Of a DNA stretch of 64,000 nucleotides, positions 1 through 64,000 are shown one piece after another. The notes under the pieces were generated by a model. The model ran no database searches, was not told where the DNA came from, and saw only the letters and a list, made by a program, of their open reading frames with translations. Numbering within the stretch: position 1 is the stretch's first letter; each line of letters starts with the position of its first letter. Source of the stretch: Pyropia yezoensis (lineage: Eukaryota; Rhodophyta; Bangiophyceae; Bangiales; Bangiaceae); assembly GCA_009829735.1 (NCBI GenBank), contig CM020620.1:62001-126000 (forward strand), in the 5' to 3' direction. The position numbers and the translations under genes are program-made.

Positions 1-1830
1 CCCCCCCCCGACGCCTCCTGGTCCATCACCCTCTCCCCGGTGCGCGCCGCCGGCGAGTCGCCGGCGCGCCTCGCGGCGCGCGCCGCCGCGCTGCGCGGCT
101 TGAGCCGGCGGGGGGTGGTGCTGGACCAGCTGGTGCCGCCCCTTCCGCCGGGCACGGCGCCCCCCTACTTTGTGCCCATCCCGGTGGGGGTGGTCAACTG
201 GACCGCCTCGTCGTCGGGCGCAGGTGGAGCTCCCAATACCTTCGTGTCGACGGCGGGCGAGACGGAAGTGGTCGTTGGCCTGGAGGGGGGGGGCACCTCT
301 GGACCGTCTTCGTGTGGGGCGACCCTGCTTGTGCGCCTCCAGTCCCTTGCACCGGCATGCCCGGTGCGTTGCATTGACACATCGGGCGACTGCGGGGGGC
401 GCCAGGGGGGCGGCCTGGTGCAGCCAGTGGTCAGGGTGCCGTCCACCAAGCCTGCCTCTGCCGCCGTCGCCGCCACTGCCGCCCCCTCCCAACAAACAGG
501 CACCCCCGGGCGGCGACGCGCCGCCGTCTCTGCCCTCACGCGGGCGGCGCCTCAAAGTGATGCGGTGGGGGTGATGGCGCGCCAGCGGTCGACGCTGCCG
601 CGTGCCTTTCTCCCCGCCCCAGAGGCACGCGTGGTGGGCGGGAGGCCGTTGAGGCTCCCGGAGCAGCGGCTCCTCGTCTTCATGGTCGACGCAAACGGCT
701 CGGTGTGCAGCGGCTCAGTCATCTCCGCCACCCACGTCCTCACCGCCGCCCACTGCGCGGTGGCCGTCAGCAGCACGGTGTACGTGGGTAGGTCTGGCGG
801 CTCGGCGTCGGCGCGCGGTACTCCCCACACCGTCTCCCGCTTTGTCCCGCACCCGCTCTTTACTCTGGACACGGGCCTCCACGACGTGGCGGTGGTGGAG
901 CTGGCCGCCCCGGTCCGCTCTCCCGCTGGTGAGGTGCCCGTGATGGTACTCCCGAGGCCCGGCACAGAGCCGCTCGTCGGCTCGTACGCCCGTGCCGCGG
1001 GTTATGGCAAGGTGGATGAGAACCTTCTCCTGGACCCGGTCGACGCGGCGCTCCTCTCTGTGGACATCCCCGTTCTGGCAAAGCCCGTGTGCCTGGCCGC
1101 CCGCCGCCGGGCCGCGGCGGGGGCCCCCCTGACCGACTTGGACGCCCGAATCGGCAACCCGGCCCTGCTGTGCGCCGGCTACCTCGACGGCGGCTGCGAC
1201 ACGTGTGCGGGCGACAGCGGCGGCCCCCTGTACCAGACCGTGACGCGGGTAGTGGCGGGGATGGAGGTCCCGTCGACCGTGCAGGTCGGCGTCACGTCCT
1301 TTGGGGACGGCTGTGCCAACGTTGACCAGCCAGGGGTGTACACCCTCGTGGCGCCCCACACAGACTGGATTGAGGGGGTCATGGCGAGCGGCAGCGCGGC
1401 TATCGACGGCGTCAACGGTGGCGGGGGAGAAAGGGAAGGGAGCGCAGGTGCCGCGACTGGGGGGAATGGCGGGGGAGCGGGTGGGGTCACCCCCGGCCGC
1501 CCCACCGGTTCCGTCCCCGTCGGTGCGCCCGACGGTGGTGGGGCCGACGCTGCCGGCCCGCCTGCCAACGGCTCCTCGCCCGCCCCCGACGGCGGCGTCA
1601 CTGGGCGTGCACCACCTGACACAGGGGCGGGAGGGGGTGACGCCAGCGGCGGCGACAGCGGCAGCAGCATCGGCAGCAGCGACGGCGGCGGCGCCGCGTG
1701 GTGGGTGATTGCCTTATCCGCTGGCTGCGCCATCCTGGGCGTGACGGCGGTGGTTGTGGCCGGCGCGCTCTTGCACAGGCGTCATCAGGAAAATGGCGGC
1801 AGTCTCCGGCCAAGTGGGGGCGATCCGTAA
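1..1830 (+). CDS. Trypsin-like serine protease with C-terminal membrane anchor (5' partial)
   Basis: S1-family serine protease, probably secretory and anchored at the cell surface. The frame is open from base 1 and no ATG precedes the protease domain in the window, so the true start lies upstream; 609 codons are visible. A Cys-rich, Pro/Ala-rich pro-region is followed by an RVVGG activation site (VVGG from residue 211). The catalytic triad is complete: His251 in TAAHC, Asp295 in HDVAVVEL, Ser406 in CAGDSGGPL. After the domain comes a Gly/Ser/Pro-rich stalk (about residues 465-560), one hydrophobic helix (residues 567-591) and a short basic tail. Trypsin family is certain; substrate and activating enzyme are unknown. 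The membrane topology is inferred from the hydrophobic segment. Confidence 0.88.
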   Translation, partial: PPPDASWSITLSPVRAAGESPARLAARAAALRGLSRRGVVLDQLVPPLPPGTAPPYFVPIPVGVVNWTASSSGAGGAPNTFVSTAGETEVVVGLEGGGTSGPSSCGATLLVRLQSLAPACPVRCIDTSGDCGGRQGGGLVQPVVRVPSTKPASAAVAATAAPSQQTGTPGRRRAAVSALTRAAPQSDAVGVMARQRSTLPRAFLPAPEARVVGGRPLRLPEQRLLVFMVDANGSVCSGSVISATHVLTAAHCAVAVSSTVYVGRSGGSASARGTPHTVSRFVPHPLFTLDTGLHDVAVVELAAPVRSPAGEVPVMVLPRPGTEPLVGSYARAAGYGKVDENLLLDPVDAALLSVDIPVLAKPVCLAARRRAAAGAPLTDLDARIGNPALLCAGYLDGGCDTCAGDSGGPLYQTVTRVVAGMEVPSTVQVGVTSFGDGCANVDQPGVYTLVAPHTDWIEGVMASGSAAIDGVNGGGGEREGSAGAATGGNGGGAGGVTPGRPTGSVPVGAPDGGGADAAGPPANGSSPAPDGGVTGRAPPDTGAGGGDASGGDSGSSIGSSDGGGAAWWVIALSAGCAILGVTAVVVAGALLHRRHQENGGSLRPSGGDP

Positions 1831-2237
1831 CAGGTCAAGGGTATCTGTGGCCGCGTCGGTGTATGGGGGCAAGGTGGGGGTGGGGGGGGGGGGGGGGGGG
1901 GGGGTTGGGGACCCCATCGTCCCCTCACTTGACTTTTTGGGTGGTCACGTACTGACTAACATGACTCTGGCTTTAGCTTGACGGTGACGAGCACGCGAGC
2001 ACAGCGGGGGCGGCGTTGAACATATGTTGGAGTTGGTCTCGTCTGTTACATACGCATCCGTGGCGGCACCTCACCAGACGGCAGCCCTCACTGCTGTCAG
2101 GGATGGGCTGGCTCAGCCAAACTTGCATCGCCAGCCCCCACCACCACTCCCTCCCCCCCCCCTCCCCCCCCCGCCCCGCCCCGCCCGCCCCCCTCCCCCC
2201 GGCCTCCCCCCCGGCCTCCCCCAGACGTCCCTCTTAT
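1831..2237. other. Intergenic, no gene seen
   Basis: Contains a long G run (about 1876-1902) and C-rich tracts (about 2150-2225). The protease and the minus-strand Cys-rich gene converge here. No RNA gene or repeat family was recognised. Confidence 0.6.
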
Positions 2238-3120
2238 TTACTTGCACTGCCCCCCAAAGGGCACGCCCACCTGCCGACAGCACTCGGTGAGGGTAAAAAA
2301 GGCGAGCTGCGTGGCCACCACCCAGCACGCCCGCGGGCAGCACACCTCGTTGGCAAAGTTGAAAGCGCCGCGGCAGCACGTCCGCGCCGCCGCCGCCGCC
2401 GCCGCACCGGGCAGCGCGGCCGCCGCCGCCCTCCACCCGTCCTGGGGCACGCCCCGGCCCCCCGCAATGACCACCACCGCCGTCTTGCCCGCGTCCACGT
2501 CTGGCGTCACCACCCCGTGCGGGGGGGGCGACCCCGCGCCGCCGCCACCCCCACCGTCGTCGCCGCCTCCCCCGCCGCCGGTGCCGGCACCGCCGCCAAC
2601 GTCGCCCCCCCCCCCCCCCCCCCCCCCCGACACGTGACCACCACCTGCACCGCCACCGCCACGAGCGACCGCCGCACCCGCGGGGAGGCGCAGCAGCGGG
2701 CGCGGCGGACCCGGCAGAGGCGGCGGCGGAAGCGGCGCATCCGCCGCCGCGGGCCGCCGCCGCCGCCGCCGGCCGGGGGGCCCCCCGCGCCGGCCGCGCC
2801 GCCGGGGCAGCGGAGGGAGGCGAGCGCGTGGAGCGTCGTCTGGCAGTCGGACGGGCGGACGTTGCAGATGAGCGTCTGGGGGGGGGGCCATCGTAGACGT
2901 ACTGGCGGGCGGGGAGGACCGTTGAGGGGGGGGGGGGCCGCGACGGCGGCGGCGGCGGCGGTGGCCGTGGCCACCCCACCCCCACGGCAGTGGTGGGCGC
3001 CGCCACGGCGGCGGTCCCCAGCGCGGACCCCATCACCGCCGCTGCCGCTGCCACCAGCATCGTGACGCCCAGGGGCGCGCCGCGGCACCGGCGGCGGCGG
3101 GCGGGGGGCGTGGCGGCCAT
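2238..3120 (-). CDS. Cys-rich secreted protein, frame interrupted at homopolymers
   Basis: Not assigned to a family. The minus strand starts with ATG at 3120, a basic N-terminus and a hydrophobic Ala/Val-rich leader that looks like a signal peptide, then a Pro-rich stretch ending in RQYVYDGPPP. The neighbouring frame continues with QTLICNVRPSDCQTTLHAL, and a third frame carries a Gly-rich linker and a convincing Cys-rich end (RTCCRGAFNFANEVCCPRAC ... GGQCK, stop at 2238). The frame changes fall at the C run near 2880-2889 and probably the C run at about 2607-2630, so mis-sized homopolymers are a simpler explanation than gene decay. A secreted or wall protein is inferred from the leader and Cys pairs. 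Short introns are an alternative explanation. Confidence 0.45.
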
Positions 3121-4483
3121 GGACGCGCGTGGCGTTTGGCCCAGACGCGCCGGCAAGAGTGTGGAGGGGGGGGGGGGGCGGCAACGGCCGCAGCGGCAGA
3201 GCAGCGGCAGAGGGCAACGGCAGCTCCAGCGGCAGCAGCTGGGGTAAACGACGAGGCAGCGCGGCGGCGGGGGCGCCCGCCTCTTCTACGTACGTACGCA
3301 CGCTACCGCCCCACCCCCCAAGGCGCACCGCCCTCTTTTGCCGCACCGCAGGCCGCCGCGGGCGGGCTTGCCGCCCGCCCGCCCGCCCCCGCCGCCCGCC
3401 TCCCAGGCGCCCGCCCAGACCAGCCGGCAGGGGGCGGCAGGGGGGAAGGGGGTGGACGGACCACGTGGGGGGAGTGTGGCAGGCGCGGGGGAGGGGAGCG
3501 CGCAGCTGGCCTGGTGCGCCCCCCCCCCCCCCCCACCCGCGGGGGGTGGGCCATCATGGGACCTTTTTCCACGCGCCCCCCCCGCCCACCGCGCGACCCC
3601 GCCTCCAGCCTGCCTGCTTGCCATCCCGCCCAGCCCCCAGGACGGCATTGCTACAACGGCCGGTCGGCGGCGCCCACCAGACGGGAGCCGCAGCCAGGGG
3701 GGGGTGTGCGTGGCAGCGTCCTCCCCTGTCACCCCCCCCCCCCTGCCCCCCCACTCACCCCGACGCTTCCCCATTTTTTTTTTCTTTGGCGCCGCCCGCC
3801 ACCGCCGGCGGTCGACGCGTGCGGAGGGGGTCCCCGTGGCGCCCCCCGCGACCGCGTGTGGCCGCCGACGGCGCGGCGGCAGCGGCGCGTGACGACGACG
3901 CGTGGTCGCGCCGCGGCGGCGGCAGTGGCGGGGCGGGGTCGTTGAGGCGGCGCACCGCCCGCGCCACGTGGGCGGCAGGCCGCCCCGGCGGCACGCGCGT
4001 CGGCGGCGGCGGCCGGGGTGGCAGCCAACGGGCGGCCGCCTGCCGGCCGGGGCGGCCACGTGCGTGAGGGGGGGCGGCGAATGCAGACGGGTCGCGGCGG
4101 CTCTCGCTCGTAGCCAGACGCTGGCGAGTCGGTCGACGACACCGTGGGTGGGGGGCGACGAGGGACAATGGCCGCTCCCCTCCCCACACTTGAAAAGCGC
4201 CGGAAGTTTTACCTGGATACCGTAGCATTCGCGGCAGTCTCCTCCCCCGTTTTCATCCAAAGTTCAGAAGATGGACGAAATTTATGGGGAATGTTAAGAA
4301 ACACCTTTTTTGGGTCCTCTGTGGTGCCAGAATCCAACCCTCGTTGCCCGTCAATCCCCGTACGCCGCCGTCGACCGCCGCCGCTGCCGCCGCCGCTGGC
4401 GACAGGCCGTCTGCCTCTGGCCACTATCCTACGGCGCCAGTCCCGTACGTCCTTCACGGCGTGCCGGGTTACCCTGCGTCGTC
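3121..4483. other. GC-rich intergenic region, no gene seen
   Basis: Open frames on both strands consist of Pro, Arg, Gly and Ala and have no recognisable domain. Several C and G runs and a T run (about 3775-3784) are present. It separates two divergent genes and should hold both promoters; no specific element was recognised. Confidence 0.55.
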
Positions 4484-4788
4484 ATGGCGCGCGTCCGGAA
4501 GAAGCGGAGGCGACCCGACAAACCTGGCCGCCCGTCGACGGATGGGGGGCAGGCGGCGGCTGCCGACGGGGGCGCCCCGCCGGCGGCCGCCGCGGCCGGG
4601 GCGCTGCCGGTCCCCCCCCCCCCACGCTTCCCGCGGCCGACGCTATCGATTGCTCTGCCCGGGAGCATCCTGTCCAACGCCCAGTCCCCCGAGCTCCGCA
4701 CCTACCTGGCCGGCCAAATCGGCCGCGCGCTTGCCATCTACCGGGTGGACGAGGTGGTCGTCTTTGGCGAACGCGACGCTGCTGCCGC

Positions 4789-4820
<32 letters not shown>

Positions 4821-5707
4821 CGGGTCCCGGCGGGCGACGACGGCCACCGATGCCGGTCCCCGAAGCGGAGGACCTCCTCGCCCTGCTGTTGACCTACCTT
4901 GAGACGCCCCAGTACCTGCGCAAGCACCTCTTCCCGCTCAACCCGGCGCTGCGACTGGCGGGGCTACTCAACCCGCTGGCGGCGACGCACCACCTGCCCT
5001 ATGACGAGGCGTTCCGCTTTCGAGAGGGCGTGGTGGTGCCCCCTCCAGGGGCGGCGACGGCTGGCCGGGTGCCGGTGCCGGCCGGCGGCGGCGGCGGCAG
5101 TGGCGGCGGCGAGCCCGTTCCCAGCAGCCTCGTGGACGTTGGCCTCCGCCGCTGGGCGTCGCTGCCGTCGCCCATCGCGTCGGGCACGCGGGTGACGGTG
5201 GATTTTGGGGAGGCGTTTACGACTTCCGAGGCGGTGCCCGGCCGCCACCTCCCCGCCGTGGCCGTGGACCGGTCGGCGCCGCGGGATACGCCCGCTGCTG
5301 GGTGGCCCGCAGGTCGCTACTGGGGCTACACCGTTCGCCGCGCGTCGACGCTGAGTGCGGTGTTTGAGGAGTGCCCCTATGGCGGTGGCTATGACCTCGC
5401 GGTGGGCACCAGCGAGCGCGGCGCCGAGTCCCCCGCCGACGTGGCGCGGCTGGCTGCGGCGGGCACGTACGCCCACGCGGTAGTGGTGCTCGGGGGGGTG
5501 GCAGGTCTTGAGTACTCGGTACAGGGAGATGTGCGGCTAGAGGAACGGGGGGTGGGGGGGGTGGGCCAGGCACCAGACAAACCCCGCGTGGCCGACCTCT
5601 TTGACGCCTACGTCAATGTGTGCCCGACGCAGGGAAGCAATACCATCCGGACGGAAGAGGCGCTGCTCATTGCCCTCGCCAGCTTGACCCCTGCTCTGGG
5701 GCTCTAG
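4484..5707 (+). CDS. SPOUT1: SPOUT-fold RNA methyltransferase, SPOUT1/C9orf114 family
   Basis: Member of the C9orf114 (SPOUT1/CENP-32, DUF171) family of knotted SAM-dependent RNA methyltransferases; animal members are nuclear and linked to rRNA modification and spindle function. The ATG at 4484 gives 407 aa, close to the roughly 376 aa of the human protein, and starts with a basic MARVRKKRRRPDKPG stretch typical of nuclear proteins; upstream in-frame codons look non-coding. Visible family blocks are SIALPGSILSNAQSPELRTY and the IYRVDEVVVF strand (residues about 55-94), the segment with ETPQYLRKHLFPLNPALRLAG (about 140-165), and the C-terminal knot motif VCPTQGSNTIRTEEALLIAL (about 378-398). 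A polyglycine insert encoded by GGC repeats lies near residue 105. No intron is needed. Confidence 0.9.
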
Positions 5708-6216
5708 GAGCGGGCATTGGGAGGGGGCGTGCAGTTTGGGGGGCGCTCAGTGGCGGAGGTTCTGCGGCCCGCTAGAGGCTCTGCCCTCGTCATGAGGTTG
5801 TTTCTGATTCGAGGCATCGCCAGGGTCACTGCTCGCTGTCAACTGCCTGGCGATCGTTTCCTGTAGAGCGCCTTGGCATACTCACCATGCTTGCAGGTTC
5901 TGACCGGGCGTTTTTCTGCAGTGTCGTTCTGTGTGTGCATTATAGCAACTGCACAGCACAAGAAAAGAAAAAAAAGATTTGCAGAGGCTGATGACACGAA
6001 GACGGGGGCGGCAGTGGCATGCACGGCTGGCATCAGGCAGCGGCGTGCACAGCTAGCAGCTGCTCTCACGGTGCGAGGGTGCAGCGCTCTCCTAGTGCTG
6101 GACGCACTGCCCCGCAAAAACTATGCAAGCCGCAGCGCACAGGTGCAAATGCAAGCGACGCACGACCACACGAGGTTCATCGAGAGTACAGCATTCAAAA
6201 GCAGACCACCAGCCGT
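5708..6216. other. Intergenic between convergent genes
   Basis: 3' flanks of SPOUT1 and RPS13. It is less GC-rich than its surroundings, with an A-rich stretch around 5960-5975. No gene was recognised; short open frames have no family features. Confidence 0.55.
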
Positions 6217-7120
6217 TTACATGACAACGCTCTGGTACTTGAAGTTGGCTGGCACCTGCTTGGTCGTCTTGTAGTAGCGTGCCAGGCGGTGGATGCGGGA
6301 CTCGATAAGAATCAGGCGGAACTTGGAGTCCTTGTCCTTGCGGTTGCGCTCCAGATGCTTGCGCACCGCCAGCGCCTTCTTAATCAGCATGTACAGGTCC
6401 TCGGGCAGCTCGGGCGCCAGGCCATTGGCCTTCAGGATCCGCAGGATCTTGTTGCCAGTCACGGCTTTGACCTGAGACACACCCTGCGAGTCCCGCAAGT
6501 GCACGCCAATCTGCGATGGGACCAGGCCCTTCTTGGCCAGCTTGCAAATCTGGTCGCACACGTCGTCCGACGTGATCTTCAGCCACGACGGGGCCGTCCG
6601 CCGGTACGGGAGTGCCGACGACGAAATGCCCTTCCTGTACAGCACAACCCGCGTGTAGAACGCGCCCGGGACCGACAGCAAAAGCAGACGCGCGCAAGAT
6701 ACCAAGCAGCATGAGCAGGCAGCAGCGCGTGGGGCCACCGCAAAATCAACGAAAAGTGAGAATAAAGTCAGTGTTGTGTCCATACCCAGCTGAGGGCACG
6801 ACCCCTAGCGGGGCAGTAGTGCCAAGCCTCACGACGAGGAGCGGCGGGGGGTCGACAGCTGCAATAGTAGCAGGGACAGGGCGGGAGAAGACGTCAACGC
6901 GGCAATAACGGCGGCGGTAGCGGCGGCAGAAGGAAGAACGACAATACAGCCGAAAATGACAGCTAGACGAGCAAAGAGGGACCTGGGAATACCCCAGGGC
7001 GAGGACTGATGCCGGAAAGAGCGGACATAGGCGGTGCCGCGGAGAGCCGTCCCGGCCCTTCAACACAGCGGAAACCAGACGGCAACATCAAGCATACCCC
7101 TTGCTATGCATGCGACCCAT
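6217..7120 (-). CDS. RPS13: 40S ribosomal protein S13 (uS15), two exons
   Basis: Cytosolic small-subunit ribosomal protein. Exon 1 (7120-7098, 23 nt) encodes MGRMHSKG; exon 2 (6634-6217) continues [19 protein letters not shown] through the conserved [20 protein letters not shown] and [19 protein letters not shown] to KYQSVVM. The splice is phase 2: GG at the end of exon 1 joins G of exon 2, restoring the family N-terminus MGRMHxxGKG. The product is 146 aa against 151 in human, short only at the C-terminus. A longer open frame reading upstream of 6634 is intron sequence. The gene is divergent from the DUF1995-like gene and probably shares a promoter region with it. Confidence 0.96.
6635..7097 (-). 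other. RPS13: RPS13 intron
   Basis: 463-nt intron with a GTATGC donor (from 7097) and a GTACAG acceptor (ending at 6635) read on the minus strand. Placing an intron after only 23 coding nucleotides is common for ribosomal protein genes in intron-poor genomes. Confidence 0.88.
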
Positions 7121-7666
7121 GGTGGCGAGGCGGTTGGTGCAGCCCCCGAGGAAGTAGGTAAACCGACTGCCGACAGGGATGGACGACGCCGGAGAGAGGC
7201 GGAATCCTACGTCGCCGACTCGATGGCAGGCTGTGGACGTCGAGACGACGGTGGGCGATCGACGCCGCGACCGCATCCCATTCCGCGAGCTGTCCTTTTC
7301 GAACGTTTCGTCACAATTGCAATGGCTCATTGTAGCACCCCATGGATTTTGTGCACAACTCGTAATTAACATGCGCCCCCATACATTTACTCAGCAGCAG
7401 CATGAACCATTGCTAAAGAACGCATTACATTGTAGGTGTGTGTGACTTGGGGTGTGACATTGTTGCATGAAAGCTGGTCCTGGGCGAGAACGCGATGCCC
7501 CGGCAGCTCTCGCCGAGCTCTATCCACCCGTTGTTTGTCCAGACAAAGCTCTTTTGCGTGCGCTCGCGTCCGCGCCGCCAGCAGCTCCCCCGCTGACTCG
7601 CTCCCGGCACCGTTCTCCAGCGCGCGAGTGTGCTTTTAGCATCAACGGCCCCGGCTGGACTTCCCC
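7121..7666. promoter_or_regulatory. Divergent promoter region
   Basis: 546 bp between the start codons of RPS13 (minus) and the DUF1995-like gene (plus). Base composition drops to moderate GC around 7300-7460, unlike flanking DNA. No TATA box or known motif could be assigned; the regulatory role is inferred from the head-to-head arrangement. Confidence 0.45.
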
Positions 7667-8497
7667 ATGGCGTTTATTTCTTGTCCTTGCTATGACCGCC
7701 CCCCGCCTGTCCGACGGTCCCCGGTCTCGTCCCGTCGCAGCCGCCCCCGCGCCCCCCGACGTGTCCGCGCCCCCATCCCCCCCGCGTCGTCGTGGTCAAT
7801 GCATACGCCTCCCCCGCCCCCGTCATCTAGCCTCATTCCTCCGACCTTTTCGGCGCTCCACGCCGCCGCGACATCGTCGGTGGTACATCTGCTGGGCACT
7901 GGCGTGGCGCCCCCGCTGCTGGAGGTGAGCGTACCCGGACCGGGGGGCCTCAACGCGTCGGGCGACGGCTCGGCGGCGAGCGAACGCGCCGCCGCCGCCG
8001 CGTCTGTGGCCGTCGCGGTGGCGGTGGCGGTGGGCATTGCCGCCGCCGGCCGCCCCGCGTGCCTTCTCCCCTGTGACGCCCCGTGCCGGGCGGCAGCCAA
8101 GGCGGCGGCGGCGGCGGGCGGTGGGGCCCCCCGGGTTCCCACCGTGGTGCGGCTGGCCGATGTCCCGGCTGAGGCGGTGGTGGTGGCCGTCTCCCCCGCC
8201 GGCGAGGCGGCGTGGGACGCCCTTGCTGCCGCAGTTTCCCCCACCGCCGCCGCCGCCGTGGTGGTCGTCAATGGGCAGCTTTGTAGCGGTCTGCGGCCGT
8301 GGGTGCCCGCGTACGCTATCAAACCGATCAGCGGACGGGGGTGGGTGGTGGTGGCCCACCCCCAACCGGGCGGCTGGGTGCTCGTTGACGGCCGGGGGGT
8401 GCGGTTGCCGGGGGAGGTGGAGGTACTGACGCAGGGGCGGCTGACGCGGCCCAACGTTGCGGCAGCGTGGCAGGCTCTACTTGCAGCGGGGGGGTGA
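7667..8497 (+). CDS. DUF1995-like protein, probably plastid
   Basis: 276 aa. The N-terminal ~60 residues are rich in Arg, Ser and Pro and lack acidic residues, as in a plastid transit peptide. The rest resembles DUF1995: an opening strand PLLEVSVPGPGG, an Ala/Val-rich helix, RVPTVVRLADVPAEAVVVAV, then VVVVNGQLCSG followed by AYAIKPISGRGWVVVAHP and GGWVLVDGRG, equivalent to the family's 'NP.L ... y.l+Pl..g.v.r.yP..W.v' order. The acidic residues often seen in this family are sparse, so the assignment is from pattern memory and moderate. DUF1995 proteins in plants are mostly chloroplast proteins of poorly defined role; some relate to photosystem accumulation. Splicing with an upstream exon cannot be excluded. 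Confidence 0.5.
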   Translation: MAFISCPCYDRPPPVRRSPVSSRRSRPRAPRRVRAPIPPASSWSMHTPPPPPSSSLIPPTFSALHAAATSSVVHLLGTGVAPPLLEVSVPGPGGLNASGDGSAASERAAAAASVAVAVAVAVGIAAAGRPACLLPCDAPCRAAAKAAAAAGGGAPRVPTVVRLADVPAEAVVVAVSPAGEAAWDALAAAVSPTAAAAVVVVNGQLCSGLRPWVPAYAIKPISGRGWVVVAHPQPGGWVLVDGRGVRLPGEVEVLTQGRLTRPNVAAAWQALLAAGG

Positions 8498-11034
8498 AGC
8501 GGGGGGAGTCGTGAAAGGAGGAAGGGGAGCGGGGCGAAGAGCGGGGGACGTGGGTGGGCGGGGGTCTGTCCCGCGGTATTGTCGTATCACTCCACCCTGC
8601 TGCCCCGCGATCGCGGGCGGGACGAGTGGACAAGGCGGGGGGCAATGATGGGTGGACGCGGCATGGGGTGGAGGGGGGCACGACCCAGTGTGCAGGCGGG
8701 CGCGGGTATGGCGCGACTGCAGGCGTGGTCCCGGGGCGGGACGACAGTCGCAGTCCCGTGGCGGTGGCGAACCGCACGGGAGGGGGAGCGCCGCCGCGTG
8801 GCCGCACAGCGTGCTCGCGCTAGGCGCGGCCGGTCCTGCGGTTCACCGCGGCGGTCCTCAGACTCTTGGGGGAGTGTCTCCGGTCAGCGTGAGCTATTTC
8901 TCTCTCTTTGCTCTCTCTCTCCCCCTCGTCCCTCCCCTTCCCTGGCCCTGCCCCGCCTCTAGGACGTTCGCGCCGCTGGCTCCCCTCGACCACCAGACTG
9001 TTGGCCTGGTCCCCACTGCCGCGTCCGCGGGTGGGCTTCCCCTGCTTTCCTCGCCTATGCCGCCCACCCCGTCGGTCGTACTTACTGGGGGACCCCCACC
9101 GCCAAGGGTGGGCACCCGCCCCCTGCCCTGTACCCGCTGGGTGTCCCGCGCATGGCGTCCTCGGCTTGGTCGACGCGCCGCTCATGCTGCCGAGTGCGGG
9201 TGCTCGTGTGGATGTTGGATTGCTTCGAGGGAGTGCCTCCGTGTCGGCCAACGGCGGTCAATCGGCGCCACCTGCTGCCGCGCTGCGTTTTGTGGGCAGA
9301 AGGGGAGGCGGGACAACAGGATGGTGACAGAAAGGGTGTGGATATGCCGCACCCCCCCCCCCCTGCGCCCCACCTCCGCGTAGCGCCACGTGTTCGTCCC
9401 GGGCCGCCCGGCGCACAGTAGCGCAGCGGCACGCGCTCCAACCTACGTCTGGCAGCGAGAGGAGGGTGAGGGGGTGGGTGAGGTGGCGGCCCGGACCGGA
9501 GCTGCGGCGGCGGTGGCCATGCGGTACAGTGGACAGCAGCGTCTGTGAGCGGCTGGCCGTGTATAGGAGGCACGGGGGTGGTCACCTCCACCATCCAGAC
9601 CGCTGGCACCTGGCTACTCTCCGCTGGTGCCGGCTGTCGCACCCCCCTCTCCAGCTGGCAGCAGCCGCTGCTAACGTCCCTCCGCTCCGCCGCTGCTGCC
9701 AAATAGTGCTCCTTCCCCTCCTCCCGCTACCCCATCATCCTTTCCTATGGTTGCCCCTGGCGACTATTTCGTATCCTACGGGCGGCAGCTCGCCCAGCCC
9801 CGGCTCCCCCGCTGGCTGCTTGTGGCTCGGTACATTTCCTTTTTCCATGTAGCTCGGGTGGCTGATCTCACGTGGCCCTTCCTCACACAAGGCGGCTGGC
9901 CTCGCATGCCCCTACCCGCCCTACGGGCGATTGGTCACTAAGGCTTGAGCGTGAGTGGTGGGAAGGGGGAAAGCACGAATGGTGGTGCCCCTACCGTCCA
10001 AGCGGCCACCATCGCTCGCTCTGGGACGACCACCGCCGAGGCAGGGCAGAGCCGGCGCTACCTCCTCCTGTCGCGAAGCACAGCGTGCGGGGCGCAGCAA
10101 GCGGCCGCCCACCGGCAGCCACGAAACAGTGGTTTTCCTACTCTGCAGAGCCGCCGTGGCATGCGCGTGCGTGTCCTCACGCCCCCACGACGGCCACACC
10201 AACAGGTGTGTCTTCCGCAGGCAATCCAGTGGCACCCGCCGCCCCGCTCGCCACCGGACGCCATCCTGTTGTCGTTCTCGCCTGACACCAACGCCTGCCG
10301 TTGCCGTCGCTTCCATGAAGGGTATCTTTAGAGCCAACAAACCACGAACTGCCCCCTCCGTCCGCGTTTCCGCCCGGTCATGCTTCTCTTGTCTCCCTCA
10401 GTATGGACGTTCTGCTGCTGCACTCACCAGTATCTATCTTCCTTGGAAGCGTCGTGTTGTCAGTGTCACTCGTCACCAATGGGCACGTGATCTGCAAGTT
10501 GTTTTGCTGTCGCTCAAGTGTTTCTAAACTGAAACTTGACGTGCGACTTGGCCAGGTATTTATCAGCCTCACGTGCGCATTCAGGAGGCTCCCATTCTCC
10601 ATGATCGCTGAAATTGCGGGGAGCTTGGCTGCGTTGCGGGCCGCGGGGCAATGCTCCTCGCGCTGGGCCAATCACGTGTGTCCTTAACAGCGCTACGGAA
10701 CATTGTCGGTGGCACGTAACTCGACGACCACTCAAATGCCGCGGCCCTGCTCGGTGGCCGTCAGTCCGACGAGGTGGCCAACCACAGCCCGGCACGGCCG
10801 GCCATTCCGCGGCGGGGAGGGAGGCCCGCCCGTGGGGGTTAAACTGGGGCCCTCGTCGATCCGCCCTCCGCCGCCATCGTGGCCATCCTCACCACCCGCC
10901 GGACAACGCCGCCCGCCGCTGCTGCCGCTGCTGCTGCTGCCCGGCGTGGTGCTCGGGGACTCCGGGATCGCCGCACCCATTGCTTTCTATCTTTGCCTTC
11001 CTTGCCAGCTGTTGCCAACTGCCGCTCGCCCACC
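8498..11034. other. Long intergenic region, no gene seen
   Basis: 2.5 kb. Open frames on both strands have a composition expected from GC-rich non-coding DNA and no domain, signal peptide plus body, or repeat. 10330-10720 has lower GC. The last ~120 bp before COX5B is pyrimidine-rich (CTGCCGCTGCTGCTGCTGCC and a CTTTGCCTTCCTTGCC tract), plausible as a 5' leader. Confidence 0.5.
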
Positions 11035-11815
11035 ATGATCGCCGCCCGTGCGGTGCGCGCCGCCGCGGCGCTCCGCACCCTCTCCCGCGCGTCGGTGCCG
11101 CGGCCGCCGATGGCGGTTGCGTCACCTGCTTGCGTCGGGGCCGCAGCGGTGGGAGCGCGGTTTTTGGCCGCCATGGCGAGCCCCACCACCACATCCACCA
11201 CTCCCCCCACCCCCGCCGCCACGGATGCGAAGGTGCGTATTTCTCGTCATTGTGGACTAGGGGGTGGTGGGGAGCAGATGAAGGCGATAATGGCAGCTAC
11301 TGTGTGGCTGCTCACTGTGTTGGGGCAGAGAGCGTGTGCGCTCGCAGTTGGACGATTGCGCCTGTTCCCTGACCGCCATTGGTCCTTACTCTGGGCGTCT
11401 CGAGACTGACCTGCTCGTCCTGCGCCGCGATGACCGATTGCCTTTTCTCCCTCGGCGCCTCTTGCTTTATCGCATCGCTACCGTACGACCGCAGCCAAAG
11501 TCCGACGCAGTGGCCAAACCACCAGCCGCTGACTCGGACGTGGACACCATCCCCGACTCATTTGACCAGGCGGCCGGTCTGGAGCGGGCGGAGATTGACT
11601 ACCCCGACATTTTTGCGCACAACGAGGTGTCTCGGGGGCCGTTCGGGACTGAGAGCAATCCGGCGTTGATTGAGTCTGCCTTCGACGAGCGGATTGTGGG
11701 GTGCACGGGGCAGGCGGCGCCGGCCGACCACGACCTGCACTGGCTGACGGTGAAGAAGGGCGAGCTCTGCACATGCCCGGTGTGTGGGCAGGTGTTTGCC
11801 TTGTCACCGCTATAG
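11035..11815 (+). CDS. COX5B: Cytochrome c oxidase subunit 5B, two exons
   Basis: Zinc-binding, nuclear-encoded subunit of respiratory complex IV on the matrix side. Exon 1 (11035-11232) encodes a 66-residue Arg/Ala-rich mitochondrial presequence. Exon 2 (11495-11815) encodes the mature domain with FDQAAGLERAEIDYPDIF, SRGPFGTESNPALIES, ERIVGC and LCTCPVCGQVFAL. The 262-nt intron has AAG|GTGCGT and CCGCAG| borders and a pyrimidine-rich acceptor tract; both joins are phase 0. Total 172 aa. Likely zinc ligands are Cys136, His145 (ADHD), Cys160 and Cys163: a Cys-His-Cys-Cys set as in plant COX5B, not the four Cys of animals. The acceptor is chosen for phase and the tract; an acceptor slightly downstream is possible. 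Confidence 0.92.
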
Positions 11816-14032
11816 CCGATTCCATCCAGTGTGCACGTGGTGCGCTTGGGGCAGACGATCATGGCGGCACAGGCTTACTTCATCGTGCATGCCTGGCTGT
11901 TTGTGTCGACGCCCTTGAGCCCACCGGCAATTCAAGCGCACTCTCTCTTTTTTGCGGTGTGAGCCCCGTGGATGGAGCGCGCTGTGTGCTTCTTCCTTTT
12001 TCTTCTTTGTAGGCTTCTACGCTTGCGTAGATAGTTGTGGTGGTAAGCGGGTCTGTGATGGTTTCGTTGTGGTGGCGCAGCTCTGGGCTCGTGCGGTCTG
12101 GGAGCTGAGTTGGTGCCTGTATGTGGGTGCTGCATGTGTCCTGTGTGAATGGTCGCTTGGTGTATTGTTTTTGTTCTGTGTTTTTCTCTGATTCCTGTGG
12201 CCACTGATCTGTTCAGCGCGCACGCCCAGTCAAGACTGCGAGACAGACGGGTGCCTAATCCGCCTGGGCGGTCTTGGCCGCTATACCCGCAGTGCGGTGG
12301 GAGCGTAGTCTACTATACTTGGCGGGTTGGGATCTGTGTGTGGGCCTCCGTCTTTGGCTGCGCCCACGCCGGCATACGCGTGCGTCTCCCCCTCACCGCC
12401 GACGGGGACGAGAAGGGGGGTGTGGCCACACAGCAAGGTCACAAGCACATCCACGAGAAACACGTCAATGCTGGACTGGGCGAGCAAATCCCCTCACGCC
12501 CCTGAAGAAAAACCCGACACCCGTCACACACAGAGAATAAGAAGCAGAAATGCGCCGCACACGCGCGGGACGCTACGCTGACAAAGGAAGGGTGGGGGTA
12601 GCCGATGACCTAGACTATGCCGTCAGTCCATTCCCACACTGCAGCCGCCACCGACGCGGGGCCACACAAGGTACCCCTGCCTCTGCCTCACCTCCGGCTC
12701 GTTACACTACTCCGTGGTGGATGCGCTGAACAGTTGTAAAAAGAGGAGGCTGCCCCTGAACAGCTGAAATGGTTCCAGCTTGATTGGACATTTAGGCAAT
12801 GTACCCGTGGACGAGCACTGTCTCGGGAAATACAGGAGATGTCCGCACTGACAGACGGTAAGTGTATCTGCTATTCACGGGGAAACCGAGGCGCGAGAGA
12901 GAGGGATGAGCACACGCTCGCACTGCTCCCCTCACCAGTTTGTTGCGCTGGCGTGGTTATGTGCTCTCGTGCTGTCTTGAGGGGCACGGACATGCAAGCA
13001 AGCTATGTACTGCACAGTGCTGCTGGCACTCCCCTCCATCCCGCGCGCCTCCATACACGCTCTGATCCTGCCTCCTCTCTGCCTCGGCCCGCCGTCGCCC
13101 GCCTCCCCCCCCCCCCTCTCCCCGCCGCCGGCCTGGCCGCCGCCGGCCTTGCCCGCCGTCGGTGGGGACGCCGCCTGGCGGAAGGCGTCTTGTCCGTTCT
13201 TTGCCTATGGAGGTGTAGCCTCCATCGGGTACTGTCCGCCCCGCCATGGAGCCAAGGATGGGGCGGGGGCGTTGAGCGTCCTTGATGATGGGCGGAGGGG
13301 GGGGGTGGGGGGGGTGGATGGTCACCATGCTAGCACGCCCGCCCCCTTCCCCCGAGGGATCCCCCCCGTGTGACGCGGCATCTGATGTGCGGAAAGGACG
13401 CAGGGTGGCTGCGGCGGGGGAGCGGGAGGCGGCCGCTGCCGCCGCGGCCGCCACGCCCCCCTAGTCGCGGCGTGGGGAGGGGGGGGGGGGGGGTTGGCGG
13501 GGAACACCCAGCGCGCCGCCGCTGCCTGCGTGCCGTCGGCCTCTACCCCCGCGTGCCGGTGTGCCGTGGGCGCGGGCGCGGGCGCGGGCGCTGCCGCGGC
13601 CACCCGCTGCCGCCGCCCCGGTGCCACGGGCCTACGTAGGCCCTACGCGTAGGCCCTACGCGTAGGCCCTACGCGTAGGCCCTACACGTAGGGCCATGGG
13701 CGCCGCGGCGGGGCGAGCCGACGCACTGCGCCCCGCCTCCCCCGCCCCGCCCCCGCCGGCGGCGGCTACTTGACCACCGCCCCCCCCCGCCCCTGTTCTC
13801 CTCTGCCAGTGGAGGCAGCGGCAAGGGCGGCACCAGCACCAGCGGGGCAGCGCCAAGGAAGTGTCCCGCCTGACAGACTGCTTCCTGTGGCCGCCGTGCC
13901 TCCCAGCCTACCCCCACCGGCAACGCCTTGTTGCCGCTCGCCCCACCGTCCACCCCTCCCCCCCCTCCCCTCCCCTCCCCCAGCTTCTCCCCACCATCGT
14001 CGCTCCCTGGCATATTCCCCCGGTGACGCGCC
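11816..14032. other. Intergenic region with T-rich stretch, no gene supported
   Basis: The 3' flank of COX5B turns T- and GT-rich (about 11945-12200), possibly a 3' UTR. 12600-13000 has moderate GC without a recognisable gene. 13000-13600 is C/G-rich with a long G run (about 13478-13493). A 13-bp tandem repeat is listed separately. Confidence 0.5.
13630..13694. repeat. 13-bp palindromic tandem repeat
   Basis: The unit AGGCCCTACGCGT is repeated with exact 13-bp spacing (ACGCGT at 13645, 13658 and 13671) with variant end copies, about 4.7 copies. Each junction contains the perfect palindrome CCTACGCGTAGG, so a single strand could form a series of small hairpins. It lies about 340 bp upstream of the metallo-beta-lactamase-fold gene. 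Confidence 0.9.
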
Positions 14033-15310
14033 ATGGCCGCCCGTCTCGCACCACCAGTGACCGCAGCGGCGGTCGTTGCCGCCGCTGTCGCCACGGCCAC
14101 CGCCGCGGCCATTGTGGCGGGCGCAGTGGCGCCGGCCGCGACGGCGGCGGCGGCGGCCACGGCAGCGGCGGTGCCCACCGAGGCGCCCACCGCTGGCTGC
14201 ACGGCCGCCCTGGCCGCCTGCCTCGACGGCCTGGTCCCCGGTGGCACCTGCGCCACGCCCCTGCCCGTGCCGCCCGCGTCGGCGCCCCCGGCGCTGCGGT
14301 CCCCCCAGGGGTACAACCTGACCCCACTCCGACCCGGGGTCTACTCCTACTATGACGGCGCCTACTTCTCCCTCCTCCTCCGCGACGGCCCCGCGCTGGC
14401 GCTGGTGGACTTTCCCGACTCGGCGGGCTCCAGCGTCCCCGACGGCAGCGGCACCCGCCTCACCGACGCCATCACCGAGGTTCTTGGCGGCGACGTCCCC
14501 GCGCACGTTGCCTTTGTGTACAGCCACCTCCATTTCGACCACATTGGGGCTGCCTCCCGCGTTGCCGCGTGGCTCAACACGACCTACCCAGACACACCCG
14601 TGACCATCTATGGCACTGCCGAGGTGACCGACCTGGTCGTGCAGTCTGCCTCCCGCCGGGCAGTGGCGCCGACGCTGGTGGTCGCGGCCCCGCGGACGGT
14701 GCTGGCGGTGGGCGCCCTGGAGGTGCAGCTGCTCATGGCGGGCGGTCACTCGGCGTCGGACCTAGCCATCTACATCCCCCCGTCGTGCGGCGGGGAGGGG
14801 CGGGGCAACGGCACCCACAGCGGCGACCACGACAGCGACGGGCGTGCGCCGGGCATTCTCCACCACGTGGACGTGGTTTTCCCCGGCTGGTCGCCGTTTG
14901 CCAACCTGGCCATCACCACCGACGTTGCCGAGTTTGTAGCTGTCCACGACACCCTCCTGGCGCTGGACTGGTCCATCTTTAGCGGCGGCCACCTGACCAA
15001 GCTGGGCACCCGGGGGGACGTGGCGGTGAGCAAGGCGTTTGTGACAGACCTCCTCGCCGCGGGGGCGGCGGGTGTGACGGGCGTCGGCCCGGACGCGTTT
15101 GGCGCGGCAGGCCTTGGGCAGGTGGCCAACGCGTCGTCGCCGGTAGCGGGCAACCTGTGGTACGCCTTCCTTGGCGTCGTCCGCCCGCTGCAGGTGGACG
15201 TGTGTGTCCGGCAGATGCTCGAACGGTGGGGGTGCGCGCTGGGCGGCCTCGACCTGACCGTTCGCTCCGCGTGCTTCACCGCCGTCACCCACGCGGTGCT
15301 GGCAGGGTAG
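14033..15310 (+). CDS. Secreted metallo-beta-lactamase-fold hydrolase
   Basis: 425 aa. The N-terminus (about 50 residues) is a long Ala/Val-rich hydrophobic stretch, consistent with a signal sequence or anchor, followed by a Cys-containing linker. The MBL signature HLHFDH supplies His165, His167, Asp169 and His170; His239 (GGHSASD), Asp280 (HVDVVFPGW) and His320 (SGGHLT) complete a two-metal site. The VDVVFPGW, later LxLDW and SGGHLTKLGTRGDV order resembles a subgroup of bacterial MBL-fold hydrolases as I remember them. Substrate unknown. Five further Cys after residue 380 suggest disulfides in a secreted protein. No intron is needed; the ATG at 14033 precedes the hydrophobic leader directly. 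Confidence 0.85.
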   Translation: MAARLAPPVTAAAVVAAAVATATAAAIVAGAVAPAATAAAAATAAAVPTEAPTAGCTAALAACLDGLVPGGTCATPLPVPPASAPPALRSPQGYNLTPLRPGVYSYYDGAYFSLLLRDGPALALVDFPDSAGSSVPDGSGTRLTDAITEVLGGDVPAHVAFVYSHLHFDHIGAASRVAAWLNTTYPDTPVTIYGTAEVTDLVVQSASRRAVAPTLVVAAPRTVLAVGALEVQLLMAGGHSASDLAIYIPPSCGGEGRGNGTHSGDHDSDGRAPGILHHVDVVFPGWSPFANLAITTDVAEFVAVHDTLLALDWSIFSGGHLTKLGTRGDVAVSKAFVTDLLAAGAAGVTGVGPDAFGAAGLGQVANASSPVAGNLWYAFLGVVRPLQVDVCVRQMLERWGCALGGLDLTVRSACFTAVTHAVLAG

Positions 15311-16599
15311 GGGGGGGGGGGGGGAAGGCGCGCAGTGAGACGGACGGAGGCGAGTAGGTAGGTGGCCAACAGGGGTTGGCACGGACGCGCCTGACGCACA
15401 CCTGGTGACGGCTGGCGCACCAGGGGGGGTGGAGCGGGGAGCCTCCCACCCGCCGCTGGTAGCACGAGAAAGCGGCGAGTATGTACAGTACGCTTACATC
15501 ATCCCATCAGGTCACGACCCACCGCCCGTCTCTTGTCCCCGCACTGGACTGGCGTCGGGTGGGGCGACCGCAACGGTAGGGGGACACCCCATCAGACGAC
15601 GGCCACAGCCCATGGGCAGAGCGGCGACAACGTGCGGCGCTGCCGCAGTGGCAAACGGCCGTTACCGCGGGGCCGGCCGCCATCACGCGACCGGCCCGCC
15701 GCCAGGCAGCGCTGAGGGCCAGCGAGCGCGGCCGGCGCGACGCCCGCGTCCACCAGCGACCGCCGCAGCGTGGCAGCCGCGCCACGGCGACAGCCGCCGC
15801 TAGCGAGGGCCGCCGCCTTTGACGGCCGTGGGCGGCCGACCGTCCCGTCCCCCGGCTCCACCGCACACAGGTTGGCAGCAGCACCCGAAGTGCCGTGCGC
15901 GGGCGGCGGAGCCGCACAGCTCGCCATCACAGCCCCCCCCCCTCAGCTGCCGGCGGTGTCCTGCTCATCGTGTGGGCAGGTGGGGGGCGTGGACGTCGCC
16001 GCCACACCCCGCAGCAGCCGCCGCCCGGCCACAGCTCGCGGCAGCACGCAACCACCGTCGCAGTGGCCACAGCCACACCCGCACCGCCAAACAGCCACAC
16101 GCACCACGGCTGCCGGCAAACGGCGCCGCCCGCGTGAGCGGTGCGGGGGCGCGTCGCGACCGGGCCGCTATGCCATCACCGCCGCCGCCCCACCGGAGGG
16201 AGACAGGGTGGCGGCCTCGGCCGCTACAGCCGCCGCCGCCGCCGCTGCCGTCGCCGCGGCCGCCGCCGCCGTCTCCACCACCACCAGCACCTCGGCGTCG
16301 CCACCAGCCCCCAGCCGCACCTCTGCGCGCGGACTGAACCCGCCCCAAGCGTGGGACACAGGCACGCACTCCACCCTCGTCGTGCAGGGGCCACCTGGCG
16401 CGGGCCGTGCACAGCAACCGCTGAGCATCGACAAAGGGGGTGAGGGGTGGACGACGAAGAAGAGAAATGCATAGCCCGGAAACCCAATGACGACAGAGCG
16501 CGACGTGCCATCCAGACGCGGCGGTTCTCTCCTCCCCGTTCCCCCCGGTCCCCCCCTGACCCCTGACCCCCCTCGCCCCTCCTCTCCGTCGCGGCCGCT
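15311..16599. other. Intergenic between convergent genes
   Basis: 1.3 kb separating the 3' ends of the MBL-fold and macro-domain genes. It begins with a G run (15310-15323). Minus-strand frames between about 15500 and 16440 contain Cys- and Ala-rich peptides in shifting frames, but no family was recognised and no single frame is convincing. Confidence 0.45.
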
Positions 16600-17478
16600 T
16601 CACACGGGCGTCCCCTCCCCAAGCGCCTCTTCCGCGGCCGCCGCCCATGTGTCATAGAGAGCTGGGCTATAAAGGTAGTACCACACCTCGTCCAGCTCCC
16701 CGCCCGCCTCGCCCCCCGCCAGACACCCTCCCTCCGCCGCCTCCTCTGCTAGCACCTGCATGTTGATGCTCGCCGCCGCGGGCGGCGGGTAGCGGTACAC
16801 CCCGCAGCTGAGCGCCGGGAAGGCGACGGAGCGGATGGACGGCTCCGCCGCCGCCAGCTGCAGCGACCGCCGCACCGCCGACGCGAGCAGCGGCGCCGAC
16901 GCGGCGGCGCCCGCATAAATGGGCCCGACGGCGCCAATCACGTACGCCGCCCCGAGGCGGCCTGTACCCCCCGGCAGCAGCACCACGTCACCCGTGCGGA
17001 CGCGGACACCGGGTGCGAGCAGCGGCAACGCCCGGCAGGCGGCGAGCAACGCCGGCCCCGCCGCCGCGTGGATGGCACCGTCGACACCCCTGCCGCCCAG
17101 CATGTGCTCATTCGCCGCGTTGACCACCGCGTCGGTGAGGGCGGTGGTGAGGTCGCCCAGCGCCAGGCGGAGGGTGGTGGTGGCCGCACCGGGCAGCACG
17201 TACCGCCGGCCGGGACGGTCGCCGGGGGAAGGCGGCGGGGGGTCCCGCCGCCACATGGCGGCGGAGGAGGTGACGGTGGTGGCGTCACGGCTGGCCGGGG
17301 GGGGGTGCCGACGCCACCCGCCCGGTGCGAGGCGGGAGTGGGGGCGGGGGCGAGTGGCAGCGGCGAGGGGCCGGCCACAGCACCGGCGAACGCCCGAGAC
17401 CAAGAGGAAAGCCCTGCGAACGAGGCACGCGGAGTGGGAGCCGCCAACAAACAAGAGCGACGGGGGAGGGCGGGGCAT
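16600..17478 (-). CDS. Macro-domain (ADP-ribose-binding) protein
   Basis: Macro domains bind or hydrolyse ADP-ribose derivatives, including O-acetyl-ADP-ribose and mono-ADP-ribosyl marks. The 292-aa frame has an N-terminal extension of about 90 residues rich in Arg, Ser and Pro, possibly an organelle-targeting sequence, then the domain from GDLTTALTDAVVNAAN (residues 108-123). The loop GGRGVDGAIHAAAG (128-141), GGTGRLGAAYVIGAVGPIY and SVAFPALSCGVYRYP follow in the MacroD-like order. The Asn-Ala-Ala-Asn and Gly-Val-Asp-Gly-Ala-Ile residues that contact ADP-ribose in hydrolytic macrodomains are present. The start is the first ATG of the frame; one at Met75 would give a cytosolic form. No intron is needed. 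Confidence 0.86.
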   Translation of the reverse strand: MPRPPPSLLFVGGSHSACLVRRAFLLVSGVRRCCGRPLAAATRPRPHSRLAPGGWRRHPPPASRDATTVTSSAAMWRRDPPPPSPGDRPGRRYVLPGAATTTLRLALGDLTTALTDAVVNAANEHMLGGRGVDGAIHAAAGPALLAACRALPLLAPGVRVRTGDVVLLPGGTGRLGAAYVIGAVGPIYAGAAASAPLLASAVRRSLQLAAAEPSIRSVAFPALSCGVYRYPPPAAASINMQVLAEEAAEGGCLAGGEAGGELDEVWYYLYSPALYDTWAAAAEEALGEGTPV

Positions 17479-17751
17479 GGTCGATTGGGCGAGGGGGGGG
17501 AGCGGCGAGGGGGGGGGGAGGGGCGAGGGCGGGGCAGGAGGGCCGACAGGATGGGCAAGACGGGTACGGCGTGGGCGCGCGAAGGGATTGAGACCAGCTT
17601 GCTACTTGCCCCGCCAACTGTGGGATCACGAGGAATACAGTACGACAGGCTCACAGGTACAAGCTTACAGTCGCCCGTCATTCTGCTTGCCTTGTCCGCA
17701 ACGACCGCTCTTCTTCGGGACCCCGTGCCTGGGCAAACGTTCATGGGCAAG

Positions 17752-20580
17752 GTCTGCATCCAGGCTGGCGGTGGGGTGGACCGGGTGTCGAATCAGTACA
17801 GCTGCGTTGAGTCGACGGTCAATGGCGCTGCGCTGGTCGCCGACAAGAAGACGGCGACGCCGTCGGGCGCGCGGCTGCTGCTGACGCGCGGAGAGAACGC
17901 GGCCGTCTAGCTTGTGGTCAAGGATGCGACGTACCGGCTCAAGGTGTGGTCGCCGATTGCCGAAACGTTGTGGAAGGGGGGTGCGGAGGACACTCCCCAC
18001 CTGGACATTGCTGCTGAGCTGCTCGGCTGCCCGACTGACCCCCACGGGGTGCTGGGCCAGTCTGCCCGCCACCTCACGTCGGCTGCCGTCGCGCGGTCGG
18101 CGGCGGACGAGGACGCGGCCGCGTCGGCCGACGACTTTGCCATTGAGGGCGTCGACGCCGACTAGCGGGTGTCGGGGCTGTTTGAGGCGGACTGTGTGAC
18201 GAGCGGCTTTGTCGCCCGCTCAGCGCGGGAGATTGCGGCCGTCCACATGGCGGCGGCGCGCGGAAGCCGCAAGCTGCTGTCGGAGGTGGAGCACGGCCGC
18301 AAGGCGATTGGCATTGCCGGGGTGCACGTGCAGAGCGTCAACGGTTTGTGCGGGGCGAGAGGGGGGGGGGGGGGGGGGGGCGGGGGGGGGGCCGGCTGAT
18401 AGCCACCAGCAACCAATCCTCGTCGAAGAGGGGGGGGGGCATTGGGGCGGGGGGGCGCCCGCCTGTGGTGCCCACCCGGGCCTGGCGAGCCTGTGCGCCA
18501 CCCGCAACTGTGCGCACCGGGGGGACATTCCGCACGACCTCAAGCAGCAGATCAAGCACACGCTGCAGAACAAGCTGCATCGCTGTCCGAGGCCAAAGGA
18601 CATGGTCACCTGCGAGGGGCTGCTGGAGCAGGTGACCGCGCCGGGGACTTATTCCAGCGGCTCGTTTGTGGCCGAGCGCGGCACCTTTCGCGACGAGCTC
18701 CGCGAGTTTTTCAACGCCACCGCCCTCGACGATCCCGTACAGGCGCTGGCCGACCGGGGCAGCGCCACTGCCGGGCGCCTGATGGGGCTCAAGCACGGGT
18801 GGGCATCCGCAGGGGAGCAGCTCGCCACCCTCAGCACCCTCCGCGCCGAGCTGCACGCCGCGGCCGCCGCTGCAGACGCTGCCGACGCGCAGGCCGCGCA
18901 CCTGACTGACGTGGATCTGGAAAAGTACACGGTGACGCTGCTGGCCGCGGTCGCCGGCGACATGGAGGGCGCCCTGGACTGGGCGGCCGCGCTGGGCGCG
19001 ATTGCCGCCGCGGCCACCTGTCTCGCGCTGTCTCGCGTCACATCGCCCGTGACCGAGGCGACGGCGGTTGCGGCGGAGCTGGGTGCCCTGGCGGAGCTGC
19101 CCGTGGTAGCGGCGGCCGCGGCGGCGGCACCCCCCCGCCGTTGCTGCGCGTGCGGGCGGCGGTGGAGCGGGCGGTGCGGCTCGTCGAAGCCCTCTGTGGC
19201 GGCGTTGCCGCCGTCTATGCCGACTGCGTCAGCCCGCTGGCGGCGGCGCTTGGCATGTTGGGCCCCGCCGCGACAGTTTTTGCAAAGGCAGAGGTCCGCA
19301 CGCACGCGGCGTTCCACATGGCCCGCGTCGCGTCGGTGGTGGGGCGGTCCGCCCGGGCCGCACTGGGCCTCCCCCCGTGGGACACCATCTGCCACGGGGG
19401 TGCTGGTTGCGCGCGACACGATTGGAGAAGTGGTCCGCCCCGCTAGCGAAGCACCCGTTGTGGCGGTGGTCGCCCGCTCCTCGGGGGAGGAGGACGTGCC
19501 TGGGTGGGTGCTGGGCGTCGTCCTCGGCCATGACCTGCCCCACCTCAGCCACCTGGGCGTGCGTGTGCGGCATGTGGGCGTTGTGGTTGTCTCGTTTGGC
19601 GCGTTTGTTGGGGGGGACGGATCCGTGGGGGGGCTCGCCGGCACCCGCATGTTTCTCGCCGTCGACGCGGGGGCAGGGCGGGTGGAGCTGACGCCCGCCC
19701 CAGCGGGGGCGGCCGGCCCAGACGGCACTGAGGCGCTGCCGGCCGCTGACGCCGCTGCGGCGGCGGTGCTGGAGGAGATTGGGGGCGTGGGCGTGCCGGC
19801 AAAGACGGTGATGGCAATCGTGGACGGGACGCCCGCGATGGGGGGCGCCAAGGCCGTGGTCGAGTGCCAACTGCGAGGACCTGGCGGCCATGAGCGGCGC
19901 CGGCCTGTACGACTAGCTCGCGGCGGTCCCCGCCGGCTCGGCCGACGCGGTTGCGACCGCCGTGCGGCGGGTGTGGGGCAGCCTGCGGTACGGCCGTGCC
20001 GCGTCGTTGCGGGCGACGGCGGGGGTGATGCACGGCGCGGCGGCCATGGCGGTGCTGGTGCAGGCCATTGTGCCCGCGGACGTGTCGTTTTTTCCCTCTT
20101 CCCGCAACCTGCTCGCGGCGGCGGGCGGCGGCAGGTGCGGACGCGCCCGCCGAGGCGTACCTCGAGCTGGCCGTCGGCATAGACGAGACACTCGCGCCGG
20201 CCGCCTCCCGAGGTACCCCCCACCGGGCGGCCGTTGCGCGCGACGGCACCGTCACCGAGGCGGCGGTGGCGAGCTACTCGGTCGTCGTTCGGCCATCGTC
20301 GTCGTTTTCAGAGACTGCTTCCGAGGGTGGCGACGACAGCGGCGGTGGCAAAGGTCTCGTGCCAACCGTCGTCGACTACGCAACGGTGCTCCTGACGACC
20401 GACGCTGCGTACCGGATGGGCGTGTACGGGCGGGTGGCGCGGGTGGTGGCGGGCCTCGAGGCGGCGCTCGGGGTCCCCAGGACACAGAGGGCGTCCTTGA
20501 CGCCGACGGCGAGCGAGGCACGTGGTGCAGACGCGTCCCGTGGTGGCCGCGGTGGGGGCTGGGGGGGGCCACTGACCACC
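17752..20580 (+). pseudogene. PWD: Phosphoglucan water dikinase (PWD/GWD3) relic
   Basis: PWD phosphorylates C3 of starch glucosyl units already phosphorylated by GWD; in red algae this would act on cytosolic floridean starch. Recognisable blocks are AHRGDIPHDLKQQIKHTLQ, NKLHRCPRPKDMVTCEGLLE and FRDELREFFNA (18515-18720), the phosphohistidine domain LPHLSHLGVRVR (about 19535-19570), the ATP-binding block ANCEDLAAMSGAGLYD (about 19865-19914), and the C-terminal DTEGVLDADGE and VVQTRPVV (about 20480-20550). The coding blocks change frame at least four times, and three in-frame TAG codons occur (17908, 18163, 19914). The arginine-serine motif normally before ANxEDL is lost by a small deletion. 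No carbohydrate-binding domain is visible at the 5' end, so it is also truncated or its start is unrecognised. Poor homopolymer accuracy could explain some shifts but not three stops. Confidence 0.8.
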
Positions 20581-20922
20581 TCGCGGCGCTGTGTGCAGCA
20601 ACTCCCTCCCTCCCCCCCTTTTCCACAGACACCACTCCTTCAACTCCGCCGCGCTGCAATCTCGGGCCGGCCGACACCTGTACGAACTCTCTCCACGGGC
20701 ACTACCGGCGCTGCCGCCGCGACAGCAGCGGCAGGCGCGTCACCCGCGGCGCTTTTGACGAGGCTGCTTCCCCCCCTTTCACCGCTGCCACCGTCGCCAC
20801 CGCCCCTACCCTCCTCTGCTAGGCAGGCAACGGCGGCGTCCTGGCCCACTGCCGCCGGCGCCGCCGCCGCCCCCCGGACCGTCGCGCTGCCGCGGCTGTC
20901 GCCAATGGCAGCGGCCGACGCA

Positions 20923-20986
<64 letters not shown>

Positions 20987-22326
20987 GCCCGACGGTCGAC
21001 GCGTAACGGGCAATCGTTTTTTGAGGGGTAGCTCACGTCCCCCCTCGCCCCAGCCTTCCGGCCGCCGCCGCCGCGGACACCCTTCCGCGCGATGGGCCTA
21101 CGCGCCACGGCAGCGGCAGCGGCGGCGCCATCGCCGCGGCCGCCGCCGCTGCTGCCGCCGCTACCATCGTGAGAGCTGTCGCCCGCCGCGGCGGCGACGT
21201 GTTGTAAATTCTAGGTGGTATGCCGCGCCGCAGACCTTGCGTGGACCGTCTCCCGTCACTCCCTTGCAGTGCTAGAGTGGAAGGTGTCGCTCCAAAAGTC
21301 CCCGCCTTCTTCTCCCTCTCGCCCCCGAGGCTAGGCCCCCGCGGTGGGCCTGCACAAATACTGCACTCCCCCTCAGGCGGCGCCAGCCATCCGGCAGGCG
21401 TGGCTTCACTGCCTCTGCGCTTTCCCACGCTTCCCACCACGCTGGGGGGGAGCCTTGTGGGGCACGCCGTCGGCGCGTGCAATCCCTCGACGGCTGCAAC
21501 CATACCCCCGCTGTGCTGCCAGCCTTCCTATCCTCTCATCCTGCGTCTTTCCGCGCGGAACTGTTGTCCTATGTACATGTACATACACAAATTGTGGGCA
21601 GCAGAAACCGTCAATCACGACCGCCCCCTCCAGCCTTCAGCTTCGTCGCTAACCAGGCTGGGTGGATGGCGCCACGGGTCGTTGTTGCAGGTTGGTGGCA
21701 CTCTCAGCCGGACAGAAGACAGTCCTGCCGGCATTCCGCCCGGGGGGAAGGCAGCGCTGGGTAGATGCTCCCCCCATCCGGGTGCACAACACGGCGGCAG
21801 GCGTGGGAGGGGGTCGGAGGAGAGGGCGTCGCCCGTGACGCCGACGAGGTTTGCGCGGCGCATGCAGCAACAGCTCCCACAAGCGGGAGCGTTAGGGGTT
21901 TCCCGTGGCGGCCCGCTGGGCGACAGCCGAGGGGGGGGGCACAATGAGACAGTACGGAGACCGGTGCGGGTGCTGGTGGACGGGAGGGGTTGTGGTCCAC
22001 GATCCGCGCACTGACGACCAGGAAGTGCCCGTATCGCACCGACGCCATACCTGAAGAGTCCACTGCGCATCGCAACATGGCGGTAGCGTCTCGGCGAGCT
22101 GCGGTCCCAGCGGCAGCATCGCCGCCGCCATTCGCGCCACCGTCCCCCGCGCTCGTCAGCGGCGAACCGAGGGCCAGGGGGGCGGTCTCCACAACCCCTG
22201 CCCCCCCCCCTCCGCCGTCGCGGCCATTGCACCCGTTAAAGCCAGCAGCGGTAGCATCTGCTGCACCATCACGCGTGTGGCCAGCGCGGGAATCGCTGCC
22301 ACCTTCTGGGCAAGGCACGACCCCGC
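20581..22326. other. Intergenic region, no gene supported
   Basis: Contains a GGC microsatellite (listed separately) and GC-rich low-complexity frames. A minus-strand stretch (21704-22270) could hold a short secreted protein, but only if a G/C run near 22200 is mis-sized. 21540-21640 has moderate GC without a recognisable feature. Confidence 0.45.
20923..20987. repeat. GGC trinucleotide microsatellite
   Basis: About 21 uninterrupted GCG/GGC units. Read on the plus strand it encodes polyalanine in a frame that ends at 21006, but nothing around it supports a real protein. Confidence 0.95.
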
Positions 22327-22452
22327 CGCTCCCATTGGGCAGGGGAGCGCGCTGCCCTGCCCAATACCGCGCCCCGCGGGCGCTCCCATTGGGCAGGGGA
22401 GCGCGCTGCCCTGCCCAATACCGAGCCCCGCGGGCGCTCCCATTAGGCAGGG
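22327..22452. repeat. 54-bp tandem repeat with hairpin in each unit
   Basis: Two full units and a partial third, exact 54-bp period (CGCTCCCATT at 22327, 22381 and 22435). Each full unit contains the inverted repeat ATTGGGCAGGG ... CCCTGCCCAAT, 11-bp arms around a 10-base centre that itself holds AGCGCGCT, so the 32 bp are almost wholly self-complementary. It lies about 250 bp past the 3' end of the ankyrin gene. Confidence 0.92.
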
Positions 22453-22701
22453 CAATAGCCACCATGTCGACTGCCGCTGTGTGAGCTCCTCCTATGGACG
22501 GTGGCAGAGACGCAATCGGTGGGTGCAGTCATAGGCGCTGACCCCTGACGTCCTCGCTGGGGCACCCAGCCTCGTGTGCTGAGTTGACCGAGATAGCGAA
22601 AGAGTGAAAAGAGCTGAGCATGGGGAACGAAGGCACACCTGTGCAAAGACACAGTGAGATCATGAAGAAAAACGAAACAAACAACCACGCCCACAAGCCA
22701 G

Positions 22702-25700
22702 CTATGAGGAGAACTGCTGTGCGTCCTTAATGAAGCTGCGCACAGACTCTCTCATCCCTTCCTTGCTGCTCCAGTTGCCAAGCAAGCGGTCAGCAATAAG
22801 CTTGGGGCGCTCGCACCTCAAGACGACACGACCATCGATCACGTGCTTAGTGGCGCCATCGCGCACGACGGCAGCGAACTCATTGCGCGTGGCAAGTGGG
22901 TGGGCCCCCACCACGTACTCCAACAACTTGTCCTTCAATGCGTCACAGTCCCAGTCAAGAATCCCAGCAAAAAATTCCCGCCCGTAACGCGGGCTGGTCG
23001 TCACCGACAGCGCCTGCGACGCGGTCACAAGCCGACCTGGCGGGATATGGTGGGTAGGGGCCGTCGGGCGCACAGCTGAGTGCACCGGCTCGTCCGCGGG
23101 CACTACGGTGGATCCGTCGGAGGAAAGGCCGGCTGCGACTGCAGCACCACAGCGCCCCGCACTCGACCATCCGACATCAGCCTTGATCGGGCGCACACCA
23201 GGGCGCTGTGCAGGCTGCTTGCGCAACCGCTCAGACACCACATCGCCGCCGTGGTCTATCGAGGCGTCGACAAGCACATCTGTGGGCTTGGTCCACTTGT
23301 CATCCCCCGCATCATGCTCTGCGTCCGCGCCACCTATATCCGGCAAGCCCACCTCCGCCCCTGACACTTGTGCCACCATTGCGTCCATCCCAGGCACCGG
23401 GGCTGCCTCCGCGTTCAACTCAAGGACCTCCACAGCACAGCCCAGGTCTCGGTCGACCTGCTCTAGGGACTCGTACGGCTGAAGCCGGTCCACAAACTCC
23501 TGGACGCGCTCCAGCTCCTCATGGCTCAGGTCCTTGGCGTCCGCAATACACCGCAGTACCTGCCGCGCCGCCGTAATGTCCGACGGGACAGCCAAGCTCC
23601 TGAACACAGCCGACGTCCCTGACGAAACGTCCACAATTTCAACAACAGCATCAATGCCCGTGTTGATTGCCCCGCCAACAATGGGCACCAGGCTGACTCC
23701 CAGCTTGGCCAATGACTTGGCAAGCGCCACCTTTCGCTCGTGCGCCTCCTTGGCTTGTAGGTGATGCTGTAGACGCCGTAGCTCTTGGATGGTATTGAAG
23801 AGCAGCTGTCCAGTGTTGTCCACTGCTAATTCTAGGCGGTTGAGACGACGATTGACCTGGTTCAGTTGCCTCGCAAAGCAGACGCGCAGATGCAGCGCCG
23901 ACTGCATTATGGACCGGTGTGTGCTCGACACGAGGCCCAGGCGGACAGCATCATCCACCACGGCGGCAACCACAGGGCCGGCACCCTCCTCTAGCTGCCT
24001 GAGAACGGGAGCGTAGAAGCGGTCATAAAAGTCTTGCTGACGCTCACTGGAATCAGCAGGAGGAAAAAGGCCGGCGCTGGACGCGTGGACCAGCAGCTGA
24101 TGAGCGCAACGCAGGCAGCGCACGTCCAATATGCGGCTGGATGTCACCGCCCGGTAAAGTGTGTCCAGGGAGAATCGCGCCGGCGCAGATCCAAAAGCGT
24201 TCAGCGCCGTCTGCAGCTCCCCCAGAGCTCGGTCTGCTGCGGTCGGGGGCGACACGCCCGCAACGTGCTGCGCGACTGCCAACCGCCACTCCGCCTGGGA
24301 ATTCTCCCGCTCCTGCTTGGTCATGCGCGGTGTACTCTCCAGCAGCTGCCATAGGCACTTCGCAGTGGACGAAAACCTAGCGCGCTTACCACCGGGCCGA
24401 AGATGTTTCGGCACCTCGGCGCCCCAGGCAATCAAAGTCGAGACTATTGCAGCACCGTCAGGCACGTAGACAGCATGCGACAAGGGACTCTGCCCCCTAG
24501 CGCCGTCAACCGAGGCACCAGCCTTGAGCAATAATTCCACCACGTCTGCGCGCCGAGAGCGAACAGCAGCGTGCAGCGGTGTCTCGCCGCTCCTGTTGGT
24601 CGCCGCCACCTCCGCCCCCTTGTCCACCAGCACTCCGATCACTTTTGCGTGACCACACCGGGCCGCACCGTGCAGCGGCGTCACGCCATTCTTGTCGCTC
24701 GCCGCCACATCCGCCCCACTGTCCACCAGCACTCCAATCACGTCCGCGTGACCGCCAAACGCCGCAGCGTGCAGCGGCGTCACGCCATGCTTGTCGCTCG
24801 CCGCCACATCCGCCCCACTGTCCACCAGCACTCCAATCACGTCCGCATGACCGCCAAACGCCGCATCGTGCAGCGGCGTCACGCCATACTTGTCGCTCGC
24901 CGCCACATCCGCCCCATTGTCCACCAGCAATCCGACCACGTCTGCGTGACCGCCAAACGCCGCATCGTGCAGCGGCGTCACGCCATACTTGTCGCTCGCC
25001 GCCACATCCGCCCCATTGTCCACCAGCAATCCGACCACGTCTGCGTGACCGCCAATCGCCGCAGCGTGCAGCGGCGTCTTGCCATTCTTGTCGCTCGCGG
25101 CCACATCCGCCCTCCTGTCCACCAGCACTCCGATCGCGTCCGCATGACCGGCAATCGCCGCAGAGTGCAGCGGCGTCACGCCATGCTTGTCGCTCGCCCC
25201 CACATCCGCCCCACTGTCCACCAGCACTCCGACCACGTCTGCGTGACCGCCAATCGCCGCAGCGTGCAGCGGCGTCTTGCCAGCCTTGTCGCTGGCAGCC
25301 TCATCCGCCCCCCTGTCCACCAGCACTCCGATCGCGTCCGCATGACCGGAAAACGCCGCACAGTGCAGCGGCGTCACGCCATGCTTGCCGCTCGCCCCCA
25401 CATCCGTCCCCCTATCCACCAGCACTCCGATCACGTCCGTGTGACCGCCAAACGCCGCAGCGTGCAGCGGCGTCACGCCATGCTTGTCGCTCGCCCCCAC
25501 TTTGGCCCCCCTGTCCACCAGCACTCCGATCGCGTCCGCATGACCGGCAATCGCCGCAGAGTGCAGCGGCGTCACGCCATGCTTGTCGCTCGCTCCCACA
25601 TCCGCCCCACTGTCCACCAGCACTCCGACCACGTCTGCGTGACCGCCAATCGCCGCAGCGTGCAGCGGCGTCTTGCCATTCTTGTCGCTCGCGGCCACAT

Positions 25701-27357
25701 CCGCCCTCCTGTCCACCAGCACTCCGATCGCGTCCGCATGACCGGCAATCGCCGCAGAGTGCAGCGGCGTCACGCCATGCTTGTCGCTCGCCCCCACATC
25801 CGCCCCACTGTCCACCAGCACTCCGACCACGTCTGCGTGACCGCCAATCGCCGCAGCGTGCAGCGGCGTCTTGCCATTCTTGTCGCTCGCGGCCACATCC
25901 GCCCTCCTGTCCACCAGCACTCCGATCGCGTCCGCATGACCGGAAAACGCCGCACAGTGCAGCGGCGTCACGCCATTCTTGTCGCTCGCCGCCACATCCG
26001 CCCCACTGTCCACCAGCACTCCAATCATGTCCGCGTGACCGCCAAGCGCCGCAGCGTGCAGCGGCGTCCTGCCAGCCTTGTCGCTCGCCGCCACATCCGC
26101 CCCACTGTCCACCAGCACTCCAATCACGTCCGCATGACCCCCAAACGCCGCATCGTGCAGCGGCGTCAGGCCATCCTCGTCACTCGCCCCCACATCCGCC
26201 CCGTTGTCCACCAGCATTCCAATCACGTCCGTGTGACCGCCAAACGCCGCAGCAAACAGCGGCGTCACGCCATGCTTGTCGCTCGCCCCAACATCCGCCC
26301 CCCTGTCCACCAGCACTCCAATCACGTCTGCGTGGCCGCCAATCGCCGCACAGTGCAGCGGCGTCACGCCATGCTTGACGCTTGCCCTCACATCCGCCCC
26401 CCTATCCTCAAGCACTCCGACCACGTCCGCGTGCCCGCCGCACGCCGCAGCGAATAGCGGCGTCACACCATTCTCGTCGCTCGCAGCCACAATCGCCCCA
26501 CTGCCCAACAGCACTCCGACTACTTCCGCGTGCCCGCCGCACGCCGCAGCGTGCAGCGGCGTCCTGCCAGCCTTGTCGCTCGCCGCCACATCCGCCTCAC
26601 TGTCCACCAGCTCTCCGACAATGTCTGCGTGACCACCAAACGCCGCAGCGTGCAGCGGCGTCCTGCCAGCCTTGTCGCTCGCCGCCACATCCGCCCCACT
26701 GTCCACCAGCACTCCAATCACGTCCGCATGACCGCCAAACGCCGCATCGTGCAGCGGCGTCACGCCATACTTGTCGCTCGCCGCCACATCCGCCCCACTG
26801 TCCACCAGCACTCCGACAATGTCTGCGTGACCACCAAACGCCGCAGCGTGCAGCGGCGTCACGCCAATCTCGTCGTTCGCCGCAACATCCACACCACGAT
26901 CCAGAAGCAGCACGACTGCTGGCGCGTGCCCTCCAAGAACCGCAACATGCAGGGGAGTCCAGCCCAAGTGAACGACAACTTCCAGATTAGCGCCAACGTG
27001 CGCCAGCGTCCTCAACTTCGTGTCGTCCCCCTCCCATGCAGCCACATGGAGTGGCGTCCACCCTAGATCGTCCACGTGCGCCTGCACGTCCGCCCCAAGT
27101 TGCAACAGCATGGCAGACGCCAGCACCATGCGAGCCCGCAGCGCCACTTGCAAGGGCGTCACCCCCACCGTAGTGTGGGCGTCCACTGTGGCTCCGGCAT
27201 CGGCCAGCGTCCGGAGGATGTTCGAATCACACTTTTCTTCGACCGCCACGTGCATGGGTGTGCTGCCGTCTGCTCGCAGCGGCCGTTGCGCGGCCGCAGG
27301 GTCCGCCTCGCACACCCTGCGCACAGATACAGCGCTGCGCCTCAGGGCTGCTTCCAT
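22702..27357 (-). CDS. Large ankyrin-repeat protein with uncharacterised C-terminal region
   Basis: 1551 aa in one uninterrupted exon, starting at ATG 27357 (MEAALRRSAV); an in-frame ATG 90 bases upstream looks non-coding. Residues about 29-985 form roughly 29 ankyrin repeats. The first four and last two are divergent; those between follow a nearly identical 33-residue pattern (GVTPLHAAAFGGHADVIGVL). Residues 985-1551 match no family I recognise. They include helical segments, a probable coiled coil (about 1166-1205, NRRLNRLELAVDN and following), a Gly-rich hydrophobic stretch (LVPIVGGAINTGIDAVVEIV, about 1222-1241), an acidic low-complexity part (about 1320-1370) and a globular end. The repeats give a protein-binding surface; the effector role of the C-terminal region is unknown. 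Tandem homogenisation is evident at the DNA level (99-bp units). Confidence 0.9.
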   Translation of the reverse strand: MEAALRRSAVSVRRVCEADPAAAQRPLRADGSTPMHVAVEEKCDSNILRTLADAGATVDAHTTVGVTPLQVALRARMVLASAMLLQLGADVQAHVDDLGWTPLHVAAWEGDDTKLRTLAHVGANLEVVVHLGWTPLHVAVLGGHAPAVVLLLDRGVDVAANDEIGVTPLHAAAFGGHADIVGVLVDSGADVAASDKYGVTPLHDAAFGGHADVIGVLVDSGADVAASDKAGRTPLHAAAFGGHADIVGELVDSEADVAASDKAGRTPLHAAACGGHAEVVGVLLGSGAIVAASDENGVTPLFAAACGGHADVVGVLEDRGADVRASVKHGVTPLHCAAIGGHADVIGVLVDRGADVGASDKHGVTPLFAAAFGGHTDVIGMLVDNGADVGASDEDGLTPLHDAAFGGHADVIGVLVDSGADVAASDKAGRTPLHAAALGGHADMIGVLVDSGADVAASDKNGVTPLHCAAFSGHADAIGVLVDRRADVAASDKNGKTPLHAAAIGGHADVVGVLVDSGADVGASDKHGVTPLHSAAIAGHADAIGVLVDRRADVAASDKNGKTPLHAAAIGGHADVVGVLVDSGADVGASDKHGVTPLHSAAIAGHADAIGVLVDRGAKVGASDKHGVTPLHAAAFGGHTDVIGVLVDRGTDVGASGKHGVTPLHCAAFSGHADAIGVLVDRGADEAASDKAGKTPLHAAAIGGHADVVGVLVDSGADVGASDKHGVTPLHSAAIAGHADAIGVLVDRRADVAASDKNGKTPLHAAAIGGHADVVGLLVDNGADVAASDKYGVTPLHDAAFGGHADVVGLLVDNGADVAASDKYGVTPLHDAAFGGHADVIGVLVDSGADVAASDKHGVTPLHAAAFGGHADVIGVLVDSGADVAASDKNGVTPLHGAARCGHAKVIGVLVDKGAEVAATNRSGETPLHAAVRSRRADVVELLLKAGASVDGARGQSPLSHAVYVPDGAAIVSTLIAWGAEVPKHLRPGGKRARFSSTAKCLWQLLESTPRMTKQERENSQAEWRLAVAQHVAGVSPPTAADRALGELQTALNAFGSAPARFSLDTLYRAVTSSRILDVRCLRCAHQLLVHASSAGLFPPADSSERQQDFYDRFYAPVLRQLEEGAGPVVAAVVDDAVRLGLVSSTHRSIMQSALHLRVCFARQLNQVNRRLNRLELAVDNTGQLLFNTIQELRRLQHHLQAKEAHERKVALAKSLAKLGVSLVPIVGGAINTGIDAVVEIVDVSSGTSAVFRSLAVPSDITAARQVLRCIADAKDLSHEELERVQEFVDRLQPYESLEQVDRDLGCAVEVLELNAEAAPVPGMDAMVAQVSGAEVGLPDIGGADAEHDAGDDKWTKPTDVLVDASIDHGGDVVSERLRKQPAQRPGVRPIKADVGWSSAGRCGAAVAAGLSSDGSTVVPADEPVHSAVRPTAPTHHIPPGRLVTASQALSVTTSPRYGREFFAGILDWDCDALKDKLLEYVVGAHPLATRNEFAAVVRDGATKHVIDGRVVLRCERPKLIADRLLGNWSSKEGMRESVRSFIKDAQQFSS
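24550..26920. repeat. 99-bp ankyrin-coding tandem array
   Basis: About 24 units of 99 bp within the ankyrin gene. Many differ at only a few positions. A two-unit (198-bp) pattern alternates GKTPLHAAAIGGHADVVGVL with GVTPLHSAAIAGHADAIGVL at least three times, and long stretches recur 594 bp apart (for example 25176-25361 and 25770-25955), which indicates recent unequal exchange or conversion. The array could be collapsed or expanded in the assembly. Confidence 0.9.
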
Positions 27358-28240
27358 TCTGCCACCTGCGGGCCGCCAAGCGCCGGCTCCGCCGGCGAGC
27401 CACCGCCCGGGCTGATTGCAGATCCCCTGGCTCGGCCCCCACCTCACACCCCGCCGCCGTCTTCACTGCCACCGCCTGACGCCCTGACCAACAGTCACTG
27501 CCACAAGCAGAGGGAGCCAACGCCCGCCGGTCCGCCACCCGCTGCAGCAGCCGCCGCCGCCTCCCCGCAGCAGCCGGGTCTGCCTGGCCGTCGTGCGCCC
27601 ACGATCGGGTACTAGACGTCCGTGCCACGCGAGCGCGGCCACACACAACGACCACCGGCGGGGACGCAGGGCCGAACGGTGCATTGCTTCCGCAGAGCGT
27701 AGCCGTGAAATGCACGAAGCAAGGCAAGGGGCTCCGCCTGGGCAGCTGCCCTGCAGGGGCCGATTGCGGTGAGGGCGCGTATGCACCCGGCAGCCCACGC
27801 AGCTGCGCAGGCTTCTCGCCTCGCGCGGCGGGTGAGCACCCCCCCCCCCAACAGCAGCAGAAATGGGTTGCCCCTTGCACCTCGCAAGATGTACAGCACA
27901 GCGCCGCACCTCTGGGGTTCCTTTCCTGGGCCCAGGCACATGAGCCCAAAATCTTGTGAGCGATGCTGGCGCAGGATCCAGCACAGTTGGCGACCAAATC
28001 TAGCCGGCTATCAACGATTGTACCCAGAATCTACGCGGGAATAAATTTCTGTGGATCGGGAAGTAAAGTAATGGGATCAGAACGCACCCACTACTTTCGT
28101 TCCACTTGGCGGCTGAGAAGCACTCCGGGCTCCGATCGTCATTTGACGACCGATTCACCATCGTTGGGTAGATGTGCAACCGAATGTTTTGCTGGCTAGA
28201 ACGAGTACCACGCGCGTTTACTTCCAGAGGATTTCTCGCA
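27358..28240. promoter_or_regulatory. Divergent region between ankyrin gene and MenA
   Basis: 883 bp upstream of both genes. GC falls after about 27940, and 28040-28260 is close to balanced composition, unlike most of the window. No gene and no specific promoter motif could be assigned; the promoter role is inferred from orientation. Confidence 0.4.
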
Positions 28241-29554
28241 ATGTCATATATTCATTGCACTGCCGCCAACCCTGCGCCGCCGTTGCCCGTCATCTCCCCG
28301 CTTCACGCTTGCATAGCATCGCCTGCTGGCTCACCTTGCTCTCGTAGCAGTGTGTGGGGTGTGGCTACCCTACGCCTGTTTGCAATGGGGCGGCGAAAGA
28401 CCCCCCCCACGGCTGTTGCCAACGGCGTCACCGAGGACGTAGCGGCAGCAGCCGTCGCTGAGGCCGAGGGAAAAGCTGCCGCGGTGGCGGCCGTCGCCGC
28501 CAGCGCCGCCGAGCGGCGACGCCTCTGGTTTGCCGCCGCCAAGCCGCCCATGTACACCGTCGCGGTGACGCCCATGCTCGTTGGCACCGCCGCCGCTTAC
28601 GCGGCGACGGGCCTTTACTCGTCCTCGCGGCTGGGCACCCTCCTCGCCGCGGCGGTGGCGATCATTGGGTGGCTCAACATCACCAACGACGTCTTTGATG
28701 CCGCCACGGGGATTGACGCGCACAAGGCCGAGTCGCTGGTCAACCTGCTGGGCGGCACGCCCGCCGTGCGGCGGCGTCTGTTGGTCGCGGCGACCGCCCT
28801 GCTGGCCGCCGCCGCCGCGGGCCTGGCGAGCCTGTGCGTCACCCCCGGCGGCGCGGCCTTTGACCCGACCCTCCTGGTGGTGATGGGCATCGCGGTGGCC
28901 CTCGGCTACGCTTACCAGGGGCCCCCCTTCCGCCTCGGCTACTATGGCCTGGGCGAGCCTATCACCCTCGCCGCGTGGACGCTGGCGGTGGGCGCCGCCT
29001 ACTACACCCAGCTGCCGCCACCGGCGGCCCCCGCCACTGCGGCGGGCGGGTGGGTCCTTCCGCCCGCCGCCATCGCGGCACGCCTCTCTGCCCTGGCGAC
29101 GGCGTACGTGACGCCGTCGGCGGGCCTGGGCGTGCCGGCGGTGCTGGTGGCGCTCCCCACCGCCCTCATCTTGCTGTGCTCCCACCTGCACCAGGGCGCC
29201 GACGACGCGGCGGCGGGGAAGCGCTCCCCGGTGGTGCGGTTTGGCACGCGCGGGGTGGCGGCGGGCGTCATTGCCGGCGTGGCGGGCATGTACGCGCTGC
29301 AGGTGGGCGCGGCAGCGACGGCGCTGTGGGGAAAGGGGGGGCGGGGATGGCTGCCGCCGACCGCCGCCGCGAGTGCGGTGGTCAGCGTGCCGCTGGCGGT
29401 GCGGCTGGTGGTGTTTGTCGGCCGCTGGCACGCCGTGCCGGCGGTCATCCGGCCGGCAAAGTACGTGGCGGTGCGGCTCCACGCGGTGCACGGGCTGGCG
29501 CTCGCGGCGGGGCTGGCCGCGTCGAGGTCGCCCTACTGGACGCCGCAGTATTGA
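28241..29554 (+). CDS. menA: Phylloquinone prenyltransferase (MenA/ABC4), UbiA family
   Basis: Transfers a phytyl (or other polyprenyl) chain to 1,4-dihydroxy-2-naphthoate in the synthesis of phylloquinone, the photosystem I electron carrier. Starting at ATG 28241 it has 437 aa with a Ser/Ala-rich N-terminus suited to plastid import; ATG 28385 would give 389 aa. The first polyprenyl-diphosphate/Mg site is NDVFDAATGID (149-159), followed by HKAESLVNLLGG. The second-site region CSHLHQGADDAAAGKRSP then VVRFGTRG matches the plant ABC4 pattern HFHQ..GD.A.GK.SPLVRLG. YQGPPFRLGYYGLGEP is also diagnostic of MenA. About eight hydrophobic helices are visible, as expected for UbiA enzymes. It is convergent with URB1. 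Confidence 0.92.
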   Translation: MSYIHCTAANPAPPLPVISPLHACIASPAGSPCSRSSVWGVATLRLFAMGRRKTPPTAVANGVTEDVAAAAVAEAEGKAAAVAAVAASAAERRRLWFAAAKPPMYTVAVTPMLVGTAAAYAATGLYSSSRLGTLLAAAVAIIGWLNITNDVFDAATGIDAHKAESLVNLLGGTPAVRRRLLVAATALLAAAAAGLASLCVTPGGAAFDPTLLVVMGIAVALGYAYQGPPFRLGYYGLGEPITLAAWTLAVGAAYYTQLPPPAAPATAAGGWVLPPAAIAARLSALATAYVTPSAGLGVPAVLVALPTALILLCSHLHQGADDAAAGKRSPVVRFGTRGVAAGVIAGVAGMYALQVGAAATALWGKGGRGWLPPTAAASAVVSVPLAVRLVVFVGRWHAVPAVIRPAKYVAVRLHAVHGLALAAGLAASRSPYWTPQY

Positions 29555-29906
29555 GAGTCAACCGGAGTGATGGGGGAGAGGGGGGGGTGGGGGGGGGGGG
29601 GCAGGGCGGCAGAGGGCGGGGATGAGTAGACAGTCGCCCTATGGATGCGCGAGGAGGGGAAGGGCGGGGGGGGTGGCCGGGTGGGCCTCACCAACGAGAA
29701 TAGCCGTGTGGGAAGCAGCGCACCCCCTGCGTGAAAGTGCCACCGTCGCCCAGTGGTGGGTGTACCCCCCAGGGGCCAAGAGAGCTAATACCTCCGAGCG
29801 GCTCCTCTCCGAGCGGCTCCTCTCCCTCAGGGAAAAAACATAAAAACGGCCTTCACTCCCCACCCCCCCTCACCTCCACCGCACGCTACGCCCCCCCCCC
29901 TCCTCC
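29555..29906. other. Intergenic between convergent genes
   Basis: 352 bp with G and C runs and one 15-bp direct repeat (GAGCGGCTCCTCTCC at 29796 and 29811). No gene seen. Confidence 0.6.
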
Positions 29907-30650
29907 TCACCCCCCCCCCTGCGCCGGCAGCGCGGCAAGCAGTCGCCCCACCTCCCCACTCAATGCGTCCACAGCGGCGGCCTCGGCGGGAGTCATCTCC
30001 CCTGCCCCCAGTGCCCGCACGGTGTGGACGGGCACGCAGCCGACGGTGGCGGCGGCGGCCCAGGCGGCGCCCATCCCCGACCGCGACGCGCGTGACGCGG
30101 CAGCGTCCACGTCGGCGGCGTCGGTGGCGGCGGCAACGTCGTCGCCGCCGCCCACCAGCACGGCGGCCGCCGCGAGACCCCCCACCGCCAGGTAGCGCCG
30201 CACATTGCGGTCGGCGGTGGCCAGGGCGGCCGCCACGGGCGCCGCGGCGGCGGCAAGGTCCGCCCGCGCGGTGGCAGCAGCGGCAGGGGTGGCGGCGGCG
30301 GCGGCGGCTGCGGCGCCGCCGCCGCCACCACCGCCGCCGTCGCCACCGCGGCGGGCGGCGAGCGCCTTGGCCACCAGCGCGTCAGCGGTCCACGCGGCGA
30401 GGCCCGCCGCGTCGAGGGGCGTCCGCGGGTAGGCGCCGCCCCCCCCTGGTACCCCCCCCGGCACGGCGAGCGCGGCGGCGGCGGCAGCCACCGCCCCCCC
30501 GGCAACGGCCGCGTCCGCAACGGTCGCGGCGGCCGCACGGAGGGCGTCGCCGCCCGCCGGCACGCCGCCAATGGCGGCGAGCCGCAGGCCCGCCAGCACC
30601 CCCCGCCGCCGCGGGGTGAGGCCAATCACCGCGGCCGCCGCGGCGGCGGC

Positions 30651-30685
<35 letters not shown>

Positions 30686-33600
30686 CGGCCGTCGACCCGG
30701 CGGGCGGCAGCGGGAGCGCCGACAGGGCGACGAGGGCGGTGGCCAGGCCGGGCGCCGCCGCCGCCGCCACCGCCGGCGTGGCGGGGCCGACGCCGGCGCC
30801 GACGCCCACCGCGAGCGCCGCGACCAGCCGGTAGGCGGCGGGGAGCACCGCGGCGGCGGCGCGGCCACGGCCCGCCGCCGCGGTCGCGAGCACCCCCGCG
30901 GGCGTCGACGCCGTCGCCGCGGGCGGCGTTGCGAGGTCCACCAGCCATCCACACACGCCCTGGGAGGCCACAAGGTCCACCGCCACCACCGCCCGGGTGC
31001 GGGTGGCGGCGGCGGTCAGGGCCGTGAGGACGTCGAGGACCAGGGGGGTGGCCGGGGCGGCCGCCCCCCCGGCCGCCCCCGCCGCCATTGCCGCGCCGCC
31101 GCCACCATCCTTGGTGTCCTTGCCCGCCGCCGCCATCCCTGCCGGCGGGCACAGCGCCGGCGACGCGACCGTTGCCATGAGCGCGCCGTACACTCCCCGC
31201 CTGCGGACCACCCCGTGGTCGGTGGCGGTGCGCACGCCCGTCCGCACGAGCGAGGCGGCCGCCGACCGGGCGGCGGGGAGGTCCCCCCCCCCCCCGTCGG
31301 CGCGTAGGAGCGCCGACACGGCCGGCACGTCGGCCGTGTCGAGCACCGGCGACCGCAGCAGCAGCCGCCATACGCGGGGGTAGAGGGGGTGGGCGGGGCG
31401 AACCACCACCCCCGCCGCCAGGCGGAGGTAGGCCGTCACCAGCGGCGGCAGCACCGCGTGGGGGGTGGTGATGCCGTCGCGCAGCTGCGCAAGCAGCAGG
31501 GACACCGCCCGGCGGTCGCGGAAGAGCGCCACGCCGGGGGCGGGGGGCGCCGACCCGCCGCTGCCGCCGCCGCCGCCGCCGCCACGGACGCCGGGGGTGG
31601 CACCCCCGTGCCCGCCGCCACGCCACGGCCCGCCGCTGCCGCCGGCTGGCCTGCCGCCCCCCCCGCCGACGCCACCGGCGGTGGCCACGGCGGTGGCATC
31701 TGCCGACGCGCCCTCCTCATCCCCCGCGAGGAGCTCCGCCACGGCAGCGACGGCGGCGTAGGCGGCCGTCCGCAGCACCACCGCCCGCGACGCCAACGCC
31801 GCAAACGCCACGTCGAGAACCCCCGCGTGCACCACGCCGGCCACGTCGAGCGCGGGCGCCCCCGACGCGGCACGCCACAGGAGGCGCAAAACCGCCTCTG
31901 GGTCGTACGGTCGGGGGGCGGGGGAGGACTCCCCTCCTGCCGATGCCGCTGCCCCCGCCGCCACCGCCGTCGCTGTGGCACGCAGGCGGCTGAGCGCCGC
32001 GTCCGAGAGGGGCATGTCATCCGCCGTGACGGTTAGGCGCGCCGGCGACAGGGTTGGCAACGCCGTCGCCGCCGTGGCCGCATCCATCCCCTCCACCGCC
32101 TGTGCCGACAGCTCTGCCGACGGGGCGTCGGTGGGCGGCGGCGGCCGCCCGTCGGCGTCGGCCTCTGCGTCGGCCGCGTCGGCCACAGTGGCGGCCACAG
32201 CAGCGGCGGCGGCGGCGGCGGCGGGGTCGGCGGCTCCGTCCTCGCCAGCCACCCGCGGGCGCTTAGCACCCGCCCCGCCGCCCGGCGGCTCCCCCCCGCG
32301 CTTGCCAAGCAGCCGCCGGGGCGGGAGGGAGGCGAGGAGCGGCCCCGCCGCCGCCGCGGCGGCAGCCCAGTTGCGGCCGGGCGCGGCGGTGGAGAGGAAG
32401 CGCCACAGTGCCGACGGGTGACGGGCACGGCCGAGGACGGCGGCGAGCGCGGCGGCAAGCGCGTCGGCTGTGCCCAGCCCCGCCCCGTCCTTTGCCCGCG
32501 ACGACGCCGGCGGCGGCGGGGGCGGCGCCGCCGCCGCCGCCGTGCGGGGGGCGGCATCGAGCTTGGCCAGACGCCGCACCACCGCCGCCGCCAGCAGCGA
32601 CACCCGCACCCGCCCCGGCGGCGGGGCGGCGACCGCGACCGCGCCGGCCACGGCACCACCGGCCGCTGCAGACGCGGCGGCCGCGTCGGCCACCGCCGCC
32701 GCGTAGACGTCATCAAACAGCACATACGGCTGCGCGTACGCGCCGGCAACGACGGCCACAAAGTCGTCGGCGACGGCCGGGCTGGCCGCCGCGAGCGCCG
32801 CCACCCACGCCGCCGCCTCCTCGGCCGCGTCGGCGGTGGCCGCGTCGACGGCGCCGGCGCCCTCCCGACCGTCGCCCCCCTCTCTCCCCGGGCGGTCGAG
32901 CAGCCCCGTGGCGGCCAGCACCCGCGCCGCCACCCCCGCCGCCGCTGTCCGCGACGCCGGCGGCACGGGCCGCCCGCCGGGTCCAACCGCGGCGATGCCC
33001 GCCAGGCCAATGAGCCGCGCCAGGCGGCGACCGTGCAGCAGCCCCGCGAGCGTCTCGGCGGGGGAGGCGGCTAGGCAGGCGTCGACGAGCGCCAGCTGCT
33101 GCGCGAGCAGCGCCGCCGCCGCTGCCCGCGACGGCCGGAAGCTGGGAGGGGAAGGCGCCCCGTCGGCAATGGCGGCAGCGGGGGCGCCGCCGTCACCCCC
33201 CCCAAGAGCGGCCAGCCCCAGCCGCACCCCGTCCACCCGCACCCCCAGCCGTACCGCCACCCTCGTCAGGGCCACCCACACCCACCCCCCGTCGCCACGG
33301 CCCACCGCCGAGGACACCACCCCCGCATCGGGAAACCGCCCCGCGGCGACCGCGGCGGTCACCCGCCCCGCCGCCACGTCCGCGGCGAGCGCGTCGCCGA
33401 GCGCCACCCCCACCAGCGCGGCGGTGTGGCGAACGAGGGCCTTGGGATGGCCAAGACCACGGGACAGCCACCCCCGGCCGGGGGCCCCCCCCAGGGAAAC
33501 CCCCCCCGCCGGCGGTGCCGCCGCCGCCGCCGCCACTGCCGCCAGCACCACCGCCGCGGCGGCTAGCCAGGGGGTGGACAGCCGCGGCTCAGAGCGGGTG

Positions 33601-34832
33601 GCGGGGCCCGTCGCGAGCAGCGGCGGGCCCACCGCCGGGCGGGCGGCGAGGGTGGACCGCACCAGCGCGAGCGCCGCAGCCGATGAGGAGGTGCCGACGC
33701 CGCCCAGGCAGCGCGCCACGTCTGCCGCGCGCGTCGCGGCGGGCGCGGCCGCGGCGGCGAGGAAGAGGGACCGCGCGGCCGCCACGACAGGGTCTGCGGG
33801 CGGCGCCGCCACGGCTCGTGCCGCCGCCGCGGAGCGGGCGGTCGCGGTCGCGGCGGCGGCGGCGGCTGCCGCCACTGCGCTAACGGGCGGCGCGAGCACG
33901 TCCACCGGCGCCAGAGGCTGGCCAGCCGCGGCTGCCGACGCCGTGCCTGCCGCTGGCGGCTCGGCTGCCGCCGCCGTCGGCGGGGTGGCCACCGCCAGCG
34001 CGGCGAGCGCGTCCAGGACGGCCCCCCCCAAGACCGCCCGCGCGGTCGCCCCCCGGGGTACCAAGTACAGGCGCACCGCGTGGAGCAGCGCGGCTCCCCG
34101 GTGGCCATCACCCACCCTTACCGCACGCAGGGCGGCCGCCAGGGCCGCCCGGTTGGGCCCACCCAAGCTCGCCGCCACCGCCGGGTCCCCCCCCCGCAGC
34201 AGGCCCGTCAGGAGCTCCCGGTAGGCCGCTGCCGTCGATGTGCCTGACCGGCCCAGGCCGGCGGTGCTCCCCGCGGCAGCAAGGTCATAGCGCCACACCA
34301 GCGCCGACGCGACCGTTGGGGCCGTCCGCGCAGCGGCGGCGAGCAGCCGCAGCACGGACCGTGCGGCCGACCGGCGGTGGCGGGAGAGGACGCCGAGGAC
34401 GGCGGCCGCACGGGCCTTGGCCACGTCCGCCGCCACTGCCAGCGAGGCCGCCGACGGGGGGGTGGACGCGCAGAGGATGGCGGTGAGGGCGTCGAGGGCG
34501 GCCACCGCCGTGACCGCGGGCGTCGACCGGTCGGCGAGGAGGGCAAAGAGGTCGGGCGCGCCGGGCCGGTACGCCATGTAGGCAGAAACCACGTCAATGG
34601 CGGCAGCGGTGCCACCGCCGGCAGTGGCGCCCGTGACGGCGCCCGCAACGGCCGCCTCGGGGGTGACACCGCCGCTGTCTGGGGGGGGGGCCCGCCGGTG
34701 CTCCGCGGCGAGCTTGGTAAACAGCCGCAGCGCCGCAGGGGCCGTCCCGCCGGGCGCATCGGGCCGGATGGCGGTGCAAAAGTCACGGCCGTCAAACACC
34801 CCGCTGGGGGTGATGAATGAGACGGGCGCCAT
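29907..34832 (-). CDS. URB1: Nucleolar pre-ribosome-associated protein URB1/Npa1
   Basis: Helical-repeat scaffold needed for early assembly of the 60S ribosomal subunit in the nucleolus. The 1641-aa frame is uninterrupted and extremely Ala-rich. The N-terminal Npa1 domain is seen in VSAYMAYRPGAPDLFALLAD, ALDALTAILCAST, SAARSVLRLLAAAART and ALVWRYDLAAAG, followed by YRELLTGLLRGGDPAVAASL and LRAVRVGDGHRGAALLHAVR. The C-terminal URB1 domain appears near residues 975-1240: YDPEAVLRLLWR, LRTAAYAAVAAVAELLAG, RRAVSLLLAQLRDGITTPHA, then HPLYPRVWRLLLRSPVLDTA and RRRGVYGALMATVASPALCP. A basic GAKRPRVAGEDG near residue 850 may be a nuclear signal. Length is near yeast Urb1 (1764) and shorter than human (about 2270). 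The ATG at 34832 is followed at once by an FITPSGVFDG motif that looks conserved in style. Confidence 0.82.
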
Positions 34833-35813
34833 GGCGGCAGGGGGGGGGTGGGGGGGGGCGAACCACGAGGGCAGTGTGGGAGCAGGAAAGCAGGGGCGGT
34901 CTCAGAGACGAGACAGCCCTGAGGCGGACAACTAGATGGCCCGTGGTGGGCCAGAAAAGGGTAGGAATAAAATGAGGGGGGGGTGGAGGGGGAGGTAGAG
35001 AAGCAACCAGGGGGGGGAAGGAGGAGCGACGAGCGACAGCTCTTTAGCCCGCGCTGGCGGGGGTCAGCGCCAGACGACGCGGCCGCCTCGACGATGGCGC
35101 CGTCGTCGCTGCTGGTTGGGGTCGGCGCCTGCCCCGCCCGCAGCTGCAGCCGCGTCGCCGCCGGTGCGCTACCGATGGAATTGATCCCGGCTTTGTCGGG
35201 ACTGTGCCGAGACATTGAAATGCAAGAAAATAGAAAACATACGATAAATTGGAGGTCTTCTCGGCATCGTCTCCGTAAATTTAGTGCCGGACCGCCCCAC
35301 ACACGCCCATCTACATACACATAGTAAAGACGGACAAATGGCTTGCTATCCCGTGAAGCAGCGTGAAGCACACACGGCATTCCCTACCTGTCTGGCCCCA
35401 GGTGCCCGTTTGTGTCTCTCTGGGTCCTCTCTCCACTCCATTTCTGGGCGTCTGCCGGGGTTGTCAACCAATCCTCTCAGACCCACCAGACCGCCCTTAA
35501 CTGGGCGTGCACACACACGTACGCGAATGAACGGTACAGTACCTCGCAACCTCTTCGCGGCCGCAGACGCAAGCAGCAGGGGCAAAAGAAGAAAGAATAA
35601 GAACGTTTGGTAGCGGCTTATTCTGCTGCCACGATAGAGTCTACAGTTTCAGTAAGAGAGGACTCAACAGTAATAAAAGGGCACACGGCACAAATGCAAC
35701 CCCGCCATTCACGCTCCTCTTGGTAGGTACAGGCAACGAGATGGGAGGCCAGCCACACGCCCCACACGCCAACCCACCCCCGATGAGTCGCGGTGCCGCC
35801 CCCGCGGACCGCC
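34833..35813. other. Intergenic, includes URB1 upstream region
   Basis: 981 bp. The first ~150 bp, immediately upstream of URB1, have G runs; 35210-35340 and 35510-35700 are moderately AT-rich and probably include the 3' UTR of URB1's neighbour. No gene seen. Confidence 0.5.
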
Positions 35814-36057
35814 TCACGCGCACGGCGTGCCCGACGGGTGGGCGGCGGCCTCCATGGTCGGCGTGACCGTGATCGTCGGCCGGCCGCGGACGAGCGGCGT
35901 CGGCTCCGCCGACACGGCCGCCGTGGCCGCCGGCGTCGGCGACGGCGGGCAGCCAATGGCCTGCTCCGCACAGCAGCGGGCCCGCTTTTCGGCCGACCAC
36001 ACCTCCCGGGTGCGGCAGTTGAGGGGCGCCGCCGAGGCGCGCGGCACCCGCCGCGCT

Positions 36058-36097
<40 letters not shown>

Positions 36098-36212
36098 TAG
36101 GCGAGCAGCCAATGCCCTGCTCCGTGCAGCAGCGGGCCCGCTTTTCGGCCGACCACACCTCCCGGGTGCGGCAGTTGAGGGGCGCCGCCGAGGCGCGCGG
36201 CACCCGCCGCGC

Positions 36213-36253
<41 letters not shown>

Positions 36254-37769
36254 TAGGCGGGCAGCCAATGCCCTGCTCCGTGCAGCAGCGGGCCCGCTTT
36301 TCGGCCGACCACACCTCCCGAGAGCGGCAGTTGACGGGCGGGAGCGGCGCCGCCGAGGCGCGCGACCCCCGCCGCGGTGGCGACGGCGACGGCGACGGCG
36401 ACGGCGGGCAGCCCGTCCCTTCGATGCGGCAGCAGTAGGCGGCCTTGGCGGGGCGGAACACCTCGCGGGTGCGGCAGTTGTAGCCGCAGGCGCCAAACCG
36501 AGGGGCCGCCACCGCTGCCACTTCCGTCGCGGTCGGGATCACGGCGTCCCGGTCGTCCGTGCGCTGCCCCCCCTCTGCAGGTGCCGTCTCCGTGGGCGCC
36601 CCTTCTTCATCCACCCCGTCGGGGCCCGCCACCAGCACCGTCTCCGCTGCCGCCTGCAGGACGACCACCGGCATAGGGGCGGGCACAAGACAAATCAGGG
36701 GCGCCCCACACGGCGGCGGCGGGTTGATGCCACAGTTGCCGCCCGTGCAGCACGCGTCGTCCTCCCCCCCCGGCCGGCTGCCATCATCTTCCCCGAGCTC
36801 AAACGCCGCGCACGTGGTGGCGCGGCCGTTAAAGTCACACACCGCCGCCGCGCCCGCTGTCGCGCACAGGTCGTCGGCACACGGGCCGACCGCCACCGCG
36901 TCAGCGGCGGCCACGCAGGTGCCCGCGTCGGGGGCGTCGGCGGCGAGGAAGCCCAGGTCATTGAGGAGGCACACCAGGCCGCCTGCGCAGGGGGTGGCGG
37001 AAACGAGGACCGCCGACGCGCAAGCCTCGCCGACGGCGGCAGCGGGCGGGGACGGAAGGGGTGTCAAGACCTCACTGTCATCGTCGCTGCTATCGTCCGA
37101 GTCGCTGCTGTCGTCCGAGTCGCTGCTGTCGTCCGAGTCGCTGCTGTCGTCCGAGTCGCTGTTGTCATCCGAGTCGCTGCTGACGCCCTCGCTGTCGTCG
37201 CTGCTGTCGTCTTCGTCCTCATCCTCCTCCTCTTCCTCCTCCTCCTCCTCGTCCTCGTCATCGTCTTCCTCCTCGTCTTCCTCCTCGCCCTCGCCCTCAT
37301 CCTCATCCTCATCCTCATCCTCATCCTCATCCTCGTCTTCTTCTTCGTCTTCACCCTCATCCTCATCCTCCTCCTCGTCGCTCTTGTCGCCGTCACCGAC
37401 ACGGGGCTCGCGCGTCGGCCGCGACGGCGGCGGCGACGTATCAAACGCACACACCGCCCCCGCGACGGGCCCCGACGCGGCAAACCCCCCCCGGCACACC
37501 CCCGACGCCAGCCCACACTCGTTGCAGTAGGCCCGCCCGTCGGTTGCGCACGGCGGCGCGTCGAGGCGGCAGTCGGCGGTGCAAAAGACGTCGCACACGC
37601 CGGGGAGGGCCGACCAGTCGCCGCAGGTGGTCCCCGACGTGTCGGGGAGGGTGCACGCCGCCACCCCGCCGGCGGTGGCACACGCAAAGAGGTCACAGGC
37701 AAAGGGGGGCGGGGCGGCCGCCATGGCCGTTGCCGCGGCGACGAGCGCGCCGGCCATGGTGGCGTCCAT
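35814..37769 (-). CDS. Secreted acidic matrix-like protein with four Cys modules
   Basis: 651 aa from ATG 37769; the next ATG (37757) is possible. The N-terminus MDATMAGALVAAATAMAAA is a signal peptide. A first Cys-rich domain (about 25-110) precedes an Asp/Glu block (130-195) and an SDSDDSS repeat (18-bp units, about 200-231), then a second Cys-rich domain (about 245-350). The C-terminal part carries four copies of a short module, one NCRTREVFRPAKAAYCC and three NCR(T/S)REVWSAEKRARCC each ending in GxGC or AIGC, separated by Ser-Pro repeats encoded by GACGGC units. No family name is assigned to the module. The composition suits a cell-wall or matrix protein with calcium or polysaccharide binding, which is inference. 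Confidence 0.82.
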
Positions 37770-40015
37770 GACCAATAGCCGCCAAAGAGGCAAAGGGAAG
37801 GAGAGGCGGCAATGGGGGAAGAGGCGTGTTGAGAAGCGGGGGGGGGGGGGGGGTGCGACGGGGGGAAGAGCGCCCGTACCCGCGCTGCGTCGTTGGCGCG
37901 GTGATGCCCGACGCGGGCCGGCCGGGCCGTCGCTGGGTGGCGGCAAAGGGCAGACGATGGTGGTGGGGACAGGGGTGGGCGGGGGGGGGGGGGGGGGGGG
38001 GGAGGGGAGGGGAACGCCCTTTCACGAGGGCAGCGGGAGGAGTATGTGACGCCCCCCCCACCCCCCCCCCCCCCCCCCCCCAGCCGCACCGGCGGCGCCG
38101 CGGCACGGCAGCGGCGGCGCGTGCGCGCGTGTGGGCCCGATCTGTGGGCGCAGAGGGGGGGTGGACCGGGCTGGGTCGGGACCGCCGCGGCTGCCCCGCG
38201 GCCAGCACCCCCCCCCCCCCCCCACACAGCATACTGCGGGGGGGGGGGGGGGGGGCGTGTGCGCCAGGTAGAGCGGGCTCGCGAGCTGCGCGCCCGCTGC
38301 CGGCGCGCGCGGCCGGCCACTGGCGGGCGGCGTGGCACCCGTCTGCGACCACGTGACGGCCTTCTGGCGGCCGCGCGGGGAGGGGGGCGGCGTCGGCGGC
38401 GGCGGCTGGGGGGGGCGCTGATGGCAGCAGGCAGGCAGGATGGCCGCCGCGCCGGCCGGCCAGTCGGTCGGCTGGGCGGGAGGGGGTGTGCCACGGCGGG
38501 CCCTTGTGCCCCTGCGGGAGGCGTCCAACGGGGCACGGGCGTTGTTGGGGCCGAGGGCGGGTCGGGGCGGGGGGTCACCTCAAAAGAAAGGGAGCTGGGG
38601 CGTAGCCTATCTAGCTATGTAGGGGCAGGGGGGGAGGGGGCTGGTGTCAATGACAAAAGGTCGGCAAGGCGGTGCCGGTGGGTACTGCAGGGGGTTCGCT
38701 CTGGTGACCGTCCTCGTCGGTTGGACACGCAGCCAACCGGCGGTGGATGCACCGATAGCCTAAATACAGAGCCCCAACGAGGGGTCATCCCCCCTGGGAA
38801 GGAGCGGTGGGCGGGGAGGGGGGGGGGGATCGTGAACGCTCTTCATGGAGAGGACCCGCGGGAGCCCTTGCTGAGGGCCTGGGACTGATCTTTGCAGGCA
38901 CAGTTGATCTCGTCGGCCCCCACCGCGGACCAATGGCAATGCATCGATGTGTGCCCAATACAGTACTGTACTGTGTGTACAGTACGTGCAGAGCTGTACG
39001 TGGCCCCGAGTGGGGTACGTCGCGAGCCCAAACTCGTACGTTAAAAAAAGTAATAAAAAGCCCGGCAAACTAACAACCGCAAGCACCCCAGCACCCCCTG
39101 CCCCCGGCCTCCAGCACCCAGTCAGCGGGGAGGCGGCGTGGTCTCTCCCCACGGGGGGAGGAGGGACTGGTGTCTGGCAATGCGAATGGGAATGGGCGGC
39201 CGGCCGGCTTGGTCGTCGGCCGCCAGCGCGGTGCGCCCTCCAGCGCTACCTACAATACTGGGGAGGTTTTTTTGAACGCCACCGGCGCCGCTGCTACACC
39301 CCGACCCAACAGGGTGGCCAGTGGGTGCGGCCCGCCCACCCCTCTGCGTCCGCGTGCCCGTCGACCGCGAATAACCACCGCCGGCCGGCGGTGGGCGCCC
39401 ACCCCCCTCGCCAACAGCACGAGGGGAGGAGCTTCCTCGCTGGCAAGGCCGCCCGGCCGCCCGGTCGCCCACCGGCCTGGCCGCCCACGTGCCCGTCTGT
39501 CCGCCCGGCCGACCGGCCGCCCGGCCGCCCGGCCGCCTGTCCAGGTCAGGGAGCGCCGCGGCGGTGGTATGGAGCGCCGACAGAGGGCGGCGGTGGTATG
39601 GAGCCCCGACAGAGGGCGGCGGTGGTGGTGGCCGCTTTGGCATGCGCGCCGCACGACAACGCGTCGTGACAGGGGGGATGAGCGTGGGGCATAGGGTCGG
39701 GGGGATGGGTGCCCACCCCGACACGCTGGGGTCCTTTGGGAGAGACACATTCACCGTGTGAGCGGCCGTCGCGGGCAGCGTGCCGGGGCGCGGAATCGAG
39801 TGACTTGGCCGACAAAGGGACCGAAGGTGGGGCAACGAGAAAGCCCGTCACCCATGGTGTATAAAAAATAGAGATCGCGGGTGGGGTCGCTCTAGCGGGG
39901 GGGGCCCCCGCGCCCCCCTCCCTTGCCGTACGCGCCCCCCTCCCTTGCCGTACGCGCCCCCCTCCCTTGCCGTACGCGCCCCCCTCCATCGCCTTACGCG
40001 CCCCCCTCCATCGCC
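37770..40015. other. Intergenic region with long G/C runs, no gene seen
   Basis: Contains several homopolymers of 14 or more bases (for example 37839-37853, 37980-38001, 38060-38080). From 38156 it is inside copy 1 of the 12.1-kb repeat. Open frames are low-complexity. 39540-39625 holds two copies of a ~30-bp GGAGC(G/C)CCGACAGAGGGC unit. Confidence 0.5.
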
Positions 40016-40033
40016 TTACGCGCCCCCCCCCCC
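39910..40033. repeat. 22-bp minisatellite, copy 1
   Basis: About five tandem units of CCCCCTCC(C/A)T(T/C)GCC(G/T)TACGCG. The array runs into the stop codon of the SEC14-like gene, so it lies in that gene's 3' UTR if transcribed. Confidence 0.85.
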
Positions 40034-41143
40034 CTGCAGTGGGGGCACCTGGAACACACCCAGCGTCGCGGGGTCCACGCCCACCGGGATGGGCTCGTCG
40101 GCGTCCCCCCCCAGCCACCGTGGGAGGCGGGAGGCGCCAACCTCGCGGCGGAGCACCGGCACCACCCCCTCCCCCGTTGCGGGGACCCACCGGATCTCCC
40201 GGATGACCCGCGCACCGAGCAGCGGTACCAGGAGCTTGTACACAGCCAACACGGACAGGGGGTAGTTGACAAGGTACAACCGCCCGTGGCGCTCGGGGTA
40301 GTGGGTAAAGAAAAGCTTGATAACCTCCCGAAAGACGGGCAGGTCCACGTTGCGGGTGGCGGACCAGCCAGAAAAGTCCATGATGACGGTGAACCGCCGC
40401 GAGTGGCGGCCGCCCACAACGGGCGTGCGCCGGCGGGGCCGGCCAGCCACCACCGACGCCCCGCCGCCGGTAAAACTGGCGGCAGCAGCGGCGGTGGTGG
40501 CAGTGGCAGTGGACAGGGACGGGGGTGGCAGCGGGGCTCCCCCCGCCCCAGGCGCGCCTGCCCCCGCCGAGGGGTCACGATAAAAAATGCCCTCACACGA
40601 TGCAATGACCGCTTCAACGAGCGCCGCCCGCCGGAGGGTCTTGCGCTCAAACTGGGCGAGCGCCGCGTAGGCCAGCAGCCCTGCCCCCCCCGGGCGCGGG
40701 TCGTCACACGTGGGCCCGAGGAGGTAGGCCGGGAAGTTGGCGTCGGGCGCGTCCACCGCCGACGGGGGCACCGCCGAGACGCGGCGCTTGGCCCGCCAGC
40801 GGAGGGTGGCCTCAAGGGCGACCGCCGCGGCGGGGACGTCCCCGCCCGCGTCGCGGAGGAAGGAGAGGAGGAGGGTGTCCCGCTCCACGGCAGACGCCGC
40901 CACACACCGCAGCAGGTCGTCGGGGGGGGCGGGGGGGGACGCGGCCGCCGCCGCCGCGGCGGCGCGCTCCATGATGGGCCGCGCGGCGGTGGTGAGGGTG
41001 CTCAGCCCGGCGCGCTCGGGGGGGGACAGGTCCTCCACGTCGGGGTCGGTGGTGGTCCAGGGGGTGTCCAACGCCGGCGCGGTGGCGGGGACGTCGGGGT
41101 GGGAGCGGAAGAAGCTCATCCTTGGCAGGTAGGACGACGCCAT
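40016..41143 (-). CDS. SEC14/CRAL-TRIO lipid-transfer protein, copy 1
   Basis: SEC14-like proteins carry phosphoinositides or other lipids between membranes and present them to lipid kinases. The 375-aa frame from ATG 41143 (MASSYLPRMSFFRSHPD) is intact. The CRAL-TRIO N-terminal helices are visible in VERDTLLLSFLRDAGGDVPA and VALEATLRWR (about 88-120). The lipid-binding half follows from FTVIMDFSGWSATRNVDLPV (about 250) through IKLFFTHYPERHGRLYLVNY and PLSVLAVYKLLVPLLGARV. It then ends in a short Gly-rich tail. A Pro/Ala/Thr-rich insert (about 190-240) separates the halves. The frame is open 255 bases upstream, but that part is Pro/Arg-rich and is not included. It is divergent from the lyase gene. 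Confidence 0.82.
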   Translation of the reverse strand: MASSYLPRMSFFRSHPDVPATAPALDTPWTTTDPDVEDLSPPERAGLSTLTTAARPIMERAAAAAAAASPPAPPDDLLRCVAASAVERDTLLLSFLRDAGGDVPAAAVALEATLRWRAKRRVSAVPPSAVDAPDANFPAYLLGPTCDDPRPGGAGLLAYAALAQFERKTLRRAALVEAVIASCEGIFYRDPSAGAGAPGAGGAPLPPPSLSTATATTAAAAASFTGGGASVVAGRPRRRTPVVGGRHSRRFTVIMDFSGWSATRNVDLPVFREVIKLFFTHYPERHGRLYLVNYPLSVLAVYKLLVPLLGARVIREIRWVPATGEGVVPVLRREVGASRLPRWLGGDADEPIPVGVDPATLGVFQVPPLQGGGGA

Positions 41144-41866
41144 TGTGGGCGCACCGTGCGCGGCCGACGCTGCCCGCTGCCGCTGCTGTGCTGCCGGCAC
41201 GGCGGGGGCAGGGGGGAGAAAACGAGCACAGGAGGTAGGGGGGTCGGGCGGGCGAGCGGGCGGGCGTGCACCTTGGCGGCAGTGACGGGCGGAAGGGACG
41301 GCAGGAAGAGCAGACGGAGAACGTAGTCGGCGGGGAGGGTGAAAACGGAGGGGGAAGGCGGCAGCGTCAACAAGGGGGAGCGCCGTGCAGTGGCCCAACG
41401 GGCGGGGAAGGGGGGGCGCCCACGCGTTGTGTAGCCCGCCAAACGTGCGACTGAGCAGCGGCGGCAGGGACCCGCGTCGGGGGAGGCGAGGGGGCGCTCA
41501 GCGGATCAGCGCGCACCACCCGCCACGCCCTGCCCGTCGTCACTGCCACTGCCGTCGTACGAGGCCGTCACACAGGACAGGGGCGGCGAGGTCAGGCGGA
41601 AGGGGCGGGGGGTGGAGAGGAAGCCCTTGGGGACGGGGGGGGGGGGGTGCGGAGGCACCCCACGCGAGCGGCCCGCGCCGGGAGGCGGCGGCAGCCGCCG
41701 GCGGCCGGGCCGGCGGCCCAGCTGCAGCCGGCCCCCCACCCCACCCCCACAGCAAAGAACGGGCACAAACGCAACGGGCGGGGGGGGGACACACGCAGCG
41801 CTGCGGCAGCAGGAACCACGACGGCAGCGGCGGCGTCAACAGGCGGGCGTGGCGGTGGTGGTGGGG

Positions 41867-41906
<40 letters not shown>

Positions 41907-42682
41907 GTGGCGAGGCACCCACCCCACCCAGACGTCCTCCCCAGCCGACTGGCCAAGCGGGCTGGCTGCCTCGGACTCGGGGGACAGACCACCCCACGAG
42001 GTGTGCTGGGCGGGCGGGCCGCAGCGCGGGTGCCAGGAGGGGGATGAGCTGCGCGAGGGCTTGGCTATCGTCAGTCCATCGAGCAGCAGTCTCATTATTT
42101 TTCTGCCCGAACGAGTGGAGCACGGTGGGCACAGCCGGAAGACAGGGGCCACTTTATGGGTGCATGAGAAAGACTTGACATGGCCAGTACAGTCTTTCTC
42201 CATTGCTGTGACATCCTTTCTTGGGCACGGTGTCTAGTAACCAATGCAGGTCGACCGGCCTCTGCGGTGCGATCAACGCATGTGTCAGCATTCGATCGTT
42301 GTCACCGACCAATCAGAGGGCGGAATCAAGTTCCAATCCTTGGGCTTACGGTCGCCACAAAGGGTGCCCAACAACGGAGAAAGACTGTACCCAAGGGCTG
42401 CCTTCGCATTTATCAGAAGAACTACAACTTGTGTATTTTGCGATTGTCGCTGACCTCCAGCTGCAGCAGGGTCACTCGGCAGCTCAGAGCGGGGACGTTG
42501 TCGCCACCGTGGCCCACGCGAGCCTCCTCTGCGCCACCAACGCCAAGCGGTCACGGTACAGGCCTGGGAGTTGGAGGTAACGTTGAGGTGACCCTAGCTC
42601 CCCGAGCAGATATTCCCCCCTGTCTCTCTCCCCGTTCCCCTTCGTTCTCCCCTGCTCTTCTTCTCCCCTACCCCCTCTCGTC
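41144..42682. promoter_or_regulatory. Divergent region between SEC14-like and lyase genes
   Basis: 1.5 kb, copy 1. A GGC microsatellite lies at about 41867-41906. From about 42060 GC falls and the sequence contains CCAAT-type words (ACCAATGCAGG at 42240, ACCAATCAGAGG at 42309) about 370-440 bp upstream of the lyase ATG. The last ~70 bp before that ATG is a C/T-rich tract (CTGTCTCTCTCCCCG), a plausible initiator or leader. The copy 2 equivalent is 53738-55275. Confidence 0.4.
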
Positions 42683-43996
42683 ATGGCCCCACCTGGGGCA
42701 CCCGCCTTTGCTGGCCTGTGCCCCCTGGCGGCAGCGCCCGAACGGGCGCTCGGCGTCTGTGGCTCCCGGCGTCCGCGGCGTGCGGCGGCGGCCCCTGCCA
42801 TGACGCTGTCGAGCCCCGCGGCCGCTGGGTCGGGCGGCGCCCCCGACGCAGCCGCGGCGCCCGCCGCCCCTGCCGACGACGGGGCGGACCCGTTCCCGCT
42901 GGTCTCGGCGGGCACCCCCGCGGCGGCGGCGTTGTGGACCAACGCCATCCGGGACGTGCCCATGACGGAGCTGCACGACAATAGCGGCCTGTCCGAGGCG
43001 GAGATGGCCGCCGAGCGCGCCGCATGGGACGCTGCCAACGAGGGCGCCCGCCTCACCGGCACCGACCCGGTCGTGCCCACCGATGCGATGGCCTTCTTCC
43101 GCGCCCGCGCGGGCACCTGGGCGTCCTGGAGGGTCACCCATCACCTGGCGTTCCGGCGGTCGGAGACGGGCGAGTCGGCGATCAAGATGGTGGTGCTGCC
43201 GCCCACGGACGAGCGCATCGTGTCGCTGTGTGCGGACAATGACGTGGGCGCCGACGAGGAGGTGGTGGGAGGCTGCCACGTGACGTGGCAGGCGACCATG
43301 GCGTGGGACGCGGAAGGCGAAAACCACGCCGGCGAGACGGTCTTTGCCCTGGTGCCCGAGAAGGGGAGTAACGGCGCCCGTGGCCGGATGCTCCGTGACC
43401 GCGGCTATGCTGAGATTGTGCCTATTGCGGGGACCTACTTTATGGACGCCGCGGGGGGGCTGAACCTGATTACCCCCTATGACGGCGGGGAGGTGGTCGA
43501 ACGGTTTGTGTTTGACGGCCCCGACATGGTCCACCGCGCCTCAACGGTGTGCCGCTTTGGCGGCATGGGCACCGCCACCTTTTCCACCGAGCGCCGGATG
43601 GAGTGCACGCCGCCAGTGGCGGACGTTGCTTTTGACCACGACATGCTGGTGCAGGGCGGGCCGGGGCTGTCGCCCGATGACCGGAGTTTGGATGGGTCGG
43701 AGGGGGGCGCCGGCAGCGGCTCGTCGGTGGGCGGCAAGACCTTCCAGAGCCGCCTCGGTGCCGCTACCGCCGCGCGGGCGGCCGCCGCATCGGGCGGCAA
43801 GCCGAGTGCGCGGTCTGCGTTTGCCACGGGCTTTGGCAGCACCGAGGCGCGGCCCGCCGCGGGGGCTGCGGCCGCCGAGCCGGCAGGCGCTGCGGACCCG
43901 GTGGCGGCGGCGGCGGAAAAGGTGGGGATCGACCTCAGCAAGGTGCCGCCGAGCATGCGGGCAGATTTTATTGCGAGCTTGAACCGGGAGGAGTGA
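42683..43996 (+). CDS. cpcS: S-type phycobiliprotein lyase (CpcS/CpeS family), copy 1
   Basis: Attaches phycocyanobilin or phycoerythrobilin to a conserved Cys of phycobiliprotein subunits in the plastid. 437 aa. Residues 1-40 are Ala/Arg/Pro-rich without acidic residues except one Glu, fitting a transit peptide. The lipocalin-like lyase domain spans about 135-310 with AMAFFRARAGTWASWRVTHH (135-154) and LAFRRSETGES. It continues with VTWQATMAWDAEGENHAGET (200-219), GRMLRDRGYAEIVPIAGTYF and ERFVFDGPDMVHRASTVCRF then GGMGTATF. Cyanobacterial members are about 200 aa; here a linker (about 41-134) and a tail of about 127 residues are added, the tail ending VGIDLSKVPPSMRADFIASL. Bilin and target Cys cannot be told from sequence alone. 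No intron is needed. Confidence 0.92.
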   Translation: MAPPGAPAFAGLCPLAAAPERALGVCGSRRPRRAAAAPAMTLSSPAAAGSGGAPDAAAAPAAPADDGADPFPLVSAGTPAAAALWTNAIRDVPMTELHDNSGLSEAEMAAERAAWDAANEGARLTGTDPVVPTDAMAFFRARAGTWASWRVTHHLAFRRSETGESAIKMVVLPPTDERIVSLCADNDVGADEEVVGGCHVTWQATMAWDAEGENHAGETVFALVPEKGSNGARGRMLRDRGYAEIVPIAGTYFMDAAGGLNLITPYDGGEVVERFVFDGPDMVHRASTVCRFGGMGTATFSTERRMECTPPVADVAFDHDMLVQGGPGLSPDDRSLDGSEGGAGSGSSVGGKTFQSRLGAATAARAAAASGGKPSARSAFATGFGSTEARPAAGAAAAEPAGAADPVAAAAEKVGIDLSKVPPSMRADFIASLNREE

Positions 43997-44998
43997 GCGC
44001 CCGTGTTACGAAGAGGGATTCCATAGCGACTATGAGATAGACTGGGGGGTTGGGGGGCGGAGGCAATGTGCCTTGTCTTTTTTGTTTGTATAAGACCACA
44101 CCCTCCTAACAGCTCCATGTGACGTTGAACAAAGACGTGCATATGAACATGTGCAGCTTCTGATGACGTCGGGCGCCGTCGGGTGCGGGGGGAGCAGGAC
44201 ACCATGGTCCCTTTTTCTCGTTAGCCGCTCGCAAACACATTAGGAGTTCAGTCACGTTAGGCACGTTTTCGCCTGTGTGTGGATTTGATGATGTGCCAAC
44301 TGAACTGCACTGGCAAGAAACTGCAAGGAGTGCGGTTGAGTGCAGGAGCAAGACACACGTGCCGGCCGTGGAGCCCGACAACGTCAGACGCGCGCCGGCG
44401 ATCATGACATGACATTGTCAAAGGGTCCCCCATGCCATGCTGATGCCATGGGGCCCATGGGGGTCACAGCCGACCCCCACGTTGAATGACAACAGGAATC
44501 CTGACCGGACTGTTGCGATGACTAAAGAGGTCCTCTGGCGCTGGCGCCACCGCACAGTGGTGAACAGTACTCGGCAGTGGTTGATCTGGGGCCGCATCCT
44601 TGACACTGAGCCCAGCTTAGTAGTTTGGGGGGCACCTCGAGGTCTCTACGTATCGTTGCCAGACGGAGATCCATCGTGTTGTGGGGTGGAAGAGCACGCA
44701 CGCTTATCGTACAGCGCAGCAATGAACAGGTCACGGTCGGTGCGCTGGACCCCATTCAAAGGTTTTTTCGCCCAACGACTCACGGCTCGTTGCCGCCGCG
44801 CTGGTTTCCGATGCCCGGTAACACCCCCGCGCCTCCTCCCTCTGCTAGACCTGGGTACTCACCTACTCCCCCGGCGTCGGCCTCCGGGTGTGGACGTCGG
44901 TCGACCCGCCATTTCATTCCCAGAAAGAGCTGCCACCCTCACCGGAGGAGCTGATGTCGGGCGGTGCGTACCGGACTTCACCCTGTGTAGGCGGTGTC
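43997..44998. other. Intergenic between lyase and membrane-protein genes
   Basis: 1.0 kb of moderate GC, copy 1. A long plus-strand open frame (44437-45267) overlaps the start of the next gene in another frame and has no domain; it is probably chance. 44440-44475 contains nested CATGG palindromes (CCATGGGGCCCATGG at 44446). The copy 2 equivalent is 56590-57591. Confidence 0.5.
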
Positions 44999-46069
44999 AT
45001 GGCCCACCGGTCCAGGTACTCGTGGCGAGGAGGCAGCCTTGCTATGACATTATCCCTGGTGCTGCAGGCTGTCACCGCGGCAGGCGCCTCGGTGGCATCC
45101 ATCCGGCAGTCGGTGACACCTGTTTCCTGGGCAATCAGCACGGACAACCTCACCATCGCGGCGCCAGAGTGCTTTTTTGGACAAGCTGGGGACCTCATCA
45201 GCATGGTCACCGCGACAGAGGAGTGTGCACCACTGTGCATCGGCAATGCACAGTGCACTCACTTTGATTGGTCCGAGCCGAACCGAGGCCGGTGCCAGTT
45301 GAAGGGCGGCCCTGTCACGTTGGCAGATGCGCAGAGCTCCTCCACTCCAGGGGCCATTTGCGGCGTGGTGTTACCTGGCAGCCGGGTCCGTCGCCAAGAC
45401 GACGGTAGTGGCAGAGTCGGTCGCGCTTTTACTCTGGTTGGCAGCTTTGCTGGCGGAGCTGCCACTGCGGCGGTCGTCGCGGGATTGCTGGTCTGGTGGG
45501 CACGCCGCAAGCGGTCGGCAGCTCCTGCTGGCAAGCGTGACGCGGAGGGCGGCGGTGACGTGCCCGGAGCAGAAACAGCCCACCTACGAGCTGCCGACGA
45601 CCAGGGGGGCAACAAGTCGACGGCCGTGGCACCGCAGTTTGCGGCAGGGGTGCCTGCGCCACGCGAGCTCGCTACCACGTACGCGGCGGAGGGGTTTGCC
45701 GCGGGGGCGGCGACGGGGTCGGCAGTGTGGCCGACAGCGAGGGCGGCCGTTGGGGATGTGGAGCGAACGGGCGTGCCGGGAGCGCAATGGCCGGCTGGGG
45801 CGGCGGGCCGGCAGGGGTATCGGATGTCAAGCGCGGGCATCGTGACGGTGTGGGAGCCGCCGCATCCGCCTGCGGCTCCTCAAAGCACAGAGGCTATGGG
45901 CAGGGAGGCGGGGCCGCGGCAGCTCAGGGCGCTCGGTCCTCCGCCTTCGCCGCCACCAGAGCTGTGGGTGACGCAGGACGTGGTGGAGTGGAGAGCCCGC
46001 CAAAGCAGTCTTTCTACGCCTCCTGAGTCAAGCCCTCTGGGTCGTGATCGCTCACGCGGTCGCCAGTGA
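44999..46069 (+). CDS. Single-pass membrane protein with PAN/apple-like ectodomain, copy 1
   Basis: 356 aa from ATG 44999; an in-frame ATG at 44954 would add 15 residues. A hydrophobic leader (about 12-30) is followed by a small extracellular domain with six Cys (58, 76, 80, 86, 99, 121). Its ATEECAPLCIGNAQCTHFDW and GRCQLKGGPV resemble PAN/apple modules (taeeCaalCa...C..f.y......C.Lk), which bind protein or carbohydrate. A transmembrane helix (about 144-167, ending LLVWWARRKR) leads to an Ala/Gly/Pro-rich cytoplasmic tail of about 190 residues with no recognised domain. A receptor or adhesion role is inference. The last 15 residues differ from copy 2 because of one C in a C run (46028-46031), so the true C-terminus is uncertain. 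Confidence 0.68.
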   Translation: MAHRSRYSWRGGSLAMTLSLVLQAVTAAGASVASIRQSVTPVSWAISTDNLTIAAPECFFGQAGDLISMVTATEECAPLCIGNAQCTHFDWSEPNRGRCQLKGGPVTLADAQSSSTPGAICGVVLPGSRVRRQDDGSGRVGRAFTLVGSFAGGAATAAVVAGLLVWWARRKRSAAPAGKRDAEGGGDVPGAETAHLRAADDQGGNKSTAVAPQFAAGVPAPRELATTYAAEGFAAGAATGSAVWPTARAAVGDVERTGVPGAQWPAGAAGRQGYRMSSAGIVTVWEPPHPPAAPQSTEAMGREAGPRQLRALGPPPSPPPELWVTQDVVEWRARQSSLSTPPESSPLGRDRSRGRQ

Positions 46070-47100
46070 CGGGGGGGTCGCCAGTACCGACAAATGAATC
46101 TTTGACGACGAGCGGGTGAGAGAGCAGCCTTTTTTGACGATGGGCGGGCGAGAGGGAGGGACGGGCCGCTCGACGCAGGCGCCCGTTGCACTGCCTGCGT
46201 TGTGAGAAGGTGATCCGCCTCTGATAGGACTTTTGCGTGGCATGCTCAACCACTGTTAATGTCTACGGGGGGGGGCGGGGGTCGTCACCACCTTGCCAGT
46301 AAGGCGGTTTGCAACAAGCGCCGGCGCGGCGCTCCCCGAACGGCCTCGACACCATATGGCATGATGCTCGTACTCGACGCCGCGTGTCGCTTTCCTTTCG
46401 CAGCCGTAGCTTTGGTTGTCTATTTTTTTCTTTTTCTCTTCCAAAAGCCCAAAACGACGGGGAGGCGGTAAGCCATACAACGTGTGGCCCACGCCGGCCT
46501 GTGGGGTCCTGTTGGCAGCCAAGGCCGCCTCGGCGTCGCCTACCGCTGCAGTGGCAGTGGCAGCAGCAGCAGCAGCCAAAAGCCAATGCCCCCCCGTCGC
46601 CCGTGCTATGCCCGCGGTGGCCGAGGCGGCGCCAAAGACGGCGCGTCTCTGGGCAGCGGTGGCGGACGCGCTCGTCGGCGCGGCCCGCCCTCCTCTTTCC
46701 GCGTGGGAACCACGACCACCTTCCGCCCACACAACCGGGGGTGGGAGGGAGGGTGGATCATGGTTTGCACGAATAAAAACGATGCATTGTACTAGATAAT
46801 AGAATCAATTATGTACGTACCTATGTAGATACATAGATCAATATTAATGCAGATTGATCAGTTGGCGGTGTTCCGCTTTATATGTTTTACACTAAGGCCA
46901 CAAAGCGCTCCACGAAGTCGCTGCAGCGAGGTCATCCAAGTCCAGCAATAAACAACAGATCATTTAATAGTTAATTTATTTAACGTATTAATCTATAGAT
47001 TAATATATCTGGGATGTAAAAAGTCCATCTTTTTTCAACCATGGGCATGGGGTGTAACCGGGAAGGGGGGGGAGAGGGGTAGCCATGAACGCGTGACCGT
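46070..47100. other. Intergenic region with AT-rich island, copy 1
   Basis: 46070-46785 has short frames on both strands without a recognised family. About 46786-47040 is strongly AT-rich, in sharp contrast with the surrounding DNA, and contains the 20-bp perfect palindrome TATTAATCTATAGATTAATA (46986-47005), the inverted repeat CTATGTA-GA-TACATAG (46821-46836) and GTACGTAC. It abuts the 3' side of the retroelement remnant. The copy 2 equivalent is 58642-59695, with the palindrome at 59581-59600. Confidence 0.7.
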
Positions 47101-49600
47101 TTATTGAGACATGGGAGAACGCTCTAACAAGCACGTAAGCAGGACAAAAGACGAGAACGAGTACAAGAGGATGGGCACGCCCGCCTGCGGCGTTGCCCGT
47201 CCCAAGACATAGGGCGTTAGCCCTCTATCCCCTGGTGCGAGAGCCGCACGTCCCGACCGCGCGGCTTGCCGTTCGAGCCCGTCCGCATGAGCGGGCCCTA
47301 GCAGCTGAAAGAGGGACTGCGTTCGGTAGCGAGCCTGCGGCACCGACAGCGTAGTCGACACTTGCCGTCCCGCAAAAGGAGCGCAGCGCACCCGAACCTG
47401 ACCCACCGTCGGTGCTTCGCGGCGTACCGCAGCAGCGTCAGCGCCATCGTCTCGATCTTGGCGACCCGCTGCGGCTGCAGGCGGAAGATGCCCATCTCCG
47501 TGTCGACGACGTGCCCCAACAGGGGCAGCGCCGTCGTCCCGTCGCGGACGCCTTTGCGCTGGTGCATCCTCAGCCCCAGGACTCCCAGCAGCTCCGCTGC
47601 AGCTTGCCACCCCTTGGCCGCGTCCGCTCTCGTAGCCGGGCTGCTCGGTTTGGCGACCGGCGGCGGGCCCCCAAAGTCGTCGACGTACGCCGTCGCCACG
47701 AAGCCCATCTCCCGCAGCTTGGCCACCACCGGCCGGCAGACCTTCGTCCATGTAAATGGGGCGATGGCGAGCCCGAACGGCAGGGAAAAGGGCGCGAAGA
47801 CGCGCCCCTGCAACGTGAAGCACAGCAGGGGTTGGTCCTCCGCCCGGATCCGGAGGTGGTGGAAGGCGTCCGCAATGTCCCACGAGATCATCTGGTCGTC
47901 CGGGCGCAGGCCGGGAGCCAACTCCGCCAGCGTCTCGTACTTGAAGCGCCGCCTCTCCATGTAGGCGTTGGGGTGACGGCAGTCCACCACCAGCCGCGGC
48001 TTGCCCGCGCTATGGGTGACAAAAGCCCCGACGATGCACTGCGCCTGCTCCACCTCGTCGGCGGAGAGCTCCCGCAGGTAGCCGGCCGCTAGCCAGCGAG
48101 CGAGCTCCTCCTTGGCCCACTCATTGTCCTCGGAGTTGAGTTGGTACCCTCGACTCCGGTACCGCGGCGGCCGCTGCCGCCACGGAATCTGCACCCCGCG
48201 GAGGATGGTCTCTACCACCCACCGCGAAGCCCCCAGGGACCGCCATGCCTTGATCGCCCGCCGGGTCGCCGTGTAAGGACGCAACGACGGGTGCGTGGGG
48301 TCCGCCCGGCCGACGGTTGGGGAATGTCCGCCGGCCGAGGCCTCTTGCCCCTTGGCGCCTGGGGGTGAAGCCACCCCCCCCGGGGCCAGACGAAAAAACT
48401 TAGGCGGTTCTCCCGCCGCCCCCGCTGCCTCCACCTCGGCCGGCGCCGCCGGAAGCCGATTGGCCGGCGCCGCCACCTCTTCCGCCAGTTTTCTGGCCGC
48501 CTCCACCGCCGCCGCCGCCGCCAGCGCCAGGCGTTCCTTTCTGGCCGTCCTTCTTGGCGACCTTGTTGGAGTTTTGCCCACCGCCGCCGCCGCCTCCGCC
48601 GCCGCCGCCCCCGCCACCTCCGCCGCCGCCGCCGCCGCCCGACCCTGGGCTGACCCTGACGCCACGGCGTCGGGCGCGCGCCTCTGCTGCCGCCTTGATG
48701 TTGATCCGCACCTCGTCGCGGGCGACCGTGGAGAGCCAGCGGCGACCCTTGGCCCTCTGAACGTGTTCCGGGGGACAGCCTCGGTCGCCTTGTATAGCTC
48801 GGCGCCAACAGGGTCCCGCTGCCGGTACTCGAGGTAGTCGTACTGGGCGGTCGCGAGGTGGAACAGCTGCCGGGCGGCCGTGGCCGCGCCGGCGAGGCGG
48901 TCGGCAAGGCCGGCCGCACTGTAGTCGTTGTGTGGTGGTGGTAGAGCTGGACCGCGGCGTTGGAGAGCTCTTGGGCCCAGGCGGCCACCTGGTAGGAGAA
49001 GGCCGCCTCGTGGTAGCCCGCGGAGCCGTGCTTAAAATGGGCGTGGAAGCGCGCGACGTCCGGCTCGAACGGGACGGGGATGCCGTCGCGGCGCTGGACG
49101 GCTGGAGGAATGACGTACGCCCGAATGATATCGTGCGCGTCGGGCAGGTCGGGGTCGTCAAACCCGTCGGGGTGCAGGACGACCTTGGTGGATCACGCCG
49201 CGTGGGCGGCGACGCTGCGGTCGCCTCGCCCGTCGCCCATGCCCCAAGGATGGAGTCCCCCGCGTCGCTTGACCCGACGGTCGAGTAGATGTCGTCGGGG
49301 GGTCGTCGTCGTCGTCGAGATCCCCGCCGCTTTCGCGGGCGAGTCGTCCCGGAGCTTTGGGGGCGGCCGCCTGGTGCGACTGCTGCGCCGCAGCGGCGCC
49401 AGCGCCGCGCACCAGCGTAAACAGCGCCTGCAGCTGCGTCTTGACCTCCTCCAGGTCGGTCTTGGACGCAGCCACGTTGACCGTTGCCGTCGATGCCGGA
49501 GAAGGCGGCGCGGGCGGGATCGTCTTCCCCGAGCCCGTGCTGCCTGCGGCCGCTGCGGCGCCGCCCCCACCGAGGGGGCATCGTCTCTCATGCCGCGCCT
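47101..49600 (-). mobile_element. Broken reverse-transcriptase retroelement (DIRS-like), copy 1
   Basis: Fossil retroelement read on the minus strand. A Gly/Ala-rich gag-like part (about 48400-49590) precedes a reverse-transcriptase domain (about 47300-48400) with GKPRLVVDCRHPNAYMERRR, ISWDIADAFHHLRI, LPFGLAIAPFTWTKV and the catalytic YVDD. The RFKYETL block and the FTK..rPvvakLR spacing favour the DIRS-like (tyrosine-recombinase) group over Ty3 or Copia, but no recombinase, RNase H or terminal repeats were found. It is incomplete, with a few reading-frame breaks. The reverse transcriptase is well preserved, so it is not very old. Confidence 0.78.
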
Positions 49601-50264
49601 AGCAGGTGCGCAGTCCGCGTCAAGCCGAGGCCGCCGAGGCAGCCTGGGAGTCCTCTCTTGCCGCTGATGTCTGCGGCAAGAAGGAGGACGTTGCCGGCCA
49701 CCCGCCGGCAGTAGGGTGGGCGGCCCGGGGTACTTGTGGCCGCCGCCGGTGTCATGGACGGCGGCCCGCCCGTCGCCCCTCCTCCTCCCGTCTCCGCTGC
49801 CGCCGCCAGGCACGCCCCGCGTGCGCGCGCGCGCCGTCACGCGCCACCGCCGCCGCCGCCGCCGCCGCTGCGCGGTGCCCCCTCGCGGCCGCGTGGCCAA
49901 GCGGCCGCCAGACCGCGGGCGCGCCGGAAGAAAGAAACGGCGCAGGCCCAACGGCAGGTTGTGGCGGTGGGGGGGGGGGGGGGGGCGGCTGGGGAGGAGA
50001 GGGCAGGAGCAGGCGGTACGACCCGCCCGTCCCCCGCCGCTCCCGCCACGACAAGTCGAAACGGTGGCGGGGGAGAGGGTAAGGGGGTGGTACCACGCCA
50101 GCAGCTTACAGACGCCGCCGGCCGGGCCGCCCACGGGCTGTCCAGTTAACAGCCTTGCCCCAAGGGAGGGAAAGTGGGCGGATCTCTGCCCTAGGAGGTG
50201 GGGGACCGGATCGACGCCCGTGCTGCTGGTCGTTCAAGGCCAGCGTCGCCACTCTGCCCGCCCG
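49601..50264. other. GC-rich flank to contig end, copy 1
   Basis: Low-complexity GC-rich DNA upstream of the gag-like part; it may belong to the element's 5' side. It stops at the N gap. No gene recognised. Confidence 0.5.
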
Positions 50265-50764
50265 NNNNNNNNNNNNNNNNNNNNNNNNNNNNNNNNNNNN
50301 NNNNNNNNNNNNNNNNNNNNNNNNNNNNNNNNNNNNNNNNNNNNNNNNNNNNNNNNNNNNNNNNNNNNNNNNNNNNNNNNNNNNNNNNNNNNNNNNNNNN
50401 NNNNNNNNNNNNNNNNNNNNNNNNNNNNNNNNNNNNNNNNNNNNNNNNNNNNNNNNNNNNNNNNNNNNNNNNNNNNNNNNNNNNNNNNNNNNNNNNNNNN
50501 NNNNNNNNNNNNNNNNNNNNNNNNNNNNNNNNNNNNNNNNNNNNNNNNNNNNNNNNNNNNNNNNNNNNNNNNNNNNNNNNNNNNNNNNNNNNNNNNNNNN
50601 NNNNNNNNNNNNNNNNNNNNNNNNNNNNNNNNNNNNNNNNNNNNNNNNNNNNNNNNNNNNNNNNNNNNNNNNNNNNNNNNNNNNNNNNNNNNNNNNNNNN
50701 NNNNNNNNNNNNNNNNNNNNNNNNNNNNNNNNNNNNNNNNNNNNNNNNNNNNNNNNNNNNNNNN
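50265..50764. other. Assembly gap, exactly 500 N
   Basis: Placeholder of a fixed round length joining two contigs. Any open frame drawn across it is meaningless. Confidence 0.99.
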
Positions 50765-52507
50765 GGGGGTGGACCGGGCTGGGTCGGGACCGCCGCGGCT
50801 GCCCCGCGGCCAGCACCCCCCCCCCCCCACACAGCATACTGCGGGGGGGGGGGGGGGGCGTGTGCGCCAGGTAGAGCGGGCTCGCGAGCTGCGCGCGCCG
50901 CTGCCGGCGCGCGCGGCCGGCCACTGGCGGGCGGCGTGGCACCCGTCTGCGACCACGTGACGGCCTTCTGGCGGCCGCGCGGGGAGGGGGGCGGCGTCGG
51001 CGGCGGCGGCTGGGGGGGGCGCTGATGGCAGCAGGCAGGCAGGATGGCCGCCGCGCCGGCCGGCCAGTCGGTCGGCTGGGCGGGAGGGGTGTGCCACGGC
51101 GGGCCCTTGTGCCCCTGCGGGAGGCGTCCAACGGGGCACGGGCGTTGTTGGGGCCGAGGGCGGGTCGGGGCGGGGGGTCACCTCAAAAGAAAGGGAGCTG
51201 GGGCGTAGCCTATCTAGCTATGTAGGGGCAGGGGGGGAGGGGGCTGGTGTCAATGACAAAAGGTCGGCAAGGCGGTGCCGGTGGGTACTGCAGGGGGTTC
51301 GCTCTGGTGACCGTCCTCGTCGGTTGGACACGCAGCCAACCGGCGGTGGATGCACCGATAGCCTAAATACAGAGCCCCAACGAGGGGTCATCCCCCCTGG
51401 GAAGGAGCGGTGGGCGGGGAGGGGGGGGGGATCGTGAACGCTCTTCATGGAGAGGACCCGCGGGAGCCCTTGCTGAGGGCCTGGGACTGATCTTTGCAGG
51501 CACAGTTGATCTCGTCGGCCCCCACCGCGGACCAATGGCAATGCATCGATGTGTGCCCAATACAGTACTGTACTGTGTGTACAGTACGTGCAGAGCTGTA
51601 CGTGGCCCCGAGTGGGGTACGTCGCGAGCCCAAACTCGTACGTTAAAAAAAGTAATAAAAAGCCCGGCAAACTAACAACCGCAAGCACCCCAGCACCCCC
51701 TGCCCCCGGCCTCCAGCACCCAGTCAGCGGGGAGGCGGCGTGGTCTCTCCCCACGGGGGAGGAGGGACTGGTGTCTGGCAATGCGAATGGGAATGGGGCG
51801 GCCGGCCGGCTTGGTCGTCGGCCGCCAGCGCGGTGCGCCCTCCAGCGCTACCTACAATACTGGGAGGTTTTTTTGAACGCCACCGGCGCCGCTGCTACAC
51901 CCCGACCCAACAGGGTGGCCAGTGGGTGCGGCCCGCCCACCCCTCTGCGTCCGCGTGCCCGTCGACCGCGAATAACCACCGCCGGCCGGCGGTGGGCGCC
52001 CACCCCCCTCGCCAACAGCACGAGGGGAGGAGCTTCCTCGCTGGCAAGGCCGCCCGGCCGCCCGGTCGCCCACCGGCCTGGCCGCCCACGTGCCCGTCTG
52101 TCCGCCCGGCCGACCGGCCGCCCGGCCGCCCGGCCGCCTGTCCAGGTCAGGGAGCGCCGCGGCGGTGGTATGGAGCGCCGACAGAGGGCGGCGGTGGTGG
52201 AGCCCCGACAGAGGGCGGCGGTGGTGGTGGCCGCTTTGGCATGCGCGCCGCACGACAACGCGTCGTGACAGGGGGGATGAGCGTGGGGCATAGGGTCGGG
52301 GGGATGGGTGCCCACCCCGACACGCTGGGGTCCTTTGGGAGAGACACATTCACCGTGTGAGCGGCCGTCGCGGGCAGCGTGCCGGGGCGCGGAATCGAGT
52401 GACTTGGCCGACAAAGGGACCGAAGGTGGGGCAACGAGAAAGCCCGTCACCCATGGTGTATAAAAAATAGAGATCGCGGGTGGGGTCGCTCTAGCGGGGG
52501 GGGCCCC

Positions 52508-52631
52508 GCCGCCCCCCCTCCCTTGCCGTACGCGCCCCCCTCCCTTGCCGTACGCGCCCCCTCCCTTGCCGTACGCCCCCCTCCATCGCCTTACGCGCCC
52601 CCCTCCATCGCCTTACGCGCCCCCCCCCCCC
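52508..52631. repeat. 22-bp minisatellite, copy 2
   Basis: Same array as in copy 1, with small differences in unit length (one unit is two bases shorter). Confidence 0.82.
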
Positions 52632-53737
52632 TGCAGTGGGGGCACCTGGAACACACCCAGCGTCGCGGGGTCCACGCCCACCGGGATGGGCTCGTCGGCG
52701 TCCCCCCCCAGCCACCGTGGGAGGCGGGAGGCGCCAACCTCGCGGCGGAGCACCGGCACCACCCCCTCCCCCGTTGCGGGGACCCACCGGATCTCCCGGA
52801 TGACCCGCGCACCGAGCAGCGGTACCAGGAGCTTGTACACAGCCAACACGGACAGGGGGTAGTTGACAAGGTACAACCGCCCGTGGCGCTCGGGGTAGTG
52901 GGTAAAGAAAAGCTTGATAACCTCCCGAAGACGGGCAGGTCCACGTTGCGGGTGGCGGACCAGCCAGAAAAGTCCATGATGACGGTGAACCGCCGCGAGT
53001 GGCGGCCGCCCACAACGGGCGTGCGCCGGCGGGGCCGGCCAGCCACCACCGACGCCCCGCCGCCGGTAAAACTGGCGGCAGCAGCGGCGGTGGTGGCAGT
53101 GGCAGTGGACAGGGACGGGGGTGGCAGCGGGGCTCCCCCCGCCCCAGGCGCGCCTGCCCCCGCCGAGGGGTCACGATAAAAAATGCCCTCACACGATGCA
53201 ATGACCGCTTCAACGAGCGCCGCCCGCCGGAGGGTCTTGCGCTCAAACTGGGCGAGCGCCGCGTAGGCCAGCAGCCCTGCCCCCCCCGGGCGCGGGTCGT
53301 CACACGTGGGCCCGAGGAGGTAGGCCGGGAAGTTGGCGTCGGGCGCGTCCACCGCCGACGGGGGCACCGCCGAGACGCGGCGCTTGGCCCGCCAGCGGAG
53401 GGTGGCCTCAAGGGCGACCGCCGCGGCGGGGACGTCCCCGCCCGCGTCGCGGAGGAAGGAGAGGAGGAGGGTGTCCCGCTCCACGGCAGACGCCGCCACA
53501 CACCGCAGCAGGTCGTCGGGGGGGGCGGGGGGGGACGCGGCCGCCGCCGCGCGGCGGCGCGCTCCATGATGGGCCGCGCGGCGGTGGTGAGGGTGCTCAG
53601 CCCGGCGCGCTCGGGGGGGACAGGTCCTCCACGTCGGGGTCGGTGGTGGTCCAGGGGGTGTCCAACGCCGGCGCGGTGGCGGGGACGTCGGGGTGGGAGC
53701 GGAAGAAGCTCATCCTTGGCAGGTAGGACGACGCCAT
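52613..53737 (-). CDS. SEC14/CRAL-TRIO lipid-transfer protein, copy 2 (frame disturbed)
   Basis: Second copy of the 40016-41143 gene. Relative to copy 1 it lacks one A in the AAA near 52928, has a small loss in a GCC run near 53550 and one fewer G near 53617, so no single frame spans the protein. Copy 1 is open throughout and reads as a normal CRAL-TRIO protein, so copy 2 most likely carries consensus errors at a contig end and not real mutations. Confidence 0.8.
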
Positions 53738-54459
53738 TGTGGGCGCACCGTGCGCGGCCGACGCTGCCCGCTGCCGCTGCTGTGCTGCCGGCACGGCGGG
53801 GGCAGGGGGGAGAAAACGAGCACAGGAGGTAGGGGGGTCGGGCGGGCGAGCGGGCGGGCGTGCACCTTGGCGGCAGTGACGGGCGGAAGGGACGGCAGGA
53901 AGAGCAGACGGAGAACGTAGTCGGCGGGGAGGGTGAAAACGGAGGGGGAAGGCGGCAGCGTCAACAAGGGGGAGCGCCGTGCAGTGGCCCAACGGGCGGG
54001 GAAGGGGGGGCGCCCACGCGTTGTGTAGCCCGCCAAACGTGCGACTGAGCAGCGGCGGCAGGGACCCGCGTCGGGGGAGGCGAGGGGGCGCTCAGCGGAT
54101 CAGCGCGCACCACCCGCCACGCCCTGCCCGTCGTCACTGCCACTGCCGTCGTACGAGGCCGTCACACAGGACAGGGGCGGCGAGGTCAGGCGGAAGGGGC
54201 GGGGGGTGGAGAGGAAGCCCTTGGGGACGGGGGGGGGGGGGTGCGGAGGCACCCCACGCGAGCGCCCGCGCCGGGAGGCGGGCGGCAGCCGCCGGCGGCC
54301 GGGCCGGCGGCCCAGCTGCAGCCGGCCCCCCACCCCACCCCCACAGCAAAGAACGGGCACAAACGCAACGGGCGGGGGGGGACACACGCAGCGCTGCGGC
54401 AGCAGGAACCACGACGGCAGCGGCGGCGTCAACAGGCGGGCGTGGCGGTGGTGGTGGGG

Positions 54460-54499
<40 letters not shown>

Positions 54500-55275
54500 G
54501 TGGCGAGGCACCCACCCCACCCAGACGTCCTCCCCAGCCGACTGGCCAAGCGGGCTGGCTGCCTCGGACTCGGGGGACAGACCACCCCACGAGGTGTGCT
54601 GGGCGGGCGGGCCGCAGCGCGGGTGCCAGGAGGGGGATGAGCTGCGCGAGGGCTTGGCTATCGTCAGTCCATCGAGCAGCAGTCTCATTATTTTTCTGCC
54701 CGAACGAGTGGAGCACGGTGGGCACAGCCGGAAGACAGGGGCCACTTTATGGGTGCATGAGAAAGACTTGACATGGCCAGTACAGTCTTTCTCCATTGCT
54801 GTGACATCCTTTCTTGGGCACGGTGTCTAGTAACCAATGCAGGTCGACCGGCCTCTGCGGTGCGATCAACGCATGTGTCAGCATTCGATCGTTGTCACCG
54901 ACCAATCAGAGGGCGGAATCAAGTTCCAATCCTTGGGCTTACGGTCGCCACAAAGGGTGCCCAACAACGGAGAAAGACTGTACCCAAGGGCTGCCTTCGC
55001 ATTTATCAGAAGAACTACAACTTGTGTATTTTGCGATTGTCGCTGACCTCCAGCTGCAGCAGGGTCACTCGGCAGCTCAGAGCGGGGACGTTGTCGCCAC
55101 CGTGGCCCACGCGAGCCTCCTCTGCGCCACCAACGCCAAGCGGTCACGGTACAGGCCTGGGAGTTGGAGGTAACGTTGAGGTGACCCTAGCTCCCCGAGC
55201 AGATATTCCCCCCTGTCTCTCTCCCCGTTCCCCTTCGTTCTCCCCTGCTCTTCTTCTCCCCTACCCCCTCTCGTC

Positions 55276-56589
55276 ATGGCCCCACCTGGGGCACCCGCCT
55301 TTGCTGGCCTGTGCCCCCTGGCGGCAGCGCCCGAACGGGCGCTCGGCGTCTGTGGCTCCCGGCGTCCGCGGCGTGCGGCGGCGGCCCCTGCCATGACGCT
55401 GTCGAGCCCCGCGGCCGCTGGGTCGGGCGGCGCCCCCGACGCAGCCGCGGCGCCCGCCGCCCCTGCCGACGACGGGGCGGACCCGTTCCCGCTGGTCTCG
55501 GCGGGCACCCCCGCGGCGGCGGCGTTGTGGACCAACGCCATCCGGGACGTGCCCATGACGGAGCTGCACGACAATAGCGGCCTGTCCGAGGCGGAGATGG
55601 CCGCCGAGCGCGCCGCATGGGACGCTGCCAACGAGGGCGCCCGCCTCACCGGCACCGACCCGGTCGTGCCCACCGATGCGATGGCCTTCTTCCGCGCCCG
55701 CGCGGGCACCTGGGCGTCCTGGAGGGTCACCCATCACCTGGCGTTCCGGCGGTCGGAGACGGGCGAGTCGGCGATCAAGATGGTGGTGCTGCCGCCCACG
55801 GACGAGCGCATCGTGTCGCTGTGTGCGGACAATGACGTGGGCGCCGACGAGGAGGTGGTGGGAGGCTGCCACGTGACGTGGCAGGCGACCATGGCGTGGG
55901 ACGCGGAAGGCGAAAACCACGCCGGCGAGACGGTCTTTGCCCTGGTGCCCGAGAAGGGGAGTAACGGCGCCCGTGGCCGGATGCTCCGTGACCGCGGCTA
56001 TGCTGAGATTGTGCCTATTGCGGGGACCTACTTTATGGACGCCGCGGGGGGGCTGAACCTGATTACCCCCTATGACGGCGGGGAGGTGGTCGAACGGTTT
56101 GTGTTTGACGGCCCCGACATGGTCCACCGCGCCTCAACGGTGTGCCGCTTTGGCGGCATGGGCACCGCCACCTTTTCCACCGAGCGCCGGATGGAGTGCA
56201 CGCCGCCAGTGGCGGACGTTGCTTTTGACCACGACATGCTGGTGCAGGGCGGGCCGGGGCTGTCGCCCGATGACCGGAGTTTGGATGGGTCGGAGGGGGG
56301 CGCCGGCAGCGGCTCGTCGGTGGGCGGCAAGACCTTCCAGAGCCGCCTCGGTGCCGCTACCGCCGCGCGGGCGGCCGCCGCATCGGGCGGCAAGCCGAGT
56401 GCGCGGTCTGCGTTTGCCACGGGCTTTGGCAGCACCGAGGCGCGGCCCGCCGCGGGGGCTGCGGCCGCCGAGCCGGCAGGCGCTGCGGACCCGGTGGCGG
56501 CGGCGGCGGAAAAGGTGGGGATCGACCTCAGCAAGGTGCCGCCGAGCATGCGGGCAGATTTTATTGCGAGCTTGAACCGGGAGGAGTGA
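55276..56589 (+). CDS. cpcS: S-type phycobiliprotein lyase (CpcS/CpeS family), copy 2
   Basis: The predicted protein is identical over all 437 residues to the copy at 42683-43996; see that entry for domains. Identity across 1.3 kb of GC-rich coding sequence argues for one locus represented twice and not an old gene duplication. Confidence 0.92.
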   Translation: MAPPGAPAFAGLCPLAAAPERALGVCGSRRPRRAAAAPAMTLSSPAAAGSGGAPDAAAAPAAPADDGADPFPLVSAGTPAAAALWTNAIRDVPMTELHDNSGLSEAEMAAERAAWDAANEGARLTGTDPVVPTDAMAFFRARAGTWASWRVTHHLAFRRSETGESAIKMVVLPPTDERIVSLCADNDVGADEEVVGGCHVTWQATMAWDAEGENHAGETVFALVPEKGSNGARGRMLRDRGYAEIVPIAGTYFMDAAGGLNLITPYDGGEVVERFVFDGPDMVHRASTVCRFGGMGTATFSTERRMECTPPVADVAFDHDMLVQGGPGLSPDDRSLDGSEGGAGSGSSVGGKTFQSRLGAATAARAAAASGGKPSARSAFATGFGSTEARPAAGAAAAEPAGAADPVAAAAEKVGIDLSKVPPSMRADFIASLNREE

Positions 56590-57591
56590 GCGCCCGTGTT
56601 ACGAAGAGGGATTCCATAGCGACTATGAGATAGACTGGGGGGTTGGGGGGCGGAGGCAATGTGCCTTGTCTTTTTTGTTTGTATAAGACCACACCCTCCT
56701 AACAGCTCCATGTGACGTTGAACAAAGACGTGCATATGAACATGTGCAGCTTCTGATGACGTCGGGCGCCGTCGGGTGCGGGGGGAGCAGGACACCATGG
56801 TCCCTTTTTCTCGTTAGCCGCTCGCAAACACATTAGGAGTTCAGTCACGTTAGGCACGTTTTCGCCTGTGTGTGGATTTGATGATGTGCCAACTGAACTG
56901 CACTGGCAAGAAACTGCAAGGAGTGCGGTTGAGTGCAGGAGCAAGACACACGTGCCGGCCGTGGAGCCCGACAACGTCAGACGCGCGCCGGCGATCATGA
57001 CATGACATTGTCAAAGGGTCCCCCATGCCATGCTGATGCCATGGGGCCCATGGGGGTCACAGCCGACCCCCACGTTGAATGACAACAGGAATCCTGACCG
57101 GACTGTTGCGATGACTAAAGAGGTCCTCTGGCGCTGGCGCCACCGCACAGTGGTGAACAGTACTCGGCAGTGGTTGATCTGGGGCCGCATCCTTGACACT
57201 GAGCCCAGCTTAGTAGTTTGGGGGGCACCTCGAGGTCTCTACGTATCGTTGCCAGACGGAGATCCATCGTGTTGTGGGGTGGAAGAGCACGCACGCTTAT
57301 CGTACAGCGCAGCAATGAACAGGTCACGGTCGGTGCGCTGGACCCCATTCAAAGGTTTTTTCGCCCAACGACTCACGGCTCGTTGCCGCCGCGCTGGTTT
57401 CCGATGCCCGGTAACACCCCCGCGCCTCCTCCCTCTGCTAGACCTGGGTACTCACCTACTCCCCCGGCGTCGGCCTCCGGGTGTGGACGTCGGTCGACCC
57501 GCCATTTCATTCCCAGAAAGAGCTGCCACCCTCACCGGAGGAGCTGATGTCGGGCGGTGCGTACCGGACTTCACCCTGTGTAGGCGGTGTC

Positions 57592-58641
57592 ATGGCCCAC
57601 CGGTCCAGGTACTCGTGGCGAGGAGGCAGCCTTGCTATGACATTATCCCTGGTGCTGCAGGCTGTCACCGCGGCAGGCGCCTCGGTGGCATCCATCCGGC
57701 AGTCGGTGACACCTGTTTCCTGGGCAATCAGCACGGACAACCTCACCATCGCGGCGCCAGAGTGCTTTTTTGGACAAGCTGGGGACCTCATCAGCATGGT
57801 CACCGCGACAGAGGAGTGTGCACCACTGTGCATCGGCAATGCACAGTGCACTCACTTTGATTGGTCCGAGCCGAACCGAGGCCGGTGCCAGTTGAAGGGC
57901 GGCCCTGTCACGTTGGCAGATGCGCAGAGCTCCTCCACTCCAGGGGCCATTTGCGGCGTGGTGTTACCTGGCAGCCGGGTCCGTCGCCAAGACGACGGTA
58001 GTGGCAGAGTCGGTCGCGCTTTTACTCTGGTTGGCAGCTTTGCTGGCGGAGCTGCCACTGCGGCGGTCGTCGCGGGATTGCTGGTCTGGTGGGCACGCCG
58101 CAAGCGGTCGGCAGCTCCTGCTGGCAAGCGTGACGCGGAGGGCGGCGGTGACGTGCCCGGAGCAGAAACAGCCCACCTACGAGCTGCCGACGACCAGGGG
58201 GGCAACAAGTCGACGGCCGTGGCACCGCAGTTTGCGGCAGGGGTGCCTGCGCCACGCGAGCTCGCTACCACGTACGCGGCGGAGGGGTTTGCCGCGGGGG
58301 CGGCGACGGGGTCGGCAGTGTGGCCGACAGCGAGGGCGGCCGTTGGGGATGTGGAGCGAACGGGCGTGCCGGGAGCGCAATGGCCGGCTGGGGCGGCGGG
58401 CCGGCAGGGGTATCGGATGTCAAGCGCGGGCATCGTGACGGTGTGGGAGCCGCCGCATCCGCCTGCGGCTCCTCAAAGCACAGAGGCTATGGGCAGGGAG
58501 GCGGGGCCGCGGCAGCTCAGGGCGCTCGGTCCTCCGCCTTCGCCGCCACCAGAGCTGTGGGTGACGCAGGACGTGGTGGAGTGGAGAGCCCGCCAAAGCA
58601 GTCTTTCTACGCCTCCTGAGTCAAGCCCCTCTGGGTCGTGA
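57592..58641 (+). CDS. PAN/apple-like membrane protein, copy 2
   Basis: 349 aa from ATG 57592. Identical to copy 1 until the last residues, where one extra C in a C run (58626-58629) gives the ending PESSPSGS in place of PESSPLGRDRSRGRQ. Which end is right cannot be decided from the window. Domains are described at 44999-46069. Confidence 0.68.
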   Translation: MAHRSRYSWRGGSLAMTLSLVLQAVTAAGASVASIRQSVTPVSWAISTDNLTIAAPECFFGQAGDLISMVTATEECAPLCIGNAQCTHFDWSEPNRGRCQLKGGPVTLADAQSSSTPGAICGVVLPGSRVRRQDDGSGRVGRAFTLVGSFAGGAATAAVVAGLLVWWARRKRSAAPAGKRDAEGGGDVPGAETAHLRAADDQGGNKSTAVAPQFAAGVPAPRELATTYAAEGFAAGAATGSAVWPTARAAVGDVERTGVPGAQWPAGAAGRQGYRMSSAGIVTVWEPPHPPAAPQSTEAMGREAGPRQLRALGPPPSPPPELWVTQDVVEWRARQSSLSTPPESSPSGS

Positions 58642-59695
58642 TCGCTCACGCGGTCGCCAGTGACGGGGGGGTCGCCAGTACCGACAAATGAATCTTTGAC
58701 GACGAGCGGGTGAGAGAGCAGCCTTTTTTGACGATGGGCGGGCGAGAGGGAGGGACGGGCCGCTCGACGCAGGCGCCCGTTGCACTGCCTGCGTTGTGAG
58801 AAGGTGATCCGCCTCTGATAGGACTTTTGCGTGGCATGCTCAACCACTGTTAATGTCTACGGGGGGGGGCGGGGGTCGTCACCACCTTGCCAGTAAGGCG
58901 GTTGCAACAAGCGCCGGCGCGGCGCTCCCCGAACGGCCTCGACACCATATGGCATGATGCTCGTACTCGACGCCGCGTGTCGCTTTCCTTTCGCAGCCGT
59001 AGCTTTGGTTGTCTATTTTTTTCTTTTTCTCTTCCAAAAGCCCAAAACGACGGGGAGGCGGTAAGCCATACAACGTGTGGCCCACGCCGGCCTGTGGGGT
59101 CCTGTTGGCAGCCAAGGCCGCCTCGGCGTCGCCTACCGCTGCAGTGGCAGTGGCAGCAGCAGCAGCAGCCAAAAGCCAATGCCCCCCCGTCGCCCGTGCT
59201 ATGCCCGCGGTGGCCGAGGCGGCGCCAAAGACGGCGCGTCTCTGGGCAGCGGTGGCGGACGCGCTCGTCGGCGCGGGCCGCCCTCCTCTTTCCGCGTGGG
59301 AACCACGACCACCTTCCGCCCACACAACCGGGGGTGGGAGGGAGGGTGGATCATGGTTTGCACGAATAAAAACGATGCATTGTACTAGATAATAGAATCA
59401 ATTATGTACGTACCTATGTAGATACATAGATCAATATTAATGCAGATTGATCAGTTGGCGGTGTTCCGCTTTATATGTTTTACACTAAAGGCCACAAAGC
59501 GCTCCACGAAGTCGCTGCAGCGAGGTCAATCCAAGTCCAGCAATAAACAACAGATCATTTAATAGTTAATTTATTTAACGTATTAATCTATAGATTAATA
59601 TATCTGGGATGTAAAAAGTCCATCTTTTTTCAACCATGGGCATGGGGTGTAACCGGGAAGGGGGGGGAGAGGGGTAGCCATGAACGCGTGACCGT

Positions 59696-62190
59696 TTATT
59701 GAGACATGGGAGAACGCTCTAACAAGCACGTAAGCAGGACAAAAGACGAGAACGAGTACAAGAGGATGGGCACGCCCGCCTGCGGCGTTGCCCGTCCCAA
59801 GACATAGGGCGTTAGCCCTCTATCCCCTGGTGCGAGAGCCGCACGTCCCGACCGCGCGGCTTGCCGTTCGAGCCCGTCCGCATGAGCGGCCCTAGCAGCT
59901 GAAAGAGGGACTGCGTTCGGTAGCGAGCCTGCGGCACCGACAGCGTAGTCGACACTGCCGTCCCGCAAAAGGAGCGCAGCGCACCGAACCTGACCCACCG
60001 TCGGTGCTTCGCGGCGTACCGCAGCAGCGTCAGCGCCATCGTCTCGATCTTGGCGACCCGCTGCGGCTGCAGGCGGAAGATGCCCATCTCCGTGTCGACG
60101 ACGTGCCCCAACAGGGGCAGCGCCGTCGTCCCGTCGCGGACGCCTTTGCGCTGGTGCATCCTCAGCCCCAGGACTCCCAGCAGCTCCGCTGCAGCTTGCC
60201 ACCCCTTGGCCGCGTCCGCTCTCGTAGCCGGGCTGCTCGGTTTGGCGACCGGCGGCGGGCCCCCAAAGTCGTCGACGTACGCCGTCGCCACGAAGCCCAT
60301 CTCCCGCAGCTTGGCCACCACCGGCCGGCAGACCTTCGTCCATGTAAATGGGGCGATGGCGAGCCCGAACGGCAGGGAAAAGGGCGCGAAGACGCGCCCC
60401 TGCAACGTGAAGCACAGCAGGGGTTGGTCCTCCGCCCGGATCCGGAGGTGGTGGAAGGCGTCCGCAATGTCCCACGAGATCATCTGGTCGTCCGGGCGCA
60501 GGCCGGGAGCCAACTCCGCCAGCGTCTCGTACTTGAAGCGCCGCCTCTCCATGTAGGCGTTGGGGTGACGGCAGTCCACCACCAGCCGCGGCTTGCCCGC
60601 GCTATGGGTGACAAAAGCCCCGACGATGCACTGCGCCTGCTCCACCTCGTCGGCGGAGAGCTCCCGCAGGTAGCCGGCCGCTAGCCAGCGAGCGAGCTCC
60701 TCCTTGGCCCACTCATTGTCCTCGGAGTTGAGTTGGTACCCTCGACTCCGGTACCGCGGCGGCCGCTGCCGCCACGGAATCTGCACCCCGCGGAGGATGG
60801 TCTCTACCACCCACCGCGAAGCCCCCAGGGACCGCCATGCCTTGATCGCCCGCCGGGTCGCCGTGTAAGGACGCAACGACGGGTGCGTGGGGTCCGCCCG
60901 GCCGACGGTTGGGGAATGTCCGCCGGCCGAGGCCTCTTGCCCCTTGGCGCCTGGGGGTGAAGCCACCCCCCCCGGGGCCAGACGAAAAAACTTAGGCGGT
61001 TCTCCCGCCGCCCCCGCTGCCTCCACCTCGGCCGGCGCCGCCGGAAGCCGATTGGCCGGCGCCGCCACCTCTTCCGCCAGTTTTCTGGCCGCCTCCACCG
61101 CCGCCGCCGCCGCCAGCGCCAGGCGTTCCTTTCTGGCCGTCCTTCTTGGCGACCTTGTTGGAGTTTTGCCCACCGCCGCCGCCGCCTCCGCCGCCGCCGC
61201 CCCCGCCACCTCCGCCGCCGCCGCCGCCGCCCGACCCTGGGCTGACCCTGACGCCACGGCGTCGGGCGCGCGCCTCTGCTGCCGCCTTGATGTTGATCCG
61301 CACCTCGTCGCGGGCGACCGTGGAGAGCCAGCGGCGACCCTTGGGCCCTCTGAACGTGTTCCGGGGGACAGCCTCGGTCGCCTTGTATAGCTCGGCGCCA
61401 ACAGGGTCCCGCTGCCGGTACTCGAGGTAGTCGTACTGGGCGGTCGCGAGGTGGAACAGCTGCCGGGCGGCCGTGGCCGCGCCGGCGAGGCGGTCGGCAA
61501 GGCCGGCCGCACTGTAGTCGTTGTGGTGGTGGTAGAGCTGGACCGCGGCGTTGGAGAGCTCTTGGGCCCAGGCGGCCACCTGGTAGGAGAAGGCCGCCTC
61601 GTGGTAGCCCGCGGAGCCGTGCTTAAAATGGGCGTGGAAGCGCGCGACGTCCGGCTCGAACGGGACGGGGATGCCGTCGCGGCGCTGGACGGCTGGAGGA
61701 ATGACGTACGCCCGAATGATATCGTGCGCGTCGGGCAGGTCGGGGTCGTCAAACCCGTCGGGGTGCAGGACGACCTTGGTGGATCACGCCGCGTGGGCGG
61801 CGACGCTGCGGTCGCCTCGCCCGTCGCCCATGCCCCCAAGGATGGAGTCCCCCGCGTCGCTTGACCCGACGGTCGAGTAGATGTCGTCGGGGGGGTCGTC
61901 GTCGTCGTCGAGATCCCCGCCGCTTTCGCGGGCGAGTCGTCCCGGAGCTTTGGGGGCGGCCGCCTGGTGCGACTGCTGCGCCGCAGCGGCGCCAGCGCCG
62001 CGCACCAGCGTAAACAGCGCCTGCAGCTGCGTCTTGACCTCCTCCAGGTCGGTCTTGGACGCAGCCACGTTGACCGTTGCCGTCGATGCCGGAGAAGGCG
62101 GCGCGGGCGGGATCGTCTTCCCCGAGCCCGTGCTGCCTGCGGCCGCTGCGGCGCCGCCCCCCACCGAGGGGGCATCGTCTCTCATGCCCG
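59696..62190 (-). mobile_element. Broken reverse-transcriptase retroelement (DIRS-like), copy 2
   Basis: Same fossil element as at 47101-49600, with the gag-like part on the right and the reverse transcriptase on the left (about 59812-60990). It lacks recognisable RNase H, recombinase and terminal repeats, so it is incomplete, with few breaks. Being inside the duplicated block it is not an independent insertion. Confidence 0.78.
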
Positions 62191-63781
62191 CGCCTAGCAG
62201 GTGCGCAGTCCGCGTCAAGCCGAGGCCGCCGAGGCAGCCTGGGAGTCCCTCTTGCCGCTGATGTCTGCGGCAAGAAGGAGGACGTTGCCGGCCACCCGCC
62301 GGCAGTAGGGTGGGCGGCCCGGGGTACTTGTGGCCGCCGCCGGTGTCATGGACGGCGGCCCGCCCGTCGCCCCTCCTCCTCCCGTCTCCGCTGCCGCCGC
62401 CAGGCACGCCCCCGCGTGCGCGCGCGCGCCGTCACGCGCCACCGCCGCCGCCGCCGCCGCCGCTGCGCGGTGCCCCCTCGCGGCCGCGTGGCCAAGCGGC
62501 CGCCAGACCGCGGGCGCGCCGGAAGAAAGAAACGGCGCAGGCCCAACGGCAGGTTGTGGCGGTGGGGGGGGGGGGGGGGGGGCGGCTGGGGAGGAGAGGG
62601 CAGGAGCAGGCGGTACGACCCGCCCGTCCCCCGCCGCTCCCGCCACGACAAGTCGAAACGGTGGCGGGGGAGAGGGTAAGGGGGTGGTACCACGCCAGCA
62701 GCTTACAGACGCCGCCGGCCGGGCCGCCCACGGGCTGTCCAGTTAACAGCCTTGCCCCAAGGGAGGGAAAGTGGGCGGATCTCTGCCCTAGGAGGTGGGG
62801 GACCGGATCGACGCCCGTGCTGCTGGTCGTTCAAGGCCAGCGTCGCCACTCTGCCCGCCCGACCACGTCGCTCGCGGTGGGTGCGTGCGGCGTTCAGCTT
62901 GCTCCAGGGCTGCCTGGCACGACAGCGGTGAGATCGTCAGCGTCGGTATGAGTTGTGGGGCCGCTATTCGTGTGGAATATGTGTTACCCAATATAAAGGA
63001 TATGGGACCGACCGGCGCCCGGAAGGCAAAGAGGAAGCGATTACCGTAGAGGCAAAGAAGACAGACCTTTAGCTCCTGGACGTTCGATGGGGAGCAAGCC
63101 GGCCGAAGGCAGCGGCGAGTCCCCACGTCGCAGATAAGGGCGAAAACAATATGCCGGTCGAGCGACCGAGCGGAGGCCGGACGGCCGATCGCTACGAGCA
63201 TAGCAATCAATATAAAAGATCCCTCCAAGGCAAGGACAGATAAACAATACAAAACAAAAGTAGTCCCCCAAAGGGCGAGCCACAAGCGGACCCATGCCAA
63301 CAAGGCTGGGGCCACCAGTCAGGGGGGCTACAAGCCAGTAAATACCGGAATTCGGTACAAGGGGCGGATATGCTACATACCCCCGTTGCGAGCTTCGAGC
63401 CGTCCCGGCGAGGTCCGATCCGGTGCGGCCGGGCGGCCGGATGTGGCTACCTGCCAGCGTGCGGTGGAGGGGTCGCGTCCGCGTCGTTGTTCTGGAAGCA
63501 CCGGGCCGTATGGCCGTCGGGCGCTGACTTGCATGCCTGGCCGGACGCCTCGTTGGCGGGGCACTATAAGTGTCTGGCACGTCGGTGCCGCGGAGCACTT
63601 GGCCGTCGGTCGGCACGTCTTTTGACGGGTGCGCCGGCTCGACCGTCGGTCGTGGCCGGTGGATGGCCAGTTGGCTCGTTACGCCCCGCCGAGGGGCACT
63701 ACGCGGCTGCCGTTGGCTGGCGGCCGAGATCGGCCTGTGCGGCTAAGGGGCCAGTGCGGCCGTGCGGCAGGCGTGGCGGCA
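62191..63781. other. No gene recognised; unique sequence begins at 62862
   Basis: 62191-62861 repeats 49601-50264. From 62862 the sequence is not seen elsewhere in the window and GC is lower to about 63380. Two TATA-like words (AATATAAAGG at 62991, AATATAAAAG at 63209) and a short hydrophobic minus-strand frame (62788-63315) are present. It may be part of a repeat or mobile element; no domain supports this. Confidence 0.45.
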
Positions 63782-64000
63782 CGGCAAGGGCGGCCACGCG
63801 GCGCGAGCGGTCAGGGGCGTCGGCCGGGCGGCAAGGGCGGCCACGCGGCGCGGTCGACCAAGGGCGTCGGCCGGGCGGCAAGGGCGGCCACGCGGCACGA
63901 GCGACCAAGGGCGTCGGCGCGAGGGCGGCCAAGTGCGGCCGTCGAACGGCAAGGGCGGCCAAGCGGCGCGGTCGGCCAAGGGGCACGAGTGGTCAAGGGC
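63782..64000. repeat. 47-bp GC-rich minisatellite
   Basis: CGGCAAGGGCGGCCACGCGG starts at 63782, 63829 and 63876 (47-bp spacing), with a more diverged copy at 63947 after a longer interval. It runs to the window end, so its length is unknown. Related GGCCxxGCGGC words occur from about 63720. Confidence 0.88.

What the first reader, a model, noticed from the sequence alone, without database searches (positions are those of the whole stretch)
38156..62861. 12.1-kb block duplicated exactly up to both edges of a 500-N gap: probable unmerged contig overlap
Copy 1 stops at the first N and copy 2 starts at the last N. A real tandem duplication would meet both gap edges only by coincidence, while two contigs with overlapping ends would always do so. 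Differences are mostly in homopolymer length. If right, about 12 kb and three protein genes are counted twice, and the gap is not real.
Basis: partly seen in the sequence, partly recalled or inferred. Interest (0 to 1): 0.75.

Follow-up and report, generated by a model that had tools for sequence, protein, structure and literature searches.

The report
Falsely doubled contig overlap
A 12-kb stretch of what looks like a red-algal chromosome appears twice around a gap, most likely because two overlapping assembly pieces were never merged, so its genes are counted twice; this is a known kind of assembly error.

Summary
38156/38157-50264 and 50765-62861 are the same 12.1 kb, 99.64% identical, ending on the bases that flank the window's only gap, exactly 500 N. 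Inside are 34 indels, 31 of them single-letter, and at most one isolated substitution. A 4.25-kb middle is identical.

New evidence is a polarity of frame errors. On the left, copy 1 keeps a CRAL-TRIO frame that copy 2 breaks; on the right, copy 2 keeps gag-like and reverse-transcriptase frames that copy 1 breaks: 10 of 10 sites by hand-picked landmarks. A codon-usage scan of the same ten agrees at 5, disagrees at 1 and is undecided at 4. Each copy is bad towards its own contig end, as for one locus read twice.

This matches the published "homotype false duplication" at contig boundaries (passages). The source looks like a Bangiales red alga; the Neoporphyra haitanensis assembly (70.06% GC, double haploid, FALCON, Hi-C) fits but was not tested. 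No reads were available, so copy number is inferred. Low interest: a known artefact.

The parts
38156..50264 (+). Copy 1: right end of the left-hand contig (contig A)
   Evidence: 99.64% identical to 50765-62861; ends at the last base before the gap
50265..50764 (.). 500-N gap, the only N run in the window
   Evidence: one published 3D-DNA/Juicebox study states 500 Ns between contigs
50765..62861 (+). Copy 2: left end of the right-hand contig (contig B)
40016..41398 (-). CRAL-TRIO (Sec14-like) ORF, open in copy 1; the equivalent stretch in copy 2 (about 52613-53992, by alignment) holds three indels and is broken
   Evidence: Pfam CRAL_TRIO E 2.2e-13 in copy 1; no Pfam hit in the two copy-2 ORFs scanned, the third copy-2 frame was not scanned; frames
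42683..43996 (+). CpeS/CpcS-type phycobiliprotein lyase gene, copy 1
   Evidence: Pfam CpeS E 2.7e-48; PDB 3bdr Ycf58 E 1.4e-34
55276..56589 (+). The same lyase gene in copy 2, letter-for-letter identical
44888..46069 (+). PAN-domain ORF, copy 1 (copy 2: 57481-58641; the 3' ends differ by one indel)
   Evidence: Pfam PAN_1 E 1.5e-4 and 1.4e-4, 22 bits against a cut-off of 21.4
47217..49600 (-). Retroelement fragment (gag-like stretch and reverse transcriptase), copy 1, frames interrupted
   Evidence: RVT_1 E 1.1e-7; frames
59812..62195 (-). The same retroelement fragment in copy 2, with one frame through each landmark set
   Evidence: RVT_1 E 2.7e-7, so the RT domain hit itself does not separate the copies; frames
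41781..46031 (+). Identical core of the block (copy 2: 54374-58624)

Best explanation
One 12.1-kb locus is present in two overlapping contigs whose ends were never merged. The assembler carried the same stretch (perhaps about one corrected long read) to the end of contig A and to the start of contig B. Scaffolding then placed the contigs side by side with a fixed 500-N spacer. The real chromosome would run from left of 38156 through one copy into 62862 with no gap. Shown: the geometry, near-absence of substitutions, indel type and polarity. Inferred: the single-copy state, the shared-read origin and the scaffolder.
For: Both ends meet the gap exactly. 34 internal indels but at most one isolated substitution in 12.1 kb, whereas real paralogues or alleles normally carry at least as many substitutions as indels (general knowledge). 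Polarity in the raw alignment: where copy 2 is the shorter one, 14 of 20 sites are in the left half; where copy 1 is shorter, 10 of 14 are in the right half (Fisher p 0.035, Mann-Whitney p 0.024). Polarity by reading frame: the 3 indels between the CRAL-TRIO landmarks keep frame in copy 1 only, and the 7 between the gag-like and RT landmarks keep frame in copy 2 only. By hand, perfect separation of 3 and 7 has chance 1/120 if sites were independent. Difference-free 4,252-b middle: 1 of 100,000 uniform and 14 of 100,000 run-length-matched draws do as well. Five G or C runs of 16-22 bases lie at 37838-38255, around the start of contig B, a possible cause of the break. Published precedent, with one example blamed on a FALCON bug (passages).
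Against: No reads, depth or Hi-C data were available. A very young tandem duplication that the assembler could not cross would give similar edges. Landmarks were picked by eye after reading the translations, and the gag-like frame has no Pfam support. In the codon-usage scan of 34 sites, 15 discriminate between the copies: the 5 with positive coding score on both sides agree with the polarity (1 left, 4 right), but of the 10 without it 8 nominally point the other way and 2 agree. On the ten landmark sites that scan agrees at 5, disagrees at 1 (47293) and is undecided at 4.
Confidence: 0.94

Rival explanations
1. A true, very recent tandem duplication of 12.1 kb, unresolved by the assembler, which broke at the repeat boundaries; the missing junction lies in the gap.
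For: Also predicts two near-identical copies facing a gap.
Against: Does not by itself predict that each copy carries frame errors towards its own contig end or a difference-free middle. The edges share almost no microhomology: one letter (G) between left-flank end and block end, none between block start and right-flank start (letters printed). BLAST of the 5-kb left flank against the right flank finds 5 short matches, best 58 b at 79%; 2-kb pieces around both edges give 30 short matches, best 40 b at 87.5% (E 8e-8), none spanning an edge-to-edge repeat.
Confidence: 0.04
2. Two alleles of a heterozygous locus placed in tandem (heterotype false duplication).
For: Also an assembly artefact that ends at a gap.
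Against: Alleles should differ by substitutions; at most one isolated substitution in 12.1 kb. The assignable differences break frames and are polar. If the source is the N. haitanensis assembly, the plant was a double haploid.
Confidence: 0.02

Closest known systems
[quoted passage not shown] 5b legend; passages seen)
   Same: Same locus at two contig ends, in tandem with a gap between after scaffolding; consensus quality differs between copies
   Different: No difference seen; read length, read depth and k-mer counts not testable here
Wrongly separated overlapping contig ends, i.e. negative gaps (Pan_tro_2.1.4 versus 3.0, PMC5714192; passages seen)
   Same: Contig ends that overlap but are written as a gap
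   Different: Another species and an earlier assembly
Heterotype false duplication / heterozygous overlap (PMC7203741, PMC9516828; passages seen)
   Same: Duplicated sequence of neighbouring contigs kept in a scaffold
   Different: Those carry haplotype variants; here there are almost no substitutions

Membership tests
Homotype false duplication at a contig boundary | Duplicate copies lie in tandem on either side of a scaffolding gap and reach its edges | tested here: met
Homotype false duplication at a contig boundary | No haplotype variants; differences look like sequencing error | tested here: met
   34 internal indels, at most 1 isolated substitution; 32 of 35 indels (edge one included) single-letter
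Homotype false duplication at a contig boundary | Consensus quality differs between copies | tested here: met
   Indirect: frame landmarks put 10 of 10 sites on the expected side; the codon scan agrees at 5, disagrees at 1, undecided at 4 of these ten. Not measured on reads.
Homotype false duplication at a contig boundary | Length about one corrected read | tested here: inconclusive
   12.1 kb is plausible for PacBio continuous long reads (general knowledge); the read lengths are unknown
Homotype false duplication at a contig boundary | Low read depth and k-mer copy-number anomaly | not testable with these tools
   no reads; no genome held
Heterotype false duplication | Haplotype-specific variants between copies | tested here: not met
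   at most 1 isolated substitution in 12.1 kb
CpeS/CpcS phycobiliprotein lyase (gene inside the block) | Full-length CpeS domain | tested here: met
   PF09367 positions 1-170 of 170, E 2.7e-48

The most novel reading that the evidence does not exclude
A genuine, very young tandem duplication doubling a phycobiliprotein lyase and a Sec14-like gene in a Bangiales-like alga, with the assembler stopping at the repeat edges and low-quality contig ends making the polar errors.
Probability: 0.04. Interest if true: 0.3.

Novelty: not a real feature. Interest (0 to 1): 0.1.

Why it matters
It matters for data quality only. About 12 kb, a phycobiliprotein lyase, a Sec14-like gene and a PAN-domain ORF would be counted twice, one copy of the Sec14-like gene would look like a pseudogene, and a gap would be reported where none exists. 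Copy-number claims near contig ends of this assembly need checking. The polarity of frame errors is a cheap sign of such overlaps when only the assembled sequence is at hand.

Tried and rejected
So other gaps of the same assembly could not be checked for the same fault.

A scan of the bacterial and archaeal genome collection for the lyase matched 318 stretches by pattern but confirmed no relative by tblastn, and a megablast of 42600-46100 against plasmids found nothing. Neither informs on copy number.

A codon-usage frame scan around the 34 internal indels, trained on five Pfam-supported ORFs outside the block, was mostly uninformative: 19 sites do not discriminate and 10 of the other 15 lack coding signal on one or both sides. 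The landmark count is therefore given with this weaker, partly contrary companion.

A search for the putative tandem junction, block end next to block start with five free bases between, found no match in the window; the junction would lie in the gap, so this says little. An Rfam scan at gathering thresholds gave no match. A paper search for N. haitanensis and phycobiliprotein lyase listed one review, not opened. A search for 500-N gaps in 3D-DNA scaffolding listed 7 papers; two were opened by passage: one states 500 Ns between contigs, in the other the match was nanoseconds. The N. haitanensis paper does not contain '500', so its gap size is not stated there.

Full report
What was checked. 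The window holds one N run, 50265-50764, exactly 500 N. Self-BLASTN pairs 38157-50264 with 50765-62861 on the same strand at 99.637%. The last base before the gap is the last base of copy 1 and the first base after it is the first base of copy 2. The left edge falls in a G run (38155-38161), so it is known to within 1-2 bases.

Kind of difference. The global alignment has 35 indels (one at the very edge) and 3 mismatch columns. Two mismatch columns are one C-run/G shift beside an indel, and the third can be read as a shift between adjacent G and C runs, so clear substitutions number none or one. 32 of 35 indels are single-letter; 30 of 32 sit in runs of 2 or more and 26 of 32 in runs of 3 or more, against 49.7% and 21.5% of bases. 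This is what noisy long reads leave in a consensus (general knowledge), not what alleles or aged paralogues look like.

Where the differences lie. There is a 4.25-kb stretch with no difference (41781-46031; equality confirmed). Of random placements of the 34 internal indels, 1 of 100,000 uniform draws and 14 of 100,000 draws matched for run length leave as long a gap. Copy 2 is the shorter one at 20 sites, 14 of them in the left half; copy 1 at 14 sites, 10 of them in the right half (Fisher p 0.035; Mann-Whitney p 0.024).

Which copy is wrong. The CRAL-TRIO gene on the minus strand in the left part has an open frame of 460 aa in copy 1 with a Pfam hit of 2.2e-13; two overlapping copy-2 ORFs that were scanned give no hit, and the remaining copy-2 frame was not scanned. 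All four landmarks of that protein share one frame in copy 1 but fall in two frames in copy 2, and three indels lie in the ORF. In the right part the gag-like landmarks (6 of 6) and the RT landmarks (5 of 5) each share one frame in copy 2. In copy 1 they scatter over three frames, and one gag-like landmark is lost. Seven indels lie between these landmarks. So 3 of 3 sites on the left blame copy 2 and 7 of 7 on the right blame copy 1. Caveats: the landmark peptides were chosen by eye from the translations; the gag-like frame has no Pfam support; the RVT_1 hit is present in both copies (1.1e-7 and 2.7e-7) and does not separate them; one RT site (47293) lies near the end of the open frame.

Codon-usage control. 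A scan over the 34 internal indels discriminated at 15. The 5 with coding signal on both sides agree with the polarity. Of the 10 without it, 8 nominally disagree and 2 agree; I treat these as noise because at least one side scores zero or less in the copy that would keep frame. On the ten landmark sites the scan agrees at 5, disagrees at 1 (47293) and is undecided at 4, where it preferred an antisense frame on one side.

Meaning. Contig A loses quality towards its right end and contig B towards its left end, and they agree best where both are far from an end. One locus read twice explains this directly. A real duplication would need an extra reason, such as poor polishing of the ends of an unresolved repeat.

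Edges. Only one letter is shared between left-flank end and block end and none between block start and right-flank start; BLAST between flanks finds only short matches, best 58 b at 79%. Five G or C runs of 16-22 bases lie within 37838-38255, around the start of contig B. That they caused the break is inference.

Where it comes from. The block encodes a CpeS-type phycobiliprotein lyase (E 2.7e-48; Ycf58 structure 3bdr E 1.4e-34). The window also has matches to the glucan water dikinase phosphohistidine domain and NopRA1, and a 1,581-aa ankyrin ORF, with GC 70.1% without N. That suggests a GC-rich eukaryote with phycobilins, hence probably a Bangiales red alga (inference). Neoporphyra haitanensis is reported at 70.06% GC, a double haploid, assembled with FALCON, corrected with arrow and pilon, clustered by LACHESIS and ordered in Juicebox (passages of PMC8752119). 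Another paper gives Pyropia yezoensis 65%, P. haitanensis 67.9%, Bangia 64% and Porphyra umbilicalis 66% (passages of PMC7423979). The fit is suggestive; identity was not tested. One 3D-DNA/Juicebox study states 500 Ns between contigs (one passage of PMC10320752).

Known artefact. [quoted passage not shown] PMC9516828 (Ko et al., author recalled) lists gaps between duplicated pairs on one scaffold as a main sign of false duplication (passages). I see nothing here that departs from that.

Limits. No reads, depth, Hi-C or other assembly of the species could be consulted, so the single-copy state is inferred, not measured.

Noticed in passing
22702-27447 (-): 1,581-aa ORF with many ankyrin repeats (24 stretches to PF00023); its DNA at about 24536-26964 is an array of period 99 with self-matches about 82-89% alike.
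   Followed up: partly
37838-38255: Five G or C homopolymers of 16-22 bases within 420 bases, around the start of the overlap; 27 such runs of 12 or more in the whole window, duplicated ones included.
   Followed up: partly
29907-34832 (-): 1,641-aa ORF, locally above 81% GC, with a NopRA1 domain hit. The only tRNA call, tRNA-Gln at 32614-32699, lies inside it and is probably spurious; Rfam gives no match at gathering thresholds.
   Followed up: no
63740-63971: GC-rich short tandem-like repeats at the right edge of the window, about 81% alike.
   Followed up: no
47217-49600 and 59812-62195 (-): Retroelement fragment with gag-like stretch and RT; a stop inside the gag-like frame is shared by both copies, so the element may be decayed.
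   Followed up: no
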